From contig OOHK01000005.1 in NCBI GenBank assembly GCA_900315845.1, positions 114,321-178,320 on the forward strand: a DNA stretch of 64,000 bases, read 5' to 3'. Positions 1 to 64,000 of this stretch are shown here, one piece after another (positions within the stretch are counted from its first letter, which is position 1; each line of letters starts with the position of its first letter). Source of the stretch: Candidatus Avelusimicrobium luingense (lineage in GTDB: Bacteria; Elusimicrobiota; Elusimicrobia; Elusimicrobiales; Elusimicrobiaceae). The position numbers and the translations under genes were made by a program. A model generated the notes under the pieces. The model did not search any database. It was not told the origin of the DNA and saw only the letters and a list, made by a program, of their open reading frames with translations.

Positions 1-29
1 CGGTCTGTTCGATTCGTACACATATAAAA

Positions 30-55
30 TTAAAAAACCCTACTTACGTAGGGTT
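30..55 (-). terminator. Rho-independent terminator of the tRNA-Ala gene
   Basis: Perfect 8-bp stem (36-43 with 48-55) and a 4-nt loop, followed on the minus strand by a T-rich run. It lies just downstream of the tRNA. Confidence 0.85.
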
Positions 56-64
56 CTTAAATTT

Positions 65-137
65 TGGACGTGATCGGGATCGAACCGACGACCTCCTCGT
101 TGCGAACGAGGCGCTCTCCCAGCTGAGCTACACGCCC
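65..137 (-). tRNA. tRNA-Ala (anticodon CGC)
   Basis: Reading the minus strand gives a full 73-nt cloverleaf. The acceptor stem GGGCGTG pairs with CACGTCC (one G-U). The D arm is AGCTCAGCTGGGAGAGCG, the anticodon stem CCTCG/CGAGG has loop TTCGCAA (anticodon CGC, reading GCG), and the T arm contains GGTTCGATCCC. The discriminator base is A. The CCA end is not encoded and must be added after transcription. It has its own promoter upstream and terminator downstream, so it is a single-gene unit. Confidence 0.97.
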
Positions 138-171
138 GTAAATCGGTATTACTTCTTTCAACAACATACTT

Positions 172-200
172 ATTATAACAAATATGAAAATCTTTTTCAA
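172..200 (-). promoter_or_regulatory. Sigma70-type promoter of tRNA-Ala
   Basis: On the minus strand TTGAAA (195-200) and TATAAT (172-177) are separated by exactly 17 bp, about 35 bp upstream of the tRNA 5' end. Confidence 0.8.
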
Positions 201-235
201 AATTCATCTGTTTTTTTCTTCACTCCGTACGCGCG

Positions 236-258
236 TATAAAATGCTAAAATATCTTAT
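236..258 (+). promoter_or_regulatory. -10 region of hisS with very short or absent leader
   Basis: TATAAA (236-241) and TAAAAT (246-251) lie just before the ATG at 259, and there is no Shine-Dalgarno sequence. The second box leaves 7 nt before the start codon, the distance expected if transcription starts on the ATG itself. No good -35 box is visible. Confidence 0.5.
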
Positions 259-1488
259 ATGGCTAAATTAGTTAGAGGGTTTCGGGATATTTTTGAACCC
301 CAAGCAAAAAATTTTACCCAATTAGAATCTTGCGCCCGCGAAGTGTTTTCTCTTTACGGGTTTAGCGAACTGCGCTTACCGACGGTAGAACAAAAAGAAT
401 TATTTGTAAAATCTACCGGAGAAACTACAGATATCGTCCAAAAAGAAATGTACGCTTTTGAGGACGCCGGACACCGCCAACTGGCTATCCGCCCGGAAGG
501 CACCCCCGGTGTAGTTCGTGCTTATTTGGAAAATAATTTTGTCCAACAAGCACCTGTGCAAAAGTTTTATTATATCGGCAATATGTTCCGTGCCGAACGC
601 CCACAAGCCGGTCGTTACCGCGAGTTTGAACAAATCGGTGCCGAATATATCGGCAACTCCGCTCCGGCTGCCGATGCCGAAGTAATTTTAATGTTAAAAG
701 ATATCGTTGCTAAATTCGGCGCGAAAAATTATACCGTCAAAATCAATAGTTTAGGGTGTGATAAATGCCGCCCGCTTTACCGTCAAGCGCTGATTGATTT
801 TCTTTCCAACGAAAAAGATACATTGTGCGAAAACTGCCAAACACGTTTGGAAAAAAATCCTTTGCGTGTGTTAGATTGTAAAATTGACGGGGCCCGTTTT
901 GCGGGGCGTGTTCCTACGATGCAACTCTGCCCGGAGTGCCAAGCACATTTTGACGAAGTACAACGCTTGCTCCAAGGTAAAATCAATTTTGTAGTAGATC
1001 CGATGCTTGTACGCGGACTTGATTATTATTCCCGCACTGTATTTGAATTTCAGGCGGGTGATGCTTCCCAAAACGCGATTGCGGCAGGGGGGAGATATGA
1101 TACGCTTGTGAAAAACATGGGCGGCCCGGCTACTCCGGCTATCGGATGGGCCATGGGTGCAGAGCGTGTGATTTTATCACGTGGCGACGTAGCATTTGCC
1201 AACCCCAAAAGTATTTACTTTGTGTCCATGGATAAAACTTGCAACGAAGCCGCGTTTAATTTGATGCAGACATTGCGCGCCGCCGGCATTAAAACGGAAG
1301 GTGGACTCTTTGATAAAAACATCAAAGGGCAAATGAAACAAGCCGACCGGTGTGGGGCGTCGTACGCGGTTATTATCGGCTCGGACGAATTAGCCGCACG
1401 TGAAGTCACTATAAAAAATTTACAGACGGGAGAACAGCAAAAAGTCTCCTTTGATGCTTTAGCAAATGAGGTAAAAAAATTAGTATGA
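259..1488 (+). CDS. hisS: Histidyl-tRNA synthetase
   Basis: Class II aminoacyl-tRNA synthetase that charges tRNA-His, 409 aa, a normal length. Visible family signatures are the N-terminal LVRGFRDIFEPQ (motif 1 region), RPEGTPGVVRAY, the motif 2 stretch with FRAERPQAGRYREFEQIGAE, the histidine-specific LVRGLDYYSRTVFEF, AAGGRYD and motif 3 (GWAMGAERV). A C-terminal anticodon-binding domain follows. The start at 259 is preceded by a -10-like box and no Shine-Dalgarno sequence. The stop codon overlaps the aspS start (ATGA at 1485-1488), so the two synthetases are translationally coupled, a hisS-aspS pairing common in bacteria. Confidence 0.97.
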   Translation: MAKLVRGFRDIFEPQAKNFTQLESCAREVFSLYGFSELRLPTVEQKELFVKSTGETTDIVQKEMYAFEDAGHRQLAIRPEGTPGVVRAYLENNFVQQAPVQKFYYIGNMFRAERPQAGRYREFEQIGAEYIGNSAPAADAEVILMLKDIVAKFGAKNYTVKINSLGCDKCRPLYRQALIDFLSNEKDTLCENCQTRLEKNPLRVLDCKIDGARFAGRVPTMQLCPECQAHFDEVQRLLQGKINFVVDPMLVRGLDYYSRTVFEFQAGDASQNAIAAGGRYDTLVKNMGGPATPAIGWAMGAERVILSRGDVAFANPKSIYFVSMDKTCNEAAFNLMQTLRAAGIKTEGGLFDKNIKGQMKQADRCGASYAVIIGSDELAAREVTIKNLQTGEQQKVSFDALANEVKKLV

Positions 1489-3233
1489 AACGAACGAATT
1501 ACTGCGGAGATATCACCGCTAAATTACTGGGTACCAAACAAACTTTATGCGGTTGGGTGAACAGTTACCGCAACCACGGCGGAGTGCTTTTTATCAACGT
1601 GCGCGACCGTAGCGGGGTGTGTCAACTTGTCGTAGAACCTAATAGTCCGTTTTTTGACATTGCATATGGGCTTCGCAACGAATATGTAATTGAAGTTACC
1701 GGTACGGTCAAACGCCGCATTGAAGGCGCCGTTAACCCGAATATGAAAACGGGCGAAATTGAAATTTTAGTGGAAGATTTGAAAGTATTAAATACGTGTA
1801 TTCCCTTGCCTTTTGACGTGGAAAATTCACGCGGTGTGGCCGAGGAAATCCGCTTAAAATACCGTTACTTAGATTTGCGCAATCCTAAAATGTATGCCAA
1901 TTTATTATTGCGTCACCGTATCGCGCAAGCCGCACGGCGTTATTTGGATGCGCAAGGTTTCTTGGAAGTGGAAACGCCTATTTTAACCCGTTCTACGCCC
2001 GAAGGCGCGCGTGATTATTTGGTCCCGTCTCGTGTGCACCATGGAGAATTTTATGCATTGCCGCAAAGCCCGCAAATGTTCAAACAAACCCTAATGGCCA
2101 GCGGCATTGATCGCTACTTTCAATTAGCGCGGTGCTTTCGTGATGAAGATTTGCGCGCAGACCGCCAACCCGAACATACACAAATTGATATGGAAATGTC
2201 GTTTGTGACGATTAACGATATTCACGAAATTGTGGAAGGGCTCATGAAGGAAATTTTCAAAACGGCCGGCAAAGAATTGCAAACGCCGTTTATCAAACTT
2301 CCGTTTGACCAAGCCATGGATAAATACGGCTCGGATAAGCCCGATTTGCGCTACGATTTGCAACTTGTCAATGTTACAAAATTGTTTGCAAACACCGGCT
2401 TTAAGGTGTTCCAAGAGGTGCTTGCCGCTAACGGTGCGATTTATGCACTCAAAGGTGAAAAAGGGGCCGCTTATTCGCGCGGAAAATTAGATAAACTGAC
2501 CGAACTGGCTAAGAAAAACGGCGCTAAAGGACTTGTATGGCTTAAAGTCAAAGGTGAAAATTACGAAGGTCCCGCGGCTAAATTTTTCACGCCCGAAGAA
2601 CTGAACGCCCTTAAACAAGCCTTAAATGCGCAAGACGGTGATTTGATGTTAGTAGGTAGTGACGCGCAAAAACGCACGTGTCAAAATTTTATGGGGGCAC
2701 TACGCAAAGAACTCGTCAAAGAGTTGCCGCAAAAAACCGACTGGGCATTCGCGTGGATTACCAACTTCCCGCTGTTGGAATATATCCCGGAAGAAGATCG
2801 CTGGGATGCAGCCCACAATCCTTTTACGGCAGCCGTAGAAGAAGATTTGCCGAATTTGGAAAAAGACCCCGGCTCGGTACGTTCGTATCAGTTTGATTTA
2901 GTACTTAACGGAAATGAACTTGCTTCCGGTTCCGTACGTAACTGCCGCCGTGACGTACAAGAACGTATTTTGGCCTTAATGAAACACTCCAAAGAAGACG
3001 CAGCCATCCGCTTTGGAATGCTCTTAAATGCATTAGAAGCCGGCGCTCCTCCCCATGGCGGTATCGGCCTTGGGTTAGACCGCATTACGGCACTGCTCGC
3101 CGGGGAAGAATCTATTCGCGAAGTGATTGCGTTCCCCAAAACGGCGCAAGCATCGTGTCCGTTAACGGAATCTCCTAACAAAGTAGATGAAAAACAGTTA
3201 GAAGAACTTGGTATTGAAATTAGAAAAGAATAA
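1485..3233 (+). CDS. aspS: Aspartyl-tRNA synthetase
   Basis: Class II synthetase for tRNA-Asp, 582 aa, the long bacterial type. An N-terminal OB-fold anticodon-binding domain (GWVNSYRNHGGVLFINVRDR) comes first, then motif 2 (FQLARCFRDEDLRADRQPEHTQ). A GAD-type insertion domain occupies the middle, and motif 3 (GIGLGLDRITALL) precedes the typical IREVIAFPKT tail. Whether it also charges tRNA-Asn depends on whether the genome carries gatCAB and asnS, which cannot be seen here. The start overlaps the hisS stop by four bases. A GC-rich hairpin follows the stop codon. Confidence 0.97.
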   Translation: MKRTNYCGDITAKLLGTKQTLCGWVNSYRNHGGVLFINVRDRSGVCQLVVEPNSPFFDIAYGLRNEYVIEVTGTVKRRIEGAVNPNMKTGEIEILVEDLKVLNTCIPLPFDVENSRGVAEEIRLKYRYLDLRNPKMYANLLLRHRIAQAARRYLDAQGFLEVETPILTRSTPEGARDYLVPSRVHHGEFYALPQSPQMFKQTLMASGIDRYFQLARCFRDEDLRADRQPEHTQIDMEMSFVTINDIHEIVEGLMKEIFKTAGKELQTPFIKLPFDQAMDKYGSDKPDLRYDLQLVNVTKLFANTGFKVFQEVLAANGAIYALKGEKGAAYSRGKLDKLTELAKKNGAKGLVWLKVKGENYEGPAAKFFTPEELNALKQALNAQDGDLMLVGSDAQKRTCQNFMGALRKELVKELPQKTDWAFAWITNFPLLEYIPEEDRWDAAHNPFTAAVEEDLPNLEKDPGSVRSYQFDLVLNGNELASGSVRNCRRDVQERILALMKHSKEDAAIRFGMLLNALEAGAPPHGGIGLGLDRITALLAGEESIREVIAFPKTAQASCPLTESPNKVDEKQLEELGIEIRKE

Positions 3234-3240
3234 TAAAAGT

Positions 3241-3262
3241 GGGCCGCTTTTTAGGGCGGCCC
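3241..3262 (+). terminator. GC-rich hairpin after aspS, possible terminator
   Basis: A perfect 7-bp stem (3241-3247 with 3256-3262) sits 8 nt after the aspS stop. No T-run follows on the plus strand, so it may act as a weak or factor-dependent terminator, or as an mRNA 3' stabiliser. Confidence 0.5.
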
Positions 3263-3284
3263 GGCCTTATTTGTTAAAGAGACT

Positions 3285-5057
3285 ATGAACGAACAAAAAA
3301 AATCGCTGATGCCGTTATTATTTACAATCGCCATTTTGCTTATTATTGGCGCGGCGATTTTGTACTCTTCTAATCCGCAACTTCATTGGGCTAATTCCAA
3401 AAAATCAAAATCCAATCAGCCGGAGTTATCGTTAGCCCAACTCAAAGCCCAAGAGTTTTTTGAAGACGAAATGGACGAACCGCATAACTCGTCGTTGTCT
3501 CCTGACAAAAGATATGCTAGCCAAAACGGGCCGTATACTCCGTCGGCAAGATATAATCAACAATTACAAAACCCTACTACCGGTCAGATATATGACACCG
3601 ACCGTGATGAATTGTTTATGGATACCGTGTCATCTTCTCCCGCATCAACGTCTTCGCCTTATCAAGGGATGACATCTATATCCCGTTTGAATGCGGAAAA
3701 TCAAACTAGGGTTACGGCTCGCCAGCAAGTCAATCAATTAGCCGGCAGAGACGTGCGAACCGACAACGCCAATAGACAACAAAAACAACCGCTTGATCCT
3801 TTGGCTCCGTATATGTCTGCATTAACAAAAGAACAAGCCAATACGTTAAATCAGCAATTACAAAGTTTGCCCGGTGCCATAGAAGCGGCCGTATTGCGTG
3901 CCTTTTTACCTAAAAGTAAAAAAGATATGAATATAGAGAAATATTTATCTCATAATTCCGGTAATAAAAACAGCCCTTTTGCCACATTAGAACAACAAAT
4001 TGACGGACAAACCGCCGGCATGGTCAACAGTATGAAAAAAGCATTTGGAAACAAGGCGGCTTCCGAAGCATCCAAACAAATGGAAAATTATAAACACGAA
4101 GTAATGAATTTGCTTGGACAAGCCAATATAACGAAAGAACAACTCCAACAACAAACGCGTTCTATCAGCGAAAAATATAACCAAAAATTACAGGAAATCA
4201 GCCAAAAGAGCGGGTTGGAACGTTTGAAAACAGAACGCGAGGCTCGAGATAGTGCTTTTCAACAAAATTTAGCCGAGTTATATGGTGATGAGATGGCCGG
4301 ACAACTGGGGGATATCATGGAAAAATACCGTGAAAAAGATTTGCAACTTGCCCAACAAAAAGATATTTCTGCCGAAGAATATTATCGCCAATCGTTAGAA
4401 AATCAGCGTGCCCAACGCAAAGAAATGGAACAGGCCTTAGTGGCCAATGGTCAATCGTTAAAAGGGCTGCGTAGTGCCGAGGATCAACGGACGCAAGATA
4501 TGTTGACTCAAATGCAACAAGAAGAAGAAAAAGGAAATACGGCCCCTCAACGTTATGTAGCCAGCCCGGAAGAAAAAACGGCTTTTGCCCAAAATTTAGA
4601 GAAAGAACGCCAAGAAAAAAACAGTACGGCCCGAACTATTTATGGCGCGGCCGGGGCAGAACTTATAGATTCTATTTATCGTGAACATGATGCCAAGGCC
4701 AACGAAATTTTAAGCCGCCGTGATTTGTCCTACTTAGAAATGCAAACGCAATTAAATCAAGTCCGTCAAGAGGCTAACGAAAAGTTGCTCAAACTCCAAC
4801 AATCTCCGAAAATGCAAGAATTACGTGAGACTAATCAAGTAAATATGACGATGGATAAACTGATGAAAGATCCGGCGCTTGCCCATGCAGAACCGGCACA
4901 ACGGCAAGCCTTTGAACAACAAGCCCGCCCGATTTTGCAACATATGTTCTCTCGTATAAATGCGGTTAGCGACGATCCGAATTTGTCTGCGCAAGAAAAG
5001 CAACAAAAAATTCAAGCCATTCAAAATGAGGCCCAGCAACAACTGGCCGGACAATAA
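3285..5057 (+). CDS. Membrane-anchored coiled-coil protein, function unknown
   Basis: 590 aa, not recognised. One hydrophobic segment near the N-terminus (about residues 8-27, LLFTIAILLIIGAAILY) with no signal-peptidase site suggests a single-pass anchor. A Ser/Pro/Asn-rich stretch follows to about residue 165. The rest is highly charged, Gln- and Glu-rich and almost certainly long alpha-helix/coiled coil (for example around residues 270-500). No catalytic motif is visible. A weak purine-rich ribosome-binding site (AAAGAGA) precedes the start. It is separated from aspS by a hairpin and converges with the SpoIID-family gene, with no clear terminator between them. Possible roles such as scaffold or envelope tether are only guesses. 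Confidence 0.75.
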   Translation: MNEQKKSLMPLLFTIAILLIIGAAILYSSNPQLHWANSKKSKSNQPELSLAQLKAQEFFEDEMDEPHNSSLSPDKRYASQNGPYTPSARYNQQLQNPTTGQIYDTDRDELFMDTVSSSPASTSSPYQGMTSISRLNAENQTRVTARQQVNQLAGRDVRTDNANRQQKQPLDPLAPYMSALTKEQANTLNQQLQSLPGAIEAAVLRAFLPKSKKDMNIEKYLSHNSGNKNSPFATLEQQIDGQTAGMVNSMKKAFGNKAASEASKQMENYKHEVMNLLGQANITKEQLQQQTRSISEKYNQKLQEISQKSGLERLKTEREARDSAFQQNLAELYGDEMAGQLGDIMEKYREKDLQLAQQKDISAEEYYRQSLENQRAQRKEMEQALVANGQSLKGLRSAEDQRTQDMLTQMQQEEEKGNTAPQRYVASPEEKTAFAQNLEKERQEKNSTARTIYGAAGAELIDSIYREHDAKANEILSRRDLSYLEMQTQLNQVRQEANEKLLKLQQSPKMQELRETNQVNMTMDKLMKDPALAHAEPAQRQAFEQQARPILQHMFSRINAVSDDPNLSAQEKQQKIQAIQNEAQQQLAGQ

Positions 5058-5074
5058 AATAAATTAACGAAAAG

Positions 5075-7144
5075 TTATTTTCCGTCCACAAAATCGGCTT
5101 TGGGGAAATAGTGGTGTAAGATTGTTTTGTAATCTTGTCCGGCATCGGCGCGCCCGGCGGCACCGGTTTGATCAAAGCCCACGCCGTGTCCCCAACCTCC
5201 GCCGTAAAACACAAAGTATTTTAATTGGCGGTTTTCATAATTGGGTTCTACCATAAAATAACTGCTGCGAAGCATTCCTAAACTTAAATTATTGCGTATC
5301 ACATTTTCTTTATTAAGGGTAATACTACCTTTGGTTCCTTGCACAAGTAACCGGCTGACATAGCCCGATTTACCGCGGTGCAACGGAATAATGGCTTTAA
5401 TTGATCCGATATCTTTTTTCTTACGTTTAATGATTTCTCTTAATTCTTTTTCTTCCACCACGCGTACCCATCTAAATGCTGCCATACTTACATTTTTATC
5501 ATAACGGCTGTAAGCATCATTATCGTATTGCAATAAATTTTTGAACTGATACGGTTGCAGGTTATCAAAGTCAAAATTCTTATAATCGGATACGGGGTGT
5601 AAATAAGGTGTTTCACTCCAACCCGCTTCTTTAGAACTTTGTGTAATACCACCGCAATTGGCCGAGAAAACGCTCTCAATCGGTTTTCCGTTATACGTTA
5701 AAATCTCGCCGATAGTAGATTCTACGGCAGCGTTAGCGCGTTCGCTTTCCGCACTTACTCCGCCATACACTTGACAGTTTTGCGTATCGCACAAATCAAA
5801 GCCGTATGCTTTATGTTTTCCTAAATGTTTCAGGGCATACGTGCGTGCAAGTACCGCTTGTGCGCGTAACGCATCCATGGGGAATTTGATCGGCATTTCC
5901 GAAGAAATGACCCCTTGCAAATACTCATCCACCGTCAGTATATTGATAGGAACTAATGTATTAAGGCGCGTATTATGTACAATTTGCAATTTGCCGCGAT
6001 ATTCTTTGTCGTCCATGCTGGCCCATGTCATACCCGCGCCGCTCATCAACTTTTTTACCAAAATCGTATGGCCTTCTCCTGCGGTGTGGGATACGGGGCT
6101 TACCGTTATTGATTTGGAAAAAGCCGTTTTTTTACCGGTTGGTGAAACTAAATAGGAATGCCCTTTTTCTAACACCACCGTCCAAAATTCTTTTGCATTT
6201 CCGCGCAAAATTTCTTTTCCTTTATCATCGGTAACCGTAAAATCATGGGAGGGGGAAAATTGTAAATTATCGCGCGCGGGAGGTTTGCCGCTGGGCCCCA
6301 TACCCAGGCCTACTTTAATTTCCTGCGGATATTTTTTACCGGCAGGAATAAGCATCATTTTAACAAGGGTATGATCATCTCGTTGTTTCGTAGCGGTCAG
6401 TTCTTTTTCGGTGCGGGTAAGTTTGGGCAGTAATCTGGCAAGTGCATTTCGTACGGTATCATTATTTTTTTCAAGCGCGTAAATCATACGGTATTGACGG
6501 TATGATTCGTTGTAATTTTTTGTTTTTTCTAAGGCATGGGCATAGTGCATTTTGGCTTCTATAAATTGATGGTCGTACTCGGAAGCCACCTTAAAATGTT
6601 TAACGGCAGATTTATAATCTTTTTCTTCTTCGTACAGTATCCCCAACAAATAGTGCGCTAATGCGGTATGTACTTTCCCGTGGGTGGCCAACCGTAAATT
6701 GTATTTCGCCAATTTCTTTTCGCCTAAACCGATTTGTGCGCGCGCTAAATTAATATGTAACAACTCCGTGCGTCCGGGCGGTTCAGACAGTTGAGAAAGG
6801 AGCATCTCGGCACTGGCATATTGGCCGTCGGACAAATAAGCATCGGCGGCAGTTTGAATTACTTCGCTGTCTTGCGGATATAAACGATAGGCCGCCGTAG
6901 CAATATCTACGGCCAGTTTAGGGTTGTTTTGCTCCATAGCGATAAAGGCCGCGTTTAAAAAAGCATCTCTTTCTTGCGTTTCTTTGGATAACGTGATATA
7001 GGCGGATAATGCCTTTTCCGGTTGGTGCGAAAAATACAAATCAGCCGCCTCTTGTAGCCGTTCTTCCGTCGGTAATTGAGCGGTTTGTGCCCACGCATTA
7101 AATGTTGCAAAACAACACACGAAAATCAGTAAAAATTTTTTCAT
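5075..7144 (-). CDS. Secreted TPR plus SpoIID/LytB-domain protein (peptidoglycan-active)
   Basis: 689 aa. A signal peptide ends at A-W-A with Gln at +1. Residues of about 25-250 form degenerate TPR-like helical repeats. The C-terminal third is a SpoIID/LytB domain: LTVDEYLQGVISSEMP, then the ALRAQAVLARTYAL segment, and near the end GGGWGHGVGFDQTGA with the conserved G-H-G-V-G-x-x-Q pattern. In Bacillus SpoIID is a lytic transglycosylase on denuded glycan, and LytB modifies amidases. Here the protein would act in the periplasm. The start follows a TAAAAT box by about 22 nt. It is not a sporulation gene in this context, because SpoIID-like proteins occur widely in non-sporulators. Confidence 0.85.
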   Translation of the reverse strand: MKKFLLIFVCCFATFNAWAQTAQLPTEERLQEAADLYFSHQPEKALSAYITLSKETQERDAFLNAAFIAMEQNNPKLAVDIATAAYRLYPQDSEVIQTAADAYLSDGQYASAEMLLSQLSEPPGRTELLHINLARAQIGLGEKKLAKYNLRLATHGKVHTALAHYLLGILYEEEKDYKSAVKHFKVASEYDHQFIEAKMHYAHALEKTKNYNESYRQYRMIYALEKNNDTVRNALARLLPKLTRTEKELTATKQRDDHTLVKMMLIPAGKKYPQEIKVGLGMGPSGKPPARDNLQFSPSHDFTVTDDKGKEILRGNAKEFWTVVLEKGHSYLVSPTGKKTAFSKSITVSPVSHTAGEGHTILVKKLMSGAGMTWASMDDKEYRGKLQIVHNTRLNTLVPINILTVDEYLQGVISSEMPIKFPMDALRAQAVLARTYALKHLGKHKAYGFDLCDTQNCQVYGGVSAESERANAAVESTIGEILTYNGKPIESVFSANCGGITQSSKEAGWSETPYLHPVSDYKNFDFDNLQPYQFKNLLQYDNDAYSRYDKNVSMAAFRWVRVVEEKELREIIKRKKKDIGSIKAIIPLHRGKSGYVSRLLVQGTKGSITLNKENVIRNNLSLGMLRSSYFMVEPNYENRQLKYFVFYGGGWGHGVGFDQTGAAGRADAGQDYKTILHHYFPKADFVDGK

Positions 7145-7194
7145 ACGCTTGGTAACTGTACTTATTTTATCATATTACCCGTCCATGCTTTTAG

Positions 7195-7206
7195 TATAAT
7201 AAACGT
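7195..7206 (+). promoter_or_regulatory. -10 box of lipA directly abutting the start codon
   Basis: A perfect TATAAT (7195-7200) is followed by six bases and then the ATG at 7207. No Shine-Dalgarno sequence lies between them, so the mRNA is predicted to begin at or within one base of the start codon. Confidence 0.7.
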
Positions 7207-8115
7207 ATGACATTACCTGTTCCTAGTTGGCTTAAAGAAATGGTGGGGAAAAATAAAGCCGCCTTGCGTTCGGCAGTGGCGTTGTCGGCGGAAGATTCGT
7301 TGCAACGTTACGCTTTACATACCGTTTGTCATGCGGCCAAATGCCCCAACCGAGGGGAATGTTTTAATTGTGGGGACGCTACCTTTATGGTGCTTGGCGA
7401 ACGTTGTACACGCGGATGCCGATTTTGTGCGGTATCACGCGAAACGCCTTTGCCGCCCGATAGTACCGAGCCCGAACGCGTTGCCCAAGCCGTTGACGAG
7501 TGGCATATCCGCTATGCGGTGTTAACTATGCCTACGCGTGATGATTTACCGGATGGCGGTGCCGCTCATTTTGCACGTGTAATTAACGCTATTCACACCC
7601 GCACGCCGGATGTTTGTATTGAGCCGCTTATCTCCGATTTGCAAGGTAATCAAGAATCATTAAAAACTATTTTATCTGCACGGCCCAATGTGTTGGCGCA
7701 CAATGTGGAAACGGTAGAAAAATTGTACCCTTTTGTACGCGCCGGCGCTCAGTATAAGCGTACACTAACGGTATTAGAAAACAGTAAAAAATTGGCGCCG
7801 CATATTTTAACGAAATCGGGTTTTATGGTAGGGCTGGGCGAAACGCAAGAGCAAATCAGCCAATTACTTGGTGATTTACGCTCTGCCGGTGTAGATTTGC
7901 TTACCATAGGGCAGTATCTTGCTCCGTCCGCCAAGCACTATCCGGTAGCACGCTATCCCGAGCCGGAAGAATATAAAGAATGGGAAAAGCAAGCCCTATC
8001 CCTTGGTTTTAAGGGAGTTGCCGCCGGGCCGCTTGTGCGCAGCAGTTACCGGGCGGGGGCGCTTTTCCGTGCGGCTAGCGCAAAAGATAAACAAATTCGT
8101 ACGGATAAGGTATAA
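7207..8115 (+). CDS. lipA: Lipoyl synthase (radical SAM)
   Basis: 302 aa. It inserts two sulfurs into protein-bound octanoyl groups to make lipoamide. The auxiliary [4Fe-4S] cluster cysteines are visible in CHAAKCPNRGEC (Cys-x4-Cys-x5-Cys). The radical SAM motif is CTRGCRFCAV (Cys-x3-Cys-x2-Cys). The C-terminal R-S-S-Y-R region (AAGPLVRSSYRA), which holds the serine ligand of the auxiliary cluster, is also present. lipB and the lipoylated enzymes are not in the window. The gene overlaps the -10 box of the next gene. Confidence 0.96.
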   Translation: MTLPVPSWLKEMVGKNKAALRSAVALSAEDSLQRYALHTVCHAAKCPNRGECFNCGDATFMVLGERCTRGCRFCAVSRETPLPPDSTEPERVAQAVDEWHIRYAVLTMPTRDDLPDGGAAHFARVINAIHTRTPDVCIEPLISDLQGNQESLKTILSARPNVLAHNVETVEKLYPFVRAGAQYKRTLTVLENSKKLAPHILTKSGFMVGLGETQEQISQLLGDLRSAGVDLLTIGQYLAPSAKHYPVARYPEPEEYKEWEKQALSLGFKGVAAGPLVRSSYRAGALFRAASAKDKQIRTDKV

Positions 8116-8122
8116 TAAATTT

Positions 8123-8449
8123 ATGAAGAAAATTTTTTCCATTTTACTGGGTTGTTTGTGGTTGGCCGCGTGTGCCGGAAATCCGCCTGCATGGTGGAAC
8201 CCGACCGGTCGTTCTTATGACAAAACAGAGAAACAAAAAACGGTTCGCCCGGTAGCCACGCAAAATCGTCCACCGCAACCTATGGAAGAATTAGATATTT
8301 CGTTGCAAGATGAAGCCTACGAAGAAATGACACTTACTCCTTTGCAAGATGAAGAAGGGGAAAATGAGTCGGGTGATTCTTCGGCGCAGAGTATTGTGCC
8401 GGCGGAAGATGAATCGTTCTTGCCGCCACCCAGTATTTTACAAGAATAG
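8123..8449 (+). CDS. Small lipoprotein, function unknown
   Basis: 108 aa. A lipoprotein signal peptide is clear: MKKIFSILLGCLWLAAC with lipobox L-A-A-C, so Cys17 would be acylated. The mature part is short, Pro-rich near the start (PPAWWNPTGRS) and strongly acidic afterwards, with no recognised domain. I chose this start rather than a longer in-frame one at 8003 (inside lipA) because the signal peptide begins here. A perfect TATAAT (8111-8116) also lies exactly 6 nt upstream, indicating a leaderless transcript. It converges with the HAD gene. Confidence 0.8.
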   Translation: MKKIFSILLGCLWLAACAGNPPAWWNPTGRSYDKTEKQKTVRPVATQNRPPQPMEELDISLQDEAYEEMTLTPLQDEEGENESGDSSAQSIVPAEDESFLPPPSILQE

Positions 8450-8455
8450 GTATAT

Positions 8456-9115
8456 CTACCTTAATAACTCGTCTATATCCGGATAAATATCTTCCAGCGA
8501 CTCATATACTTTGAACGCCCGTTCACGTACAAATGTGTCGGGCTGTTTAATTTGCGGAACAACGCATACGCGCATTCCCGCCGTAATGGAAGAGGTCGCT
8601 CCGGCAATAGAATCTTCAAAGGATAAACACTCGCTCGGGGCGGCGTGTAATTTGGAAGCAGTAACTAAATAAATCTCTGGGTCTGGTTTCGGTTTAGATA
8701 CATCTTCCGAGGTGGTAATGACCGGAAAAAATTGACGGACTCCTTTTTTATCTAACAAAAAATCTACCCACCGCCGGATATTTGACGACGCAAGCGCCAG
8801 CAGAAAACCGCGCTCGCTAAAATACCGTACCGCTTCTTTGGCCCCGGGGCGGAAATCTACTTCGCCGCCGTTAAAAATATAATTTTCAAATTCATCATAC
8901 GCATAGCGGTATAATTGTTTAACATCCACGGCACCCTTAAAATAGTTATCAATAATTTTAGCCGCATCGGACGTACTCATCCCTACGCATGCTTCATAGA
9001 GTTCAAAAGGGAAGGTCTGCCCCATTTTGTCAGCGGCACGTTGGTAACATAAAAAATAAATCGGTTCGGTACTTAACAAAAGTCCGTCCATATCAAAAAT
9101 GACATGTTTGATCAT
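8456..9115 (-). CDS. HAD-superfamily phosphatase
   Basis: 219 aa from the start chosen here. Motif I is DMDGLLLSTEP (nucleophile and general acid Asp, with the usual E in the cap region). Motif II lies in LLALASSN, the motif III lysine in SKPKPDPEIY, and motif IV in LSFEDSIAG. This is the beta-phosphoglucomutase/phosphoglycolate phosphatase-like subfamily with an alpha-helical cap. The substrate cannot be told from sequence. An upstream in-frame start exists at 9145, but MIKHVIFDMDG is the normal family N-terminus. A TACAAT box sits exactly 6 nt before the ATG at 9115, again a leaderless arrangement. Confidence 0.88.
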   Translation of the reverse strand: MIKHVIFDMDGLLLSTEPIYFLCYQRAADKMGQTFPFELYEACVGMSTSDAAKIIDNYFKGAVDVKQLYRYAYDEFENYIFNGGEVDFRPGAKEAVRYFSERGFLLALASSNIRRWVDFLLDKKGVRQFFPVITTSEDVSKPKPDPEIYLVTASKLHAAPSECLSFEDSIAGATSSITAGMRVCVVPQIKQPDTFVRERAFKVYESLEDIYPDIDELLR

Positions 9116-9165
9116 AATTACATTGTATAATTTTCGGCTGTTCACCGGGTATGTTGCTTATTTTA

Positions 9166-9181
9166 TATAATATAGATAGTT
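9166..9181 (+). promoter_or_regulatory. -10 region of glyQ close to the start codon
   Basis: TATAAT (9166-9171) ends 10 nt before the ATG at 9182. An overlapping TATAGA (9171-9176) ends 5 nt before it. No Shine-Dalgarno sequence is present. Confidence 0.55.
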
Positions 9182-10057
9182 ATGAAATACGGTATGAATT
9201 TTCAGGATATTATATCCGCTTTGAACACCTATTGGACGAAACAAGGGTGCATCCTTGTTCAGCCCTATGACGTAGAAAAAGGAGCCGGTACATATAACCC
9301 GGAAACTTTTTTCGGCGCGCTTACTAAAAAACCTGTCAGCCGCGCCTATGTAGAACCTTGCCGCCGTCCCGCTGATGGCCGCTATGGCGAAAACCCCAAC
9401 CGCTTGGGCAAATACTATCAATATCAGGTTATTATCAAACCTGCTCCGGCAAACATTCAAGAACTTTACTTAAATTCGTTAAAAGCCATCGGTTTAGATC
9501 CCAAACAGCACGACGTGCGGTGGATTGAGGACGATTGGCAATCGCCTACATTAGGGGCTTCCGGCGTCGGTTGGGAAATTTGGTTAGACGGTATGGAAAT
9601 TACACAGTTTACCTATTTCCAAAATATGGCCGGTTATGCGTTAAACCCCATTACGGTAGAAATTACCTACGGGCTTGAACGTATTGCGATGTACTGCCAA
9701 AAAGTGGATAACGTCTTTGACGTGCGCTGGAACGATAACGTCACGTACCGCGACGTACACCACGAAGGCGAACGTCAATTTTCGCACTATTATTTTGAAG
9801 AATCTAACGTGGAACACTTGCGTCGTTATATTCAAGAATGTGAAGAAGAATGTTTTGCACTTTGCAAAAAAGGTTTATACCTTCCGGCGTATGATAACAC
9901 CATGAAACTGTCACACTATTTTAATATGTTAGAAGCGCGCGGCGCGATTAGTGTATCCGAACGCACTAACAACATTACCAAAATTCGCAACTTGGCCAAA
10001 GCGTGCGCTAAAGCGTATGTGGAAAGTGTGGAAAAGAAAGAGGAGGCCGCGAAATGA
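9182..10057 (+). CDS. glyQ: Glycyl-tRNA synthetase alpha subunit
   Basis: 291 aa. It is the catalytic subunit of the tetrameric (alpha2beta2) bacterial GlyRS. Family hallmarks seen are [44 protein letters not shown] and [10 protein letters not shown]. Also present are [24 protein letters not shown] (written here in two parts: [14 protein letters not shown] and [10 protein letters not shown]) and YGLERIAMY. An internal Met four codons in is an alternative start. The stop overlaps the glyS start (ATGA), so the two subunits are translationally coupled. Confidence 0.97.
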
Positions 10058-12129
10058 ACGCTTTGTTAGAAATCGGAGTAGAACATTTACCGGCGCGGTT
10101 TATGAAACCGGCATTAGCGCAATTGGAAAAATTAGCCGCAGATTTATTGACGGAAAAACGTATTTCTTATGAACGTATCAATGCGTTTGGTACGTACCGC
10201 CGGTTGGTGGTGGAAATTGTCAATATCGCGGACAAATCGGCTGACGTACAAAAAGAAGTCAAAGGGCCGCCCGCTAAATTATTAAAAGATGCCAACGGAA
10301 ATTTCACCCCGCAAAGCGCCGGGTTTGCCCAAAAGAACGGTATTGCTCCGGAAAAATTAACCGTTGTAGAAACGGACAAGGGGCCTTTTATTTACGCTAA
10401 AGTCAAAATCAAAGGTGAAAAGACCGCTAAATTATTGCCTGAAATTTTTACGCGTTTGGTTACCGGACTTGAATTTGCCAAAAATATGATTTGGGAAGAA
10501 TCGGGGCTTCGTTACGGTCGCCCGATTCGTTCGCTGATCGGTCTGTACGGAAATAAAGTAATTAAATTTACGGTGGCCGGGGTAACTTCCAACAGAAATA
10601 CCTATCCGCTCTCGTCGTTTGGGCGCAAACCGATTAAAGTAGCAACCGCCGATGCAAAAGTATATGCCGAACTCTTACGCAATCAACCGCAACCTGTTTT
10701 GGTAATTCCGCAAGAACGTAAAGACGCCCTTATTAAAACGGTTTCCAATGAAGCCAAAGTGCGCGGATATCAAGCCGATTTGGATGAAAGTTTAGTGGAA
10801 GAAACGGTGTGGTTTACCGAACACCCGGTGGCGGTAAGCGGAGACTTTGAAATTAAGTTTTTAACGCTGCCCAAAGAACTTATTACTACCGTCTTAAAAA
10901 AACAAATTAAAATGTTCCCGGTGCTTAACAATAAAGGGGAATTACAACCGTATTTTATTGCGGTACGTGATGGTATTTCGGTGAATCAAAACGAAGTGCA
11001 AGGCGGATTCAAAAAAGTAATGTCGGCACGTTTATCCGATGCGGTTTTTTTCTTTGAAAACGATAAAAAAGAAGGCCTTGAAATCTTCAAAAATAAACTT
11101 AAAAACATTTCGTTTTTAGAAGGACTCGGCTCTATGTATGAAAAATCACAACGTACCCAACAACTTGCGTTGTGGTTGTGTGAAAAAACAAATCAAACTG
11201 CCTTAAAAGATACGGTAGATTATGCCGCTTCGCACGCATATGCAGATTTGGCCAGTCACGTCGTATATGAGTTCCCTGAATTACAAGGCTATATGGGGGG
11301 ACAATATGCCGCGTTGGAAGGCCATAAAGATGCCGCTAAAGCGATGGAAGAATTTTACTATCCGCTAACGAGCACCTCTGTTTTGCCGTCGGATAAGGCC
11401 GGGCAATTGGTATCTCTGGCCGGGAAAATAGATACGCTCGTAGGTAACTTTTTAATCGGTCAAATTCCGACGGGGAGCGAAGATCCCTTTGCCTTGCGCC
11501 GTCAAGCCTTTGGGGCGGTACGTATTTTATTGGAAGGCGCATTCCCGGTTTCCTTAAAAGAATTAGTGGAGAAATCACTTTCGTTATATCCGGCGCAAAC
11601 GGCCGATAAAGGCACCAAAGAACTCCCCGCATTTTTAAAAGCACGTGTGGCGCTTGTGCTTGAACAACGCGGGCATCAACCGGGTGTATTAGACGGTGTT
11701 TCCGATTGGTATGAAATGCCGCTTACACAAGTAGAAGCTCTTGTCAGTGCGTTAGAAACCGTTAAAACAGATGCGGCATTTGCCGCCGTATTGGAAGCCG
11801 CTAAACGGGTAAATAACATTTTGAAAAAAGCCGATGGAGTGTCAGCGCAGATTGACGTATCGCGTTTTGAACTTCCGGCTGAAAAAATGTTATTTGAAAC
11901 CGTGCAGCAAGTGGAAAAACAAATGGCTGCTTTACCGCAAACTACCGATAAAAACGGCTATTTAAGCCGCTTAAAAACGTGTACTGCCTTCCAAGCTCCG
12001 CTAGAGACTTTCTTTAAGGAAGTAATGGTTAACGCCGAAGACGTGGCCGTACGCAATAATCGCCTGGCATTACTCGCGCGCGTACGTACGTGTTTAGCGC
12101 AAACCGGCGCGGATATTACACGGCTGTAA
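10054..12129 (+). CDS. glyS: Glycyl-tRNA synthetase beta subunit
   Basis: 691 aa, the usual length for the beta subunit, which binds tRNA and is needed for aminoacylation. Recognisable stretches are [14 protein letters not shown] at the N-terminus, [37 protein letters not shown], and the C-terminal [16 protein letters not shown] with an anticodon-binding DALR-like domain. It overlaps glyQ by four bases and is closed by a strong terminator. Confidence 0.96.
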
Positions 12130-12146
12130 AAAATCGTAAAAAGTAA

Positions 12147-12180
12147 CAAAACGGGACGCATAAAAACGTCCCGTTTTTTT
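12147..12180 (+). terminator. Rho-independent terminator of glyQS
   Basis: ACGGGACG (12151-12158) pairs with CGTCCCGT (12167-12174), followed by a run of T residues. Confidence 0.92.
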
Positions 12181-12218
12181 CATTTTTCCGACGGTAAAAA
12201 TAATTTTAAAATTACCCC

Positions 12219-12246
12219 TTGACAAATTTTACTTTTCCCTTATACT
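12219..12246 (+). promoter_or_regulatory. Strong promoter of the unassigned RNA
   Basis: Consensus TTGACA (12219-12224), a 16-bp spacer and TATACT (12241-12246). This is the best -35/-10 pair in the first 13 kb. The expected start point is about 12253. Confidence 0.8.
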
Positions 12247-12252
12247 AGAGAT

Positions 12253-12689
12253 ATGAGTTGTACATCCGTAGGCGGTTGGGTGTCATGCCGGATGTGGGGT
12301 GCCCGTGAGATGGTGCCCGTTGCAGATGCTAATTGCCGGTTGGCCTTGTGAAAGGGCGTTGCATGAATGTGGCGGAGGGTCGTTCCCGAAGTCGTGGTTT
12401 GGGCAAGGCGTTCGCGGGGTGGATCGGACGGCGTGGGCGTAGCGTGATGAGCGTTGGGCTTGCGTGTGACAGATTAGATGTCTGGCTTTGAGTAGGGCCG
12501 ATTGGTTGGTGGGCCGTATTCTTAGTGTGGGTTCTGTGCCCGGTTGATAGTTTGCTTCGGCGGGGAGGAAGAATCCTTAAGGTGTGAAGTAAATCCCAAG
12601 TTGCCTGCAAGTAGTACATGCTGCAGTAAAGGAGTAATGATGAAGGTGCAAAACTAGTCCCCTCGGTTGGATAAACCGGGGGGCTTTTT
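12253..12689 (+). ncRNA. Unassigned G/T-rich structured RNA, about 435 nt
   Basis: Between the glyS terminator and recO lies a transcription unit with a consensus promoter and an intrinsic terminator but no credible protein gene. Plus-strand composition is strikingly rich in G and T, unlike the neighbouring coding DNA. Several local hairpins can be drawn: ACATCCG with CGGATGT near 12262-12296; GGGTGCC with GGTGCCC (two G-U) close behind; GACA/TGTC around 12470-12485; and GGGA/TCCC enclosing 12565-12599. I looked for the conserved cores of RNase P RNA, tmRNA, SRP RNA and 6S RNA and did not find them. Near the 3' end, AAAGGAG (12628-12634) precedes a 6-codon reading frame (12637-12657) that ends just before the terminator. 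The ATG at 12253 opens a 32-codon frame exactly where transcription should begin. Function unknown. Confidence 0.65.
12659..12689 (+). terminator. Terminator of the unassigned RNA
   Basis: A ten-base-pair stem with one G-U pair (12659-12668 with 12674-12683) is followed by CTTTTT. It abuts the recO stop codon. Confidence 0.9.
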
Positions 12690-13365
12690 ATTGTGCAATA
12701 GTTTGAAGTGTAACAACAGAAGCAGTTTCTTCTTTGAGTCCAAAATTCTCTGAAGTGTGTAACGGATAGGTAAGATATTGGTTTAAGAAACGTCGGCAGA
12801 CATTGTTACATTTAGCAAGAGAAAGCAAATCTTCCGGCTCACTAAAAAGCAAATTGCTAAATTTATCTTCGTGCATTTTCTGCCAAAATTCCGGAGAAAT
12901 ATGTAATACCGGGTGGTCTAACCCGAACCCGGCCAGCATCATGAGCCGCAACGTAAACGCCGCTTGAAAAGCGGAATTAGCACCGTTTTGTTCAAGTTCC
13001 GTTAATGCTTGATATAATAATTCAAATTTTCCTTCGCTCGGTTGGTGTAGTGGCGTTAAACGCATCATTAACTCACAAAAGTGCAAGGCTAAGGATACAC
13101 GTTTTAAATCGTTGCGGATGGCCGGAAAAACATTTTCTAATTTACCACCTGTCAGCGTGCCCATTACACCACCCCCGCGAGTATAGATACGCATATCCGC
13201 ACAGATAAGCGGTTCGCTAAGAGCTTTTAATTTCCCCGTCGGACGAAGCACCCCGGGAACGCGCAAATTAAGCCGTCCGTGCTCACGGGTATATACACAA
13301 AGCACGCGGTCGGTTTCCCTAAAGGCTTGGCGAAGCAGTACAATGGCTTTATCGGTAAATATCAT
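12688..13365 (-). CDS. recO: DNA repair protein RecO
   Basis: 225 aa from the start chosen here. RecO anneals single strands and helps RecR load RecA. The family pattern is clear: N-terminal OB-fold with DKAIVLLRQAFRETDRVLCVYTREHGRL, then LKALSEPLI, a helical middle (LALHFCELMMRLT) and LMMLAGFGLDHPVL. The zinc-finger cysteines found in some RecO proteins are not evident. Another in-frame ATG lies at 13377. I prefer 13365 because TATGCT (13373-13378) lies 7 nt upstream and no Shine-Dalgarno sequence exists. The start is divergent from the secreted-protein gene at 13504, with a dyad between them. Confidence 0.9.
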   Translation of the reverse strand: MIFTDKAIVLLRQAFRETDRVLCVYTREHGRLNLRVPGVLRPTGKLKALSEPLICADMRIYTRGGGVMGTLTGGKLENVFPAIRNDLKRVSLALHFCELMMRLTPLHQPSEGKFELLYQALTELEQNGANSAFQAAFTLRLMMLAGFGLDHPVLHISPEFWQKMHEDKFSNLLFSEPEDLLSLAKCNNVCRRFLNQYLTYPLHTSENFGLKEETASVVTLQTIAQ

Positions 13366-13410
13366 TGTAATAAGCATAGCAAATTTTAACCCGGTATTCT
13401 ATATAGGACC

Positions 13411-13471
13411 GGACCTAGAAAATTTTTAGGTCTTTTGGCCGTTGTGCATATGGAAAAATTTAATCTACAAT
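13411..13471 (+). promoter_or_regulatory. Dyad plus -10 promoter of the secreted-protein gene (site A)
   Basis: Half-sites GGACCTA (13411-13417) and TAGGTCT (13427-13433) are 9 bp apart. TTTGGCC follows, then TACAAT at 13466-13471, 32 bp after the dyad. No -35 hexamer is evident. On the other strand the dyad is also 32 bp from the recO -10 box (13373-13378). The same layout recurs at 39532-39592, 46861-46919 and 59185-59282. Confidence 0.65.
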
Positions 13472-13503
13472 AAAATAAAGAAGTAGGATAATAAGGAGAA
13501 GAA

Positions 13504-14253
13504 ATGAAAAGAAAACTTTTATTAACCGGAGTTTTATTGAGTTGTCTGCCGGCTGTTTGTATGGCCCAACCAGAGATTGAGGGTCTCATACAAGTGGGGA
13601 AAGCAGTCACAGGCGGCGGGAAAATTTCCTCCGAGATTACAAACGCGTTGACTCGAACTGCAATGGAACAAATCCGAGCGACGGAAGAAGCCGCAAACGC
13701 AGTTTTAACCAATTTACCCAAAATGGGAGTTGAACAAACACGTGTGGCGAAAGAAGCATCCGCGGGGACGACTAACGTGCCCGGGGTGGGAACGGTGCGT
13801 TCTTTTTCGGTAACGGGAGATTTGAATATTGATTACGGATTAGAAGTACCTACCCGCCGGGGGCATACGGATCATTTCGTGCCGATGGATTTAGAAAAAA
13901 TCATCCAACGTTGGGATATAAACTATAAAAATGTAGATTTGCAAACCCGTTGGCAAGAAATTGGCGGAAAAATGGAATATAATAACCAACAGTCATTAGT
14001 GCAGGATATCCACCGCTTATATGAAGGGCAAGGTATTCCGGCACAAGAAATTCTTACCAAACAAGATGTTCTCATTTATACCTTACCGTTTGATGGAATC
14101 GTTTATTCCGGACACGCGCAATCTCAATCGTTACAGAAAAAAGATGCCATTGTTGTTTTTTATCCCAAACGAAACCGGGGGCAATTGGTAAAATTTGACA
14201 AAGACGGCTTACGGTTTTATCGGTTAAAACCCGATACGGTAGTAGAACCTTAA
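13504..14253 (+). CDS. Secreted protein, function unknown
   Basis: 249 aa. A Sec signal peptide ends in C-M-A with Gln at +1. Residues of about 22-90 are helical and rich in Ala, Glu and Thr, resembling the leading segments of the secreted paralogs at 54.7-59.2 kb in style though not in clear sequence. The C-terminal two thirds (about 100-249) look like a compact alpha/beta domain (IDYGLEVPTRRGHTDHF, then TLPFDGIVYSGHAQSQ, ending VKFDKDGLRFYRL). I do not recognise it. AAGGAG precedes the ATG by a normal distance. It has its own dyad-type promoter and a strong terminator. Confidence 0.8.
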   Translation: MKRKLLLTGVLLSCLPAVCMAQPEIEGLIQVGKAVTGGGKISSEITNALTRTAMEQIRATEEAANAVLTNLPKMGVEQTRVAKEASAGTTNVPGVGTVRSFSVTGDLNIDYGLEVPTRRGHTDHFVPMDLEKIIQRWDINYKNVDLQTRWQEIGGKMEYNNQQSLVQDIHRLYEGQGIPAQEILTKQDVLIYTLPFDGIVYSGHAQSQSLQKKDAIVVFYPKRNRGQLVKFDKDGLRFYRLKPDTVVEP

Positions 14254-14270
14254 AAACTGTTTGATTAGAA

Positions 14271-14299
14271 AATCCGGCTTAATCCGCCGGATTTTTTAA
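14271..14299 (+). terminator. Rho-independent terminator of the 13504 gene
   Basis: AATCCGGC (14271-14278) pairs with GCCGGATT (14286-14293), followed by six T residues. Confidence 0.92.
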
Positions 14300-14307
14300 T
14301 GAAATTT

Positions 14308-14336
14308 TTGCAAATAATCTTCGGAAAAGATATAAT
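14308..14336 (+). promoter_or_regulatory. Sigma70-type promoter of the rpmH operon
   Basis: TTGCAA (14308-14313), 17-bp spacer, TATAAT (14331-14336). It gives a leader of about 100 nt before rpmH. A second -10-like TATAAG lies 6 nt before the rpmH ATG. Confidence 0.75.
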
Positions 14337-14445
14337 AGTTGTGAGGTTTTTTTAACACTTTTGTAAAAAACCCTTTGAAATTATAAATAGGAGATACGTT
14401 TTTTTCAGTTCGCCTTGCGGGCCAGAATTAACGTATAAGAATAAC

Positions 14446-14583
14446 ATGTTACCGACATACAGACCTAATAAAAGAAGACGTGCTAAACACATTGGTTTTA
14501 GAGCTCGCATGGCTACTGCCGGCGGACGCAAAGTGCTTAGTGCTCGCCGTGCCAAAGGCCGCCACGAACTTATCCGGGCCTAG
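14446..14583 (+). CDS. rpmH: Ribosomal protein bL34
   Basis: 45 aa: [18 protein letters not shown], then the typical [19 protein letters not shown] core. It is the first gene of the conserved rpmH-rnpA-yidD-yidC-jag block, which often lies near the chromosomal origin. No Shine-Dalgarno sequence is seen. TATAAG (14434-14439) followed by six bases precedes the ATG, so a secondary leaderless transcript is possible besides the one from the promoter at 14308. Five bases separate it from rnpA. Confidence 0.96.
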
Positions 14584-14588
14584 TTTTT

Positions 14589-14975
14589 ATGCCCAAGCAG
14601 GGTTTGCCGCACTCTTGCCGCCTACATCTTAAACGTGATTTTGAGCGCGTTATTTTAGGCGGCATTAAATTAAAAGGAAACGGACTTATCGTGTGGTACG
14701 TGGTACGAAATGATAACCGCCCATCCCGCTTTGCAGTAGTCGTTTCCCGCAAATTAGGCCCTGCTGTAGTACGTAACCGCATAAAAAGATTACTGCGGGA
14801 AGTTTTCAGACTAAATAGAAAAAATTGGGCGGACGGCATTGATATTATCGTTAGTCCGCGGGATAGTGAGAAATTAAGTAATTTGCATGCCGTGCAAGAA
14901 GCACTCAAGTCAATTAGCGGTCAGACCGCATTACTTAAACCGCTATCCGCCCCGAATGAGTCGGGGGAGAATTAA
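14589..14975 (+). CDS. rnpA: Ribonuclease P protein component
   Basis: 128 aa basic protein that binds RNase P RNA and helps process tRNA 5' ends. The family signature RNRIKRLLREVFR (from the RNR motif) is intact, and the N-terminal RDFERVILGG and FAVVVSRKLGPAV match the usual fold. The gene sits directly between rpmH and yidD and touches the yidD start without a gap. Confidence 0.96.
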   Translation: MPKQGLPHSCRLHLKRDFERVILGGIKLKGNGLIVWYVVRNDNRPSRFAVVVSRKLGPAVVRNRIKRLLREVFRLNRKNWADGIDIIVSPRDSEKLSNLHAVQEALKSISGQTALLKPLSAPNESGEN

Positions 14976-15212
14976 ATGCAACGGTTTTCTCGTTGGGTTA
15001 CCCAACTTACACTAGGCATACTTACGGCAGGAATGGTTGTCGTGCGACCTTTACTCGGGCCGCGCGGTGTTTGCCGTTTTACGCCGACTTGTAGTCAGTA
15101 TGCAAAAGAAGCCATTGTTAAATATGGTGCGCTAAAGGGCTGTTATTTAGCCGCCCGGCGTCTATTAAAATGCCACCCTTTTCATGAAGGTGGATACGAC
15201 CCGGTGCCCTAA
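14976..15212 (+). CDS. yidD: Membrane protein insertion efficiency factor YidD
   Basis: 78 aa. The invariant [15 protein letters not shown] segment and the C-terminal [14 protein letters not shown] are both present. YidD is a small membrane-associated protein that assists YidC-dependent insertion. Canonical position between rnpA and yidC, immediately downstream of the rnpA stop codon. Confidence 0.96.
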
Positions 15213-15281
15213 TCGTTTTTCTATCCGTCTGTTTTTCCCGTTTGCTTAGACGCACATGTCTAGGCCGATTAAGGAGTTTCT

Positions 15282-16880
15282 ATGAACAGACAGTTTTTGA
15301 CTACGCTGATGATTTTTCTGTTATTTTTAACAGGATATAATCAGTTTGTAGTTGTCCCACGCGCCAAAGCCGCTCAACAAGCCGCTGAAGAGCAACTCAG
15401 AAAACAAGAACAAGAAAAACAAACCGCCGCTACACTCGTTCGTGCGGGGGAAACGGCACTCGTAAGTAAAGAATCGGCTACTGCTCCCAAACCGGAAGAA
15501 CTGATTACGTTAAATTTGCCGCAAGCAGATGTAACGTTTTCTTCTAAAGGGGCCGGTATCAAAACATACTTATTCAAAGATATTTTGGGAGATGTGGACT
15601 TGACTCCGTACGACGGAGAAGGCTATTTTTCCACCTTGCCCGAAATTGACTTTGTTGAATATTCCCGCACCCAAAATTCCATTACGTTTACCGGGGATAT
15701 TATTGCCGGTTTTTCCGTTCAAAAAACATATACATTTAATGAAAACGGCATCAACCAACTTACGGTATCGTTTCATAACAGCACCGGACGCGATTTGACA
15801 CTTTCGCCTTGGAAGTGGAATTTCGGCCCCGGTTTGGCTACCGTCAAAAGTGAAATGAACGATAACGAGCGCGAGTCTAAAGCCGTTTATCTCGTGCAAG
15901 AAGAAGATAAACGCAAACCGACGTTGGAAACATTCACACCCAAAAGCAAACAACCTTCTTTACCGTGGATGTGGGCCGGACTTGAAAACCGTTACTTTTT
16001 AGCAGTGCTTATTCCGCAAGAGTGGACTCCCGGTGAATTATCCGCCCAAAAAGTAACTGTCGGCAAACAAAAACGCTTTTTCGGTTTATCCGAAGGAGAG
16101 TTAGACGGCCCGGCGTTGCAAATTGCCGTACCCGGTGTAACCGTCGCCGCGAAATCTACCGTATCATATAAGTCCGATTTTTACTTCGGGCCGAAAGATT
16201 ATAAAGCCTTCTTAAAATTACCGTATCACTTTGAACGCAGTATCGCGTTCGGGTTTTTCGGTTCGCTGGGTAAACTGGCCCGCAACGTATTAGAGTGGTT
16301 ATACGGTTGGACGGGGAATTACGGCGTTGCTATTATTTTGATGACTATACTTATCCAGTTGCTTTTACTGCGCTTTACGGTGATGCAATTAAAATCAGCC
16401 GCGCAAATGAAAAAAATCCAACCGGAAATGAAACGCATTCAAGAAAAATACAAAGGCAACCCTGAAGCCCTCAACCGTGAAACATTGAACTTATATCGTA
16501 AACATAAGGTCAATCCGTTATCAGGGTGCTTGCCGTTACTGATTCAGTTACCGATTTTCTTAGCGCTGTTTAATGCACTACGTACGTCGTGGGCGTTGCA
16601 CGGGGCTAAGTTTGTATTGTGGATAACGGACTTGTCGTCTAAAGACCCGTATTACATCTTGCCGCTTTTAATGGGTGCGGTGATGTTCTTCCAACAACGT
16701 CATTCTATGCCGGCGGGAACAGATCCGGCACAAGCCGCTATGTTCAAATATATGCCGCTTATTTTTACGCTGTTGTTTATGAACTTCCCATCGGGATTGG
16801 TGTTGTACTGGTTGACGAACAGTTTGCTGACGTTTGCAATTCAAGTCACATTAAACCGTCGTATTGCTAAAACTAATTAA
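15282..16880 (+). CDS. yidC: Membrane protein insertase YidC
   Basis: 532 aa, the long Gram-negative type. An N-terminal transmembrane helix (about 6-24) is followed by a large periplasmic domain (about 60-330). The five-helix insertase core includes NYGVAIILMTILIQLLLLRFT and the cytoplasmic KMKRIQEKYKGNPE-like hairpin (here EMKRIQEKYKGNPEALNRE). LSGCLPLLIQLPIFLALFNAL comes next, and a final hydrophobic pair ends in NFPSGLVLYWLTNSLL. It works with Sec or alone. AAGGAG precedes the ATG. A 5-bp palindrome (TAGAC/GTCTA, near 15247-15262) lies in the leader. Eleven bases separate it from jag. Confidence 0.96.
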   Translation: MNRQFLTTLMIFLLFLTGYNQFVVVPRAKAAQQAAEEQLRKQEQEKQTAATLVRAGETALVSKESATAPKPEELITLNLPQADVTFSSKGAGIKTYLFKDILGDVDLTPYDGEGYFSTLPEIDFVEYSRTQNSITFTGDIIAGFSVQKTYTFNENGINQLTVSFHNSTGRDLTLSPWKWNFGPGLATVKSEMNDNERESKAVYLVQEEDKRKPTLETFTPKSKQPSLPWMWAGLENRYFLAVLIPQEWTPGELSAQKVTVGKQKRFFGLSEGELDGPALQIAVPGVTVAAKSTVSYKSDFYFGPKDYKAFLKLPYHFERSIAFGFFGSLGKLARNVLEWLYGWTGNYGVAIILMTILIQLLLLRFTVMQLKSAAQMKKIQPEMKRIQEKYKGNPEALNRETLNLYRKHKVNPLSGCLPLLIQLPIFLALFNALRTSWALHGAKFVLWITDLSSKDPYYILPLLMGAVMFFQQRHSMPAGTDPAQAAMFKYMPLIFTLLFMNFPSGLVLYWLTNSLLTFAIQVTLNRRIAKTN

Positions 16881-16891
16881 GGAGATTTTAT

Positions 16892-18118
16892 ATGCCAAAC
16901 AAAATTAAAATAGAAGCCAAAGAAGTTTCGCAAGCTATTACCAAAGGCCTTAAAAAATTAGGATTGCGCCGTGATCAAGTGGAAGTATCCGTCTTGCAAC
17001 AACCTAAAAAAGGCTTTTTAGGAATCGGTGCCAAGGATGCTATTGTGGAATTACGTCCCAAACGTTGGAGCAGTGCCGATTTGGATGCGCAAATTTATAT
17101 GGATATTCCCAAACGCAAAGGGGGAAAAGGCCGCAACGGACGTAACGGAGGACGCCGTTATGCCCGCCGCCGTACCGAAGATTTAGAAGTTCGTATTCCG
17201 CGCGCCGAAAGAGCCCCTAAAGAAAATGAACCTCAACAATTACCGTCGGAAGAAATTCGCAATGCCGTAATTCCGGAAAATTTGAAAGCCCCCATGCAAG
17301 AAGCCAAAGAACACTTGGAACAAGTGCTTACGCATATGGGCGTAAAAGTGGAAAATCTCAATGTTTGGTGGGACGAAAAACAACAACGCATTTTGCTTAC
17401 GTTTGATTGCGACCACCCGGCTATAGTTATCGGTAAAGAAGGCAAAACGTTAGAGGCCATACAATACTTGTCCACGCTTGCGTTAAGCCGCCACTTTGAC
17501 AAACCGATTTCGGTGATTACCGATACGCAAAACTATTGGCGCAAAGCCGAAGATAAACTCAATGCCGAAATTGAACGCGGTATTGAACTGATTAAGAGCG
17601 GTCATAGTGTATTTCGTTTCCGCCCGATGCCGGCGCAGCTTCGCCGTTATATTCACCGTGCATTAGAAGGTAACGAATATGTCACCACGGCGTCTGAAGG
17701 GGAAGGAAAATGGCGCAAAGTAACCTTCCGTCCGACGGAAAAAGTGGCCGAACTCTTAAACACGCGTAAAGCCCCGGCAGATTTTGTACCCGGTGTAATC
17801 GGGGAAGATAAACCGGAAGAAACGACAGCAACACCATCTTCCGAAACACAAGTCTGCGCTGAAGTAACCGTAAATGCGGTCATGGAAACACATACTACGC
17901 AAGATGGGGTAAAAGTGGAAGAAACGGCGGTTATGGAAACGGTACAAACCGTACAAGAACCCGCCGCCAAAACTACTCAAGCGCAACCGTCCACCGCACC
18001 GGTGACTACGCAAGAACAACCTGTTGCCCAATCTACGACGGAAGCCAAACCGCAAGGAACGGCTGCCGATTGCGGTCCGTTATTTGCAACCGCTACGGAA
18101 AATACCGAAAATAAATAA
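16892..18118 (+). CDS. jag: Jag/KhpB-type RNA-binding protein (KH plus R3H)
   Basis: 408 aa. Domains in order: an N-terminal Jag_N domain (KEVSQAITKGLKKLGL, then KKGFLGIGAKDA); a Gly/Arg-rich basic linker (about 75-100); a KH-like domain with VIGKEGKTLEAIQYL; and an R3H domain (MPAQLRRYIHRAL with the R-x3-H spacing). A long Thr/Gln/Pro-rich C-terminal tail of about 110 residues is unusual for the family. It binds RNA and is linked to cell-wall homeostasis in firmicutes. AAGGAG precedes the start. A terminator closes the rpmH-jag block. Confidence 0.93.
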   Translation: MPNKIKIEAKEVSQAITKGLKKLGLRRDQVEVSVLQQPKKGFLGIGAKDAIVELRPKRWSSADLDAQIYMDIPKRKGGKGRNGRNGGRRYARRRTEDLEVRIPRAERAPKENEPQQLPSEEIRNAVIPENLKAPMQEAKEHLEQVLTHMGVKVENLNVWWDEKQQRILLTFDCDHPAIVIGKEGKTLEAIQYLSTLALSRHFDKPISVITDTQNYWRKAEDKLNAEIERGIELIKSGHSVFRFRPMPAQLRRYIHRALEGNEYVTTASEGEGKWRKVTFRPTEKVAELLNTRKAPADFVPGVIGEDKPEETTATPSSETQVCAEVTVNAVMETHTTQDGVKVEETAVMETVQTVQEPAAKTTQAQPSTAPVTTQEQPVAQSTTEAKPQGTAADCGPLFATATENTENK

Positions 18119-18139
18119 ACGGTTTTCCCTAACAAATAT

Positions 18140-18177
18140 CCGCCCTTTTCCAATTATGGATAAGGGCGGTTTTTTTG
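18140..18177 (+). terminator. Rho-independent terminator after jag
   Basis: CCGCCCTT (18140-18147) pairs with AAGGGCGG (18162-18169), followed by a T-run. Confidence 0.9.
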
Positions 18178-18284
18178 ATTGCTTTAACAAAATATCGCCA
18201 GCAAGCAAGATGACAAAAAAGATAGGGGGATATAACTCTTGAAAAATACACTAAAAAAGGGGTGCGTTTACGCCCTAAAATTGA

Positions 18285-18296
18285 TAAAATAATGGT
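18285..18296 (+). promoter_or_regulatory. -10 box of mnmE abutting the start codon
   Basis: TAAAAT (18285-18290) is followed by exactly six bases and the ATG at 18297. There is no Shine-Dalgarno sequence. Confidence 0.6.
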
Positions 18297-19646
18297 ATGC
18301 AATCTACTATCTGCGCGCTTGCAAGCGGACAAGGGGGGGCAGTAGCCTTGGTGCGGCTGTCCGGCCCGGACGCGCTTGTTATTACGCATACGCTTACCAG
18401 TAAAACGCAACTCTTTGAGCCGCGGCGTCAAACTTTTTGCTCTATTTACGACGGAAAAAACATATTAGACAAAGCCCTTGTTACCTACTTCAAAGCCCCG
18501 CACTCATTTACGGGCGAAGATGTCGTGGAGTTTGCCTTGCACGGCTCGCCGTATATTATCGGACGCACGTTAGAGTTATTATGCCAATCCGGTGCGGTTC
18601 CCGCCAAACGGGGGGAATTTAGCCAGCGCGCTTTTCTCAACGGCAAAATGGACCTAGTGGAAGCGCAAGGACTCTGCGACCTAATTGCCGCCGGGAACCA
18701 ATCCGCCCACCGTCTAGCCATGAACGCGTTAGACGGCAAACTAAGCGGCAAACTAAGCGAAATTAAAACAAAACTAACTGAACTTTTAGCACAAATTGAA
18801 GTACGTTTAGATGATGTTGACGAAGAAATGACGCCTCTTTCCACCGATTTTATTACACAAGAAATTACCGCCGTTTTAACCGCTATTAGAACCTTAACCG
18901 ATACATTTTCCGTCGGACGTTTAATTAAAGACGGACTGAAAGTGGCTATCGTCGGCGCCCCTAACAGCGGTAAATCCAGTTTATTAAACGCACTTGTCGG
19001 TTTTGACCGCGCTATTGTGACCGATGTATGCGGCACCACGCGTGATACCGTGGAAGAAACTTTGGAAATTAACGGTCAAAAAATCCGGTTAACCGATACG
19101 GCAGGGATCCGTGCTCACGCATTAGATGTAGCCGAGCAAGAAGGTATGCGCCGCAGCAAGCGTGCCATGGAAAATGCCGATGTCATCTTGTTTGTATTAG
19201 ACTCGTCTCGCCCTGTTTGTGCGGAAGAAAAACAACTGTGGCAAGATATTCAAACGCAACACAAGCGTACGCTTATCGTGCTCAACAAAACCGATAAACC
19301 ATCTTCGGGAAAAATAGATTTAGAAAACGTAACACAGTACACCCAATTTACCGTTTCTTGTAAAACGGGCGCCGGACTAAATGAATTAAAAAACACGCTA
19401 ACCGCTCCCATGAACGAGGTAGAAAAAGACAGTTTGCTAATTTCCAATTTACGCCATTATGAAGAATTATTACGTGCGCAAACGGAATTGGAAAGCGCAC
19501 TGATGCAACTCACTAAAAACGCAGGCGGCGAAATTTATGCCGAACATTTGCGCGGTGCCCTGACGCACTTAAAAGATTTAATGGGAGAAGTAACGCCCGA
19601 CGATATTTTAGGCGTTATTTTTTCCAAATTTTGTATGGGGAAGTAA
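18297..19646 (+). CDS. mnmE: tRNA modification GTPase MnmE
   Basis: 449 aa. With MnmG it installs the 5-carboxymethylaminomethyl group on U34 of tRNAs. The N-terminal folate-binding domain begins at MQSTICALASGQGGAVALVRLSG. The G domain shows GAPNSGKSSLLNALVG (G1), DTAGIR (G3) and NKTD (G4). The C-terminal FCMGK is the conserved Cys-x-Gly-Lys end containing the catalytic-site cysteine. Its start is predicted leaderless. mnmG follows after three bases. Confidence 0.97.
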   Translation: MQSTICALASGQGGAVALVRLSGPDALVITHTLTSKTQLFEPRRQTFCSIYDGKNILDKALVTYFKAPHSFTGEDVVEFALHGSPYIIGRTLELLCQSGAVPAKRGEFSQRAFLNGKMDLVEAQGLCDLIAAGNQSAHRLAMNALDGKLSGKLSEIKTKLTELLAQIEVRLDDVDEEMTPLSTDFITQEITAVLTAIRTLTDTFSVGRLIKDGLKVAIVGAPNSGKSSLLNALVGFDRAIVTDVCGTTRDTVEETLEINGQKIRLTDTAGIRAHALDVAEQEGMRRSKRAMENADVILFVLDSSRPVCAEEKQLWQDIQTQHKRTLIVLNKTDKPSSGKIDLENVTQYTQFTVSCKTGAGLNELKNTLTAPMNEVEKDSLLISNLRHYEELLRAQTELESALMQLTKNAGGEIYAEHLRGALTHLKDLMGEVTPDDILGVIFSKFCMGK

Positions 19647-19649
19647 AAA

Positions 19650-21440
19650 ATGTTTGTTTGCAGTGAACAATATGACGTAGTAGTTATCGGGGGCGGACAC
19701 GCCGGATGCGAGGCCGCTTTGGCGGCTGCCAAACTCGGTGCCAAAACACTATTACTTACGCAGAATTTAGATACAATTGCTCAAATGTCGTGCAATCCGT
19801 CTATCGGCGGAATTGCCAAAGGGCAAATCGTGCGCGAGATTGATGCACTCGGTGGGGCCATGGGCCGCGTAACCGATTTTTCCGCCTTGCATTATCACAT
19901 GTTAAATACCGGCAAAGGTCCGGCGGTACACTCACCACGTGTCCAATGCGATAAAAAAGTTTATCAATTCACGTTTAAGCATTTTTTGGAACTGCAACCT
20001 AATTTGGATATTATGCAAGATGAAGCCGTCCGGTTGACAACCACCGATAACAAAATTGACGGAGTCTTGACCTTGCGTGATACGCTCTATCACACTAAAA
20101 CCGTTATTTTGACGACGGGAACTTTCTTGGGTGGCACCATTCACATCGGCACGGTAATGACACCCGGTGGACGATATAACGATATGCCGTCCAACTTGCT
20201 TTCTAAAAATTTAAGTACAGAACTTGGCTTACACTTAATGCGTTTTAAGACGGGCACCCCTATGCGTATTAACGCACGCGGACTTGATTATTCCAAATTT
20301 CGTTTGCAACCATCGGACAACCCCTTGCAACCGATTTCCCATTTTACCGACGAAAAAGAACAGCAAAAACGAAAGTTTTTAAGTTGTTATATCACGCATA
20401 CAACTTTGGCTACCGATAAAATTTTACGCGAAAATTTCCAACGCTCGGCTATGTACGGCGGCAATATCCACAGCCAAGGGCCGCGGTATTGTCCGTCGGT
20501 AGAAGACAAAATTAAGAAATTCCCGGAAGTAACTTCCCACCCGCTATTTTTAGAGCCGGAAGGCGCACATACCGAAGAATTTTACATTCAAGGGTTTTCT
20601 ACCAGTATGCCCGAAGACGTGCAACGCGCGTTGATTGCTTCTGTACCCGGTATGGAAAATGCCTCTATTACGCGTATGGGATATGCGGTGGAGTATGATT
20701 GCTCCGATCCCATGGACTTATACCCACATTTGGAGAGCAAAATTGGCCCCGGTTTATTTTGCGCCGGACAAATTAACGGTACAACCGGATACGAAGAAGC
20801 CGGCGGACAAGGGCTGATGGCGGGTATCAATGCCGCACTAAAAGTACAAGGCAAAGAGCCGTTCGTGTTGCGCCGCGACGAGGCATATATCGGCGTTTTG
20901 ATTGACGACCTGGTTACCAAAGGCGTCAATGAGCCATACCGTATGTTCACCTCGCGTGCCGAATATCGTATTTTACTACGTAACGATAACGCCGATTTAC
21001 GCTTAATGCCCCATGCATTCCGGTTAGGATTGTTAGATAAAACCTATGAACCCGCTTTTGAAAAATATCGTGCCTTATGCGACACGTTAAAAAATAACAT
21101 CAATGCAGTGATTTGCGAAGATCCGGATTTATTTCCTTGGTCGGCAGAAAAAGCACGCAGACACGCTGATATTCACCATAAATACGAAGGCTATTACGAA
21201 CGTAACAAAAAAGATGCCGAGAAATTAGCCGAAGTGGATGCCATAAAAATTCCGGAAGGATTTGATCCGTCAACCGTGCGCGGACTCTTATTTGAAAGTG
21301 CGCAAAAACTGCGCGAAGTTAAACCACAGACCTTGGGGCAAGCAAGTCGTATCCCGGGGGTTACACCGTCGGATATTCAACTGCTTGCTGTACACATTGA
21401 GCGGTTTAGGAGACTGAAACATGTGGCAAACGCTCGTTAA
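19650..21440 (+). CDS. mnmG: tRNA uridine 5-carboxymethylaminomethyl modification enzyme MnmG
   Basis: 596 aa FAD-dependent partner of MnmE. The dinucleotide-binding VVVIGGGHAGCEAALAAA is near the N-terminus. CNPSIGGIAKGQIVREIDAL, LNTGKGPAVHSPRVQCDK, the TTGTFLGGTIHIG region and GQINGTTGYEEAGGQGL are all diagnostic. Slightly shorter than E. coli GidA (629 aa), with the C-terminal helical domain present. Its 3' end overlaps rsmG by 20 bp. Confidence 0.97.
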   Translation: MFVCSEQYDVVVIGGGHAGCEAALAAAKLGAKTLLLTQNLDTIAQMSCNPSIGGIAKGQIVREIDALGGAMGRVTDFSALHYHMLNTGKGPAVHSPRVQCDKKVYQFTFKHFLELQPNLDIMQDEAVRLTTTDNKIDGVLTLRDTLYHTKTVILTTGTFLGGTIHIGTVMTPGGRYNDMPSNLLSKNLSTELGLHLMRFKTGTPMRINARGLDYSKFRLQPSDNPLQPISHFTDEKEQQKRKFLSCYITHTTLATDKILRENFQRSAMYGGNIHSQGPRYCPSVEDKIKKFPEVTSHPLFLEPEGAHTEEFYIQGFSTSMPEDVQRALIASVPGMENASITRMGYAVEYDCSDPMDLYPHLESKIGPGLFCAGQINGTTGYEEAGGQGLMAGINAALKVQGKEPFVLRRDEAYIGVLIDDLVTKGVNEPYRMFTSRAEYRILLRNDNADLRLMPHAFRLGLLDKTYEPAFEKYRALCDTLKNNINAVICEDPDLFPWSAEKARRHADIHHKYEGYYERNKKDAEKLAEVDAIKIPEGFDPSTVRGLLFESAQKLREVKPQTLGQASRIPGVTPSDIQLLAVHIERFRRLKHVANAR

Positions 21441-22068
21441 TTTTGCTGAAAAAATTGAGTTACCGCTGTCGGCCGAGCAAGCCCAAACATTGGTTCGTTA
21501 TGCACAATGTGTATGGCAGAAAAAAGATTTTTTGAATTTAACCAGTGCGGCTAGTTTAGATGAGATTTTAACGCGCCATATTTGCGACGGTTTACAAGGA
21601 GCCGCGTGCGTACGAAACTTGGCCGATAAGCGGCCAGAAAAGATTTCGCTTATTGATGCAGGCTCGGGGGCGGGCTATATCGGTTTAACGATTGCCGCAG
21701 CATTACCGAATGTACAAGTAACACTTATAGAAAGTTTGGAAAAGCGGTGTGCGTTTTTGAATTGGACAATTTTGAATATAGGACTTAAAAATGTGCAAGT
21801 AAAACAAGTACGCCTCGGCGAGAAAAAAGAATTACAGGCCGATTTTGTTACCGAGCGGGCGATGGGACAACTCTCCGATATTTTAGGCATTTGTTTATCC
21901 GCCGTAAAATCGGGCGGATATTTCGTAGCGTATCAGGGGGAAAATTCGCTTGCGTCGTCGGTTCCGGCACAAAAATATGCAGGCCGATTTATACGGGAAA
22001 TACCGTACGAATTACCTTGTGATAAAAGACATCGCCACTTGGCACTGTTTGAAAAGGAAGTACAATGA
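21421..22068 (+). CDS. rsmG: 16S rRNA (guanine-N7) methyltransferase RsmG
   Basis: 215 aa. It methylates G527 of 16S rRNA using S-adenosylmethionine. The SAM-binding motif is DAGSGAGYIGLTIA, preceded by KDFLNLTSA and LTRHICDGL as in GidB proteins. VTERAMGQL is the conserved core near the active site. It overlaps the mnmG end by 20 bp, so the two are coupled. Its own stop overlaps the next start (ATGA). In many bacteria parA-parB follow rsmG. Here a putative peptidase and the cell-wall cluster do. Confidence 0.95.
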   Translation: MWQTLVNFAEKIELPLSAEQAQTLVRYAQCVWQKKDFLNLTSAASLDEILTRHICDGLQGAACVRNLADKRPEKISLIDAGSGAGYIGLTIAAALPNVQVTLIESLEKRCAFLNWTILNIGLKNVQVKQVRLGEKKELQADFVTERAMGQLSDILGICLSAVKSGGYFVAYQGENSLASSVPAQKYAGRFIREIPYELPCDKRHRHLALFEKEVQ

Positions 22069-23291
22069 GTAATAATTTTTTCTTTAAATTTATGCTCTCG
22101 TTTTTGCTGGTGCTCGGGATCGGACTAGCCGTCGGAGATGCATGGGAAGTGGGGGATGTGGTCAAAGCCGTTTTTTCCGACAAACCGGCTTCACACACTA
22201 AAAAATCTGCAGGGGAACCGGTCCCGTTAAATACGACATCCAGTGCACTTACCGTTCCTAAAAACAGCGGGGTAGCAGGGGGCGCTGGATTAGAAGGATT
22301 GCCGACACAAGCCATTCGTCCGCAAGATTCTTATCATAAAGTCCGGTGGGCCCCACCACCGCCCGGATTTCTGACGGCTGATACATTTAACTATTTAATT
22401 TATCGCGAAGACGCTCCCGTTACGCAAAATATCAAAACCGTATTGGATAATATCCACGGTAATTTAATGCTGGACTTAACGCCTTTTACGTTGGTAGTCA
22501 AGCCGAATAAAATTTTAGTTATGCTCTTTAATACGCGTGACAGTTACCACAATTTTACGCATTTGCCTTCGTGGTCAGGGGCATCGTCCGATTTGCAATC
22601 GGATAGTATGTATGTTATTGAGGGAAATAGTTTCTTCCCGCTTTCCGTGCACGAATTGACACACTTGTATTTTGACGGATATTTTCTGCCCACGATTTCC
22701 CCATTGTGGATAAGCGAAGGAATTGCCGTGTATATGCAAATATACGAGTCTAAACAAAGGCCCCAGTGGATTGATGATAGTTTGCGGCGCATTTTAGCGG
22801 GAGATATCATTCCGCTTGAAGAAATGACCGCCACCGAAGATTTAAATTCCTACGATACTGCCAAAGCCGAGCTTTGGTACACGCAAGCATATAGTTTGGT
22901 AGATTATCTGCTTAACCACCGTTCGCGTGATGAATTTTACAAATTATGTACCGAGTTAAAAAATAAGACGCCCTTGCACCAAGCATTATATCGTACGTAC
23001 GGTATGCCGTTTAATAAAGTTAGCGTATTGCAAAACGTATGGTTACACGATTTACAAAAGGCCTATCAGGAAGGGCGTATTTTGCAAGCCCCGCCGCCGT
23101 CGGCTATGACGCAACTTCCGCCGGCAGACGGTATTACACCCGCCGGGAAACCGTCAACCAAATCAGGGGCAAATGTATCAAAACCGGCGCCTAAACAGGC
23201 TCCTAAACCGGCCCCAAAACCGCAACCGCAAAAAACAAAAATTAACAAATTACAAACGGTGCCGGTGCCCAGTTATTCGGGGGGATTTTAA
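22065..23291 (+). CDS. Putative membrane-anchored zinc metallopeptidase (HExxH, peptidase MA-like)
   Basis: 408 aa. A hydrophobic N-terminus (residues about 6-24) acts as signal or anchor. The core holds a zinc-binding motif, SVHELTHLYFDGY (His196-Glu197-x-x-His200), and a downstream ISEGIAVYMQ whose Glu218 is well placed as third ligand, a gluzincin layout. The C-terminus is a Pro/Lys-rich tail (about 350-400). This resembles the peptidase MA-like family, whose substrates are mostly unknown. AAGGAAG precedes the ATG, which overlaps the rsmG stop. Location between rsmG and rsmH suggests co-transcription with both. Confidence 0.8.
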   Translation: MSNNFFFKFMLSFLLVLGIGLAVGDAWEVGDVVKAVFSDKPASHTKKSAGEPVPLNTTSSALTVPKNSGVAGGAGLEGLPTQAIRPQDSYHKVRWAPPPPGFLTADTFNYLIYREDAPVTQNIKTVLDNIHGNLMLDLTPFTLVVKPNKILVMLFNTRDSYHNFTHLPSWSGASSDLQSDSMYVIEGNSFFPLSVHELTHLYFDGYFLPTISPLWISEGIAVYMQIYESKQRPQWIDDSLRRILAGDIIPLEEMTATEDLNSYDTAKAELWYTQAYSLVDYLLNHRSRDEFYKLCTELKNKTPLHQALYRTYGMPFNKVSVLQNVWLHDLQKAYQEGRILQAPPPSAMTQLPPADGITPAGKPSTKSGANVSKPAPKQAPKPAPKPQPQKTKINKLQTVPVPSYSGGF

Positions 23292-23292
23292 T

Positions 23293-24174
23293 ATGACCAC
23301 ATGGACACATATTCCCATTATGGCCAGCCAAATCGCCGATTTGCTACTACAAAATCCGGATGGAATATATATAGACGGAACCCTTGGCCTTGGCGGACAT
23401 ACCAAATACTTTTTAACCCGGTTAGGCCCGAAGGCCCGTATCTTAGGATTTGATAAAGACGAAGAAGCTCTTGCAATGGCACAAGAACGGGTCAACGACA
23501 AGCGTTTGCTAGCCTTTCACGCCAGTTATACCCAAGCCCCTGAAAAGTTGCAAGAAATGGGAATAAACGGGGCCGATGGTGTTTTGTTTGATTTAGGGTT
23601 AAGTTCGTATCAATTAGATAATCCGGCACGCGGGTTTAGTTTGCTGCAAAATGGACCGCTGGATATGCGTTTTGATTTATCGGCCACGTTAACGGCTGCG
23701 GATATAGTCAATACGTTCTCGTTAGATGACTTGGTACGTATTTTAACCGACTACGGTGAAGAACGTAATGCCCAAAAAATTGCCCTGGCTATTATGGCTG
23801 CGCGTAAAAACGCGCCTATTCAAACGACACAAGATTTGAAAAATATTGTAGAAAATATAGTACCGCGTTATGGGAAAAAACATCCCGCTACGCAAACGTT
23901 TCAGGCCCTTCGTATTGCCTGTAATAAAGAATTAGAAACGGTTGAACAAGCCTTAAAAACATTAGACCAATTGGTACGTCCCGGCGGCCGTGCGGCCGTA
24001 CTGACGTTTCATTCGTTAGAAGACCGTTTGGTGAAAAACTATTTCAAAACATTAGCGCAAAGCGGACAATGGACGTTAATTAATAAACACGCATTAGCCC
24101 CCGATTATAATGAAGTCCGTCAAAATCATCGGGCCCGTAGTGCTAAATTACGTGTGATAGAGAGGAACAACTAA
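23293..24174 (+). CDS. rsmH: 16S rRNA (cytosine(1402)-N4)-methyltransferase RsmH
   Basis: 293 aa, normal length, with SAM-binding DGTLGLGGHTKYFL, FDKDEEAL, GVLFDLGLSSYQLDNPARGFS and the C-terminal RAAVLTFHSLEDRLVKNYF. I place the start at 23293, right after the previous stop. A longer in-frame reading from 23173 would run 40 codons into the preceding gene and adds no conserved sequence. First gene of the division/cell-wall cluster. mraZ, which often precedes it, is absent. Confidence 0.96.
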   Translation: MTTWTHIPIMASQIADLLLQNPDGIYIDGTLGLGGHTKYFLTRLGPKARILGFDKDEEALAMAQERVNDKRLLAFHASYTQAPEKLQEMGINGADGVLFDLGLSSYQLDNPARGFSLLQNGPLDMRFDLSATLTAADIVNTFSLDDLVRILTDYGEERNAQKIALAIMAARKNAPIQTTQDLKNIVENIVPRYGKKHPATQTFQALRIACNKELETVEQALKTLDQLVRPGGRAAVLTFHSLEDRLVKNYFKTLAQSGQWTLINKHALAPDYNEVRQNHRARSAKLRVIERNN

Positions 24175-24175
24175 T

Positions 24176-24430
24176 ATGCCGATTTTCAGAATTATGTTTT
24201 TAATGGCCCTTATTGCTTTTGGGGTGGTGTGGATTCGTATTGAAGTAAATCGTTCGGGCCGGGCAGTAGGTATCCTTCAAAATGATGTAGAAATTAAAGA
24301 AGCCCGCAACCAGTATTTGAAATTGGAAATTTTACGTTTGTCTAATCCGCAAACTATTTCCGAACTGGCTAAAGAAAAATTCGGCTTACAACCTATTGAA
24401 CCATCCCACGTAGTAGTATTGGATAAATAA
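24176..24430 (+). CDS. ftsL: FtsL-like division protein
   Basis: 84 aa bitopic protein: a transmembrane helix at residues about 5-19 (IMFLMALIAFGVVWI), then a predicted leucine-zipper-like coiled coil (about 25-60) and a short extracytoplasmic end (EKFGLQPIEPSHVVVL). FtsL sequences are poorly conserved, so the call rests on topology, length and the diagnostic position between rsmH and ftsI. GAGAGGA precedes the start. Confidence 0.8.
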   Translation: MPIFRIMFLMALIAFGVVWIRIEVNRSGRAVGILQNDVEIKEARNQYLKLEILRLSNPQTISELAKEKFGLQPIEPSHVVVLDK

Positions 24431-24431
24431 T

Positions 24432-26126
24432 ATGCGTAAATCGGTTTCATCTCCACTTGTTTTTAACATCAAAAACCGCATGCGTACGCTGGGGCTTTTG
24501 ATGTTGTTAATCCCCTTGGTTATTTTTGTACGTCTTTTTTATATGCAAACTTTCTTGCATGAAGAATTTGCGTCCAAAGCCGAACGTGCTATTTATAACT
24601 ATTTAGCCGAAGACCGTATCCGCGGTAAAATTTTAGATGTTAACGGCAAAGCCCTGGCCGAATCCGTACGCACACATTCGTGTGGTATCAGTAAACGCTA
24701 CGTCATAGATAAAGAGAAAACCATTGATTTTCTTTCCAAAACATTAGATATTCCCAAAAACCGTTTAACAGAAAAATGGAACCGGGCCGGACATTTCTTT
24801 TTTGTAGCCAAAAAAATCAAGCCCGATACCTATATCAAAATTGCCGACGTATTGCATACACCGTTAGGGCAAGGTTTGGAACTGACACCCGAATATGAAC
24901 GTATCCATCCTTACGGAGAAAGTGCTTTGGATATTATCGGCTCGGCCAACTCCAAAAATTTAGGCTTATCGGGTATTGAACAAATGTTTAATACGGAACT
25001 AAGCCAAGATATCAGCAAAAAGCGGGCCAAACACGCTCGGCGCGGGGCAGTTATTTATGACCGTAAATTAAAAAATGAAGTACAAGTGGGAAACGTATAT
25101 CTAACCATAGATGAAGTTGCCCAATTCTATGCCGAAAAAGCCTTAAAAAAGGCCGTTGATGACGTGGGTGCGGAACATGGTATTGCATTGGTGCAAGAAC
25201 CGAAAACAGGCCGTATTTTGGCCGCTGCTTCTTATCCCATAAAAGACGGGCAATCACTTGCGTTTCAATTTACGTATGAACCGGGCTCTACTTTCAAAAC
25301 GATTGCGGTGGCCTCTGCTATTGATGCGGGAACCGCCAGCATTACCGACAGCGTATATATGGAAAACCGTAAATGGGAAGTAGTTAAAGGTTTTACGGTT
25401 CGCGACAACCAACATGATAAAGACTATTTGTCTATCCCGGAAATCATGCAACTATCATCTAATATCGGGGCCGGAAAGATAGCGTTGGAACTGGGGGCAA
25501 AAAATTTATTTTATTATATTAAGTCATTTGGGTTTGGCTCTAAAACCGATATCAATTTTAACGGAGAATCTAAAGGAAGTTTAACGCCGCATACCAAATG
25601 GACCAAAGTGGATACCGTTACTAAAGGGTATGGCTATGGGGTTGCCGTAACTCCTATCCAACTCATTACGGCTTATTCCGCTATTGCTAACGGGGGAACC
25701 CTTATGCAACCGCATTTAATAGACCATATTGAATATGAAAACGGTAAAATAGAAAAGCGGGCTAAACCGATTAAAATACGTAATGTTTTTCATAAAAAAG
25801 ATACTGCCACTATTATGACAAAAGTATTACAAAGTGTGGTAGAAAACGGCTCGGGGAAACGGGCGCGGATTGCGGGATATAATGTAGCCGGAAAAACAGG
25901 GACGGCCGAGAAATTGAGTGCCGGCGGAGGATATGGGAAACGTAGTCACGTGGTATCTTTTTGTGGGTTTGTTCCGGCGACGGATCCCCAATTTACGATT
26001 TTAGTGATTTTAGATAACCCGGCGAAATATGCTTTCGGCGGAACGGCGGCGGCCCCGGTGTTTAAGGAAATTGCAGAGCCGCTTTTGGCGCGCAAAGGTG
26101 TGCCGCCCGATCAATTAGATTTTTAA
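24432..26126 (+). CDS. ftsI: Division transpeptidase FtsI (penicillin-binding protein 3 type)
   Basis: 564 aa class B PBP. A single transmembrane helix (about 17-35) leads into the pedestal domain (with RGKILDVNGKALAESV) and the transpeptidase domain. The catalytic serine is in GSTFKTI (SxxK, Ser about 287), the second motif is SSN (about 342) and the third KTGTAEK (about 487). It cross-links septal peptidoglycan with FtsW. No PASTA domains. The next gene is murF. murE, which usually lies between, is missing from the cluster. Confidence 0.95.
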   Translation: MRKSVSSPLVFNIKNRMRTLGLLMLLIPLVIFVRLFYMQTFLHEEFASKAERAIYNYLAEDRIRGKILDVNGKALAESVRTHSCGISKRYVIDKEKTIDFLSKTLDIPKNRLTEKWNRAGHFFFVAKKIKPDTYIKIADVLHTPLGQGLELTPEYERIHPYGESALDIIGSANSKNLGLSGIEQMFNTELSQDISKKRAKHARRGAVIYDRKLKNEVQVGNVYLTIDEVAQFYAEKALKKAVDDVGAEHGIALVQEPKTGRILAAASYPIKDGQSLAFQFTYEPGSTFKTIAVASAIDAGTASITDSVYMENRKWEVVKGFTVRDNQHDKDYLSIPEIMQLSSNIGAGKIALELGAKNLFYYIKSFGFGSKTDINFNGESKGSLTPHTKWTKVDTVTKGYGYGVAVTPIQLITAYSAIANGGTLMQPHLIDHIEYENGKIEKRAKPIKIRNVFHKKDTATIMTKVLQSVVENGSGKRARIAGYNVAGKTGTAEKLSAGGGYGKRSHVVSFCGFVPATDPQFTILVILDNPAKYAFGGTAAAPVFKEIAEPLLARKGVPPDQLDF

Positions 26127-26148
26127 TTTTTATTGAGGAGATTTTATT

Positions 26149-27495
26149 ATGAAACTAAACTTTACCCTTCGCAAACTTACCGAAGTAATGCACGGCAAGC
26201 AAGTCGGCGGCTCACCCGATACCGTTGTTACTTCGTTTGTAACGGATAGCCGAATCGTAGCCCCCGGTGATGCATTTATTGCGTTGAAAGGCGAACAATT
26301 TGATGCCCGGCAATTTATCGGCCAAGTATTAGAAAAAGGAGCCAACGTCGTAATTGCCCAAGAAGAAGGTTTTACAGTGCCCACCAACACAAAAGCCGCT
26401 TTTATTCTTGTTCCGGATACGAAACATGCCTTGCAGGCCATCGCTAAATACCACCGCCAACACAGCACCCTTAAAGTGGCCGCCATTACCGGCTCTAACG
26501 GTAAAAGCACCACCAAACAAATGTTACGAGCCATTTGTCAAACGGCGGGGGAAACCGTCGCCAATGTAGGCAATTTTAATAACCAGTTCGGTGTACCGTT
26601 CTCGTTATTAGAAATACAACCCAAACATAAATTTGGCATATTTGAATTAGGCGCTTCCCACCCCGGAGATATCGAAGAAACGGCCCGATTAGCCATACCG
26701 GACGTAGCGGTAATTACCAATGTATCTGCGGCGCATTTGGCGTGTTTTAAAGATTTGGAAACCGTCTATAAAACCAAAACCGAAATTGCCCATTGCTTAA
26801 ACAAAGGCGGCACGCTAGTATATAATGCCGATAATGAATATTTAGCCAGACTTAAAAAAGAATTTACCGGCAAACAAATTTCTTTTGGTTTTGCGCAATC
26901 CGCCGATTTGCGGGTATTAGACACGCAAGATTTCTCATTTATTTATCAAGGTAAAGCATTTATACTGCAAAAACATTTTGAGCGTCATGATAAATTAAAT
27001 GCCGCAGCCGCCTGTGCCGCCGCCTTTGCACTAGGATTATCGGAAGAAAATATCCGGCAAGGGCTCCTATCGTTTACGCCCATGCCGATGCGTTTAGAGC
27101 GTATAGATAAAAAAGGCGTACACTTCATTTTAGATTGTTACAATGCTAACCCGGCCAGTATGCAAACCGCTTTGGAAATTCTCGGCCGTGAAAAATCCTC
27201 GCCGAAGATTGCTGTCTTAGGCGATATGAAAGAGTTGGGAGATACCTCTAAAGATTATCACCGCTTGGTGGCGCATCATGTGGTAGAAAACGGTATTAAC
27301 GAAGTGTTTTTAGCCGGGCCGGAAATGCACTACGCGTATGATATTCTAAAAACGGCGTCCGGCGTAAAAGCCCATTATTCGCTGTCTTCCAAAGCATGGT
27401 TGGCAGACTTACAAAAGGCGTTGACTCCCGGAGCTGTATGTTTAATCAAAGCCTCGCGCTCGATGCGTTTTGAGAATATATTTAAGGAGATTTAA
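26149..27495 (+). CDS. murF: UDP-MurNAc-tripeptide--D-Ala-D-Ala ligase MurF
   Basis: 448 aa. It adds D-Ala-D-Ala to the UDP-MurNAc-tripeptide in the cytoplasm. The ATP loop is AAITGSNGKSTTKQML. GNFNNQFGVPFSLLEI and FELGASHPGDIEE are typical of MurF and distinguish it from MurE. LDCYNANPASMQTAL and LGDMKELGDTSKDYH are further MurF hallmarks. GAGGAG precedes the start. Confidence 0.95.
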   Translation: MKLNFTLRKLTEVMHGKQVGGSPDTVVTSFVTDSRIVAPGDAFIALKGEQFDARQFIGQVLEKGANVVIAQEEGFTVPTNTKAAFILVPDTKHALQAIAKYHRQHSTLKVAAITGSNGKSTTKQMLRAICQTAGETVANVGNFNNQFGVPFSLLEIQPKHKFGIFELGASHPGDIEETARLAIPDVAVITNVSAAHLACFKDLETVYKTKTEIAHCLNKGGTLVYNADNEYLARLKKEFTGKQISFGFAQSADLRVLDTQDFSFIYQGKAFILQKHFERHDKLNAAAACAAAFALGLSEENIRQGLLSFTPMPMRLERIDKKGVHFILDCYNANPASMQTALEILGREKSSPKIAVLGDMKELGDTSKDYHRLVAHHVVENGINEVFLAGPEMHYAYDILKTASGVKAHYSLSSKAWLADLQKALTPGAVCLIKASRSMRFENIFKEI

Positions 27496-27497
27496 CT

Positions 27498-28583
27498 ATG
27501 ATGTACTACTTATCCCTATTCAAAGATGATATTGGATTCTTGAATATTTTTAATTACATTACGTTTCGCACCGGCGCGGCGATTTTTACAGCATTCTTTT
27601 TGACGTTACTAATCGGCCCGCGTGTGGTAGCCAAATTACGTTCTTATAAAATACAACAAATTGAGCGCGAATATGGCCCGGCTTCCCACTTATCTAAAAG
27701 CGGAACGCCGACTATGGGCGGAATACTGATCTTTGTTAGTTTGATTGTCAGCGTACTCTTATGGGCCAGACTGGACAGTGCGTATATATGGTTGCTTATT
27801 TTTACCACCGTAACGTTAGGTTTTGCGGGAGTCATGGACGATTACACCAAACTTGTTAAGAAAAATCCCGAAGGGATGAAATCGTCTATTAAATTAGCCA
27901 TACAGTTGTTTACGGCTATCGTGGTGGTAGGATATCTGGGAATGAATCCGCCAAATGCACAATATACTACCTCGTTGATTATTCCGTATATGAGCAAGAT
28001 GTTTATCAATTTATCTGTATTCTATTTTGCGTTTGCCATGCTCGTGATTGTGGGCTCATCCAACGCTACGAATCTGACAGATGGATTGGACGGATTAGCC
28101 AGCGGATGTATGGTATTTACAGCGGTAACTTACGGTATATTTGCCTATTTGGCCGGCAATATTCAATTTGCCGATTACTTAAAAATCATCTACGTGCCCG
28201 GCGCGGGAGAAATTACCGTATTTATGGGGGCACTCGTCGGTGCATGTATGGGTTTCCTGTGGTTTAATGCGTATCCGGCACAAGTATTTATGGGAGATAC
28301 CAGTTCCCTGTTTTTAGGTGGTGTAATCGGAACGGCTGCCTTATGCGTTAAACAAGAATTATTACTACCTATTGCCGGCGGAATATTCGTCTTGGAAACC
28401 CTATCTGTTATGTTACAAATGGGATATTTCAAATTAACACACGGCAAACGATTATTCAAAATGGCTCCTATTCACCACCATTTTGAACTGATGGGAATTG
28501 CCGAACCGAAAGTAATTGTCCGGTTTTGGATTGTAGGCGTTATGTTAATGTTAATTGCATTAGCATCGCTTAAAATTAGATAA
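27498..28583 (+). CDS. mraY: Phospho-N-acetylmuramoyl-pentapeptide transferase MraY
   Basis: 361 aa, about ten transmembrane helices. It makes lipid I from UDP-MurNAc-pentapeptide and undecaprenyl phosphate. Visible motifs are GTPTMGGILIF, the acidic MDDYTKLVKKNPEG, NATNLTDGLDGLASG, FMGDTSSLFLGG and the HHHFE motif in APIHHHFELMG. AAGGAG lies ahead of tandem ATG codons. Confidence 0.97.
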   Translation: MMYYLSLFKDDIGFLNIFNYITFRTGAAIFTAFFLTLLIGPRVVAKLRSYKIQQIEREYGPASHLSKSGTPTMGGILIFVSLIVSVLLWARLDSAYIWLLIFTTVTLGFAGVMDDYTKLVKKNPEGMKSSIKLAIQLFTAIVVVGYLGMNPPNAQYTTSLIIPYMSKMFINLSVFYFAFAMLVIVGSSNATNLTDGLDGLASGCMVFTAVTYGIFAYLAGNIQFADYLKIIYVPGAGEITVFMGALVGACMGFLWFNAYPAQVFMGDTSSLFLGGVIGTAALCVKQELLLPIAGGIFVLETLSVMLQMGYFKLTHGKRLFKMAPIHHHFELMGIAEPKVIVRFWIVGVMLMLIALASLKIR

Positions 28584-28585
28584 GT

Positions 28586-29803
28586 ATGGGGAAATTATTT
28601 AGTTCATCTTCACGCTCGCGCGGGGTGGTGCTTCACAAAACGACAGCCCACCGTCAATCTACGACGAACAAAGGAAATGATTGGCGACCGTTGCGCTTGG
28701 ATAAGCGGTTGGTCATCATTACGTTTGCCTTTGTGATGACCGGGCTTGTTTTTACCTATTCGTCCAGTGCATTTTCTTCCGCGGCATTTTTTAAGCGACA
28801 ACTTATCTTTGATATTTTAGGTTTAATTGTGGCCGCTATACTGACACAAACCTATGACCGTATCCAACAATCCAAATGGTGCAAACCTATTTATTTAATG
28901 TATATAACGTGGTTCTTTTTAGTGTGGGTATTGTTTACCCGTACGCAAGCCAATGTGCACCGGTGGATTGATTTTGGATTTTTCAAACTGCAACCTTCTG
29001 AAATTGCCAAAGTAACTTTGGTTATTTATATTGCGCATTATTTGGAAAGCGTAGCCGGACGGTTAGAAAGAAATGTCAAATTATTATTCAAACCAATGCT
29101 TGTAGCCGGTATTACATTGGGGCTTATTTTGGCCGAACGTGATTTCGGGACGCCCTTTTTAATGGGAATCGTATTTGTATGTATGATGTTAGTAGCCGGG
29201 ATGCGTTTTCTGCATTTAGTAGTCCCTGCGGTTATTCTGTCCCCGTTGATTATCCACCAATTATTTTTTGTGGGTTATCGGCGTGACCGTATTTTCTCGT
29301 TCTTAAACCCGTTTGCCACCGAAGGCAGTACCGGGTATCAGTTGGTACAATCGTTCTTAGCCGTCGGTTCCGGCGGTTGGTTTGGTAAAGGATTAGGAAA
29401 CAGCGAATTAAAATTAGAATATTTACCCGCCGCCCATACCGATTTTATTTTCTCGGTAATGTGTGAAGAATTCGGGCTATTTCGTATTGCGCTGATTTTA
29501 TTTGGCTTTTGTTGGCTGTTAGTACGCGGTATTAGTTTGGCAGGAGTGGCCAAGACACATTTTCGCAGTTTGGTTATTTTTGGTTTAACCATTACTATTT
29601 GTCTGCAGGCCTTCTTTAATATGGCTATGGCAATTGGGTTAATGCCAACAAAAGGTATTGCATTGCCCTTCTTTTCCTATGGCGGATCATCCGTTATTAT
29701 GACGCTGGTGATGATGGGCATTATTTTAAATTTGGCCGCCGTAGATAGCGCACAAAATAATTTGCGCGAAGATGTAACATCTTACAGAAACAGGAATAAA
29801 TAA
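28586..29803 (+). CDS. ftsW: Septal peptidoglycan glycosyltransferase FtsW
   Basis: 405 aa SEDS-family protein with a basic cytoplasmic N-terminus (about 45 aa) and ten predicted transmembrane helices. Conserved stretches include HRWIDFGFFKLQPSEIAKVT, LAERDFGTPFLMG, the YQLVQSFLAVGSGGWFGKGLG loop and the C-terminal PFFSYGGSSVIMTL. FtsW rather than RodA by its place between mraY and murG. Confidence 0.94.
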   Translation: MGKLFSSSSRSRGVVLHKTTAHRQSTTNKGNDWRPLRLDKRLVIITFAFVMTGLVFTYSSSAFSSAAFFKRQLIFDILGLIVAAILTQTYDRIQQSKWCKPIYLMYITWFFLVWVLFTRTQANVHRWIDFGFFKLQPSEIAKVTLVIYIAHYLESVAGRLERNVKLLFKPMLVAGITLGLILAERDFGTPFLMGIVFVCMMLVAGMRFLHLVVPAVILSPLIIHQLFFVGYRRDRIFSFLNPFATEGSTGYQLVQSFLAVGSGGWFGKGLGNSELKLEYLPAAHTDFIFSVMCEEFGLFRIALILFGFCWLLVRGISLAGVAKTHFRSLVIFGLTITICLQAFFNMAMAIGLMPTKGIALPFFSYGGSSVIMTLVMMGIILNLAAVDSAQNNLREDVTSYRNRNK

Positions 29804-29806
29804 CTT

Positions 29807-30877
29807 ATGCAAAAACGATTTATTATTGCGTCCGGCGGAACCGGCGGACATTTTTACCCGGGCTTTGCTTTGGGAAAAGCACTTAAACAACGTGGATGTG
29901 TAGTTTTGTTTATTGTACGAAAGAATGATCCGGCCGCTGCTATTTTGAAAGCCGCTCATCTGAAATACCGTGAAATTGATTTTATGGGCTTACCGCGCAG
30001 TATTAACCCATTACGCCATATCCGTTTTACAGGTAAATTACTAAAATCATTACGGCAAACACGTGAAATTATCCGCAAATTCCGCCCGCATGCTGTATTA
30101 GGAACGGGGGGGTATATTTCATTCCCGCTGATTTTTACCGCACATTTTATGGGCATTAAAACCGCCGTACACGATTCTAATGCCCGCCTGGGATTAGCCA
30201 ACAAAATATGCGGCAAATTCGCTGATTTATTCATGTTGGGCCTTCCGATAGATAAAAAACTCAAAAATGCCAAATTAGTCAGCACTCCTATCCGCCCGGA
30301 ATTTGCCAATCCTACCGACCGGAACGAAATTTTCAGTAATCTTCAATTAGATCCAACCCGTCGTACCGTTTTAGTGGTGGGGGGAAGCCAAGGGGCTAAA
30401 CACCTAAACGCGGCCGTTGCCCAACTGGCCAAAACGGCTACTACGTGGCAATTTATTCATATTACAGGGGAACGATGGTATCAAGACGTCAAGAATTTAC
30501 ATGGGGATAATCCCCGCGTGGTGGTTTTGCCATACAGCCACGAGATTTATGCCCTTATGCAAGTGGTAGATGCGGCAATTTGCCGCAGTGGCGCAAGCAC
30601 CATAGCCGAACTGATTTATTGCCAACTGCCTACGATATTTGTACCGTTTCCGCATGCAGCGGCAAATCACCAGTATTATAATGCTAAAATTCTGGAAAAA
30701 GCAGGCGCGGCTCTTATCGTGACGGATGATGACCAATTATCCCAAACGTTACCCAAAGCGTTTAATCAGTTAGATAAACGTAAATTATCATTGATGCGCT
30801 ATGCGTATTTACGTTTACGGTTACCGAACCCGATTAACGCTGCGCGCAATATCGCACGGATATTGATGAAATTATAA
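29807..30877 (+). CDS. murG: UDP-N-acetylglucosamine transferase MurG
   Basis: 356 aa peripheral membrane GT28 enzyme that turns lipid I into lipid II. The donor and acceptor loops are recognisable: SGGTGGHFYPGFALG at the N-terminus, AVLGTGGYISFPL, VVGGSQGAKHLN and CRSGASTIAELI followed by FPHAAANHQYYNA. Last gene of the cluster. A strong bidirectional terminator follows. murC, murB, ddl, ftsQ, ftsA and ftsZ are not here. Confidence 0.96.
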   Translation: MQKRFIIASGGTGGHFYPGFALGKALKQRGCVVLFIVRKNDPAAAILKAAHLKYREIDFMGLPRSINPLRHIRFTGKLLKSLRQTREIIRKFRPHAVLGTGGYISFPLIFTAHFMGIKTAVHDSNARLGLANKICGKFADLFMLGLPIDKKLKNAKLVSTPIRPEFANPTDRNEIFSNLQLDPTRRTVLVVGGSQGAKHLNAAVAQLAKTATTWQFIHITGERWYQDVKNLHGDNPRVVVLPYSHEIYALMQVVDAAICRSGASTIAELIYCQLPTIFVPFPHAAANHQYYNAKILEKAGAALIVTDDDQLSQTLPKAFNQLDKRKLSLMRYAYLRLRLPNPINAARNIARILMKL

Positions 30878-30893
30878 TCAAAACTTTTACCAT

Positions 30894-30930
30894 AAAAAAT
30901 ACCCCGAACTTCTGCTCGGGGTATTTTTTA
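30894..30930. terminator. Bidirectional terminator between murG and a pilin gene
   Basis: AATACCCCGA pairs with TCGGGGTATT across an 8-nt loop, with A-runs on one side and T-runs on the other, so it can serve both converging units. Confidence 0.92.
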
Positions 30931-30944
30931 TTGCATCCAAAAAA

Positions 30945-31454
30945 CTAAAGCGTTTCTATAAACTTACAAATGGATTCGTATTTTTCATTACCTCTCCAAT
31001 CGCACCCTTTGGTGTTATCGTAAGGAGTAATCATATATTTGATTTCATATTCTGCAGCGTCACGATCACTGGGGGCATCTCTATCTGCAGCCGGATTGGC
31101 TCTGTCTATACGATAGATCAGTAATGCATCTTCTCCGAGGTCATAGGTAAAAGTCTGTGTGCGGTAAGAATCGCAGCCTCCTGATCCGGCAGCGCTCATC
31201 TTCGGAGCCCATTGGTCCGAGTTCAAATCTACATCAGCAATTTGATACCAATGGCACACCGGGGTTCCCATTTCGTTGGGATTGGCCTGATAATAGCGTT
31301 GAACGGCATCTTTAATGGCTTTTGCCGTCACTAATGCCTCGGTAGTGCGTGATTTTTCAATGGCAGATTCAAACTGCGGGATCGCTACGGCGGCCAAAAC
31401 GCCGACGATTAAAACAACAACTAACATTTCAATCAAGGTAAAACCTTTTTTCAT
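30945..31454 (-). CDS. Type IV pilin-like (prepilin/pseudopilin) protein
   Basis: 169 aa. The class III leader MKKG is followed by FTLIEMLVVVLIVGVLAAVA, with the prepilin peptidase site G-F and Glu at +5, then IPQFESAIEKSRTTEA. The globular part is specific to this copy and holds four cysteines that could form disulfides (C-terminal DWRGNEKYESICKFIETL). Such proteins form pili or type II-like pseudopili. No assembly ATPase, platform protein or peptidase gene is in the window. AGGAGA precedes the ATG, and a good promoter lies upstream. Confidence 0.93.
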   Translation of the reverse strand: MKKGFTLIEMLVVVLIVGVLAAVAIPQFESAIEKSRTTEALVTAKAIKDAVQRYYQANPNEMGTPVCHWYQIADVDLNSDQWAPKMSAAGSGGCDSYRTQTFTYDLGEDALLIYRIDRANPAADRDAPSDRDAAEYEIKYMITPYDNTKGCDWRGNEKYESICKFIETL

Positions 31455-31483
31455 AATTTTTCTCCTATAATAAATCTACTAAT

Positions 31484-31512
31484 AGTATAAGATTTTTTCG
31501 TATATTTCTCAA
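31484..31512 (-). promoter_or_regulatory. Sigma70-type promoter of the 30945 pilin
   Basis: On the minus strand TTGAGA (31507-31512) and TATACT (31484-31489) are separated by 17 bp. Confidence 0.75.
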
Positions 31513-31542
31513 GGGAAATTTTTCGGTTATTTATAATCTAAT

Positions 31543-32508
31543 TTATTTCCCGCGGATGCGTCGGATATTACGTTTATGCTCGTCATAAGTACGCGAAAAA
31601 ACGTGTCTGCCTTCAGATTCGGCCACAAAATATAATGCTTCAAAATCCGGCTCGGGTTGCAAAACGGCTTTAATAGATTCATAACCCGGGTTACAAATCG
31701 GCCCCGGCGGTAGTCCGCCGTAACGGTAGGTATTATAGGGGGAATCGGTTTTCAAATCCCCATAAGTTAATCCTTTTTTCCAATAGCGGTTTTCTTTCAA
31801 ATTATATCCCAAGGCGTATTGGACGGTCGGGTCGGCCTCTAATTTTTTACCGATATTAAAACGATTGATATAAACAGCCGCAATTTTCGGTCGCTCATCG
31901 TGCACAACGGCTTCACGTTCCACAATAGAGGCCAACGTAAGGACTTGATTTTCCGTAAGGTCGGTCGGGAATTGTTCAAACAACGGAACGGCGGCTTGAT
32001 GGTATTGCTCCGTCATTTTGTTGATAACGGTTTGCGCCGGCGTATTTGCCGCAAAGAGATACGTAGAAGGAAATAATTTACCTTCTAATTTATCTTCCCG
32101 CACGATACGTATAAAATCGTGTGCATCGGTAATACCGATTTCGGCTAACCGCTCGGCAATTTCTTCGCTGCGCCAACCTTCTAAAAAGGTAACGCGCTCG
32201 TAGTGGGTGCAACGTCCGCTTTTGATGCAGTTGATGACTTCAAAATCGGACATATTTGTTCGCAAATCAAATTTGCCGGCTTTCAAATCGCTATCGTTTG
32301 AGGTAAGTTTTAATACAATTTTGAATAAAAGTTCACTGCGGATAATACCTTTCTTCTTCAGTTCCCGTGCTACCGAACTGCCGCTTTGCCCGGCGTTAAT
32401 AGTAAACACCATGGGCGAGCCCGGACTAAATAAATATACTTTTGCTCCCCAGTATATTCCTCCGACGAGCAATACAAACACAATAAAGAGCAAAAGTAAT
32501 TTTTTCAT
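31543..32508 (-). CDS. mltG: Endolytic murein transglycosylase MltG
   Basis: 321 aa. One transmembrane helix (about 4-22), a LysM-like subdomain (INAGQSGSSVARELKKKGIIR), then the YceG catalytic domain: LASIVEREAVVHDERP with the catalytic Glu, VYINRFNIGKKLEADPTVQYALG, SPYNTYRYGGLPPGPICNPG and the closing HVFSRTYDEHKRN. It cleaves nascent glycan strands and terminates their elongation. It follows tyrS with a 2-bp gap and is probably co-transcribed with it. Confidence 0.95.
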   Translation of the reverse strand: MKKLLLLFIVFVLLVGGIYWGAKVYLFSPGSPMVFTINAGQSGSSVARELKKKGIIRSELLFKIVLKLTSNDSDLKAGKFDLRTNMSDFEVINCIKSGRCTHYERVTFLEGWRSEEIAERLAEIGITDAHDFIRIVREDKLEGKLFPSTYLFAANTPAQTVINKMTEQYHQAAVPLFEQFPTDLTENQVLTLASIVEREAVVHDERPKIAAVYINRFNIGKKLEADPTVQYALGYNLKENRYWKKGLTYGDLKTDSPYNTYRYGGLPPGPICNPGYESIKAVLQPEPDFEALYFVAESEGRHVFSRTYDEHKRNIRRIRGK

Positions 32509-32510
32509 GT

Positions 32511-33671
32511 TTATTTAACCAGTTTAAAGAAATGACGTTTCCCGGCTTGTAACACGTCGCCGTTTTCAAAGGCTAATGGCCCGTCTTGGGTAATGCGTTC
32601 GCCTTTTAAGCGAACCGCGCCTTGTTCAATCAGCCCACGTGCTTTATTTTTGCTGGCAGCCGCGCCGGCAGCAAATAAAACGGCGGATAACATGGCCCCC
32701 GGTTCCGGCTTAAATTCCGGCATATCCGTCGGGATTTCTTTTTTAGAAAACACTTGTTCAAAATGGGCCAAGGCATCCGCGGCGGCTTGTTCGTTGTGAA
32801 AGCGCGTCACTAAAATGCCGGCTAATTTCTTTTTGGCTGCCATTGGGTGCATGGCTTTGATTTCGTCTAAATTTTCATCGGTTAAAAGTTCGTAATACAT
32901 CGGCATTAGTTCATCGGGGATAGACATTAACTTGCCAAACATATCATTAGGTGCATCATTAAGCCCTACATAATTGCCGTATGATTTGGACATTTTTTTC
33001 ACCCCGTCCAAACCGACGAGCAACGGTACGGTTAGCGCTACTTGCGGCTCTATGCCGTTATTTTTTTGTAATTGACGGCCGACGAGCAAATTGAAAATTT
33101 GGTCTGTACCGCCCAGTTCCACATCAGCGTGCAGAGCCACAGAATCTTGCCCTTGGAACAAACTGTAAAGCACTTCTAACATGCTGATCGGGTTTCCGGC
33201 GGCCATACGTTTTTTGAAGTCATCACGTTCCAACACTTGCGCGACCGTAATTTTTTGCAAGGTTTGCAGTAAATCTTTTCCGCTGACAAACGGCTCTAAC
33301 CACTCGCTGTTAAAACAAATTTCCGTCTTGGCGGGGTCTAATACTTTGAAGGCTTGGTCGGTATAGGTTTTAGCATTTTGCAAAATTTGTTCGCGGCCCA
33401 AAACGGGACGGGTTGAATCGCGCCCGGACGGATCGCCGATAGCGGCCGTAAAATCGCCGATCACAAGTACGGCTTTATGCCCCAAATCTTGGAAACGGCG
33501 CAAGAGCGATAAGGCCACACTGTGCCCCAAATGCAAGTCGGCGCTGGTCGGATCACAACCGAGTTTTACTTTAAGCGTTTTTCCGCTTTCCAATTTTTTA
33601 GCGAGGTCTGCTTTGGACACAATATCCACGCACCCGCGAGTTAAAAAAGAAATTTGTTCATCAATCGTCAT
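32511..33671 (-). CDS. tyrS: Tyrosyl-tRNA synthetase
   Basis: 386 aa class I synthetase. The HIGH-type motif is HLGHS in LGCDPTSADLHLGHSVAL. The KMSKS loop is in GVKKMSKSYGN. The C-terminal S4 RNA-binding domain (ARGLIEQGAVRLKGERI) is intact. The sequence is of the TyrZ-like type. A purine-rich AGGAGTA precedes the ATG. Upstream, after 24 bp, lies the DUF805 gene, so the three genes may form one unit with mltG. Confidence 0.95.
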   Translation of the reverse strand: MTIDEQISFLTRGCVDIVSKADLAKKLESGKTLKVKLGCDPTSADLHLGHSVALSLLRRFQDLGHKAVLVIGDFTAAIGDPSGRDSTRPVLGREQILQNAKTYTDQAFKVLDPAKTEICFNSEWLEPFVSGKDLLQTLQKITVAQVLERDDFKKRMAAGNPISMLEVLYSLFQGQDSVALHADVELGGTDQIFNLLVGRQLQKNNGIEPQVALTVPLLVGLDGVKKMSKSYGNYVGLNDAPNDMFGKLMSIPDELMPMYYELLTDENLDEIKAMHPMAAKKKLAGILVTRFHNEQAAADALAHFEQVFSKKEIPTDMPEFKPEPGAMLSAVLFAAGAAASKNKARGLIEQGAVRLKGERITQDGPLAFENGDVLQAGKRHFFKLVK

Positions 33672-33695
33672 AAAATACTCCTAAAATAAATGTCG

Positions 33696-34325
33696 CTATT
33701 GCAACGGAGCAGCCGGTTGGGCTTGCATCCGTTGTTGGCGAATTTGGTTCATATATTGTTGTTGTTCTGTTTGTAATTGCATCATTATAGTATCCATTTC
33801 TTGTACACGACGGGATCCGTTATAGACCCCAAAAATAGAGAACAGTACCCACAGAACAAGCATTCCGTTAAATACAGCGCGTTTGTCCATAAATGCAGGA
33901 TAATAATGTTTATCGCAAGCGCCAAAGCGGTTTTCTCCCGGAGTGCCCGGAATAATCATCAAAACTAAATTGAGAATTGCATAGATGACAACAAACACAC
34001 CCATAACAAAAGAAAAAGAAATCGTACGAGTGAACAAAGCCACGAATATACCTATGATGATGAGGAAAGGCAACCCAAGCACGACGAGTAATGACCACCA
34101 GCCGGACCAATCAAAATCGTGCAGACGGCGTGCAATCAAAGCACAATCAAACCAACAAATAATTATACTCAATATTTGTTGCGCCAAAAGGGCTAACATA
34201 TTGCCCTGCCCGGCCGACTGTAAAAGGGAAGATACCGGCAAGCAAATAATAACAAGCATCACTAACCAAAACAAAAATTCTGCCCGATTGGAACGGGAAG
34301 AAAACCCAAATAAATGTTTTAACAT
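33696..34325 (-). CDS. DUF805-family membrane protein
   Basis: 209 aa with four to five hydrophobic segments. The family signatures are SSRSNRAEFLFWLVML near the N-terminus, ALIARRLHDFDWSGWW, and PGTPGENRFG after the third helix. The function of DUF805 proteins is unknown. The C-terminal 40 residues are Gln-rich and likely cytoplasmic. The promoter is an extended -10 (TGCTATAAT, minus strand near 34350) with GGAGAAG before the ATG. Confidence 0.88.
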   Translation of the reverse strand: MLKHLFGFSSRSNRAEFLFWLVMLVIICLPVSSLLQSAGQGNMLALLAQQILSIIICWFDCALIARRLHDFDWSGWWSLLVVLGLPFLIIIGIFVALFTRTISFSFVMGVFVVIYAILNLVLMIIPGTPGENRFGACDKHYYPAFMDKRAVFNGMLVLWVLFSIFGVYNGSRRVQEMDTIMMQLQTEQQQYMNQIRQQRMQAQPAAPLQ

Positions 34326-34376
34326 ATCTTCTCCATATAGATATTATAGCAAAACCGTCGTAGGGTTGTTTTTACC

Positions 34377-36347
34377 CTATCTAATAAAATCATACGGATC
34401 AACAGCCAGTTTTGCCGTTACTTTTTTCTCCGGCTCAAACGAATCTAATAAAGCAAGCAGATCGGCCCGTTTTTCATTATCCGTCTTAAAAAGCAAGTAT
34501 TGTTTTTTAAGGGTATCGGTTTTTTTAGCGCACCATACCGGCCCTAAAATTTCACTACAAAGCGATTGGGCCAATTTTTTAAGACGGGCCGTTTCTCGGT
34601 TTAACAAAGCCACATCCTTGGCTTTTAAGGTCATTTTGAATAAATGCACAAAGGGGGGATAATTGAAACTTTCGCGAAGTGCCATTTCCGTTTCGGCGGC
34701 ATCCTTATAATCGGCCGCAAAAAGCGGGGCATAATCATACGATTCTTTATCGGCCGTTTGAATAATAAGCCGTCCATTTTTCCCACCTGATAAATGACCG
34801 CGCAACTCAAAAAGTAAGCGGGTAAATTTTTCGGTGGCACGATAATCGGATGAGGACAATTCCAATTCGGCGTCCAATACCGCACACAACGTAATTTTGG
34901 CACCGCGAAGCGCTCCTGCCGCCACTCTCGTACCGATAATAATATCCGCTTGTCCGTTCTTTAGCGCGTTTAATGCTTCAAATCCTTCGCCGTCTTTTGT
35001 GGCGAGCGTATCAGATTCCAAACGCAACAATTTGGCTTGTGGGAAAATTTTAGCGAGGTCTGCCGCTACTTTTTGCGTACCGCCGGAACGCGACTTAAAA
35101 ATCAAATTATGGCACTTGGGACATTCCTGTTCAAGTGGGGCTTTTGCACCGCATTTTTTACATACAAGTATGGAGCCGTCTTTTGTCTTTTCGTATGCTA
35201 AAATACCGCCGCAGGTGCTACAACGCGCGTACGTACCGCAGTTCAAACAAGCATACGCGTTAGCATATCCCATACGGTTTAACACAAGTAAAGACATCTC
35301 ACCGCGTTGTAAATTGTCGGTTAATTCCGAGACCAATAAATCAGACAAAAAGCGTGATTTTTCACCTTTTTTTTCGGCAAATTTGAGTTGGGGGGTAAAC
35401 GCATGCCCCGGAACGGCCGACGTAAAAACAAGCCGTTTAATATGGCCTTGTTGGGCTTGGTGTTCTACTTCCACGCTGGGCGTAGCCGATGATAAAACAA
35501 GTACCGCTCCATGGGCTTTAGCGCGGAAAAATAAGACATCGCGCGCGTGATAATAGGGTTTATTTTCTTCTTGTTTATAATTATCATCACCTTCATTAAG
35601 CATAGCGGCAAAGCGTAAATTCTTAAACGGTAATAATACGGATGAGCGTGTACCGATGACAACACAAGGCCGTCCGGAAGAAATGGCCGCAAAGTATTTT
35701 TTCTTTTTACTTACCGGCATACGGCTATGCCAACAAAACACATTATCCGCGCCAAAACGGCCTTCGGCTTCGCTGATAAATTGCCGGGCGGCGGCAATAT
35801 CGGGAACTGTAATTAAAATCTGCCCGTATCCCATTAAGGCTTTAGCGGCAACGCGTAAAACGGTTTCGGTTTTACCCGTATAAGCCGGGCCGTCTAATAA
35901 AAAAGCCGAGAAGGTGTATGCAGGTACATTTTCCAGCGCGTTTAATGCCGAAATTTGCGACGGCGTTAAATGATAGGATGGCATTGAAACAGTTACATTA
36001 ACTTGCGGCGTAGGCGGTTGGAATTTGACGTAAGGTTCTACCGGAATCAGCCCGCCTAAAATCTGTCCGATAGGCCCACCCCACTGATTTTTAATAAACT
36101 GGGCAAGCGGAAAAAAATCAGACCCAAAAACAGGTTGTTTATCTATCAAAGCGACGATATCTTTTAAGGCAATATGAGCGGGAGCATCGGATATTTCGGT
36201 TACTTGCGTTACAATGCCGCCCGTTAATACACGCCCGAACGGCGCAGTTACACGCATACCGGGGCGAAGTTTATCCGCCAATTCAACCGGCACGCGGTAA
36301 TCAAACGCTTTATCCAGCGGAACATCAAACGCAACTTTACAAAACAT
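34377..36347 (-). CDS. priA: Primosomal protein PriA with eroded helicase motifs
   Basis: 656 aa (E. coli PriA 732). The N-terminal DNA-binding domain is normal (VAFDVPLDKAFDYRVP, RPGMRVTAPFGRV). Walker A survives as GPAYTGKTE (153-161), as does the SSATPS motif (286-291). Zinc-binding cysteines are present in CLNCGTYARCSTCG, CKKCG and CPKCH. However, the DEEH box (motif II) reads LNEGD (250-254) before the still-recognisable NYKQE. The GRAGR motif VI is replaced by RGHLSGG (516-522), and GTQM reads GTRV. ATP-driven unwinding is therefore doubtful, though fork recognition may persist. It is the last gene of gmk-rpoZ-udg-priA. Confidence 0.85.
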   Translation of the reverse strand: MFCKVAFDVPLDKAFDYRVPVELADKLRPGMRVTAPFGRVLTGGIVTQVTEISDAPAHIALKDIVALIDKQPVFGSDFFPLAQFIKNQWGGPIGQILGGLIPVEPYVKFQPPTPQVNVTVSMPSYHLTPSQISALNALENVPAYTFSAFLLDGPAYTGKTETVLRVAAKALMGYGQILITVPDIAAARQFISEAEGRFGADNVFCWHSRMPVSKKKKYFAAISSGRPCVVIGTRSSVLLPFKNLRFAAMLNEGDDNYKQEENKPYYHARDVLFFRAKAHGAVLVLSSATPSVEVEHQAQQGHIKRLVFTSAVPGHAFTPQLKFAEKKGEKSRFLSDLLVSELTDNLQRGEMSLLVLNRMGYANAYACLNCGTYARCSTCGGILAYEKTKDGSILVCKKCGAKAPLEQECPKCHNLIFKSRSGGTQKVAADLAKIFPQAKLLRLESDTLATKDGEGFEALNALKNGQADIIIGTRVAAGALRGAKITLCAVLDAELELSSSDYRATEKFTRLLFELRGHLSGGKNGRLIIQTADKESYDYAPLFAADYKDAAETEMALRESFNYPPFVHLFKMTLKAKDVALLNRETARLKKLAQSLCSEILGPVWCAKKTDTLKKQYLLFKTDNEKRADLLALLDSFEPEKKVTAKLAVDPYDFIR

Positions 36348-36349
36348 AT

Positions 36350-37339
36350 TTATTTGGCGATACCTTTAAGCCCTAACTTTGCCATAACAAGTTGCAAATC
36401 TTTCCATGCATCCTTTTTCCAATTCGGATTACGCAGTAAGGCAGCCGGGTGGAAGGTAGCGAGAATTTGCACCGGGCGGGGGAGTTCCACACTGTCTAGA
36501 TGCAAATTGTAAAACTGTCCGCGAAGTGCCCCTAACGATTTGGCATCCGAAATCAATGCTTTTGCCGACACACCGCCTAACGCCACGATATATTTCGGGC
36601 AGATGATAGCAATTTGTTTTTCCAAAAATTTACGGCAACAAGCAATCTCTTCGGAATTTGGGGCGCGGTCATTACCGTGTTTTTCGGGATGCTGCGGGTC
36701 CACCATAGGATGGCATTTAGCGATATTAGCAATAAAAACCTGTTCACGTGTAAGCCCCATAGCGGCAATCATTTTATCTAATAACTGCCCGGCACGCCCC
36801 ACAAACGGACGGCCTTGACGGTCTTCATCATACCCCGGGCCTTCGCCTACAAACATCAGTTCAGTATCTACATTTCCTTCACCGGGGACGGCATTTAAGC
36901 GCGCACTGCCCAGCGGACAGCGGGAACATTGTTTAATAGTTTCTGCAAGTTCTTGCAAAGCGGCTTGTTTTTGGGCCGTAGTAAGCATAGGGGTTGCCTC
37001 CTGTGTGTTAGATGTAGTTTGCGCCGACGCGTTGGGAACAGCCGTTGTAGGATGTGTAACAGAACGAAATTCTATCGTTAACGTAGAGTTTTCCTGCATA
37101 GCGGGTGCCGTAGCCGGAGCGGGTTGTGCAGAAGTCACTTGTTCAGGGATGTGAGCCGATTGAAAAAATACCTCGACAGCAGTTTCTTGAGAAGTAACCG
37201 CCTGTTTTTTAGGAACACGTGAAATTGCGGCGGCCGCCTGATGAGGGGTAGCCGCCGTAGTTATAAATTCGTCTTCGTCACAACTTTGCAAGAAATTTTT
37301 GAGTTCTCCTGCCAGTTGGCTCAGTGAATTTTTTGCCAT
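36350..37339 (-). CDS. Uracil-DNA glycosylase, family 4 (Fe-S type)
   Basis: 329 aa. The catalytic C-terminal domain (about 120-329) shows the iron-sulfur cysteines (CSRCPLGSARLNAVPGEG and the later CHP and CC pairs), motif A GEGPGYDEDRQGRPFVGRAG and motif B ATFHPAALLRNP. It removes uracil from DNA. The N-terminal ~115 residues are low-complexity (Ala, Thr, Pro, Gln), an extension not needed for activity, perhaps a tether. The start overlaps the rpoZ stop by one base (TAATG), and priA follows after two bases. Confidence 0.92.
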   Translation of the reverse strand: MAKNSLSQLAGELKNFLQSCDEDEFITTAATPHQAAAAISRVPKKQAVTSQETAVEVFFQSAHIPEQVTSAQPAPATAPAMQENSTLTIEFRSVTHPTTAVPNASAQTTSNTQEATPMLTTAQKQAALQELAETIKQCSRCPLGSARLNAVPGEGNVDTELMFVGEGPGYDEDRQGRPFVGRAGQLLDKMIAAMGLTREQVFIANIAKCHPMVDPQHPEKHGNDRAPNSEEIACCRKFLEKQIAIICPKYIVALGGVSAKALISDAKSLGALRGQFYNLHLDSVELPRPVQILATFHPAALLRNPNWKKDAWKDLQLVMAKLGLKGIAK

Positions 37340-37635
37340 TATAATTTCAACGGTTCTTTGGCTTTGCGTTCCGCTTCTAAGCGGGCTTCTTCTTGGGCTT
37401 TCATTTCTTTTTCCAAGTTGTCTTTGCTGACGTGCAAAACATCTTCTTTAGAAACGCGGCCCGACAAAATATCGTCTAACGCTACTTTAATAACAACCGC
37501 GTGCGGTTGTCTTTTGTATTCATTTTTTTTGCGAAGTTGTTTAGCCCACATGGACGCGAGCACGACGATATCATAGCGATCGCCGTCAAAATCCATGAGT
37601 TTAGCATCTAATTCTTTTTCATTCTTTGCGGACAT
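37339..37635 (-). CDS. rpoZ: RNA polymerase omega subunit
   Basis: 98 aa. The core DGDRYDIVVLASMWAKQLRKK corresponds to the conserved RpoZ helix, and VALDDILSGRV matches the usual A-x-x-E/D-I-x-x-G-K/R stretch. Small, weakly conserved protein that stabilises the beta-prime subunit. The position immediately after gmk supports the call strongly. GAGGGAG precedes the start. Confidence 0.88.
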   Translation of the reverse strand: MSAKNEKELDAKLMDFDGDRYDIVVLASMWAKQLRKKNEYKRQPHAVVIKVALDDILSGRVSKEDVLHVSKDNLEKEMKAQEEARLEAERKAKEPLKL

Positions 37636-37650
37636 ATTTCTCCCTCGTAA

Positions 37651-38247
37651 TTATTTCAGATTTTTAATCTTTTTCAAATCTTGCCGTGCCACTTTGCATT
37701 GTTCGGCGGATACAATTCCGGCCATATCCGTAATGGCTTTTTCTAAATCGGCATTGAGCAAAACATAGTCGTAGTGGTCTAATTCCTGTATTTCTTTTTT
37801 AGCGGTTTCCAAACGCAGTTCAATATCTTGCGTGTTATCGTTGCGGCCTAAAATACGTTTTTTAAGTTCTTTTAGACTCGGCGGAATAATAAACACAAGC
37901 ACCGCATTTTCATAAATTTTCTTGACGGTGCGCGCGCCTTGCACATCAATAACCAAAATAGGGCAGATGTTCTTTTTGATTAAATCGTCCACCGATTTTT
38001 TGGGAATTCCATAATACGATGTATGAACTTGCGCCCATTCCAACATTTGGTTTTTTTTGATGGCTTGTTCAAACTGTTTTATCGTCCAAAAGTGGTAATC
38101 TTTTCCGTTTTTTTCACCTTTGCGCGGGGCACGGGTGGTGGCAGTAATCACGCGCGCAACCGTTTTGTTGCGCTTAAGTACCGCATCAATAATCGTAGTT
38201 TTACCTGCTCCCGACGGAGAAGATACAATAATGGGAAACGCCTTCAT
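37651..38247 (-). CDS. gmk: Guanylate kinase
   Basis: 198 aa. It phosphorylates GMP to GDP. P-loop SSPSGAGKTTI, GMP-binding ITATTRAPRKGEKNGKDYHFW, QVHTSYYGIPK, and the lid region RILGRNDNTQDIELRL. A 12-codon longer reading frame exists (from 38283). The ATG at 38247 is chosen because MKAFPIIVSSPSG is the usual N-terminus and TATAAT lies exactly 6 nt upstream. First gene of the gmk-rpoZ-udg-priA operon. Confidence 0.95.
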   Translation of the reverse strand: MKAFPIIVSSPSGAGKTTIIDAVLKRNKTVARVITATTRAPRKGEKNGKDYHFWTIKQFEQAIKKNQMLEWAQVHTSYYGIPKKSVDDLIKKNICPILVIDVQGARTVKKIYENAVLVFIIPPSLKELKKRILGRNDNTQDIELRLETAKKEIQELDHYDYVLLNADLEKAITDMAGIVSAEQCKVARQDLKKIKNLK

Positions 38248-38259
38248 AATGCTATTATA
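38248..38259 (-). promoter_or_regulatory. -10 box of gmk abutting the start codon
   Basis: Minus-strand TATAAT (38254-38259), six bases, then the ATG at 38247. There is no Shine-Dalgarno sequence. Confidence 0.7.
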
Positions 38260-38286
38260 GTAAATAGAAAAGGCCGGGCGCAAGGG

Positions 38287-38838
38287 TTACAAGGACAGTT
38301 TATACACTTCGCTGGTCGTCCCGCCTACCGTATACGCATATACGCCGCCCATCGATTTGCAGGCTTTCTGATAAGTCGCTTTGCCGTCCGTGGTACAATA
38401 AATTCCTTTTAAGGGGGGATTATGCACAGGCGTAGCATTGTCAAAGAAATATGTTATTCCGGCGAGAGACGAAGGAATATACACTTCCACCCGATCTTCC
38501 GCAGAGCCGGCCCCATTGACGGCCAATTGCACCTTATATTTATTAGGAAGCGTAAAATTTGCCAAACTGCTGCTATTGGTGCTGCCTGCCGTATAACTGC
38601 TTAAATCAACACTCAGTGCTTCTAAATCGGTGGTATATTCGCCATTAGCCGCGAAATAGGCATCTTCGGCGTCTCTTATTGTTTTGGCCAGCGTAAAGCA
38701 TTGCATTAAGCGGCTTTTGGCTACGGCCACATTATACTGCGGCAGGGCCACACTTGCTAATATGCCGATAATAAGAACAACGACCAATAATTCTATTAGT
38801 GTAAAACCATTCAAACGATACGATATTGTATTTTTCAT
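38287..38838 (-). CDS. Type IV pilin-like protein
   Basis: 183 aa. The leader ends at RLNG before [20 protein letters not shown] and LPQYNVAVAKSRLMQ. Prepilin peptidase would cut before Phe and methylate it. Glu+5 is present. The globular part contains two or three cysteines near the end. The reading frame extends upstream to 38874, but ATG 38838 follows an AAAGGCGTGGG ribosome-binding region and starts MKNTISYRLNGF, so I use it. A six-codon frame ends on this ATG (ATGA overlap). Confidence 0.9.
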   Translation of the reverse strand: MKNTISYRLNGFTLIELLVVVLIIGILASVALPQYNVAVAKSRLMQCFTLAKTIRDAEDAYFAANGEYTTDLEALSVDLSSYTAGSTNSSSLANFTLPNKYKVQLAVNGAGSAEDRVEVYIPSSLAGITYFFDNATPVHNPPLKGIYCTTDGKATYQKACKSMGGVYAYTVGGTTSEVYKLSL

Positions 38839-38883
38839 AATCCCACGCCTTTCATGCTTTATTTTAATAAACACAATTTAACA

Positions 38884-38914
38884 AAAAAATATCCCTCGCG
38901 TAAAGCGAGGGATA
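38884..38914 (-). terminator. Terminator of the 38927 gene
   Basis: ATCCCTCGC pairs with GCGAGGGAT around a 5-nt loop. The T-run lies on the minus-strand side. Confidence 0.9.
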
Positions 38915-38926
38915 CAAGAATTACTA

Positions 38927-39478
38927 TTATTTGGATTGATTTATATCGAAATCAAACTGCTTGTAAAACTCCGCCCAGACCGGTGCGTATGTTTTTCCAC
39001 GATATTGGCTTTCTTCCGAGATAGCCACTTCAGTCATATGTTTAAGATTAGACTTGTATGAATAAGTAGACGGCGTATCACGTGCCGTAGAATATCTATA
39101 GGCATGATTTAACACCTTGATACATGCTTTTTTGGCTGTGGGATCTTTGATAGATTGAACCAGATTATACATCTTCTCCAACGTCGGTATCATATGACGC
39201 ATATAATACGTGTGGTGATATGCCCGCGTTAAACTTGTTTCAGCCTCGCGAAGCAATTGTTCATGTATTTTCTCAAGATCTGTAATTTCCTTTTCATATG
39301 TCGGATATGTTTTGCGTAACTTATTAAATTGCTCCGCAAACATTTCGGCTTGTTTGGTTTGTTGAATAAGTTCGTTAATAATTTTTTCTTTTACTGCCAT
39401 AGGGGTAGGTTTGGCCAACGACAGCGTAGGCAAAACCAATCCCAGAAGAGTCAATATAACCACCCAGTTGAATTTCAT
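38927..39478 (-). CDS. Secreted helical protein, function unknown
   Basis: 183 aa. A Sec signal peptide (about 1-22) ends near LSLAK. The mature protein is predicted almost wholly helical with charged heptad-like stretches (MAVKEKIINELIQQTKQAEM, then YEKEITDLEKIHEQLLREAE) and a His/Tyr-rich middle (RAYHHTYYMRHMIPTLEK). No recognised family. AAGGAG precedes the ATG. The gene is driven by dyad-type promoter D and closed by its own terminator, so it is monocistronic. Confidence 0.8.
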   Translation of the reverse strand: MKFNWVVILTLLGLVLPTLSLAKPTPMAVKEKIINELIQQTKQAEMFAEQFNKLRKTYPTYEKEITDLEKIHEQLLREAETSLTRAYHHTYYMRHMIPTLEKMYNLVQSIKDPTAKKACIKVLNHAYRYSTARDTPSTYSYKSNLKHMTEVAISEESQYRGKTYAPVWAEFYKQFDFDINQSK

Positions 39479-39531
39479 TATGTTCTCCTTGTCCGACGTA
39501 GATATAAGCTACATCCGGTAACCTTATATTT

Positions 39532-39592
39532 ATTGTATGTAAAAAACAAACCAACCAACAAGGGTCAAAAGGCCCATACACCGCATAGGCCT
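39532..39592 (-). promoter_or_regulatory. Dyad plus -10 promoter of the 38927-39478 gene (site D)
   Basis: On the minus strand: AGGCCTA (39586-39592), 9 bp, TGGGCCT (39570-39576), TTTGACC (39563-39569), 25 bp, TACAAT (39532-39537). The dyad-to-minus-10 distance is 32 bp, the same as at site A. Confidence 0.65.
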
Positions 39593-39596
39593 AAAC

Positions 39597-39636
39597 GTAA
39601 AAAAACAGGGGAAAAAGTTTTGCTTTTTCCCCTGTT
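39597..39636 (-). terminator. Terminator of the 39700 gene (duplicate of the ppdK terminator)
   Basis: AACAGGGGAAAAA pairs with TTTTTCCCCTGTT around GTTTTGC, with a T-run on the minus strand. It is identical to the hairpin at 41219-41258. Confidence 0.92.
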
Positions 39637-39684
39637 AACACTGCGTTAATAACGTTTATTTTCTCTTTTTGGCAAGCACATCTA
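39599..39684. repeat. Direct repeat copy 1 of the ppdK 3' end plus terminator
   Basis: About 85 bp, roughly 90 percent identical by eye to 41221-41306. It covers the terminator hairpin, the ACTGCGTTAATAA stretch and the last codons of ppdK. Similarity ends abruptly at about 39684/41306. Confidence 0.8.
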
Positions 39685-39688
39685 AAGA
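39656..39688 (-). pseudogene. Remnant of a PPDK C-terminus
   Basis: Minus-strand frame reads S-L-D-V-L-A-K-K-R-K-stop. The intact ppdK ends K-D-V-L-A-K-K-H-K-stop. Only these last codons and the following terminator are duplicated. Nothing upstream in this copy resembles ppdK. Confidence 0.6.
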
Positions 39689-39699
39689 TTTTTTATGTA

Positions 39700-41115
39700 T
39701 TAAATATATCCTTGTGGAATAGGAGATATCGGAGCATTAAGTTCTTGCAAAGATAGCAGTAATGCCTTCATAAAATCTTCTTGATGCGGTATCAGAAGAG
39801 TATCTCGCACGTCGACGGCATCCAACGTAATCCCAGAAAAAGTTTCAGGGGTTTGTATCGGATATTTTTCCTTTACCGTCTGTATAATTTCGGGAGGTAA
39901 ATGCGATATAATAGATTTATAAAGCGGACGTACATATTTAGCATTTTTACCAAAGGTTCCCTGTAAAAATTGCTCTTGATTGGCCGGCAAATAGGCTTGC
40001 AGCACGAAAGAATTAATAGATGGTGAATATTGTGCTGTCCAAACCATTTTAGGGTTTCTATCTTGCGGAATTGATATTGTACTTAATAAGTTCTCTGATT
40101 TCCCGATATAAAATCGACGTCCCGGTTGCTCAGACCAATTTTTAAGATCTGTTTGTGTAATTCCGGTTCCGTTCAAATAAGAGACAAGAGCAGGTATATT
40201 CATAGTACAGGATATATTCGGTATAGTAAGTAAAAACGAATTATTTTCAGCGGCAATTAAATTCAGCACCACATGAATCCAATTTTCCGTGTCAGTAGCA
40301 AACGTATTTTTGTTTTGATACAATTGTAACACTTCGTTCTTTTTAAGATGTTTATTCAAGATCAGTCCCGCTACAAAATAGTTATATTCATACAGTAACG
40401 CAAAGCCGTTATGATTCCGATATGTTTGGCGGATATCCCGTACCCCGCTAATAGTATGTACGGTTTGCTTGGCATTAACAGGTAGCCCATAATTATATTG
40501 AGAATAAAATGTAGCCAATTCCGATAATACTTTATCATGGCCCATCAAATAAGGCAAAATATGTGTACCTTCATGTATGCCCAAATTTATTTGTTCTATG
40601 AAAGAACGTTGCTCTTTCAAGGAAATTTTAATAATCCCTAATCCGTCTATGGCTTGATTGGAAGAATTAGACATGATAAGTTGCAAGCGCGAAAAATCAG
40701 CCTTAACCTGATACATATCTGCTATATAACGAACGCCCAAATAAACCCACAACAAATCGCTTAATGAACGATCTTTAAGAAATTTATCTGAAGAAATTAT
40801 CTGTTTTACGGACAATGTATATTTGCCCAAAGAGATTGTTTCTTCTTCCAATTTGGAAGCGTTTGTTTCCAACCAACTTAAAAAATTATCCACCCGATAC
40901 CATCCGGTTTCTCGTTTGGGATCATTAAAATTTTCACGATCGTAATAGTGTTGCAGTTCGGTCAGGACTACCGAGTAAATCGACGCAGTTGTTTGTTGGT
41001 TTACAGACACAAGTATTTGCTGTTGCAAATGGCCGTGCAAATTGCCTCCTTGCACTTGCAAAGTCAATAAAAAAACACACCCGATACTCATACATATGGT
41101 TGTAAATTGTTTCAT
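39700..41115 (-). CDS. Secreted putative metallopeptidase (HEGTH)
   Basis: 471 aa, not assigned to a family. A signal peptide (about 1-23) ends near LQVQG. A possible zinc site lies in LGIHEGTHILPYL (His181-Glu182-x-x-His185), followed by LSELATFYSQ, in which Glu199 could be a third ligand. The rest shows no familiar motif. It has a good promoter (41155-41183), AGGGGAG before the ATG, and a terminator. It lies between two copies of the ppdK 3' end, which suggests that it was inserted behind ppdK. Confidence 0.75.
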   Translation of the reverse strand: MKQFTTICMSIGCVFLLTLQVQGGNLHGHLQQQILVSVNQQTTASIYSVVLTELQHYYDRENFNDPKRETGWYRVDNFLSWLETNASKLEEETISLGKYTLSVKQIISSDKFLKDRSLSDLLWVYLGVRYIADMYQVKADFSRLQLIMSNSSNQAIDGLGIIKISLKEQRSFIEQINLGIHEGTHILPYLMGHDKVLSELATFYSQYNYGLPVNAKQTVHTISGVRDIRQTYRNHNGFALLYEYNYFVAGLILNKHLKKNEVLQLYQNKNTFATDTENWIHVVLNLIAAENNSFLLTIPNISCTMNIPALVSYLNGTGITQTDLKNWSEQPGRRFYIGKSENLLSTISIPQDRNPKMVWTAQYSPSINSFVLQAYLPANQEQFLQGTFGKNAKYVRPLYKSIISHLPPEIIQTVKEKYPIQTPETFSGITLDAVDVRDTLLIPHQEDFMKALLLSLQELNAPISPIPQGYI

Positions 41116-41154
41116 CGAAATTACGCTCCCCTATTTTGGAATTATATATCTTGT

Positions 41155-41183
41155 ATTATAATGGATATTTGAATAAAAAACAA
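41155..41183 (-). promoter_or_regulatory. Sigma70-type promoter of the 39700-41115 gene
   Basis: Minus-strand TTGTTT (41178-41183), 17-bp spacer, TATAAT (41155-41160). Confidence 0.75.
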
Positions 41184-41218
41184 GGAGAAATAATACTTGT
41201 AAATTCGGGTAGATTAAT

Positions 41219-41258
41219 CTAAAAAAACAGGGGAAAAAGTTTTGCTTTTTCCCCTGTT
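41219..41258 (-). terminator. Terminator of ppdK
   Basis: 13-bp stem AACAGGGGAAAAA/TTTTTCCCCTGTT with loop GTTTTGC and a minus-strand T-run, 19 bp after the ppdK stop. Confidence 0.93.
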
Positions 41259-41306
41259 AAAACTGCGTTAATAATGCTTATTTATGCTTTTTAGCAAGCA
41301 CGTCTT
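41221..41306. repeat. Direct repeat copy 2: ppdK 3' end plus terminator
   Basis: This is the intact copy, and it includes the true ppdK stop codon. Partner of 39599-39684. The two copies flank the 39700-41115 gene in direct orientation. Confidence 0.8.
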
Positions 41307-44064
41307 TGGCGGCTGCTTGAGCGGCGGCCAAGCGGGCTATCGGCACACGGAAAGCCGAGCAGGACACGTAGGTGAATCCTTCGCGGTGGCAGAATTCCAC
41401 ACTGGCCGGATCACCGCCGTGTTCACCGCAGATACCGACTTTCAAATGCGGTTTTTGTTCGCGGCCTTCGCAAACGGCGTGTTCAATGAGCATACCTACG
41501 CCGCGTTGGTCAAGCGTTTGGAACGGATCGTTTTCCAACACACCTTGTTTCAGGTATTCGGGCAAGAACGAACCGATATCATCACGCGAGAAACCAAACG
41601 TCATTTGCGTTAAGTCGTTGGTACCGAACGAGAAGAAATCCGCTTCGGCGGCGACTTCGTAAGCGAGTACGGCCGCGCGGGGGATTTCAATCATCGTACC
41701 GACGGAGTAGTTAAGTTTTTTGACTTTCGTCTTGGCTACAACTTCTTCGTAAGCGGCGCGGATGAGTTTCTTTTGGGTGATGATTTCGTTGACATCGCAG
41801 GTAAGCGGAATCATGACTTCCGGTTGGGCTTTTACGCCTTCTTTAATAAGTTCGGCAGCGGCTTCAAAAATCGCGCGCGATTGCATGGTGGTAATTTCCG
41901 GATACGTTACACCTAAGCGGATACCGCGGTGTCCCATCATCGGGTTCACTTCGTGGAGTCCGGCGGCACGTTCCTTAAATACGGCCATAGAAATACCGAG
42001 CGCTTTAGCCAGTTCTTGTTGTTTTTCGGGCAAGGTCGGCACGAATTCATGGAGCGGCGGATCCATCAAACGAACGGTTACACCAAAGCCGGACATGGCT
42101 TTCATCGTGGCTTTGATTTCCTTTTTCATGTACGGAAAGAGTTCGTTGACGGCGGCTTTGCGTTCTTCTTCGCTACCGGAAAGAATCATTTTGCGCAAGA
42201 TGAAAAGCGGTTTGTCGGAATTTTTACCGTAGAACATGTGTTCAATGCGGAACAGACCGATACCTTCGGCACCGAATTTGCGGGCTTTAATAGCATCTTC
42301 TTCCGTATCGGCGTTGGCGCGAACTTTCAAGGTGCGTACTTTATCGCACATCGCGAGGAAGTTGGCCAAGTTTTTGTTGCCTTCGCCGGCGGCTAACATT
42401 TTGAGTGCGCCCGCATAGACATAACCTTTCGTACCGTTCAAGGTGATTTCGTCGCCTTCTTTATAGGTTTTGCCACCCATAGAAACGGTTTTCTTGTTTA
42501 GGTCAATTTCCAATTCACCGCAACCGACGATGCAGCATTTACCCCAACCGCGGGCAACGAGCGCCGCGTGAGAAGTCATACCGCCGCGTTGAGTCAAAAT
42601 ACCCGCCGCTGCGCGCATACCTTCAATATCTTCGGGGTTGGTTTCTTCGCGTACTAAAATGGCGTTGACGCCTTTTTCTTGCATTTCAATAGCATCTACG
42701 GAGTTGAAAACGATTTTACCGCACGCACCGCCCGGGCCGGCAGGCAAACCTTGGGCCACCGGTTTGGCACCGGCTTCGGCTTTCGGATCAATGGCAGGGA
42801 GTAATAATTCGCCGAGTTGAGCAGGCGTTACACGCAAGACGGCATCTTCTTTGGTGATCAAGCGTTCTTTAACCATGTCTAACGCCATTTGCACCGCGGC
42901 CGTACCGTTGCGTTTTCCTACGCGGCATTGAAGCATCCACAAGCGTTGGTTTTCAATCGTAAATTCAATATCCAACATATCATGGAAGTGTTTTTCCAAT
43001 TTCTTTTGAATTTGGTCTAATTCCTTGTACACTTTGGGCATTACTTTTTCCAAGGTGGGCAAGTTTTTGGAGTGAGCGTTTGTGGACCATTTGTTCATCG
43101 GCGAGGGGGTGCGGATACCGGCGACGACGTCTTCGCCTTGCGCGTTGATTAAATATTCGCCGTAGAAGTGGCTGTCACCGTTGCCGGGGTTGCGGGTGAA
43201 AGCGACACCGGTTGCGCTGTCATTACCCATGTTACCAAACACCATGGTTTGTACGTTGACGGCAGTACCCCAATCGTGCGGGATGTTTTCAATGTTGCGG
43301 TAGGCAATAGCGCGTTTACCGTTCCAAGAAGCAAACACCGCGCCGATAGCGCCCCACAATTGTTCCATCGGATCATCCGGGAATTCTTTTTTGAGTACTT
43401 TTTTAACGGTTTTCTTAAATTCTACACAAAGTTTTTTGAGTTCTTCAGCCGGGATTTGGGTATCGTCTTTCACGCCGAGTTTGGCTTTAACGTCGCCCAT
43501 CATACCGTCTAAAATTTTGCGGATGCCTTCGCCGTCTTTGGGTTCAATACCGGCGGCTTTTTCCATCACTACGTCGGAGTACATCATAATGAGGCGGCGG
43601 TAAGCGTCATACACAAAGCGCGCATCGCCGGTTTTGGCAATCATACCCGGGATGGTTTTTTCGGTTAAACCGATGTTCAAAATGGTTTCCATCATACCCG
43701 GCATGGAAGCACGCGCGCCGGAGCGTACGGAAACGAGCAAGGGGTTCTTTTCGGAACCGAATTCTTTTTTCGCTTTGCGTTCCACTTCTTTCAAGTTGGC
43801 AAGCACATCGGCTTGCAAAGATTTCGGATAAGTGCGTTTATTGTTCCAATAGTAGGTGCAGACTTCGGTAGTAATCGTGAAGCCGGGGGGGACGGGCAAT
43901 TTTAATTGACCGGACATTTCGGCCAAGTTGGCGCCTTTACCGCCCAAGAGTTCTTTCATTTTGCCGTTGCCTTCGGCTTTACCGGCACCGAAAGAGTAGA
44001 TATATTTTACTGCTTTTTTAGCGGCTTTTTTGGGGGCCGCTTTTTTTACGGTTTTCTTTACCAT
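41278..44064 (-). CDS. ppdK: Pyruvate, phosphate dikinase
   Basis: 928 aa. It interconverts pyruvate + ATP + Pi with PEP + AMP + PPi, and is often glycolytic in fermenters with PPi-linked metabolism. Domain order is normal: ATP-grasp N-terminus (GGKGANLAEMSGQLKLPVPPGF, LVSVRSGARASMPGMMETIL in part), the phosphohistidine domain with catalytic His in GGMTSHAALVARG, and the C-terminal PEP/pyruvate barrel (VRLMDPPLHEF, SFGTNDLTQMTFGFSRDD, VGICGEHGGDP). An unusual Lys/Ala-rich basic tail of about 20 residues (MVKKTVKKAAPKKAAKKAVK) precedes it. AGGAGA lies about 12 nt before the ATG. Confidence 0.96.
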   Translation of the reverse strand: MVKKTVKKAAPKKAAKKAVKYIYSFGAGKAEGNGKMKELLGGKGANLAEMSGQLKLPVPPGFTITTEVCTYYWNNKRTYPKSLQADVLANLKEVERKAKKEFGSEKNPLLVSVRSGARASMPGMMETILNIGLTEKTIPGMIAKTGDARFVYDAYRRLIMMYSDVVMEKAAGIEPKDGEGIRKILDGMMGDVKAKLGVKDDTQIPAEELKKLCVEFKKTVKKVLKKEFPDDPMEQLWGAIGAVFASWNGKRAIAYRNIENIPHDWGTAVNVQTMVFGNMGNDSATGVAFTRNPGNGDSHFYGEYLINAQGEDVVAGIRTPSPMNKWSTNAHSKNLPTLEKVMPKVYKELDQIQKKLEKHFHDMLDIEFTIENQRLWMLQCRVGKRNGTAAVQMALDMVKERLITKEDAVLRVTPAQLGELLLPAIDPKAEAGAKPVAQGLPAGPGGACGKIVFNSVDAIEMQEKGVNAILVREETNPEDIEGMRAAAGILTQRGGMTSHAALVARGWGKCCIVGCGELEIDLNKKTVSMGGKTYKEGDEITLNGTKGYVYAGALKMLAAGEGNKNLANFLAMCDKVRTLKVRANADTEEDAIKARKFGAEGIGLFRIEHMFYGKNSDKPLFILRKMILSGSEEERKAAVNELFPYMKKEIKATMKAMSGFGVTVRLMDPPLHEFVPTLPEKQQELAKALGISMAVFKERAAGLHEVNPMMGHRGIRLGVTYPEITTMQSRAIFEAAAELIKEGVKAQPEVMIPLTCDVNEIITQKKLIRAAYEEVVAKTKVKKLNYSVGTMIEIPRAAVLAYEVAAEADFFSFGTNDLTQMTFGFSRDDIGSFLPEYLKQGVLENDPFQTLDQRGVGMLIEHAVCEGREQKPHLKVGICGEHGGDPASVEFCHREGFTYVSCSAFRVPIARLAAAQAAAKDVLAKKHK

Positions 44065-44100
44065 ATTCGGTTTTGTTCTCCTAGATAAAATAAAACAGCC

Positions 44101-44139
44101 GCGGACACAGTCCGCTTATTACCTATATATTGTAGTATA
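44101..44139 (-). promoter_or_regulatory. ppdK -10 region and leader hairpin
   Basis: Minus-strand overlapping TATACT (44134-44139) and TACAAT (44129-44134) form the probable -10. A perfect GCGGAC/GTCCGC hairpin (44101-44115) lies in the leader, with AGGAGA downstream of it. No convincing -35 is present. Confidence 0.5.
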
Positions 44140-44180
44140 TTTACGCTATGAAAGGAAGTATTTTTTATATAAAAAGTATG

Positions 44181-44186
44181 TATAAT
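44181..44186 (+). promoter_or_regulatory. -10 box of the thioredoxin-like gene
   Basis: TATAAT 12 nt before the ATG at 44199, giving a leader of about five bases with no Shine-Dalgarno sequence. Confidence 0.55.
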
Positions 44187-44198
44187 AAATGACAGAAT

Positions 44199-44765
44199 AT
44201 GCGAAATTTTTTATCACAAATAAACGGGTGGGAAGTCATCGTGTTTTTAGTATGTGCGCTTATTTTGGGCGCGCATTTCGGGCGGCAAATTGATTTTGAA
44301 AACATGTTCAAAAAAGATTCGCCCGTTCCCGTACACATGGGCGGCAGTGTTCGTTATGCAAAGAATATAGCCAATGTGCAAGTTGTAAATATTCCGCAAA
44401 CAGTATATGACAGTTTAGCACAAGACACCCGATTTAAGCGCTATTTAACCGGAAACCATAAATACGTATTATTGTTCACTTATCCCGGTTGTCCGTACTC
44501 ACGGGCTTATAAGCGGGCATTTGACACGTTGTTTTCGCAACGCGGATTTGATGAATTTTACCGCAAACGCATTATAACGGTAGGAAGAACCACTTCCGTT
44601 TCTTGCCCGGGGCATCAAAGTATGGATTGTGCCACTGCGTGGATATTTCAAAATTGTTTTGGCAAACTGTGTATTTTGAATCCGCAACGCAAACAAGCCG
44701 TTGCGGACAGTTCACAAAATGCCGGGCAATTGGCTGATTTATTAGAAAAATACCGCGAGTGGTAA
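44199..44765 (+). CDS. Membrane-anchored thioredoxin-fold-like protein with CPYS motif
   Basis: 188 aa. A transmembrane helix (about 11-29, WEVIVFLVCALILGAHFG) leaves the rest outside the cytoplasm. Around residue 98, VLLFTYPGCPYSRAYKRAF looks like the active-site loop of a thioredoxin fold, with Cys-Pro-Tyr-Ser in place of CxxC, so it would be monothiol. A second part has Cys-rich VSCPGHQSMDCATAW. Its role may be in disulfide exchange or periplasmic redox sensing; this is inference only. It is divergent from ppdK. The stop codon lies in the loop of its terminator. Confidence 0.7.
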   Translation: MRNFLSQINGWEVIVFLVCALILGAHFGRQIDFENMFKKDSPVPVHMGGSVRYAKNIANVQVVNIPQTVYDSLAQDTRFKRYLTGNHKYVLLFTYPGCPYSRAYKRAFDTLFSQRGFDEFYRKRIITVGRTTSVSCPGHQSMDCATAWIFQNCFGKLCILNPQRKQAVADSSQNAGQLADLLEKYREW

Positions 44766-44777
44766 CGCGGTATTTTT
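44746..44777. terminator. Bidirectional terminator between the thioredoxin-like gene and a pilin
   Basis: AAAAATACCGCG pairs with CGCGGTATTTTT. It overlaps the last codons of the 44199 gene. Confidence 0.9.
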
Positions 44778-44801
44778 AATCGGCAAAATAAAGTTTTAAT
44801 G

Positions 44802-45368
44802 TTAAGGCAATTCGTACAAACGGATACCGCTATCGTGCTTTTTGACCCCTTTGAAAAACTTGACGCAAAAATCACCCGCGTTTTTACCAAAAACATAGGA
44901 ACTGTGTTCTTTTATCTCGCCGCAAAGTAATTTGTGAGTAGGAATATTTGCATGGGTGGCTGCGGTATTTACATAATAAGAAAAATCGGCCCCTTTATAA
45001 TTACCTTTTAGCCTTCCTACATGAATTGCTATGACATTTCCTACTTCAAGAACAGCAGACCAATCTGCATTAGAACGCGTATCTTTTAATGAATAATCAT
45101 ACAGACTCGTATTCCCGGTAAAATCAGCAGGTAAATCTACGTCCAATTCGTCAAATGAAGTCGGCCCTGTTCCGTTTGCTTGGTAATAGATTTCCAACGC
45201 TTGCCCGATAGATTTGGCAAGAGTCATCATTTGTACGGCGCGCGATTTTTCCACCGCTTTCGTGTATTGCGGCAACGCCACCGCCGCCAAAATACCGATA
45301 ATGAGAACAACCACTAATAATTCTATTAGCGTAAAACCTCTCGAACGACCTGATATACTATTTCTCAT
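44802..45368 (-). CDS. Type IV pilin-like protein
   Basis: 188 aa. Leader [11 protein letters not shown], then [20 protein letters not shown] and [17 protein letters not shown], nearly identical to the other two pilins in the first 50 residues. The globular domain differs. Three cysteines sit in the C-terminal third. AAAGGAG precedes the ATG. It starts only 12 bp behind the hydE stop, so it is probably co-transcribed with hydE. No pilus assembly genes are nearby. Confidence 0.92.
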
Positions 45369-45380
45369 AACACGCTCCTT

Positions 45381-46421
45381 TTAAACTTTTTTCAAATAGT
45401 CACCGTGGAAACCTTTTTTGTGCGCAACAAAGCGGCCGATAGATTTGATTTTATTTTCCACACAACCGCGGCATTTTTCCGCCGAATCACCCAAGCAAAT
45501 TTTGCCGGGGTATAATTCGTAAAACGGACGAAATTCCGTGTCTGTGGTGTTTGGCATTACCACATTAGCGCCCGCTTGTAAGGCAAGCAAACGCCCTTGC
45601 GGATGCAAGGTTTCCATGGCTGTTGTGGCCGGGATATTGATGTCCGGCAGTAATAAACGCATTACCGCCATCATTTTAAGGGCCAAATCAAAATGTCCGT
45701 CGGCTTTTTCAGTTGCCAAAGGCGTTTGCTGGTGGGGGATAAACGGCCCGATTCCCGCCATATCTACGGGAAGTTTTTGAAAAAACAATAAATCGTCTGC
45801 CAAACTTTCCACCGTTTGGCCCGGGAGCCCCACCAGCGAACCGGAACCGACTTCATACCCCAACGCTTTCAAATCATGCAAGCACCGTACGCGGTTTTCC
45901 CAACGCATTTGTGGGTCTAATTTTTCGTACAGTTCTTTGTCGGTCGTTTCAATGCGTAGTAAATAACGGTCTGCACCGGCTTGACGGTAGGCGGCATATT
46001 CTTCGCGAGTTTTCTCGCCGATACTTAAAGTAAGCGCGACATCTAACTTTTTTATTTCGCGGATAATTTCACACAGTTTATCCGTGTCAAACCACAAGTC
46101 TTCGCCCGATTGTAACACGATTGTTTTATAGCCGTATGATACGGCTTGTTTGGCGGTTGTTATAATTTGCTGCGGCGTTAAGCGGTAGCGTTTAACGTGT
46201 GAGTTTCCCGCGCGGATACCGCAATATAAACAGTTATTTTTACAGTAATTAGAAAATTCTATCAGCGCACGCAAATAAACGCCGTCACCCACAAATTTCC
46301 GGCGCACTTCATCCGCCGCAACAAAAAGAGTCTGCGCATTTTGCATAGAAAGCAAGCGGATAATTTCTTCTTTAGATAAGATATGCGTTTGAACGGCACG
46401 CCGTAAAATCTCGTCTGTCAT
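45381..46421 (-). CDS. hydE: [FeFe]-hydrogenase maturase HydE (radical SAM)
   Basis: 346 aa. The radical SAM motif is CKNNCLYCGIR (Cys-x3-Cys-x2-Cys), preceded by EFSNYC. The barrel segments LQSGEDLWFD, SIGEKTREEYAAYRQAGADRYLLRIET and GSGSLVGLPGQTVESL are typical of HydE, as is the P-x-x-x-T region IPHQQTPLA. Cysteines in CLGDSAEKCRGC correspond to the optional second cluster. HydE helps build the H-cluster dithiolate ligand. hydF, hydG and the hydrogenase are elsewhere. Its -10 box is 6 nt from the ATG, so the mRNA is probably leaderless. Confidence 0.93.
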   Translation of the reverse strand: MTDEILRRAVQTHILSKEEIIRLLSMQNAQTLFVAADEVRRKFVGDGVYLRALIEFSNYCKNNCLYCGIRAGNSHVKRYRLTPQQIITTAKQAVSYGYKTIVLQSGEDLWFDTDKLCEIIREIKKLDVALTLSIGEKTREEYAAYRQAGADRYLLRIETTDKELYEKLDPQMRWENRVRCLHDLKALGYEVGSGSLVGLPGQTVESLADDLLFFQKLPVDMAGIGPFIPHQQTPLATEKADGHFDLALKMMAVMRLLLPDINIPATTAMETLHPQGRLLALQAGANVVMPNTTDTEFRPFYELYPGKICLGDSAEKCRGCVENKIKSIGRFVAHKKGFHGDYLKKV

Positions 46422-46433
46422 AGTAAAAGTATA
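46422..46433 (-). promoter_or_regulatory. -10 box of hydE abutting the start codon
   Basis: Minus-strand TATACT (46428-46433), six bases, then the ATG at 46421. Confidence 0.65.
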
Positions 46434-46513
46434 TCAAAAATATGGGACTAATTACCTATTTGTTTCTGGGCCCGGAAAGAAAAAAATTTAGGACTTATTC
46501 TATCAAAAATCAT

Positions 46514-46579
46514 GGGTCTAAATTCCGGTGGGGCCTAGAGCCAAAGACCCTCGTAGTTTTCGTCAGAAACAGATACATT
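46514..46579 (+). promoter_or_regulatory. Possible variant dyad promoter of the 55-aa gene (site E)
   Basis: GGGTCTA (46514-46520), 9 bp, GGGGCCT (46530-46536) resembles the dyad of sites A-D, but the nearest -10-like box (TACATT, 46574-46579) is 37 bp away instead of 31-33. Treat it as a weak member. Confidence 0.3.
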
Positions 46580-46619
46580 ATATATATAAGCCGCACCAAT
46601 TTGATAAGGAGGTACTAAT

Positions 46620-46787
46620 ATGGCCAACAACAAACAAAATATTACACAAGACGTTCGTCCGGCGTGTTTGCTACGCGCCTTCGCTGATATCAATTGCGAT
46701 TTTGCCGATTGGTACCAAGCCACCCAGTTAGAAATTGACAAACTGGAAAAAGAATTGGCGGAAGATTTACAACCCGTACATTCATAA
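46620..46787 (+). CDS. Small 55-residue protein, function unknown
   Basis: Start MANNKQNITQDVRPACLLRA, end LEKELAEDLQPVHS. A near-perfect Shine-Dalgarno sequence (AAGGAGG) sits 7 nt before the ATG, and a strong terminator follows 17 bp after the stop, so a short dedicated mRNA is likely. The protein has no signal peptide or membrane segment, two cysteines (16 and 26) and a charged C-terminal helix (about 36-50). It lies between hydE and the repeat-protein operon. I do not recognise it. Confidence 0.65.
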   Translation: MANNKQNITQDVRPACLLRAFADINCDFADWYQATQLEIDKLEKELAEDLQPVHS

Positions 46788-46803
46788 TATCTCCAGAACA
46801 CCC

Positions 46804-46834
46804 GGCGCCCGTTCTCCAGCGGGCGCCCCATTTT
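46804..46834 (+). terminator. Terminator after the 55-aa gene
   Basis: GGCGCCCG (46804-46811) pairs with CGGGCGCC (46820-46827), then CCATTTT. Confidence 0.8.
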
Positions 46835-46852
46835 GTAAATCAAAAAGAATAT

Positions 46853-46919
46853 AGGCCTAAAGACCCGTTGGCAAATAGGTCTTTTGACTCTCGCGAATTG
46901 CAAACAAATTTTTTAAACT
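46853..46919 (+). promoter_or_regulatory. Dyad plus -10 promoter of the tandem-repeat protein operon (site B)
   Basis: AGACCCG (46861-46867), 8 bp, TAGGTCT (46876-46882), TTTGACT, then TAAACT (46914-46919) 31 bp after the dyad and 7 nt before the ATG. An extra half-site AGGCCTA lies at 46853-46859. Confidence 0.6.
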
Positions 46920-46926
46920 ATAGTAT

Positions 46927-49900
46927 ATGAATCAATTGATTAGTAGCCTTAATTTGCGGAAACGGATTATTCTTACTATTATTTTTTCCGCCTTATCTAT
47001 CAAGGGATTTGCGCAAAACCCACTTATTAAAGGTTTAAGTGAGGCGCGGGCTATTTTTTCACTAGAAAAGCAAGTGGAATTTTTACGTATCCAAAACCCG
47101 GAAATTCCTGTTGAAGCACTTCGCAAAACCATGCAATATTTAAAGCAAGACCCTATTGCTACCAACGCAGATTTGGAATATTTCTTCCGGCACAATGTAG
47201 GATATGTACCGGTAGCAGAACCACACGTTTCCCAACAACAAGCCCTAGCGCTTATTGACAATCTTTCTAGCAAACGTGTTCCCCGAAGACCGCAAACTTT
47301 TGCCCAACTGGAAAACGGAACAAGTGCTTCCTTAAGAGAGGCAACCGCCCGTTTAACGCAAGTACCGGTGCCCGGCTATGGTATTTATTTCCAACAATTA
47401 CGAAGAAATGATTTTTTGGCGATGGGAAATTTCGGTTTGAACATACAACGTATTATGGATATGTACACCAAAATTTATCCTACCGGCAAAACAGTTGTTA
47501 TTTCAAAAAATTTCAGTGATATGTTTGCCCAAACGCTTCGAACAAACGATATTATCACCCACGAAAAAGGGATAGAAAAATGGCTGGAATTGCGCGGATT
47601 GGAAAAACAGGCTTTTTTTGAGTCCGGCTTACCCGCCGCATTAGTAGAGCCTACCGACGAATTGATAATTCCTTCTTTTACCCAAATGGATGTTGCACAA
47701 AATTATTGGCTCGGTGTGGCTAACGGACAGGTGGAAAAAACCGTATATGCGGAGAACGGTTTTGCCCAGTACGCCAGCGCGGCCGTCAATTTAGGTTGGT
47801 TTGGCACTCCGCAACTGGCAGCACCCGCTATTTTACAAATGGCCCGGCGTGATTACGGCCTGTTTGATTTGTGGAAAGATTATTTTTTCACGCGCGCGTT
47901 ACTTAATTTAGGGGCTTATAAAGAATTACAGGAATTGGCCCTGATTCGCTTAAAAGAAACAGATAGCCAACGTCAGCCCAAACAACTGGCCGCTGTTTGG
48001 CGCGGAATAAAAAACGTAATTCCGAAAAACAAAGCCCGTCTTATCATTCCGGAAGACCGTATCGCCTTACAAGACGAGCCCCTTCCCGAACTGTTACGGG
48101 AAGACCTGATATTACACCATCCGTTTGCCTATGTGCTTTTGAATGGTTCACAGGAAGTGACGGTATTATGGCAGGAAATTCGCCACGGATTAGATGAACA
48201 ATTCTCGCAAGCGGCATTACAAGTCGGAGTAGGCACTCTGCTAGCCAAACAATGGGAAAAACTAGCCGCCAGAAGATTACAAACTTCTGCGCCTGCCCCA
48301 CGGGTGGAATTAGAATATGACGAGCCGGAAACTCCCGATTTATCAACCGAAGATGTCGCGGCAACAGACAGCGAAGACATCGCCCCGATTAACGAATTAA
48401 TAGAAGAAGTAGACCAACAACCGGTTTCTACACGGAGTAGAAAAGTCCGCACTCCGGCATCTGTACGCCAAGAATTAGCGGAATTTATAGAAAATCACCA
48501 CGGCGCCCTGCCACCGCATAATAGCGCTTTGCGTCAGGCAATTTTTTCTTTAACTTCGCACGCATCCGCCTCTACCGATCCGGATATCCAATGGATACAG
48601 CAAATGATAGAAGACCATAGTGTATATCATAAATACACCACACCGGCCAAAGCACGCAAAGATTTAGAAGAATATATCCAACTTCATGACGGAGAATTAC
48701 CTCCCAACAATTCCGGTTTGCGCCAAAAAATCCGCAGGATGAAAAAACAATTTCCCGAAGACCCGGATATGGCAATTATCGATCAACTTTTATCAACAAA
48801 TTCTTCCCACAGCAAAGGGCGGCAATCTGTTCTCCGCTCGCCGGCACAAGTACGTCAAGATTTACTGACTTATCTGAACAAACATAACGGGCAAATTCCA
48901 CCTGCCGGCGGCCCTTTACGCACGTTGATTTATAAGACACTTCGTATAGAAAATCCCAATGACCCGGATGTGATTGCCTTGCGTACCTTATGGCAAAATC
49001 ATGTTCAACCCAGAGGGGGAAAAGTTACCCGCACACCGGCTAATGTGCGCCAAGAATTAGAAAATTATTTAACCGAACACGATAATAAACTCCCGCCACA
49101 AAACAATGCTTTACGGGCGGCTGCGTATAAAATAAGCAAAGTGGGAGATCAAAATAATTCCGATGTGCAGGAAATCATCCGGCTACTTCAGACGTATGGT
49201 GGCAAACACAACATCATTACACGGGGCAAGACAGCAGCCGATTGCCGTGCCGAATTAGAAACTTATTTTGCCGACAACACCCGTTTGCCTACCAATGGCT
49301 CGCCTTTATACACGTTCGCCTACAAAATAATGAAAATCGGAGATCCCAATGACCCGGACGTGATTGCGATTAAAGAAATGTGGCAAGCCCATAAAAAACC
49401 GAATCCGTACCGTAAAATCAAACCGGAATTGCTATCCGCGCCGGTAGATCCGCAAGATTTACCCCAAGTTACTCCGCATACGGCAAATGCTAAACGTACG
49501 CCCCAACAAGTCTATGATGAATTAGTCGTTTATTTGCAAACACATAACAATAAATTGCCACCGGGTACCACTTCCTTGCGTCATGCCATTACTTATATAA
49601 TTGACCATGGCGATAGAAACATCCCGGAAGTCAATCAAATTATTGATTTGTATAATAAATATGTAACCGTGGTTTCGCGTTCGCCTAAACAAGTGCGTGC
49701 GGAATTGGAAATTTACGCAGCCAACCAAGAAACTATTCCGGTAGACGGACCGTTATACCAAGCCCTTTATAATGTCATTCATAAAGGCGATCCGAACGAT
49801 CCGGATGTTATTGCCGTGACGGAAATGTGGGGGAAACTTCGCCAACGCACACGCCGTACGGCCAAACAAGTCTACGAAGACGTAGTGGCTTATGTAAATG

Positions 49901-50589
49901 AAAACGGGAAATTGCCGCCGGATAAACATTCCTTAAATAATGCGTATCGGCATTTGGTAAGAAAAGAGTATAGCAACGATCCGGATATACAAGCCTTGGT
50001 CCAATTTTGGCAAGCGCATGCGCAAAAAATAGCACCTGCCGAAGAACGTGCCGTTATAGTGTTGAAACAATTACAAATCTATCTTAAAGAGCATAACGAA
50101 CTGCCCAAAGGGGGGAGTTCATTACGAAATGCCGCCGAGCATTTACGACGTGTCGGCAACCAGAACGATCCGAATATTGCGGCTATTACGCGGTTGCTAA
50201 ATGAAAATAAATTTCAACCGGAAGTACAACGCACTCCGGAGAAAGTGTATCAAAATTTACAAACTTATTTGGAAATGAATAACGGTCAACTCCCACCCGC
50301 GAGACATCCGTTACGCAATAATTATTATCACGTTATCAACCATGTAGAAGGGGACGAACATACCCTTTCCGCCTTGCGGACCTTATGGGAATCGCATGTA
50401 AAAAACATTAAACGTACGCCGACTCAAGTACGTGCGGAATTAGAGCAATATATTCAGGAACACGACGGAAAATTACCTCCTATTCGCACGGCCTTGCGTC
50501 AAGCGGCATATCGATTTAGTTTAACACAAACAACTACGGATAAGGATATTGAAGCCATCAAAAATTTATTACGAATTTACAGCAGGTAA
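46927..50589 (+). CDS. Large secreted protein with about eleven tandem repeats
   Basis: 1220 aa. The signal peptide (about 1-29) ends K-G-F-A with Gln at +1. A non-repetitive N-terminal region (about 30-470) starts with a helical segment (NPLIKGLSEARAIFSLEKQV) that recurs in the next gene. An acidic linker (about 450-500) leads to roughly eleven repeats of about 60-65 residues (about 507-1220). Their consensus is R-T-P-x2-V-R-x-E-L-x2-Y-[LI], then H-[DN]-[GN]-x-L-P-P, L-R-x-A, and N-D-P-D-[VI]-x2-[IL]-x3-W. I do not know this repeat; it is distantly reminiscent of helicase-associated helical repeats. Predicted leaderless, driven by dyad promoter B. Confidence 0.85.
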   Translation: MNQLISSLNLRKRIILTIIFSALSIKGFAQNPLIKGLSEARAIFSLEKQVEFLRIQNPEIPVEALRKTMQYLKQDPIATNADLEYFFRHNVGYVPVAEPHVSQQQALALIDNLSSKRVPRRPQTFAQLENGTSASLREATARLTQVPVPGYGIYFQQLRRNDFLAMGNFGLNIQRIMDMYTKIYPTGKTVVISKNFSDMFAQTLRTNDIITHEKGIEKWLELRGLEKQAFFESGLPAALVEPTDELIIPSFTQMDVAQNYWLGVANGQVEKTVYAENGFAQYASAAVNLGWFGTPQLAAPAILQMARRDYGLFDLWKDYFFTRALLNLGAYKELQELALIRLKETDSQRQPKQLAAVWRGIKNVIPKNKARLIIPEDRIALQDEPLPELLREDLILHHPFAYVLLNGSQEVTVLWQEIRHGLDEQFSQAALQVGVGTLLAKQWEKLAARRLQTSAPAPRVELEYDEPETPDLSTEDVAATDSEDIAPINELIEEVDQQPVSTRSRKVRTPASVRQELAEFIENHHGALPPHNSALRQAIFSLTSHASASTDPDIQWIQQMIEDHSVYHKYTTPAKARKDLEEYIQLHDGELPPNNSGLRQKIRRMKKQFPEDPDMAIIDQLLSTNSSHSKGRQSVLRSPAQVRQDLLTYLNKHNGQIPPAGGPLRTLIYKTLRIENPNDPDVIALRTLWQNHVQPRGGKVTRTPANVRQELENYLTEHDNKLPPQNNALRAAAYKISKVGDQNNSDVQEIIRLLQTYGGKHNIITRGKTAADCRAELETYFADNTRLPTNGSPLYTFAYKIMKIGDPNDPDVIAIKEMWQAHKKPNPYRKIKPELLSAPVDPQDLPQVTPHTANAKRTPQQVYDELVVYLQTHNNKLPPGTTSLRHAITYIIDHGDRNIPEVNQIIDLYNKYVTVVSRSPKQVRAELEIYAANQETIPVDGPLYQALYNVIHKGDPNDPDVIAVTEMWGKLRQRTRRTAKQVYEDVVAYVNENGKLPPDKHSLNNAYRHLVRKEYSNDPDIQALVQFWQAHAQKIAPAEERAVIVLKQLQIYLKEHNELPKGGSSLRNAAEHLRRVGNQNDPNIAAITRLLNENKFQPEVQRTPEKVYQNLQTYLEMNNGQLPPARHPLRNNYYHVINHVEGDEHTLSALRTLWESHVKNIKRTPTQVRAELEQYIQEHDGKLPPIRTALRQAAYRFSLTQTTTDKDIEAIKNLLRIYSR
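48445..50586 (+). repeat. Tandem protein repeat array (about 11 units of ~195 bp)
   Basis: Unit starts can be recognised by R-[TS]-P or its variants near residues 508 onward. Units are divergent at DNA level, so the array is old rather than a recent expansion. Unit 5 carries a longer linker (about 25 extra residues). Confidence 0.8.
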
Positions 50590-50594
50590 CAACT

Positions 50595-51977
50595 ATGCAT
50601 AAACATCATTTGTACCTCTCTTGCATTTTAATTATCTTCGGTTTTATTTCCGTTCAAGCCCAATCAATTGTTTCAACCGGTATTAAAGGGCTGGAACGTT
50701 TAAGCCAGATATCTTCTGCGGAAAGACAAATCGCCTTTTTGCTCATGCAAAACCCACAACTTTCCTTAGAAGCGGCCACGCAATTGGTTAAGCAGGCCAA
50801 CCCGCAAGCCAATATAAACGTAGAAAATATACTTGGACAAATGAAATTATCTTCGGAAAACATGATAGATTTTTCTGCTTCGTCTTTTTCTAACGCCGTA
50901 GAAAATGCAATACGACGCGCCCAATCACCCGCCGTTACCCATGTCAAACCACCGTATCAGGCTCCGTGGCGCCACGGGCCGGAAATACTTTATGCTCAAA
51001 CCAAACTTTTTATTAGCGAAAACGGACATTTCCCGCGTCTAAAAATAGAAGACAAAACCCCGGATATGTACACGAAACAAGATATTCAAGAAATACAATT
51101 AGCCAGACGAATTAGATATTTCTTCGCATCCACAGAGCCGAATGATCCCATTGTTTTGGCCTTACAAGAAGAACAAGAAAAATACGCCTTTGGAGTTTCT
51201 CCGATAGATTATCCGAGCAATTACCAATCTGGCCCGATATCGCGCCAGATGTTTAGTCAGGAAATTAACCGAGCACCCGACGCACGCGATTTGGCAAACG
51301 ATTTTCCGCAATGGCTTCTTGACAATGGGAACTACATGATTCCTACCCCCGAAACCACCAAAGCATTTGAATCGGTACGTGTAGCCGCTGCCGGGAACGG
51401 ATTAAACGATGAGATATATGATATTTTAGTCACCTTAAATGCCATGCATTTAGGCTATTCCGATAAGGGGAGATCCGTTCGGGTGACTTATCGCGGGGAT
51501 AATCCCACCTTACCGCAAGCCAAAGATTTCCATGAAGTAATAGAAATCAACGGTTTAACGAAGTGGCAACCGCATGCCAAAAAAGCATTACAAAACGATT
51601 ACGGCCCCATTAAATTTTATATCACCCGCGATTCTATCGCCGGAATTTTTTTGGAAGAAGGAACAACTGCCGCCGATGTAGCGCGTGTATTTCAAGATTT
51701 ATGTCCTAAAGGTTTTTCAGTCCGCATGACACCCCACGAATTCGGTTTGCAAGACGGTCAGGTGACCAGCGATTCGTTTGCGGGCAGATTACACTTTCAT
51801 ATAGAACATATTTCTCCGTCGGAGGGGGAAGGTTCGGACAAGCCCGATATCAGTTATACGTTATGGCTCAATGCCCAAGATCTTGTTCAAGATAAAACAC
51901 CGCACCAAATCTTCAAACTCTACCGCGATTTGTTCCGGCCTTATATGGATGATTATATGGTCAATTTTACCCTTTAG
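50595..51977 (+). CDS. Secreted protein related to the repeat protein, function unknown
   Basis: 460 aa. The signal peptide ends V-Q-A with Gln at +1. Residues of about 23-70 (STGIKGLERLSQISSAERQI, then FLLMQNPQLSLEAATQLV) match the N-terminus of the preceding protein. One divergent copy of the ~65-residue repeat follows (about 130-200: TKLFISENGHFPR through LARRIRYFF to EPNDPIVLALQEEQ). The C-terminal ~200 residues are unrelated (VRVTYRGDNPTLPQAKDFHE, LHFHIEHISPSEGEG) and unrecognised. Five bases separate it from the previous stop, so the two form an operon. A terminator follows. Confidence 0.8.
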   Translation: MHKHHLYLSCILIIFGFISVQAQSIVSTGIKGLERLSQISSAERQIAFLLMQNPQLSLEAATQLVKQANPQANINVENILGQMKLSSENMIDFSASSFSNAVENAIRRAQSPAVTHVKPPYQAPWRHGPEILYAQTKLFISENGHFPRLKIEDKTPDMYTKQDIQEIQLARRIRYFFASTEPNDPIVLALQEEQEKYAFGVSPIDYPSNYQSGPISRQMFSQEINRAPDARDLANDFPQWLLDNGNYMIPTPETTKAFESVRVAAAGNGLNDEIYDILVTLNAMHLGYSDKGRSVRVTYRGDNPTLPQAKDFHEVIEINGLTKWQPHAKKALQNDYGPIKFYITRDSIAGIFLEEGTTAADVARVFQDLCPKGFSVRMTPHEFGLQDGQVTSDSFAGRLHFHIEHISPSEGEGSDKPDISYTLWLNAQDLVQDKTPHQIFKLYRDLFRPYMDDYMVNFTL

Positions 51978-52005
51978 AAAAACATATCACCAACTCATAT
52001 ATTTT

Positions 52006-52036
52006 AACAACCGTTTTTCAAAAGAAAACGGTTGTT
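52006..52036 (+). terminator. Terminator of the repeat-protein operon
   Basis: AACAACCGTTTT (52006-52017) pairs with AAAACGGTTGTT (52025-52036), followed by TTTTA. Its T-tract overlaps the -35 of the rpsO promoter. Confidence 0.88.
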
Positions 52037-52061
52037 TTTAGTGAGGGGAAATTGGTATAAT
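52032..52061 (+). promoter_or_regulatory. Probable rpsO promoter
   Basis: TTGTTT (52032-52037), 18-bp spacer, TATAAT (52056-52061), giving a leader of about 110 nt. Confidence 0.65.
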
Positions 52062-52067
52062 AAAACG

Positions 52068-52180
52068 GTACTGTAAAAGGTATAAAAATTAAACATAGGA
52101 GAAGGGCTCCGCTGCGGCTCGGTCGTTTTTAGGATAAATGCGGCTTGGTCGTTAGGTTGCAGCCCTAAGTGTAAATAAAA
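52068..52180 (+). promoter_or_regulatory. Structured rpsO 5' leader, probable S15 autoregulatory element
   Basis: AGGGCT (52103-52108) can pair with AGCCCT (52161-52166), enclosing two similar units: GCGGCTCGGTCGTTTTTAGG and GCGGCTTGGTCGTTAGG. No Shine-Dalgarno sequence lies directly before the rpsO ATG. AGGAGA (52097-52102) sits immediately 5' of the closing stem and would come within about 14 nt of the ATG when the stem forms. S15 proteins in several phyla bind their own leaders; the specific fold here is inferred. Confidence 0.6.
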
Positions 52181-52450
52181 ATGGTACTTTCATTGAAAGA
52201 CAGAAAAGACATCATCAGCAAATTCCAATCCAGCGCCAACGATACCGGCTCTGCCGCCGTACAAATTGCGCTCATTACGGAACGTATCCAATATATCTCT
52301 AACCACCTCAAAACGAACCCGAAAGATTTTGCGGGTGAAAGAGGGCTTAACAAACTCGTTAGCCAACGCAAACGCTTATTGGCTTACTTGAAACGCTCTG
52401 ACTTTGAAAAATATCAGTCCGTTACCAAAGAACTCAAACTCAGAAAATAG
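52181..52450 (+). CDS. rpsO: Ribosomal protein uS15
   Basis: 89 aa, exactly the usual size. SANDTGSAAVQIALITERI, ISNHLKTNPKDFAGERGLNKLVSQRKRLLAYLK (conserved in two blocks, HLKTNPKDF and GLNKLVSQRKRLLAYL) are diagnostic. It binds 16S rRNA and often its own mRNA. No nearby Shine-Dalgarno sequence. pnp follows after nine bases, the classic rpsO-pnp pair. Confidence 0.97.
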   Translation: MVLSLKDRKDIISKFQSSANDTGSAAVQIALITERIQYISNHLKTNPKDFAGERGLNKLVSQRKRLLAYLKRSDFEKYQSVTKELKLRK

Positions 52451-52459
52451 GACAACCAA

Positions 52460-54571
52460 ATGGAAAATTTTAACCACAAATTTGACATTCAAACTGTGGA
52501 AGTCACTGTCGGCGGACAAACGATTAAATTACAAACGGGTTTAATCGCTAAACAATCCGACGGCGCGGTAATGGCAACCGTGGGTGAAACCATGGTCTTA
52601 TCCACTGCCGTTTCCACCAAAGAACAAAAACCGGGCATTTCCGACTTCATGCCCTTGACGGTCAATTATAAAGAAAGAACTTATGCCGCAGGAAAAATCC
52701 CCGGCGGTTTTTTTAAGCGCGAAGGAAAAGCCAGCAAAAAAGAAACCTTGTCTTCCCGCATTATTGACCGCACGTTACGCCCGATTTTTCCGGAAGGTTT
52801 TGCTTGCGAAACCAACGTAACCGCGATGGTCGTTTCCAGCGACGATAAACACGATGCGGATATTTTATCCGTACTCGCTTCGTCTGCGGCGCTCGTTATT
52901 TCTAACATTCCGTTTAACGAGCCGGTAGCCGCTGTACGCATCGGCCGCAAAGACGGACAATATATCGTCAACCCTACCAAAGACCAACACGAAGAATGTG
53001 ATATGGACCTCGTGATTGCGGGTTCCAAACAAGGTCTTTTAATGGTAGAAGGCGGCGCCAAAGAAGTAGAAGAAGAAGCCATCATCAAAGCGATGGAAAC
53101 CGCCAAGCCGGAAATTGACAAAATGTGCGATGCGCAATTAAAATTGCGCGAACTCGCCGGCAAACCGAAATTTGAATATGTGGTAGAAAAACTGCCGCAA
53201 GAAGTAACGGATCTTGCCAACGGCAAATTCCGCGAAACTGCCAAACAAATTTTGCACGCGTTTAGCGACAAACAAACCCGCGACAAACAAGTAGCCGAAC
53301 TCAAAAAATCCTTCACCGAAGAATTAACGGCCACCTATGCGGACAATGCTGCTACCTATGCCGGTATTGCGTTAGAAAATATTATGTACGAAGAATCCCG
53401 CGCAATGGTACTTAACGAAAACGTACGTGTGGACGGCCGCAAACCGACCGAAATCCGCCCGTTAAGTTCTATGGTAGGGCTCTTGCCGCGTGCGCACGGT
53501 TCTGCGCTCTTTACGCGCGGTCAAACGCAATCGTTAGCGGTAGCCACCTTAGGCACCCCCGATGATAAACAAATGGTAGAAGGGTTAGATGAAACATCGT
53601 ATGAACGTTTTATGCTCCACTACAATTTCCCGGGTTTTGCTACGGGTGAATGCAAACCGGATCGCTCTCCGGGCCGCCGCGAAATCGGCCACGGGGAATT
53701 AGCGCGCCGCGCTTTGTTGCCGCTTATTCCGTCGGAAGAAGAATTCCCGTACACGATCCGTGTAGTGTCTGACATTATGGAATCTAACGGTTCTTCGTCT
53801 ATGGCCAGCGTCTGCGGCGGCTCACTCGCCCTATTTGACGCGGGCGTACCGATGAAATCGGCCTGCTCCGGTATTGCCATGGGTGCTATTAGCGGAAACG
53901 GCAAATTTGTTGTGTTGTCCGATATTATGGGGTTGGAAGACCACCTCGGCGACATGGACTTCAAACTCACCGGTTCTCGCAAAGGTATCACGGCGTTCCA
54001 AATGGACGTAAAACTCAAAACGGGTATCCCGCTAGACGTATTACGCCAAGCCATTAAACAAGCGACCGAAGGCCGCATGTTCATTATGGATCACATGGAA
54101 AAAACGATTGCCGAACCGAATAAAAATGTCTCCCGCTATGCGCCGGTCATTTTCAAACTGCGCATCCCGGTTGACAAAATCGGCGCTTTAATCGGCCCCG
54201 GCGGTAAGAATATCAAACGCATTACCGAAACGACCGATACCAAGATTGATATTGAGGAAGACGGTACCGTAACGATTGCCGCCGCCAACGCAGATAAGTT
54301 GGACCAAGCCAAAGCCGAAATTGAAATGATGACGGCGGAAGCGGAAGTCAACAAAATCTACAAAGGCAAAGTGGTTTCTATTCAACCCTTTGGCGCGTTT
54401 GTAGAAATTCTGCCCGGCAAAGACGGACTCTTACACATTTCCGAAATTGAAAAACACCGCATTAACAAAGTTGAAGATGTCTTGCACATCGGCGACATTA
54501 TTGAAGTAAAATGCGTGGAAATTGACAATAACGGAAAAGTACGTCTTTCACGCAAAGCGTTACTCAAATAG
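52460..54571 (+). CDS. pnp: Polynucleotide phosphorylase
   Basis: 703 aa 3'-5' phosphorolytic exoribonuclease. Two RNase PH domains ([18 protein letters not shown] in the first; [16 protein letters not shown] and [16 protein letters not shown] in the second) flank a helical linker. A KH domain ([17 protein letters not shown]) and an S1 domain ([30 protein letters not shown]) close the protein. All are intact. Confidence 0.97.
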
Positions 54572-54589
54572 TTTGTAAGTTACGCAAAA

Positions 54590-54624
54590 AAACACACCCC
54601 TCGTCTAACGCGAGGGGTGTGTTT
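54590..54624. terminator. Terminator of rpsO-pnp
   Basis: A 14-bp perfect stem (54590-54603 with 54611-54624) with T-rich flanks on both strands. Confidence 0.92.
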
Positions 54625-54630
54625 TGTATA

Positions 54631-54658
54631 AATAATCCCGGCTATGCCCGGGGGGATT
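54631..54658 (-). terminator. Terminator of the secreted-paralog cluster
   Basis: AATCCC (54634-54639) pairs with GGGATT (54653-54658), with additional GC pairing inside. ATTTAT follows on the minus strand. Confidence 0.6.
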
Positions 54659-54690
54659 GTTTTCTGGTCATATTCGTTATTTCTGAATAA

Positions 54691-56055
54691 TTAATTCTTT
54701 TTCTTCAAGTACGCGGCCGGGACCGGAGTAAAAATAAGTTCGTCGTTTTCTAATGTGGCTTTATACCACCCGGGTTTTCCGTTTACTTCTAAAAACACCC
54801 ATATATTTGAAATAAAACTTGCGGGAACATCCCGTCGGAAAATGCACACTTCACCTGTTTGAAATGCTTTGGCGGCATATCGATCGTCTGTCGGGAATGC
54901 TTCCGGCGCATAGGAACGTAATTTGTCTGTCGCAGGAATTTGTACCAGGACAGATAAATTTTCACCCGCCATTATTGCATGCCCCAGCGCAATAGAAGGC
55001 ATTAGGGATGCATAAATATCACCGTGATAATTGGTTCTATGTGCTTCTAAACCATTTATCAACAAATTCTTTACATCGTCTAATTTCTCCAATCTCATGC
55101 CACGGTAAAAAGATTCTTTGTTCTCTAAAATATCTTTCGGCAAAAATGTTTGCTCGGTGTACACTCCGACAGGATCCGTAGGACTGATGATATCCCATCT
55201 GTCCACACTCGGCAACAACCGCGCAGATAATACAGCGGGCGCGTTATCTACCGCCCCGCCTAATTTTACCGTCGGCTCGCCGGGCATATTGGTAATTTGG
55301 ATATACGCTTGAGATTTGGCGGCGGGTTTTACCGTATCGTTGGTAAGCGGCGTAAATATTAGTTTATTTTGCCATAGAACCCGATACCACCCCGGGGTGC
55401 CATTGATATCCAGCAACACAAATACCCCAAAAATAGCTTGAGGAGGAATATCCTTTTCCGCGTAAAAGTTAGGCAAATTGCCCGGCCTTAAACTTCCGGC
55501 AATATCGTCTTTCTTTATCATCACTACTACGGGAATACCTTCTTCCAACTTGGCATAATGCCGGGCAACCGCAAAATTAGCGGACATATAAATACTGTTA
55601 TATCCGGTTTGGTTTACCAACATGCCCTGCGCTAAAATTTGTTGCACATCTTGCAGATCATTTACATGCATTCCCCGATACAAAAACGACGTATTTTCCG
55701 CTTGATTTATCCGCTCCAAATAATCGTTCAAAGCCAAATCCGCCTCTTGATACCGCATATAGGTAGAACGCAGCAGTTTGCCGGTGGCGACGTCTCTGCC
55801 TTGCATGCTTTCAAGCAAAACAGCCATTTTTGTTTGCAAAGAGGGTGATACTTCGGTAATTTGCAACGGAATCAGCGTTTGAACCGTATTAGCAAGGACA
55901 GCAGCCGATTGTTCTGCCTTGAATAATTGTTGAGAAATAGTACGCGAAAGTTCTGTATTTATCCGCACGGCCGTCTCTATGGCTTTGATCTCTTTTTGAG
56001 CCAACGCCGGCAAACAACTTCCTACGATAAGACAAATAACGGCTAATTTTTTCAT
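54691..56055 (-). CDS. Secreted protein with two Tyr-Arg-Gly modules
   Basis: 454 aa. The signal peptide ends A-L-A with Gln at +1. A helical leader (about 20-115) precedes module 1 (about 124-240, YRG at 126) and module 2 (about 315-450). A linker domain between them (YIQITNMPGEPTVKLGG onward) also occurs in the next gene upstream. Modules share F-Y-R-G-M, N-L-L-x-x-G-L-E, I-Y-x-S, R-R-D-V-P and V-N-G-K-P-x-W-Y followed by D-E-L-I-F-x-P. The Arg-Gly plus later Ser pattern recalls ADP-ribosyltransferase folds, but this is unproven. The start is the ATG at 56055 behind AAAAGGA, not the in-frame TTG at 56070. Last gene of the cluster. Confidence 0.82.
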   Translation of the reverse strand: MKKLAVICLIVGSCLPALAQKEIKAIETAVRINTELSRTISQQLFKAEQSAAVLANTVQTLIPLQITEVSPSLQTKMAVLLESMQGRDVATGKLLRSTYMRYQEADLALNDYLERINQAENTSFLYRGMHVNDLQDVQQILAQGMLVNQTGYNSIYMSANFAVARHYAKLEEGIPVVVMIKKDDIAGSLRPGNLPNFYAEKDIPPQAIFGVFVLLDINGTPGWYRVLWQNKLIFTPLTNDTVKPAAKSQAYIQITNMPGEPTVKLGGAVDNAPAVLSARLLPSVDRWDIISPTDPVGVYTEQTFLPKDILENKESFYRGMRLEKLDDVKNLLINGLEAHRTNYHGDIYASLMPSIALGHAIMAGENLSVLVQIPATDKLRSYAPEAFPTDDRYAAKAFQTGEVCIFRRDVPASFISNIWVFLEVNGKPGWYKATLENDELIFTPVPAAYLKKKN

Positions 56056-56070
56056 AATTTTCCTTTTCAA

Positions 56071-56892
56071 TCAATCGGCCAATTTTTTCATTTCACCCTT
56101 AGCCGGTATAAATACCAATTCATCCTTTTCCAATACCACCTTATACCAATCAGGCTTACCGTCCACTGCCAAAAAAACCCACACATCGGAAATCAAACGG
56201 GGAGGAACATCCCGGCGGAAAACGGTTTCTTCTGCCGTTTGTAAGGTATGCGGCGGATATACTTCCGGTGCGTATAAGCGCAAGGTCGGCGTTGACGGAA
56301 TTTTAATAAGTACGGGAAATTGAGGGTCGTTTCCCATGGTAGCATACCACAGCGAAGTCACCGGAGTTCGCGAAACAAAAATTTTTCCTTCGTAGTTGCT
56401 TTTTCTGATTTCCAACCCGTTTATCAATAAATTCTTCAAATCAGCAAATCTTACCAAACTCATTCCCCGGTAAAAAGATGGTTCATTTCCCGAAATATTT
56501 TGCGGCAAAAACACTTCACGCATGTACTTTCCGGTAGCATCCGCCGGACGGATTATATTCCAACTGTCCGATCCGGATAACAGTTGCACGGACAAAACGT
56601 CCGAAGAATTATCAAACTTCCCGCTCAATTTGACGCTTGGTTGATCAGGTATATTGATAATTTTTGTGTATTGTATTTCGGAAACAACAGATACCTGTTG
56701 TGCAGCGAGATAGGATGCCCGGGCGGCATTGTCTGCCGCGCGAGTGGCTTGCGAAATAGCCGCTTGAGTTTGACGTGCAATATCCGCACCGATTTTCCCT
56801 GTAATCAGTTCCATGGCCGTTTTTCCCTGTTGCGCAAAGACAGGGGAAAAACAACAAAGCAATACGTTTATAACAACTACCTTTTTCATCAT
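56071..56892 (-). CDS. Secreted protein with one Tyr-Arg-Gly module
   Basis: 273 aa. The signal peptide ends V-F-A with Gln at +1. An Ala-rich helical leader (about 22-68: ARQTQAAISQATRAADNAAR) precedes the linker domain (about 75-135, INIPDQPSVKLSG) and one module (about 138-265, YRG at 141). From the linker on it is closely similar to the C-terminal half of the 54691-56055 protein, with D-V-W-V-F-L, D-G-K-P-D-W-Y and K-D-E-L-V-F-I-P. This suggests a recent partial duplication. Tandem ATG codons start it and no clear Shine-Dalgarno sequence is seen, so it probably depends on coupling within the operon. Confidence 0.82.
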   Translation of the reverse strand: MMKKVVVINVLLCCFSPVFAQQGKTAMELITGKIGADIARQTQAAISQATRAADNAARASYLAAQQVSVVSEIQYTKIINIPDQPSVKLSGKFDNSSDVLSVQLLSGSDSWNIIRPADATGKYMREVFLPQNISGNEPSFYRGMSLVRFADLKNLLINGLEIRKSNYEGKIFVSRTPVTSLWYATMGNDPQFPVLIKIPSTPTLRLYAPEVYPPHTLQTAEETVFRRDVPPRLISDVWVFLAVDGKPDWYKVVLEKDELVFIPAKGEMKKLAD

Positions 56893-56906
56893 ACTAGTGA
56901 TACATG

Positions 56907-57695
56907 TTATTCATCTATCTCAAAATCATCTATTTTTCTTTTGCTAGCGGGTAACGGTATAAACACACGTCCTTCATCGTCTAATACAACTCGGTACCAT
57001 TCCGGTTTTCCGTTGATTTCAAGAAAGGCCAATACTTCCACAATAGCAAAGGGGGGAATGTTTCTTTCCGAATATGCCTCCCCCGGCATATCCTGTTTAA
57101 GATGATCAATTACCGCTTCACTGTCCAAGACGACGATTACCTGAATTTCTCCTTGCGTAGAGCCGGAATATCCTTCGGCCACCGCTAACATTGGTGTCAT
57201 GTAAATTCCGTTATACGCAGTTTTGTTGACTTCAAGTCCGTGCAATAAAACATGATCAATGGCTTCTAAACTAGCCAGCCGCATTCCCCGGTAAAAAAAA
57301 TGGGTTCCTTCTTCTTTCATTAAATTCATTAAATAAAATCGCAAGTTCCACGAGGCTTGCTTATATACAATATCATCATTTTTGGGAACGATACGTGCCA
57401 ACACATAGTCTTGCGCATTTTCTAATTTGGAATCAAGAGCCAAGATAGAAGGAATATCACTGCGCATATCCGCAAACCGAATGTTATATTTTTCCGATAC
57501 GCGAATCTCCGTAGATATCATCATTTGACGACACATCGCACTCATTTGTTGAGCAATCAAAGCGTGGACATCTACAACTTCTCCCGTTACCGTTTTACCT
57601 ATTTGCTTCGGAGCGGCTAGTATTGTGTTTTGCGCCCACCCCAAACTATTTCCTGTCAGCAACAGGGCCAATAAGAAAACTTTTTTCAGTTTCAT
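56907..57695 (-). CDS. Secreted protein with one Tyr-Arg-Gly module
   Basis: 262 aa. The signal peptide (MKLKKVFLLALLLTGNSLGWA) has Gln at +1. A helical leader (about 25-130) is followed by the module (about 133-250, YRG at 135): F-F-Y-R-G-M-R-L, V-N-K-T-A-Y-N-G-I-Y-M-T, then I-N-G-K-P-E-W-Y-R-V. The tail is acidic (RKIDDFEIDE). I place the start at 57695, where ATGA overlaps the preceding stop. Longer in-frame starts lie inside the upstream gene. Second gene of the cluster, translationally coupled to the first. Confidence 0.82.
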   Translation of the reverse strand: MKLKKVFLLALLLTGNSLGWAQNTILAAPKQIGKTVTGEVVDVHALIAQQMSAMCRQMMISTEIRVSEKYNIRFADMRSDIPSILALDSKLENAQDYVLARIVPKNDDIVYKQASWNLRFYLMNLMKEEGTHFFYRGMRLASLEAIDHVLLHGLEVNKTAYNGIYMTPMLAVAEGYSGSTQGEIQVIVVLDSEAVIDHLKQDMPGEAYSERNIPPFAIVEVLAFLEINGKPEWYRVVLDDEGRVFIPLPASKRKIDDFEIDE

Positions 57696-59164
57696 AAAGA
57701 AATCCATCCGCTCATGGCCTTTGTAGGAATAGGCATAAATACCAATTTGTCGTTTTTCAGCGTTACACGATACCAACCTTGTACGCCATTGATTTGAGCA
57801 TATATGGCCACGTCTGTAATCATATCCGCGGGGACATTTTCATATAATACGCGACGGCCACCAAATTCACCTTCCGGTTTTAACGGCGGGTTTTCTTGTA
57901 ACAAGCGTTCCGTTACCGGAATTTTCACAAGTACCGGCAAGGCCTCTTCCCCTTCATGAGTGCCTAATAACCGGGCGGTTTGGGACGGGAACATATATCC
58001 CATAGCCACACTGAGGTTGGGGGAAACATAAATCATTTCGTGATGGGTTTTATCAATTTCCATACCGCGTTGTAAAATGTTTTGCAATTCGGCCGTATTT
58101 TTTAAGCGAAGGCCCCGGTACAACATTTTATCTTCTTGCACAAAAGATTCCGGCACAAACAAGCGCATTTCCTCATCGTTACTAATAGCCGCGCGTAATT
58201 GTTCGTCGGGCAGAACGCTAAAATCAGACGTTGCCGATGAAACCGCCTTTTCATTAGCAGTAAAACTGGCAAAAACCTGCACATTATTTTGAATGTCCGT
58301 TTGAAAGGTTTGACCCGGCGTGACAAAAAAATCATCATTCACGCTTACCGCTTGATTGGGCACGGCCAAAAAGAAAACTTCGCCATCTTTCAATATGGCT
58401 TTATGCCACGCTTGTTTACCGTTCACTTCCATAAATACCATAATATCGGTTACATTCTCTGAAGGAATTGAACCATAGAACACCTGTTGCAATCCTATTT
58501 TCCCCGAAGGAACGGTGGCTAATAATTCTTCTGTTAAATTGATTCTTATTAACACAGGGATATTCACTTCGCCCCGTTGTTGAGCAAAAATATCATATTT
58601 GGAAGGTAACGCATAATTAAGTGCAATCCGCAAAGACGGTGTAGTAAACACTTGCCCCGAATAAGTGCTTTTACTTACTTCCATACCTTGATTTAACATA
58701 TTTTTTAAGGCTTTCAAATTAGGTATTTTGATCCCTCTAAATACACTTTGTGATTCTTGCGCCGCTAACTGTGCCGGCACATACATTTGATCGGATTGGG
58801 GGAATATAATATGGTGCAGTTCCTCTGCGGGGAGCAACCGCGCTTGCACATCGTGAAGAACTTGAATTTGCTGATTATTTGTTTTTTGAAATGAGTTTAA
58901 TAAATTCTCATATTTTTGATAAGACATTTCGCCCATAGGTAATTTTAGTTGGTTGATTTGCAACGTTTGTTGGGCATTTCGCACCGCTTGAGACAAATTA
59001 CCAACCATATTATCTAGCGCTGTATATATTTCCTTGCCGGTCTTTTGTGATATTTCTCCTATTTGCGCACCGGTTTTACTAACTTCTTGCGGTACTTTAT
59101 AGATTTGAGCAAAGCCGGAAACAGTTCCTAAAATCATGGTTCCTACTATAATTAGTTTTTTCAT
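57692..59164 (-). CDS. Secreted protein with two Tyr/Phe-Arg-Gly modules
   Basis: 490 aa, first gene of the four-gene cluster. The signal peptide ends G-F-A with Gln at +1. A long helical leader (about 21-135) precedes module 1 (about 140-275, with FRG at 142) and module 2 (about 346-485, YRG at 349). These are the most divergent modules (M-E-V-N-G-K-Q-A-W-H and I-N-G-V-Q-G-W-Y), but they keep the Arg-Gly, the G-M-E pair and the I-Y-V-S/T position. The ATG at 59164 follows AGGAGA. An in-frame start at 59182 is less likely. Promoter: dyad C read leftward, with GACAAT (59185-59190). Confidence 0.83.
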   Translation of the reverse strand: MKKLIIVGTMILGTVSGFAQIYKVPQEVSKTGAQIGEISQKTGKEIYTALDNMVGNLSQAVRNAQQTLQINQLKLPMGEMSYQKYENLLNSFQKTNNQQIQVLHDVQARLLPAEELHHIIFPQSDQMYVPAQLAAQESQSVFRGIKIPNLKALKNMLNQGMEVSKSTYSGQVFTTPSLRIALNYALPSKYDIFAQQRGEVNIPVLIRINLTEELLATVPSGKIGLQQVFYGSIPSENVTDIMVFMEVNGKQAWHKAILKDGEVFFLAVPNQAVSVNDDFFVTPGQTFQTDIQNNVQVFASFTANEKAVSSATSDFSVLPDEQLRAAISNDEEMRLFVPESFVQEDKMLYRGLRLKNTAELQNILQRGMEIDKTHHEMIYVSPNLSVAMGYMFPSQTARLLGTHEGEEALPVLVKIPVTERLLQENPPLKPEGEFGGRRVLYENVPADMITDVAIYAQINGVQGWYRVTLKNDKLVFMPIPTKAMSGWISL

Positions 59165-59184
59165 TTTTTTTCTCCTATACAATT

Positions 59185-59282
59185 ATTGTCTTAAAAATGT
59201 TGGTTTTTCACAAGAGAAAAAAGGCCTACTTTCTGATAGGTCTTTTGTCCTATCCGATTTCACTGATTAAATTTGATACAAT
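59185..59282. promoter_or_regulatory. Shared dyad with divergent -10 boxes (site C)
   Basis: AGGCCTA (59222-59228), 8 bp, TAGGTCT (59237-59243). Rightward: TTTGTCC, then TACAAT (59277-59282) 33 bp after the dyad and 6 nt before the ATG at 59289. Leftward: GACAAT (minus strand, 59185-59190) 31 bp from the dyad, then AGGAGA and the ATG at 59164. One symmetrical site is thus correctly placed for both transcripts. Confidence 0.65.
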
Positions 59283-59288
59283 AACGAT

Positions 59289-59978
59289 ATGAATTTTTTA
59301 CGTATGTTCCATGGGCTGGTGGGAGTATTATTAACGCTTTTACTGACAGGTTGTTCATATCATGGGCAAATACGCCACAGTGTCTATCCGTCTACTCCCG
59401 CGCCAACGATTTTCAACGCTTCCGTGCTGATTATTCAACCGGGGAATGTGCCTGATTCACTTACTATTTCTGACCCTACTTCACAAGCATTATATGATTT
59501 CTCGTTAGATATAAAAGAGAGTGTGTATAGTTCTGCCGCTGATATGCTTAAATCGTCTTTTACACAAGTACAAACCGGGCCGAAAACACAGGAGAATCAA
59601 TTTGATTTAATAGCCGATATTTCACTCTCGGGAGAATTAACCCGCAGTGATTGCACCAGCAAACAACCGCAACTAGCCGCGCGACAAAACGGCTTATGTA
59701 CCGAACTGACACTTTCCTTGCGCCCCGCCGGCAAAGCCGTACCGCTGCAAACATTTTCGGCCCGTCGCTTTAGCGTTTTTGAAAAGCCGGGCGCATCCGC
59801 CGTTATACGGGCTGTCAATAAATGGACGTTATATATTTTATCGCCTATTTTACTTCCCACTTATACGCAACTGCAAGGCAGTCAATTACGGCAACAATTT
59901 CAAACACAATTACAAGATATGCTTGGTGACTTACAAAAACAAATTCAAACACAGGAAGATTTTTTACCAACACGCTAA
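59289..59978 (+). CDS. Lipoprotein, function unknown
   Basis: 229 aa. The lipoprotein signal VLLTLLLTGC has a clear lipobox (Cys22). The mature domain has beta-strand-like stretches (IFNASVLIIQPGNVPD, FDLIADISLSGELTRSDC, LCTELTLSLRP) and a Gln-rich helical C-terminus. The layout (small lipoprotein, alternating strands) recalls outer-membrane accessory lipoproteins, but I cannot assign a family. The start is predicted leaderless from TACAAT. It is transcribed divergently from the four-gene secreted cluster under a shared dyad. Confidence 0.8.
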   Translation: MNFLRMFHGLVGVLLTLLLTGCSYHGQIRHSVYPSTPAPTIFNASVLIIQPGNVPDSLTISDPTSQALYDFSLDIKESVYSSAADMLKSSFTQVQTGPKTQENQFDLIADISLSGELTRSDCTSKQPQLAARQNGLCTELTLSLRPAGKAVPLQTFSARRFSVFEKPGASAVIRAVNKWTLYILSPILLPTYTQLQGSQLRQQFQTQLQDMLGDLQKQIQTQEDFLPTR

Positions 59979-60010
59979 AAATTATGTAAAATATCTCAAG
60001 CGAGGTTATT

Positions 60011-60514
60011 ATGAAAAAAACATCTAAAAAAAATGTTTCAACCAAACCTAACAAAGCAGTTGCAAAAGCTGCCGTCAAAGAATCTCCCATCTTAAAAGAA
60101 GTAAAGCAACTCTACAGTTTCATGCAAGACAACCAATTAGACACCATTGAATATGACCAAAAAGGTCTGTATGTGCGTTTAGTTAAATCGCGCCCGGCGG
60201 TTGTCCCGGTGCCGGTGGCTGTAGGTGCTATGACAAGTTCGGGGGGAAATACATCCGTTGTACAAGAACAATATAAAGAAGTATTAAATGCTCCTTTAAT
60301 GGGTATTTTCTTCCGCGGTTCTACGCCCAGTGCGCCGCCCTTTGTAAAAGAAGGGGCACGTGTAGAAAAAGGCGACGTGATTTGCTTAATTGAAGCGATG
60401 AAAGTATTTAACGAAATGCGCGCGGAATTTCCATGCATTATTAAAAAAGTATTGGTAGAAAACGGCAAGCCTGTTAAACAAGGCGAACCGCTCTTTGCCA
60501 TTGAACGGGTATAA
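60011..60514 (+). CDS. accB: Biotin carboxyl carrier protein of acetyl-CoA carboxylase
   Basis: 167 aa. The C-terminal biotinyl domain carries the EAMKVFNEM motif (biotinylated Lys) with the usual BCCP thumb-like insert ahead of it (FRGSTPSAPPFVKEGARVEKGD). A flexible Val/Pro linker precedes it. The N-terminus has a Lys/Ala-rich basic tail (MKKTSKKNVSTKPNKAVAK). GCGAGG precedes the ATG. accC, its usual partner, is not adjacent; a winged-helix gene follows instead. Confidence 0.94.
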   Translation: MKKTSKKNVSTKPNKAVAKAAVKESPILKEVKQLYSFMQDNQLDTIEYDQKGLYVRLVKSRPAVVPVPVAVGAMTSSGGNTSVVQEQYKEVLNAPLMGIFFRGSTPSAPPFVKEGARVEKGDVICLIEAMKVFNEMRAEFPCIIKKVLVENGKPVKQGEPLFAIERV

Positions 60515-60516
60515 TT

Positions 60517-60777
60517 ATGAGTCCATTACAAGAAAATATCAATTTAGCTGTCAGCCAAATTAGCGATTATTTGGCTAAAAATAATACGGCCACTTCGTGG
60601 CAATTAAAAGTGATGTTTAAGTTATCCAGTTCGGTATTGTATTTGGCTTTAGGGGCTTTGTACCAACAAGGCAAAATCTCACTGGAAGCCGATGATATTA
60701 ACTATCATATTACATGGGGCCAAAAGCCAGCCGAAGCAGTAGCCGCCGCCCCGACAACGGCCGCAGAAAGCATGTAG
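60517..60777 (+). CDS. Winged-helix protein (DUF2582-like)
   Basis: 86 aa. Start MSPLQENINLAVSQISDYLA, then NNTATSWQLKVMFKLSSSVLYLALGALYQQGKI (a helix-turn-helix with the typical L-x-L-A-L-G-x-L recognition helix). An Ala-rich tail closes it. It resembles small single-domain winged-helix proteins of the DUF2582 type, whose role is unknown. Two bases from accB and followed by a terminator, so the two are one unit. It may regulate fatty-acid synthesis genes, but only the neighbourhood suggests that. Confidence 0.75.
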   Translation: MSPLQENINLAVSQISDYLAKNNTATSWQLKVMFKLSSSVLYLALGALYQQGKISLEADDINYHITWGQKPAEAVAAAPTTAAESM

Positions 60778-60796
60778 ACTGATTAGGTTTTACATT

Positions 60797-60834
60797 AAAA
60801 TCACCCGCCCTATACCGTGCGGGTGATTTTTTTA
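60797..60834 (+). terminator. Terminator of the accB operon
   Basis: AAAATCACCCGC pairs with GCGGGTGATTTT, followed by a T-run. Confidence 0.92.
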
Positions 60835-60867
60835 TAAAACACTACACAAATACACCTTAAAATAAGG

Positions 60868-60879
60868 TAAAATAAATAT
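60868..60879 (+). promoter_or_regulatory. -10 box of ftsK abutting the start codon
   Basis: TAAAAT (60868-60873), six bases, ATG at 60880, without a Shine-Dalgarno sequence. Confidence 0.6.
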
Positions 60880-63219
60880 ATGCCCAAACGATATTCGTAC
60901 GTCGCTAAAAAATCTCGCAAAAAAAATCAAAAGAAAACTACCGCTCCATGGGTGCGCCCTGTATTTTGCACGTTGGGCGGAGCCTTGTGCGCGTGGCTTT
61001 TTTATATTTTATGGATAAACGGTAAAAGCGGTTCCGTCGGGCAAGAGACGTCATCTGTCTTATTTCAAGTGTTAGGGCAAACTGCCGGACTGATTCCCGT
61101 CTTATTAACATACTGGCTTATACAAACCGTACGCAAAAAAAGCGCATCGTTTTTATTCTTTCTTATCGGCAGTGGGTTGTTACTGAGTGCATGTGCCAGT
61201 TTAATGACGTGTCTGCGCCTGATTTTTACCAACTCGCAACTGGCTGGGGGGAAAGTTGGCGATACTGTTTTTTACGCTTTCAAAGGTGTGGTAGGCAGTG
61301 TAGGTGCGGCGTTATTTTCCCTTGCATTTTTACTCGTCGGGTTACAAATTTTAGTTTCTATTCCGTGGGCCGTTGTATTTCAAAAAACATTGGAGTTTAT
61401 CCGCAACGATTTTAGCGGTTGGATGGAAGCACGCGCCGAATTAAAACAAAAAGTAACAGAAGGCCGCGCCGCCGTCAAAGAAAAAGCGACAGGCAACGTT
61501 AAAACGAAAGACGAACACACGACTGCCCCCATTGCCGTAGCGGAAGAAATCCGCTCCATGCCGGAAATTCACCGCGCCCAACCGGAAATTCGCCGCCCCA
61601 AAGTAGAGCCGGTTGTTGCTAAAAAACAAGACGAAAAACCGGTTACTTCTGTGGCGCAGCAAGAAGAAACACCGCAAGAACAAACCGGAGAAGTGAAAAA
61701 ATTTGATCCCAAAACATTCCAACTTCCGTCATTAGATTTACTGCACGACCCCAAAGGCGACGGTATTGTCGGCCCGACGGATGACGAAATTGCCCAAGCC
61801 ACTAAACGATTAGAAGATACCTTAAAGAGTTTTGATATCGGCGCACACGTTACCGGCGTATCACCGGGGCCGGTGGTGACCCGCTACGAAATTCAACCTG
61901 ACGCGGGTGTAAAAATGTCCTCTATCACGGCTTTAACGCAAGATATTCAAGCCAGCATGCAAGCGCGTTCTATCCGTGTACAAGCCCCTATCCCGGGGAA
62001 AAGCACCATGGGTTTTGAAATTCCTAATGACCGTGCTATTACAGTAACCATGAAGGAAATTTTACAATCGCCCGTTTATGCGAACTCTAAAGCCGTCTTG
62101 CCGATTGCCTTAGGCCGCCACGCTAACGGAGACCCGGCCGGAACCGTAGCGGAAAAATGGCCGCACATTTTAATTGCAGGCGCAACCAATAGCGGTAAAT
62201 CTATTTGTTTGCATACGGTAATCATGTCGCTTATATTTAAACATAAACCCGACGAAGTAAAATTCTTAATGATTGACCCTAAACGCGTAGAACTTACCCT
62301 TTACGAAGGCATTCCGTACTTATACGATCCCAAGACATCATGTGACGATGCCGATATTATTACCAAAGCCTCGGATGCAGCCAAGTCATTACAAATGCTC
62401 GTTAAAGTAATGGAAAAACGGTTAGATTTGTGCCAACTTGCCAAAGTCAAAAACATTGAAGGATATAACCAATGGGCTAAAGAAAATAACGAAGAAAAAA
62501 TGTTCTACATCTTTGTTATCATTGACGAAATGGCTGATTTAATGTTACAAACCAAAGCCTCTATTGAAGACTCTATCCAGCGTTTGGCCCAAATGGGTCG
62601 TGCCATGGGCATTCACTTGATTTTATGTACACAGCGCCCGTCCGTAAAAGTAGTAACGGGTATTATTAAAGCCAATATGCCTTCGCGCATTGCCTTGCAA
62701 GTAGCGTCAGGTATTGATTCTAAAGTTATTTTAGATAGCGTAGGTGCGGAAAATTTACTTGGGCGCGGTGATATGCTGCTATTAGACTCGTCCACCCAAA
62801 CACCGCTTCGTATTCAAGGGGCGTATGTCGCACCGGACGAAATTAAAGCGGTGGCCGATTTCTTACGCGCACAAGGCGGGCCGGATTACCCGGTACAAGT
62901 AGTTAGCGAACAACCCGCCGGAAGTATGCGCCCGCAAGACGGACTCGGCACGACGCCCGAAGAACAACTCCAAGCATTGCGTCTTATCAAAGAACGCCGC
63001 CGCGTCAGCCAAGATTTACTCAAAGCGCACTTTGGTTCCTCTGCTCGTGCAACGAATATGCTTAGCGTACTGGAAATGCGCGGTTATATTACCAAGCCCG
63101 AAGGCTCCAACCGGTGGGAAATTCATTACGATTTAATTGACCAAGGTATTGAAGAATTGGAAAATCCGCCTTACGAAAAGGACTATGAGGAAAAAACTTA
63201 TGAATCGGTCTATAAATAA
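60880..63219 (+). CDS. ftsK: DNA translocase FtsK/SpoIIIE
   Basis: 779 aa. A basic cytoplasmic N-terminus is followed by four transmembrane helices (about 25-165) and a charged linker (about 180-270). The motor domain contains Walker A GATNSGKS, MIDPKRVELTLYEGIPYL and Walker B FVIIDEMADLM. The C-terminal gamma winged helix (EEQLQALRLIKERRRVSQDLL, then LEMRGYI) reads polar KOPS-like sequences. It pumps chromosome ends through the septum. Predicted leaderless. The LolA-like gene starts inside its 3' end. Confidence 0.96.
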   Translation: MPKRYSYVAKKSRKKNQKKTTAPWVRPVFCTLGGALCAWLFYILWINGKSGSVGQETSSVLFQVLGQTAGLIPVLLTYWLIQTVRKKSASFLFFLIGSGLLLSACASLMTCLRLIFTNSQLAGGKVGDTVFYAFKGVVGSVGAALFSLAFLLVGLQILVSIPWAVVFQKTLEFIRNDFSGWMEARAELKQKVTEGRAAVKEKATGNVKTKDEHTTAPIAVAEEIRSMPEIHRAQPEIRRPKVEPVVAKKQDEKPVTSVAQQEETPQEQTGEVKKFDPKTFQLPSLDLLHDPKGDGIVGPTDDEIAQATKRLEDTLKSFDIGAHVTGVSPGPVVTRYEIQPDAGVKMSSITALTQDIQASMQARSIRVQAPIPGKSTMGFEIPNDRAITVTMKEILQSPVYANSKAVLPIALGRHANGDPAGTVAEKWPHILIAGATNSGKSICLHTVIMSLIFKHKPDEVKFLMIDPKRVELTLYEGIPYLYDPKTSCDDADIITKASDAAKSLQMLVKVMEKRLDLCQLAKVKNIEGYNQWAKENNEEKMFYIFVIIDEMADLMLQTKASIEDSIQRLAQMGRAMGIHLILCTQRPSVKVVTGIIKANMPSRIALQVASGIDSKVILDSVGAENLLGRGDMLLLDSSTQTPLRIQGAYVAPDEIKAVADFLRAQGGPDYPVQVVSEQPAGSMRPQDGLGTTPEEQLQALRLIKERRRVSQDLLKAHFGSSARATNMLSVLEMRGYITKPEGSNRWEIHYDLIDQGIEELENPPYEKDYEEKTYESVYK

Positions 63220-64000
63220 TGTAGGGCTGATAGTAACGGTATTGTTGTGTGCGGCAGGTTGTTCGCAAGACAACCCCACGCAAGAAGTGGCCCAACAACC
63301 GCAACCTGCCGTTCAAGTACAACCCGTACAAGAACAAACACCTACGGAATCACCCAAATCGGTAGAACCTACGGTCCAACCCCAACCGACAAAAACAGCC
63401 CAAGAAACACCGGGGGTATCGGAAATTAAAAAACCTGTTTCCAAGGCCTATGTACCGTCGCCCGATGAAGTTATTGAAAAATTAAAAGCGTGGGATAAAA
63501 ATTTACTTCTATTGCAAACCCGTTTTTCACAAACTACGTCTTATGACGGGGTGGAAATTAACCGCTCGCACGGGATGTTATTTTATAACAAAGATAAACA
63601 TCTCTTGCGTTTAGATACGTTTGATGATACCGACAACATAGTACAATCAGCCGTTACCGATAAAAAAGATTTATTTATTTTAGATGACACCAACAAACAA
63701 GTGATGAAACTTTCATGGCAAGAATGGCAACAAAACCAACCCAACCAAGCCTTATTTGATTTTGGTAACTATACCGCCTTGCTCGCTAGACACAACGTCC
63801 AAGCGGTGCGGAATAATTACTTCAAACTTACCCCGAAAACAGGGGAAACTTATACTTTATATTTGACTTTGTCACCGCAAGATTATTTTCCGCAAACCTT
63901 AACCTTAGAAACCGACGGAGTCGTTACAAAAGCCGATTTGACCGATACTCAAAAAAACAAGAATTTACCTGATACTACATTTCAAGGAGTCTTCAAATGA
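63200..64000 (+). CDS. LolA-like lipoprotein
   Basis: 266 aa, complete, stop at the window end. The signal has lipobox A-A-G-C. A Gln/Pro/Thr-rich linker (about 25-75) is followed by a LolA-like domain (about 80-266): LQTRFSQTTSYDG, SHGMLFYNKDKHLLRLD, a middle part with YTLYLTLSPQDYFPQTLTLET and the final strand. LolA carries lipoproteins across the periplasm and is normally soluble, so the lipid anchor is unusual. The start at 63200 follows GAGGAAAAA and overlaps ftsK by 20 bp. An ftsK-lolA order is common in bacteria. Confidence 0.85.
   Translation: MNRSINNVGLIVTVLLCAAGCSQDNPTQEVAQQPQPAVQVQPVQEQTPTESPKSVEPTVQPQPTKTAQETPGVSEIKKPVSKAYVPSPDEVIEKLKAWDKNLLLLQTRFSQTTSYDGVEINRSHGMLFYNKDKHLLRLDTFDDTDNIVQSAVTDKKDLFILDDTNKQVMKLSWQEWQQNQPNQALFDFGNYTALLARHNVQAVRNNYFKLTPKTGETYTLYLTLSPQDYFPQTLTLETDGVVTKADLTDTQKNKNLPDTTFQGVFK

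Follow-up and report, generated by a model that had tools for sequence, protein, structure and literature searches.

What is the G/T-rich transcript that lies between glyS and recO in Candidatus Avelusimicrobium luingense, and what role might it have? The source genome (1.46 Mb in 8 contigs) belongs to a genus of gut and rumen Elusimicrobiaceae, and we analyzed the locus within a stretch of 64,000 nucleotides of one contig (referred to as the window; coordinates below are positions in it unless a genome and contig are given). The first-pass annotation had described an RNA of 435 nt with a consensus promoter, an intrinsic terminator, several hairpins and no protein gene, matching none of the housekeeping RNAs, and had put it forward as a candidate new structured RNA class, a proposal that a significant Rfam match or a lack of conserved structure in relatives would have refuted.

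A transcription unit between glyS and recO

The RNA is encoded by a self-contained transcription unit on the + strand, flanked upstream by glyS (10054-12129, + strand) and facing the convergent recO (12688-13377, - strand), the stop codon of which meets the U-run of the terminator. The promoter, TTGACA-16-TATACT (12219-12246), matches the consensus at 11 of 12 positions, and the intrinsic terminator, CCCCUCGGUUGGAUAAACCGGGGGG followed by the U-run (12659-12688, with the hairpin at 12659-12683), is conserved in the homologs; both signals are thus as first annotated. With its start inferred from the promoter, the RNA extends over 12253-12688 (approximately 435 nt). A promoter of this type precedes 55 of 56 homologs, the 56th being on a contig that is cut short. 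Upstream of it lies a conserved motif, AAAATTACCCC (12208-12218, + strand; often ACCCC or GGGCC before the -35 element), which precedes most of the homologs as well as two further RNAs of the same genome.

The strand bias reported in the first-pass annotation is real: the transcript contains 38% G and 27% T, has a GC content of 55% (versus 44% for the window) and has a G+T fraction of 0.648, which is equalled by 0.02% of 435-nt stretches in the window. A second stretch of extreme strand bias is found at about 33826-34396, where G+T or A+C reaches approximately 0.64 over 435 nt. The predicted fold of the transcript has a z-score of -5.1 (none of 100 dinucleotide shuffles was equally stable). 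There is no long sense ORF in the transcript, the longest open frame being 56 codons. The antisense strand has an open frame of 96-120 codons, largely because the complement is rich in A and C; we rejected antisense coding, given that indels among the homologs are rarely multiples of three and break this frame.

A predicted fold conserved among relatives

The predicted fold is closed by a long helix, P1, in which 12259-12281 pairs with 12594-12619 (UCCCAAGUUGCCUGCAAGUAGUACAU; both on the + strand), joining the 5' end of the RNA to the segment before a Shine-Dalgarno sequence; pairs of this helix recur in the consensus fold for the seven nearest sequences, which comprises 85 pairs, 18 of them with a compensatory change. 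We evaluated P1 by strand swapping: cognate duplexes have an energy of -23.4 kcal/mol, compared with -19.6 ± 0.45 kcal/mol for swapped ones (none of 2000 permutations was as good), and two control regions were without effect. A hairpin at 12297-12318 shows compensatory changes (columns 50-56 with 65-71 of alignment A3, with CG, UA and GC exchanges) and is followed by a hypervariable, G/U-rich, non-coding middle region (12320-12529). Because the indels of this region in the alignments are rarely multiples of three (a fraction of 0.00-0.19), neither of its strands codes for protein.

The core hairpin (12530-12576) consists of an outer stem, GGUUCU/AGAAUCC, and an inner stem, CCCGGUU/GGCGGGG, around the loop GAUAGUUUGCUUC (12546-12558; consensus GAUnnnUUGSUUC). 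The inner stem has 48 double-sided changes, as against 22.7 in shuffles (0 of 500), and the outer stem, too, is better than strand swaps. A conserved segment, AGUAAAUCCC (12588-12597; alignments A1-A3), runs into P1. The homologs are related to each other and covariation counts are not independent events; the safest part of the evidence is the sliding control in the inner stem test and the control regions in the swap test. As judged from these alignments, the fold is conserved with compensatory changes, and the second refuting condition, a lack of conserved structure in relatives, did not come true.

Distribution within one genus

The RNA is present as one copy per genome in 57 of 66 genomes of the genus. 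With 14 relatives as input, a covariance model for the 3' domain found one copy in 56 of the 66, and the 57th (G017, locus L008) was found by BLAST only; in BLAST searches, full-length relatives appeared only in close species. A second covariance model, run against 295 genomes of the phylum, found 54 genomes of the genus at E <= 1.6e-5 and outside the genus nothing better than E 0.002, with no convincing copy elsewhere in the phylum. That match (in genome G185) and those at loci L110-L118 were set aside as resembling ordinary gene starts or falling within chance, judged against the number of genomes searched. The core hairpin occurs in named records of uncultured Elusimicrobium and of Elusimicrobiaceae metagenome-assembled genomes (for example, UBA1436, RUG129 and RGIG6754). 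Transcripts of the homologs range from 219 to 544 nt, with a median of approximately 438.

Homologs had been expected between glyS and recO, which proved only partly right: glyS lies upstream in many relatives, but the downstream gene varies. Because the downstream genes are not conserved, we infer that the RNA acts in trans. In the nearest sister genus examined (g12, loci L185-L199) a prepilin-like gene directly follows glyS on the same strand, in the place of the RNA, and the idea of a cryptic version there was rejected. A mobile element was likewise rejected, there being a single copy per genome and no viral contig that matches the core-hairpin pattern.

A micro-ORF at the foot of the terminator

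With regard to the absence of a protein gene, the first-pass annotation was correct for long sense ORFs, but its statement needs qualifying because it overlooked the most unusual part of the RNA, a translated-looking micro-ORF at the 3' end. Placed outside P1 and before the terminator, on the + strand, are a Shine-Dalgarno sequence, AAAGGAG (12628-12634), and the micro-ORF AUG AAG GUG CAA AAC UAG (12640-12657, encoding MKVQN); a tandem in-frame AUG is found at 12637, so that the order is AAAGGAG-UAAUG-AUG AAG GUG CAA AAC UAG (12628-12657). A purine-rich, Shine-Dalgarno-like stretch precedes the AUG in the homologs listed. All 56 tabulated homologs have an AUG at the same place and an in-frame stop codon at the foot of the terminator, compared with stops in 4 of 56 and 14 of 56 for the other frames (expectation for the in-frame stop after shuffling, 0.32). 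The micro-ORF has five codons in 52 homologs, eight in three and four in one, and ends with UGA (42 homologs), UAA (8) or UAG (6); in every case it fits the sequence criterion for a ribosome-clamping minigene (an ORF of two to eight codons with a Shine-Dalgarno sequence).

The 56 homologs encode 35 different peptides, mostly polar and with no common sequence. Nowhere is the RNA more open than over the Shine-Dalgarno sequence and micro-ORF, where the unpaired probability averages 0.60 (versus 0.35); in 41 of 55 RNAs this stretch ranks among the 5% most open windows. Of approximately 283 terminator-like hairpins found in a loose scan of the 64,000 nucleotides this is the only one with a micro-ORF tail. 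Again, the homologs are related and do not represent independent events. With this reservation, the frame and length of the micro-ORF appear to be under selection and its peptide does not; a length that is fixed while 35 peptides differ points to selection on translation, rather than on the peptide.

Further RNAs with the same promoter motif

Starting from the promoter motif, we identified two more RNAs in this genome, both outside the window and both without an Rfam match. RNA3 (G000:C3:26520-26895, minus strand; loci L045 and L167, homologs L168-L177) is approximately 390 nt long and structured-looking, has the same type of promoter and has relatives in the genus, and it is unrelated to the main RNA. 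A terminal ORF of six codons, with UGA at the terminator, is present in 10 of the 10 homologs read; the peptides, read by eye, are MNMSVQ, MNMSAN, MNKPVK, MRMLAN, MYTLAN, MNQLTQ, MDDKAN, MEESTN, MEESTK and MEESTR. This genome's own copy of RNA3 also has an internal start-stop (Shine-Dalgarno sequence, AUG, UAA).

RNA2 (G000:C6:107154-107329, minus strand; loci L042 and L137, homologs L138-L166) is approximately 165 nt long, has a strong consensus fold and was found in 35 of the 66 genomes sampled as relatives, all of them members of this genus. Its apparent micro-ORF, which a GUCAU/AUGAC hairpin overlaps, was not used as evidence, and we regard RNA2 as a candidate for an unrecognized 6S or SRP RNA, or for a new RNA. 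Two other genomes carry RNA-like units with the same promoter that differ from the genome's main copy (G006:C154:2758-2801, loci L029 and L124; G016:C4:11433-11480, loci L017 and L123), with the short terminal ORFs MKEST and MEKAIS, respectively. In two more relatives (G010 and G035, loci L010 and L025) the motif precedes an RNA of approximately 95 nt with a terminator near tRNA genes.

Possible roles of the terminal micro-ORF

Conservation of where the micro-ORF lies, without conservation of the peptide that it encodes, suggests that ribosomes are retained by the RNA. As length and frame are preserved and sequence is not, the simplest reading, which is an inference, makes the tail a means of keeping a ribosome bound to the RNA. 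We propose, tentatively and with less than even confidence, a structured RNA that is specific to the genus, has one copy per genome, acts in trans and is equipped with a ribosome clamp of its own. A ribosome would initiate at the exposed micro-ORF, make a short peptide of no fixed sequence, terminate, and then re-initiate on the same RNA without leaving (such reiterative translation is inferred); because the ribosome would not leave, the folded domain would remain attached to it and could act from there on some target. A role in translation or in ribosome availability is a guess only.

There is precedent for such re-initiation. ORFs of two to eight codons are re-translated without dissociation of the ribosome, with approximately 71 rounds for an ORF of 7 codons, 30 for one of 11 and 6 for one of 15 (PMC6495379), and a strong Shine-Dalgarno sequence favors re-initiation without dissociation (PMC8708949). 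The seven-codon microcin C precursor gene mccA resembles the tail in having an ORF of two to eight codons, a strong Shine-Dalgarno sequence, an adjoining terminator and a ribosome that re-initiates without leaving (PMC6495379), the last of these being inferred for our RNA. Unlike mccA, however, the RNA is not accompanied by biosynthesis genes in the window (its neighbors are glyS and recO, with no mccB), its peptide is not conserved, and a structured RNA of 400 nt lies upstream of the ORF. The C-terminal Asn that microcin C requires is not conserved either, peptides ending in Asn being a minority, and a microcin C precursor, which would show this residue and an adjacent mccB, was rejected. Minigenes such as mg2 of axe-txe share the few codons, the strong Shine-Dalgarno sequence and a regulatory role for the act of translation, inferred in our case, but they belong to leader regions and affect the gene that follows (PMC8708949), whereas the ORF of this RNA is at the 3' end with no gene following.

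The ribosome-clamp reading is the most likely one, although there are no expression, ribosome or phenotype data and the mechanism is inferred. Were it to apply to RNA3 as well, one genus would have no fewer than two unrelated long RNAs carrying a selected, sequence-free micro-ORF solely to hold a ribosome, and these would constitute a new class of ribosome-tethered structured RNA; this we consider possible, with slightly less confidence. Against the ribosome-clamp reading, 4 of the 56 homologs do not have five codons and no target or partner is known; moreover, formation or stability of the 3' end could be all that the translation signals are for.

This last point leads to the main rival, a translated 3'-end module in which the ribosome would free the linker from upstream pairing, allowing the terminator to form and shielding the 3' end from nucleases, while the function of the folded RNA would have no link to the ribosome. 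We give this somewhat less weight than the ribosome clamp. The stop codon of the micro-ORF always abuts the terminator, the same plan recurs in RNA3, and a ribosome positioned on the seven-codon mccA ORF triggers termination at the terminator next to it (PMC6495379); binding of ribosomes to a mini-ORF has also been reported to protect an mRNA from RNase E (reference 23 of PMC8708949). The terminator hairpin is, however, strong by itself, and other terminator-like hairpins in the window do without such an ORF.

That the peptide or the minigene effect is itself the product, either as a short peptide signal or as a brake on translation via peptidyl-tRNA drop-off, is unlikely because the peptide sequences disagree. 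The polar character of most of the peptides would suit such a product, and minigenes on which the ribosome re-initiates without dissociating are known to be toxic when expressed (PMC8708949); yet the 35 peptides have no common sequence, UAA, reportedly the more toxic choice of stop codon (PMC8708949), is found in only 8 of 56 homologs, and the fold of 400 nt would be left unexplained.

Comparison with known RNA families

None of 4227 Rfam families matched the window copy at the gathering score, nor did the RNA strand of the locus give anything credible at E <= 5, and three homologs (L002, L009 and L019) likewise matched no family at the gathering score; the Rfam match that would have refuted the earlier proposal is therefore lacking. 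The locus does not match the Rfam model of RNase P RNA, which the genome encodes elsewhere (G000:C7:51509-51846, 228 bits with the class A model), and ARAGORN found no tmRNA in the window, that of the genome being located at G000:C7:190808-191152. With all Rfam models run, no SRP model matches the locus, and the small SRP model finds no such RNA in the RNA's own genome (approximately 95% complete); the 6S RNA model (RF00013) matched neither the locus nor any of 61 genomes of the order. The exclusion of these four RNAs in the first-pass annotation is in agreement with the searches. The true SRP RNA and 6S RNA are unaccounted for, but nothing ties either to this locus.

The same gaps, namely the missing small SRP RNA of the genome and the missing 6S RNA of the 61 genomes, leave room for the locus to encode a divergent housekeeping RNA (SRP or 6S) that Rfam models miss. 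We consider this very unlikely: no Rfam model matches the RNA strand even at E <= 5, a length of 435 nt with a hypervariable middle and absence from sister genera do not fit, and RNA2 or RNA3 could be such an RNA just as well. A cis-acting leader or attenuator, in which the position of a ribosome on the micro-ORF would decide whether transcription continues past the terminator into a downstream gene, has the anatomy of micro-ORF and terminator in its favor but is most improbable and was rejected on the evidence of the neighbors, because no same-strand downstream gene is conserved, recO is convergent in the window with its stop codon touching the terminator, downstream genes differ among relatives and the codons share no amino acid.

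The covariance models of OLE, ROOL, GOLLD and other large noncoding RNAs in Rfam also found no match at the locus. OLE, ROOL and GOLLD are large structured bacterial noncoding RNAs of unclear function (PMC12286853), and they resemble this RNA in that they are long and folded, are transcribed independently and owe their naming to comparative genomics; ours differs in being much smaller and limited to one genus, in ending with a selected micro-ORF and in having no Rfam match. Relatives preserve both the sequence and the structure, with covariation, in support of the candidate class first proposed, and we conclude that the RNA is a genuine new structured RNA class, limited to one genus.

Novelty and biological meaning

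Minigenes and dual-function RNAs are already known. In dual-function small RNAs such as SgrS/SgrT and RNAIII/delta-haemolysin, the internal ORF encodes a real small protein that is conserved; the present RNA resembles these in being a regulatory-type RNA with an internal ORF, and differs in that only the length and frame of four to eight codons are conserved. To our knowledge, a long structured RNA with a selected, sequence-free terminal micro-ORF, seen here in two unrelated RNAs, has not been described. This judgment is limited to the open-access literature searched, and a stricter reader could see a variant of the dual-function RNA.

One screen for structured noncoding RNAs labeled ORF motifs without structure beyond the terminator as uORFs or sORFs (PMC6429828), so that micro-ORF tails may receive little attention; the design is easily missed elsewhere, because ORFs of approximately five codons are normally ignored. 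In the open-access literature searched, no RNA is described for this bacterial group, and our analysis adds a genus-wide structured RNA to a phylum for which that literature held no RNA class. The RNA carries translation signals that appear to be kept for their position and length, not for their product. If the ribosome-clamp reading is true, then a disposable micro-ORF would deliver some 'non-coding' RNAs to ribosomes.

What the first reader, a model, noticed from the sequence alone, without database searches (positions are those of the whole stretch)
13411..59282. A shared dyad promoter class in front of scattered secreted-protein genes
Four well-aligned sites (A 13411-13471, B 46861-46919, C 59222-59282, D 39532-39592) share RGRCCYR, 8-9 bp, TRGGYCT, then TTTGNCC (TTTGACT at B) and a TACAAT/TAAACT -10 box 31-33 bp after the dyad, with no -35 hexamer. 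All four precede genes for exported proteins of unknown function. The constant spacing and lack of -35 suggest an activator-dependent promoter, or an alternative sigma factor using TTTGNCC. A co-regulated exported system is inferred.
Basis: partly seen in the sequence, partly recalled or inferred. Interest (0 to 1): 0.85.

Follow-up and report, generated by a model that had tools for sequence, protein, structure and literature searches.

The report
Class-wide promoter for exported-protein genes
A recurring promoter signature sits in front of dozens of unrelated exported-protein genes across a class of gut and environmental bacteria (Elusimicrobia), is probably read by one conserved two-component regulator, and in one lineage the DNA signature and the regulator's DNA-reading helix have both changed.

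Summary
The four sites are real; a fifth shares site C on the other strand. Refined consensus: AAAAGKCCYA-N8/9-TRGGYCTTTTGRCCCTTGT, then TAYAAT about 18 bp on. This 1.46-Mb genome has 23 strong copies; all 66 searched genomes of the genus and 172 of 235 of the class have it. An exact 27-base form in 84,980 species gave 44 stretches: 38 titled Elusimicrobi-, 6 'uncultured bacterium' (4 match genus contigs by length). Downstream genes fall into 39 unrelated groups yet look exported (22 of 23 here, 50 of 50 in relatives, crude rule).

Best regulator candidate: a NarL/GerE-type response regulator (RR-B) beside two kinases in a Tad/T2SS-like locus. Its family distribution follows the motif's. In genome G124 the operator cores changed from GGYC/GRCC to GTAC; on held-out sequence a fixed pattern found 10 matches (shuffles 0.13) at 8 promoters, all before exported-looking genes. 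G124 alone has K->N in RR-B's recognition helix (33 of 33 other sequences keep K).

Shown: promoter class, exported cargo, operator switch. Inferred: RR-B binding, activation, signal.

The parts
13411..13473 (+). Site A: operator arms GGACCTA / TAGGTCT (TAGGTCTTTTGGCC 13427-13440), -35-like TTGTGC 13442-13447, -10 TACAAT 13466-13471
   Evidence: 39.0 bits
13504..14253 (+). Exported 249-aa protein downstream of A, no Pfam match at E<=0.01
39530..39593 (-). Site D: TGGGCCTTTTGACC 39576-39563, CTTGTT, TACAAT
   Evidence: 44.8 bits
38927..39478 (-). Exported 183-aa protein downstream of D, no Pfam match at E<=0.01
46859..46921 (+). Site B: TAGGTCTTTTGACT 46876-46889, -10 TAAACT 46914-46919; ATG 7 nt after the -10 box
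   Evidence: (34.5 bits)
46927..50589 (+). Exported 1220-aa protein downstream of B; Pfam UPF0449 below cut-off only
50595..51977 (+). Exported 460-aa protein 5 bp after the B gene, probably same operon
59219..59282 (+). Site C, plus-strand reading: TAGGTCTTTTGTCC 59237-59250, -10 TACAAT 59277-59282; ATG 59289, 6 nt later
   Evidence: 33.6 bits
59289..59978 (+). Lipoprotein-like (LTGC) exported protein downstream of C
59183..59246 (-). Fifth site (C'), minus-strand reading of the same dyad, with CTTGTG
   Evidence: 27.1 bits
54691..59164 (-). Four consecutive exported-protein genes (57692-59164, 56907-57776, 56071-56892, 54691-56070) downstream of C', probably one operon
   Evidence: 4 of 4 genes signal-peptide positive

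Best explanation
The element is the operator and promoter of a large regulon of exported proteins. A dimeric activator, most likely the NarL/GerE-type response regulator RR-B (outside the window, contig C8:175795-176478 of this genome), binds GGYC-N4-GRCC palindromes just upstream of a weak -35 box (TTGT) and helps sigma-70-type RNA polymerase use a TAYAAT -10 box. A sensor kinase (HAMP, Cache-like) and a receiver/kinase hybrid encoded next to RR-B probably feed it phosphate. About a third of the mRNAs would start at or within a few bases of the ATG. Shown: the promoter class, its spacing, its class-wide spread, its exported cargo, and the switch of the operator in one lineage. Inferred: that RR-B is the binder, that it activates, and what it senses.
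For: Recurrence. Specificity to Elusimicrobia. Cargo: 22 of 23 strong sites in this genome and 50 of 50 genes in relatives are signal-peptide positive by a crude rule, versus 12 of 42 other window genes (8 of 30 G029 loci were dropped before the count); 75 proteins fall into 39 groups. TTG at -35 in 17 of 23, spacer 17-18 in 19 of 23. Regulator type: the half-site contains TRGGY, as in RWWTRGGYNNYY bound by the cyanobacterial regulator PedR (PMC13421787, passage); RR-B's DNA-binding domain matches GerE (1fse) best among solved structures. Only two GerE-domain proteins, RR-A and RR-B, were found in this genome. RR-B: 21 genomes of families f3-f8 have neither motif nor strong RR-B; of the other 214, 172 have the motif and 198 strong RR-B. 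RR-A orthologues (E<1e-75) are confined to family f1 while motif-bearing f2 and f15 genomes lack them. Operator switch: in G124, TAGTACTWWWGKRCCTKGT has 10 matches with up to 2 mismatches in 421,890 bases used to form it (shuffles 0.35) and 10 in 133,079 held-out bases (shuffles 0.13, at most 1 of 30), 8 promoters, all before exported-looking genes; canonical 0 in both. G124's RR-B has SINTVKNHIN where 33 of 33 other RR-B sequences have S[VI]KT[IV]KNHLN; RR-A's helix is unchanged in G124. RR-B lies in a locus with T2SSF and a sub-cut-off TadE match.
Against: No binding or expression data. The co-occurrence is not phylogenetically independent; any gene gained with the clade f1/f2/f9-f15 would show it. 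38 genomes have strong RR-B but no motif hit at E<=1e-3 (strict filters); a laxer scan of 22 genomes of these families that lacked strict hits found weak hits in 18, none in 4. 12 motif-bearing genomes lack a strong RR-B match; most are drafts, but G108, G128, G060 and G153 are 90-99% complete. G160 has two GerE proteins and no motif. No R1 site stands near the RR-B operon in the two genomes read, so no autoregulation was seen. G124 is a single event, and other proteins have diverged there too. Other transcription-factor families were not censused. 6 of 30 loci from other families and E. minutum-like G102 had no clear exported gene.
Confidence: 0.72

Rival explanations
1. The regulon is real, but its activator is another DNA-binding protein: RR-A (the second NarL-type regulator, with a soluble HisKA_3 kinase) or a family that was not censused.
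For: RR-A is one of only two GerE-domain proteins found in this genome and lies about 1.4 kb from a weak (9-bit) site in front of an exported protein. Other TF families were not searched. A handful of motif-bearing genomes lack strong RR-B.
Against: RR-A orthologues at E<1e-75 occur only in f1, while f2 and f15 genomes with 5-12 strict hits have no close RR-A; RR-A's recognition helix is unchanged in G124 although the operator changed; TRGGY half-sites point to a GerE-type helix.
Confidence: 0.2
2. An alternative sigma factor reads TTTGNCC/CTTG as its own -35 element.
For: Fixed spacing of TTTGRCCCTTG to the -10 box in 19 of 23 sites.
Against: The -10 box is TAYAAT-like; TTG is at the usual -35 distance; the conserved part extends over 35 bp as nested palindromes, which sigma factors do not read; a minus-strand copy works from the same dyad. 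A sigma-54 promoter is excluded by the -10 box, and a passage of PMC3162934 lists E. minutum among species without sigma-54.
Confidence: 0.04
3. The dyad is a DNA hairpin, RNA structure or recombination site rather than a protein-binding operator.
For: Arms plus 8-9 bp centre resemble recombinase sites, and in G029 the palindrome is nearly perfect over about 35 bp.
Against: In the window's genome the left arm is often GTCC opposite GGTC/GGCC, so the arms do not complement; the element keeps a fixed distance to -10 and start codon and lies upstream of the inferred start.
Confidence: 0.02
4. The shared promoter reflects duplication of one gene family with its upstream region, not co-regulation.
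For: Some cargo genes are paralogues, e.g. L044/L045 and the four-gene operon downstream of C'.
Against: 39 unrelated groups among 75 proteins and conservation across families f1, f2 and f15 with different cargo.
Confidence: 0.02

Closest known systems
GerE of Bacillus subtilis (LuxR/NarL/FixJ-type DNA-binding domain) and its spore-coat regulon
   Same: Best solved-structure match of RR-B's DNA-binding domain (1fse, E 1.2e-10) with the same K-T-[VI]-[KR]-N-H stretch in the recognition helix; TRGGY half-site (GerE consensus recalled; a search for it found no held paper); regulates genes for surface or exported products (recalled).
   Different: GerE lacks a receiver domain (recalled); RR-B has one. 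Here the operator is a pair of GGYC-N4-GRCC palindromes about 24-25 bp apart, and the cargo is Sec-exported.
PedR of Synechocystis
   Same: Binds RWWTRGGYNNYY; activator and repressor (PMC13421787, passage).
   Different: Redox-sensing via a cysteine, chlorophyll genes; no exported regulon.
NarL-type two-component systems (NarL, VraR, ComA, DevR/DosR)
   Same: Receiver plus GerE domain.
   Different: Preceded here by a receiver/kinase hybrid as well as a membrane kinase, within a Tad/T2SS-like locus.
PorX/PorY-SigP control of type 9 secretion (recalled, not tested)
   Same: Two-component control linked to a secretion machine and its cargo.
   Different: PorX is not NarL-type and works through an ECF sigma factor (recalled); no such promoter here.
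Regulator-motif co-evolution studies (GntR family, PMC4494728, abstract seen)
   Same: Correlated change of recognition residues and operator bases.
   Different: Those compare many regulators; here a whole exported regulon appears to have switched core in one lineage, with a single candidate residue.

Membership tests
NarL/LuxR-type response regulators (RR-B) | Response_reg receiver domain | tested here: met
   PF00072, 103.5 bits, cut-off 30.2
NarL/LuxR-type response regulators (RR-B) | C-terminal GerE/LuxR HTH | tested here: met
   PF00196, 64.2 bits, cut-off 23.5; best solved match GerE 1fse
NarL/LuxR-type response regulators (RR-B) | Binds the proposed operator as a phosphorylated dimer | not testable with these tools
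   Only correlation: family-level co-occurrence and the G124 operator/helix change
GerE/PedR-type operator | RWWTRGGYNNYY half-site | tested here: met
   Right arm fits 12 of 12 positions in 9, 11 in 10 and 10 in 4 of 23 sites; the search was anchored on TRGGY, so only the flanks are informative. Left arm fits exactly in 1 of 23
Sigma-70-type promoter | TATAAT-like -10 box 17-18 bp from a TTG -35 box | tested here: met
   Spacer 17-18 in 19 of 23, TTG in 17 of 23
Sigma-54 promoter | GG/GC at -24/-12, no TATAAT box | tested here: not met
   TAYAAT box at fixed place; PMC3162934 passage lists E. minutum as lacking sigma-54
Exported-protein regulon | Downstream genes carry Sec signal peptides | tested here: met
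   22 of 23 strong sites here, 50 of 50 in relatives, crude rule; background 12 of 42
Exported-protein regulon | Co-expression | not testable with these tools
   No expression data

The most novel reading that the evidence does not exclude
A single two-component regulator has governed the exported proteome of most of the class Elusimicrobia since its early radiation, and in the G124 lineage the entire operator set was rewritten from GGYC/GRCC to GTAC cores together with a K->N change in the regulator's recognition helix: a natural, regulon-wide change of lock and key with the cargo, spacing and promoter kept.
Probability: 0.55. Interest if true: 0.86.

Novelty: new variant of a known kind. Interest (0 to 1): 0.77.

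Why it matters
It gives a poorly studied class a first candidate global regulon, marks exported proteins (mostly without Pfam families) by a DNA signature rather than by homology, and links them to a sensor beside a Tad/T2SS-like locus. The G124 lineage offers a testable natural case of an open question: how a regulator and dozens of its operators can change specificity together without loss of the regulon. Four searches of the paper library (listings and abstract starts only) showed no description of such a regulon; the E. minutum genome paper is not held, so it could not be checked.

Tried and rejected
Hairpin or recombination-site reading: rejected because left and right arms often do not complement and the distance to -10 is fixed. 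Alternative sigma and sigma-54: see rivals. RR-A as regulator: weakened by its distribution and unchanged helix in G124. Autoregulation as a pointer to the regulator: no site before a transcription-factor gene was seen among the loci read, and none near the RR-B operon in G000 or G102. An unbiased ranking of all 256 dyad cores in G124 failed because AT-rich cores dominate; among 96 cores with two G/C, GTAC was first only at 1 mismatch (1 match) and tied at 3. The convincing test was therefore the longer pattern, formed on 421,890 bases and then tested unchanged on 133,079 new ones. ADP-ribosyltransferase-like reading of the YRG repeat domain in the window operon: no Pfam, PDB-sequence or fold match and a poor model (mean pLDDT 59); dropped. 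A 3-mismatch window scan is uninformative.
Full report
Observation. The 14-mer TAGGYCTTTTGNCC occurs 11 times exactly and 29 times with up to one mismatch in the 1.46-Mb genome, against 5 for the reversed control. In the window alone, with three mismatches, it is not above shuffles (36 versus 32.8). From the 29 genome hits I kept 21 with promoter context and dropped 8 (L014, L015, L016, L017, L020, L021, L023, L026) as apparently within coding sequence, without a fitting -10 box, or the back-reading of another site. The alignment A1 gave a sequence-only model R1. R1 finds 23 promoters at E<=1e-4 in the genome: the 21 seeds, which match by construction, plus the reverse reading of site C and one more. 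In the window the five sites score 27-45 bits and the next best 12.

Anatomy. Consensus AAAAGKCCYA-N8/9-TRGGYCTTTTGRCCCTTGT. The outer arms form one dyad and GGYC-N4-GRCC a second. In relative G029 the element is a nearly perfect 35-bp palindrome with GGCC-AAAA-GACC on the left as well, so the operator looks like two 12-bp palindromes about 24-25 bp apart. CTTGT places TTG at -35 (17 of 23) with a 17-18 bp spacer (19 of 23) to a TAYAAT-like box. The distance from the -10 box to ATG is 9 nt or less in 7 of 23, or 8 if the upstream ATG 59289 of site C is used: leaderless or nearly so. The rest have a leader, usually with a Shine-Dalgarno-like sequence.

Cargo. The genes after the 23 strong sites begin with signal-peptide-like stretches in 22 of 23 by a crude rule; the exception (L054) looks exported by eye. 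In relatives it is 50 of 50, after dropping 8 of the 30 G029 loci: seven reverse-reading or antisense hits, and L112, whose reading frame stops after 22 codons. Other genes of the window: 12 of 42, several of them pilins or membrane proteins. The 75 proteins form 39 sequence groups. Of 20 proteins scanned, 15 have no Pfam match at E<=0.01; two pass a cut-off (Trypsin_2, Peptidase_M20). In other families and in E. minutum-like G102, 24 of 30 loci have an exported-looking gene by eye; L138, L140, L143, L144, L148 and L154 do not or are unclear. In four family-f2 loci the element is followed by a 2'-dG-II riboswitch above Rfam's threshold, which hints at scavenging of nucleosides or DNA.

Spread. 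R1 matches (E<=0.1) occur in 61 of 61 genomes searched among relatives. At E<=1e-3 with strict filters they occur in 173 of 340 genomes of the phylum: all 66 of the genus, 172 in the class and 1 outside it. The exact pattern AAAGRCCYAN{8,9}TRGGYCTTTTGRCCCTTG in 84,980 species gave 44 stretches. 38 have Elusimicrobi- titles; 6 are 'uncultured bacterium', of which four match genus contigs here by length, one shares an assembly prefix with a matched one, and one (L340) was not assigned.

Regulator. TRGGY is the core of the RWWTRGGYNNYY bound by the cyanobacterial regulator PedR (PMC13421787, one passage), and GerE's consensus as I recall it. This genome has two GerE-domain proteins, RR-A and RR-B; two motif-free f5 genomes have none, but motif-free G160 has two. 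RR-A orthologues (E<1e-75) occur only in f1. Strong RR-B (E<1e-75) is present in 198 of 214 genomes of families f1, f2 and f9-f15, of which 172 carry the motif, and in 0 of 21 of f3-f8, of which 0 carry it. A laxer rescan of 38 motif-negative genomes gave weak hits in 18 of 22 of the former and 3 of 16 of the latter. The Fisher value (1e-8) ignores shared ancestry. RR-B lies downstream of a membrane kinase (HisKA, HATPase, HAMP over cut-off, dCache below it) and a receiver/kinase hybrid, in a locus with T2SSF and a sub-cut-off TadE protein.

The operator switch. G124 (same family, own genus) has no strict R1 hit and one weak one (E 0.004), which reads AAAAGTACTA-N9-TAGTACTTTTGGGTCTTGT before an exported protein. 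In 421,890 sampled bases the pattern TAGTACTWWWGKRCCTKGT, refined on that sample, has 10 matches with up to 2 mismatches (7 exact; 20 shuffles mean 0.35, max 2); 9 have a gene downstream, all exported-looking. The canonical element has 0. In 133,079 further bases the same fixed pattern has 10 matches at 8 promoters (30 shuffles mean 0.13, max 1), all 8 before exported-looking genes; canonical 0. G118, which keeps the lysine, keeps TRGGCC cores at the 3 of 11 loose matches that precede exported-looking genes, and has one match to the GTAC pattern in 399,000 bases. RR-B's recognition helix reads S[VI]KT[IV]KNHLN in 33 of 33 other sequences (32 genomes, families f1, f2, f9, f13, f14, f15; two copies from G229) and SINTVKNHIN in G124. 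The lysine is shared with GerE. RR-A's helix is unchanged in G124. This is one event and correlational, but it is the change expected if RR-B reads the operator.

Verdict. An unusually clean regulon-scale finding: the observation and the co-regulation inference stand, the 'no -35' clause falls, and a specific regulator and a natural specificity switch are proposed with stated limits.

Noticed in passing
L145:1569-1639 +, L147:1399-1469 -, L144:1570-1640 +, L149:138-208 +: In four family-f2 loci the promoter element is followed by 2'-dG-II riboswitches (RF03165, 67-78 bits, threshold 60); for three (L145, L147, L149) the next gene looks exported, and L147's contains a VGQG stretch reminiscent of ComEC-like hydrolases (impression, not tested).
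   Followed up: partly
window 54691-59164 (-): Four consecutive exported proteins share a repeated domain of about 125 aa (YRGM...L..GL...VP..W) with no Pfam, PDB-sequence or fold match; the model was poor (pLDDT 59).
   Followed up: partly
window 39700-41115 (-): An exported-looking 471-aa protein with only an 8-bit partial R1 match upstream (41154-41185), i.e. apparently outside the regulon or with a degenerate site.
   Followed up: no
window 30945-31454 (-), 38287-38874 (-), 44802-45368 (-): Three scattered type IV pilin-like genes (FTLIE signature, by eye); more in L066, L179 and L180.
   Followed up: no
L043:1-289 and L062:1-253 (contig ends C5 and C6): Two contig ends carry regulon promoters whose proteins differ in the signal peptide but share the next 30 or so residues, suggesting a repeated gene that broke the assembly.
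   Followed up: no
L112 (G029:C2:118228-118291 -): A strong site (34.2 bits) before a signal-peptide start that stops after 22 codons: a probably decayed regulon gene.
   Followed up: no
G124 loci L398:7990-8032, L408:2831-2873, L409:116-158: In G124 the whole element TAGTACTAAAGTACC occurs twice 24 bp apart at single promoters, showing the tandem operator most plainly.
   Followed up: partly
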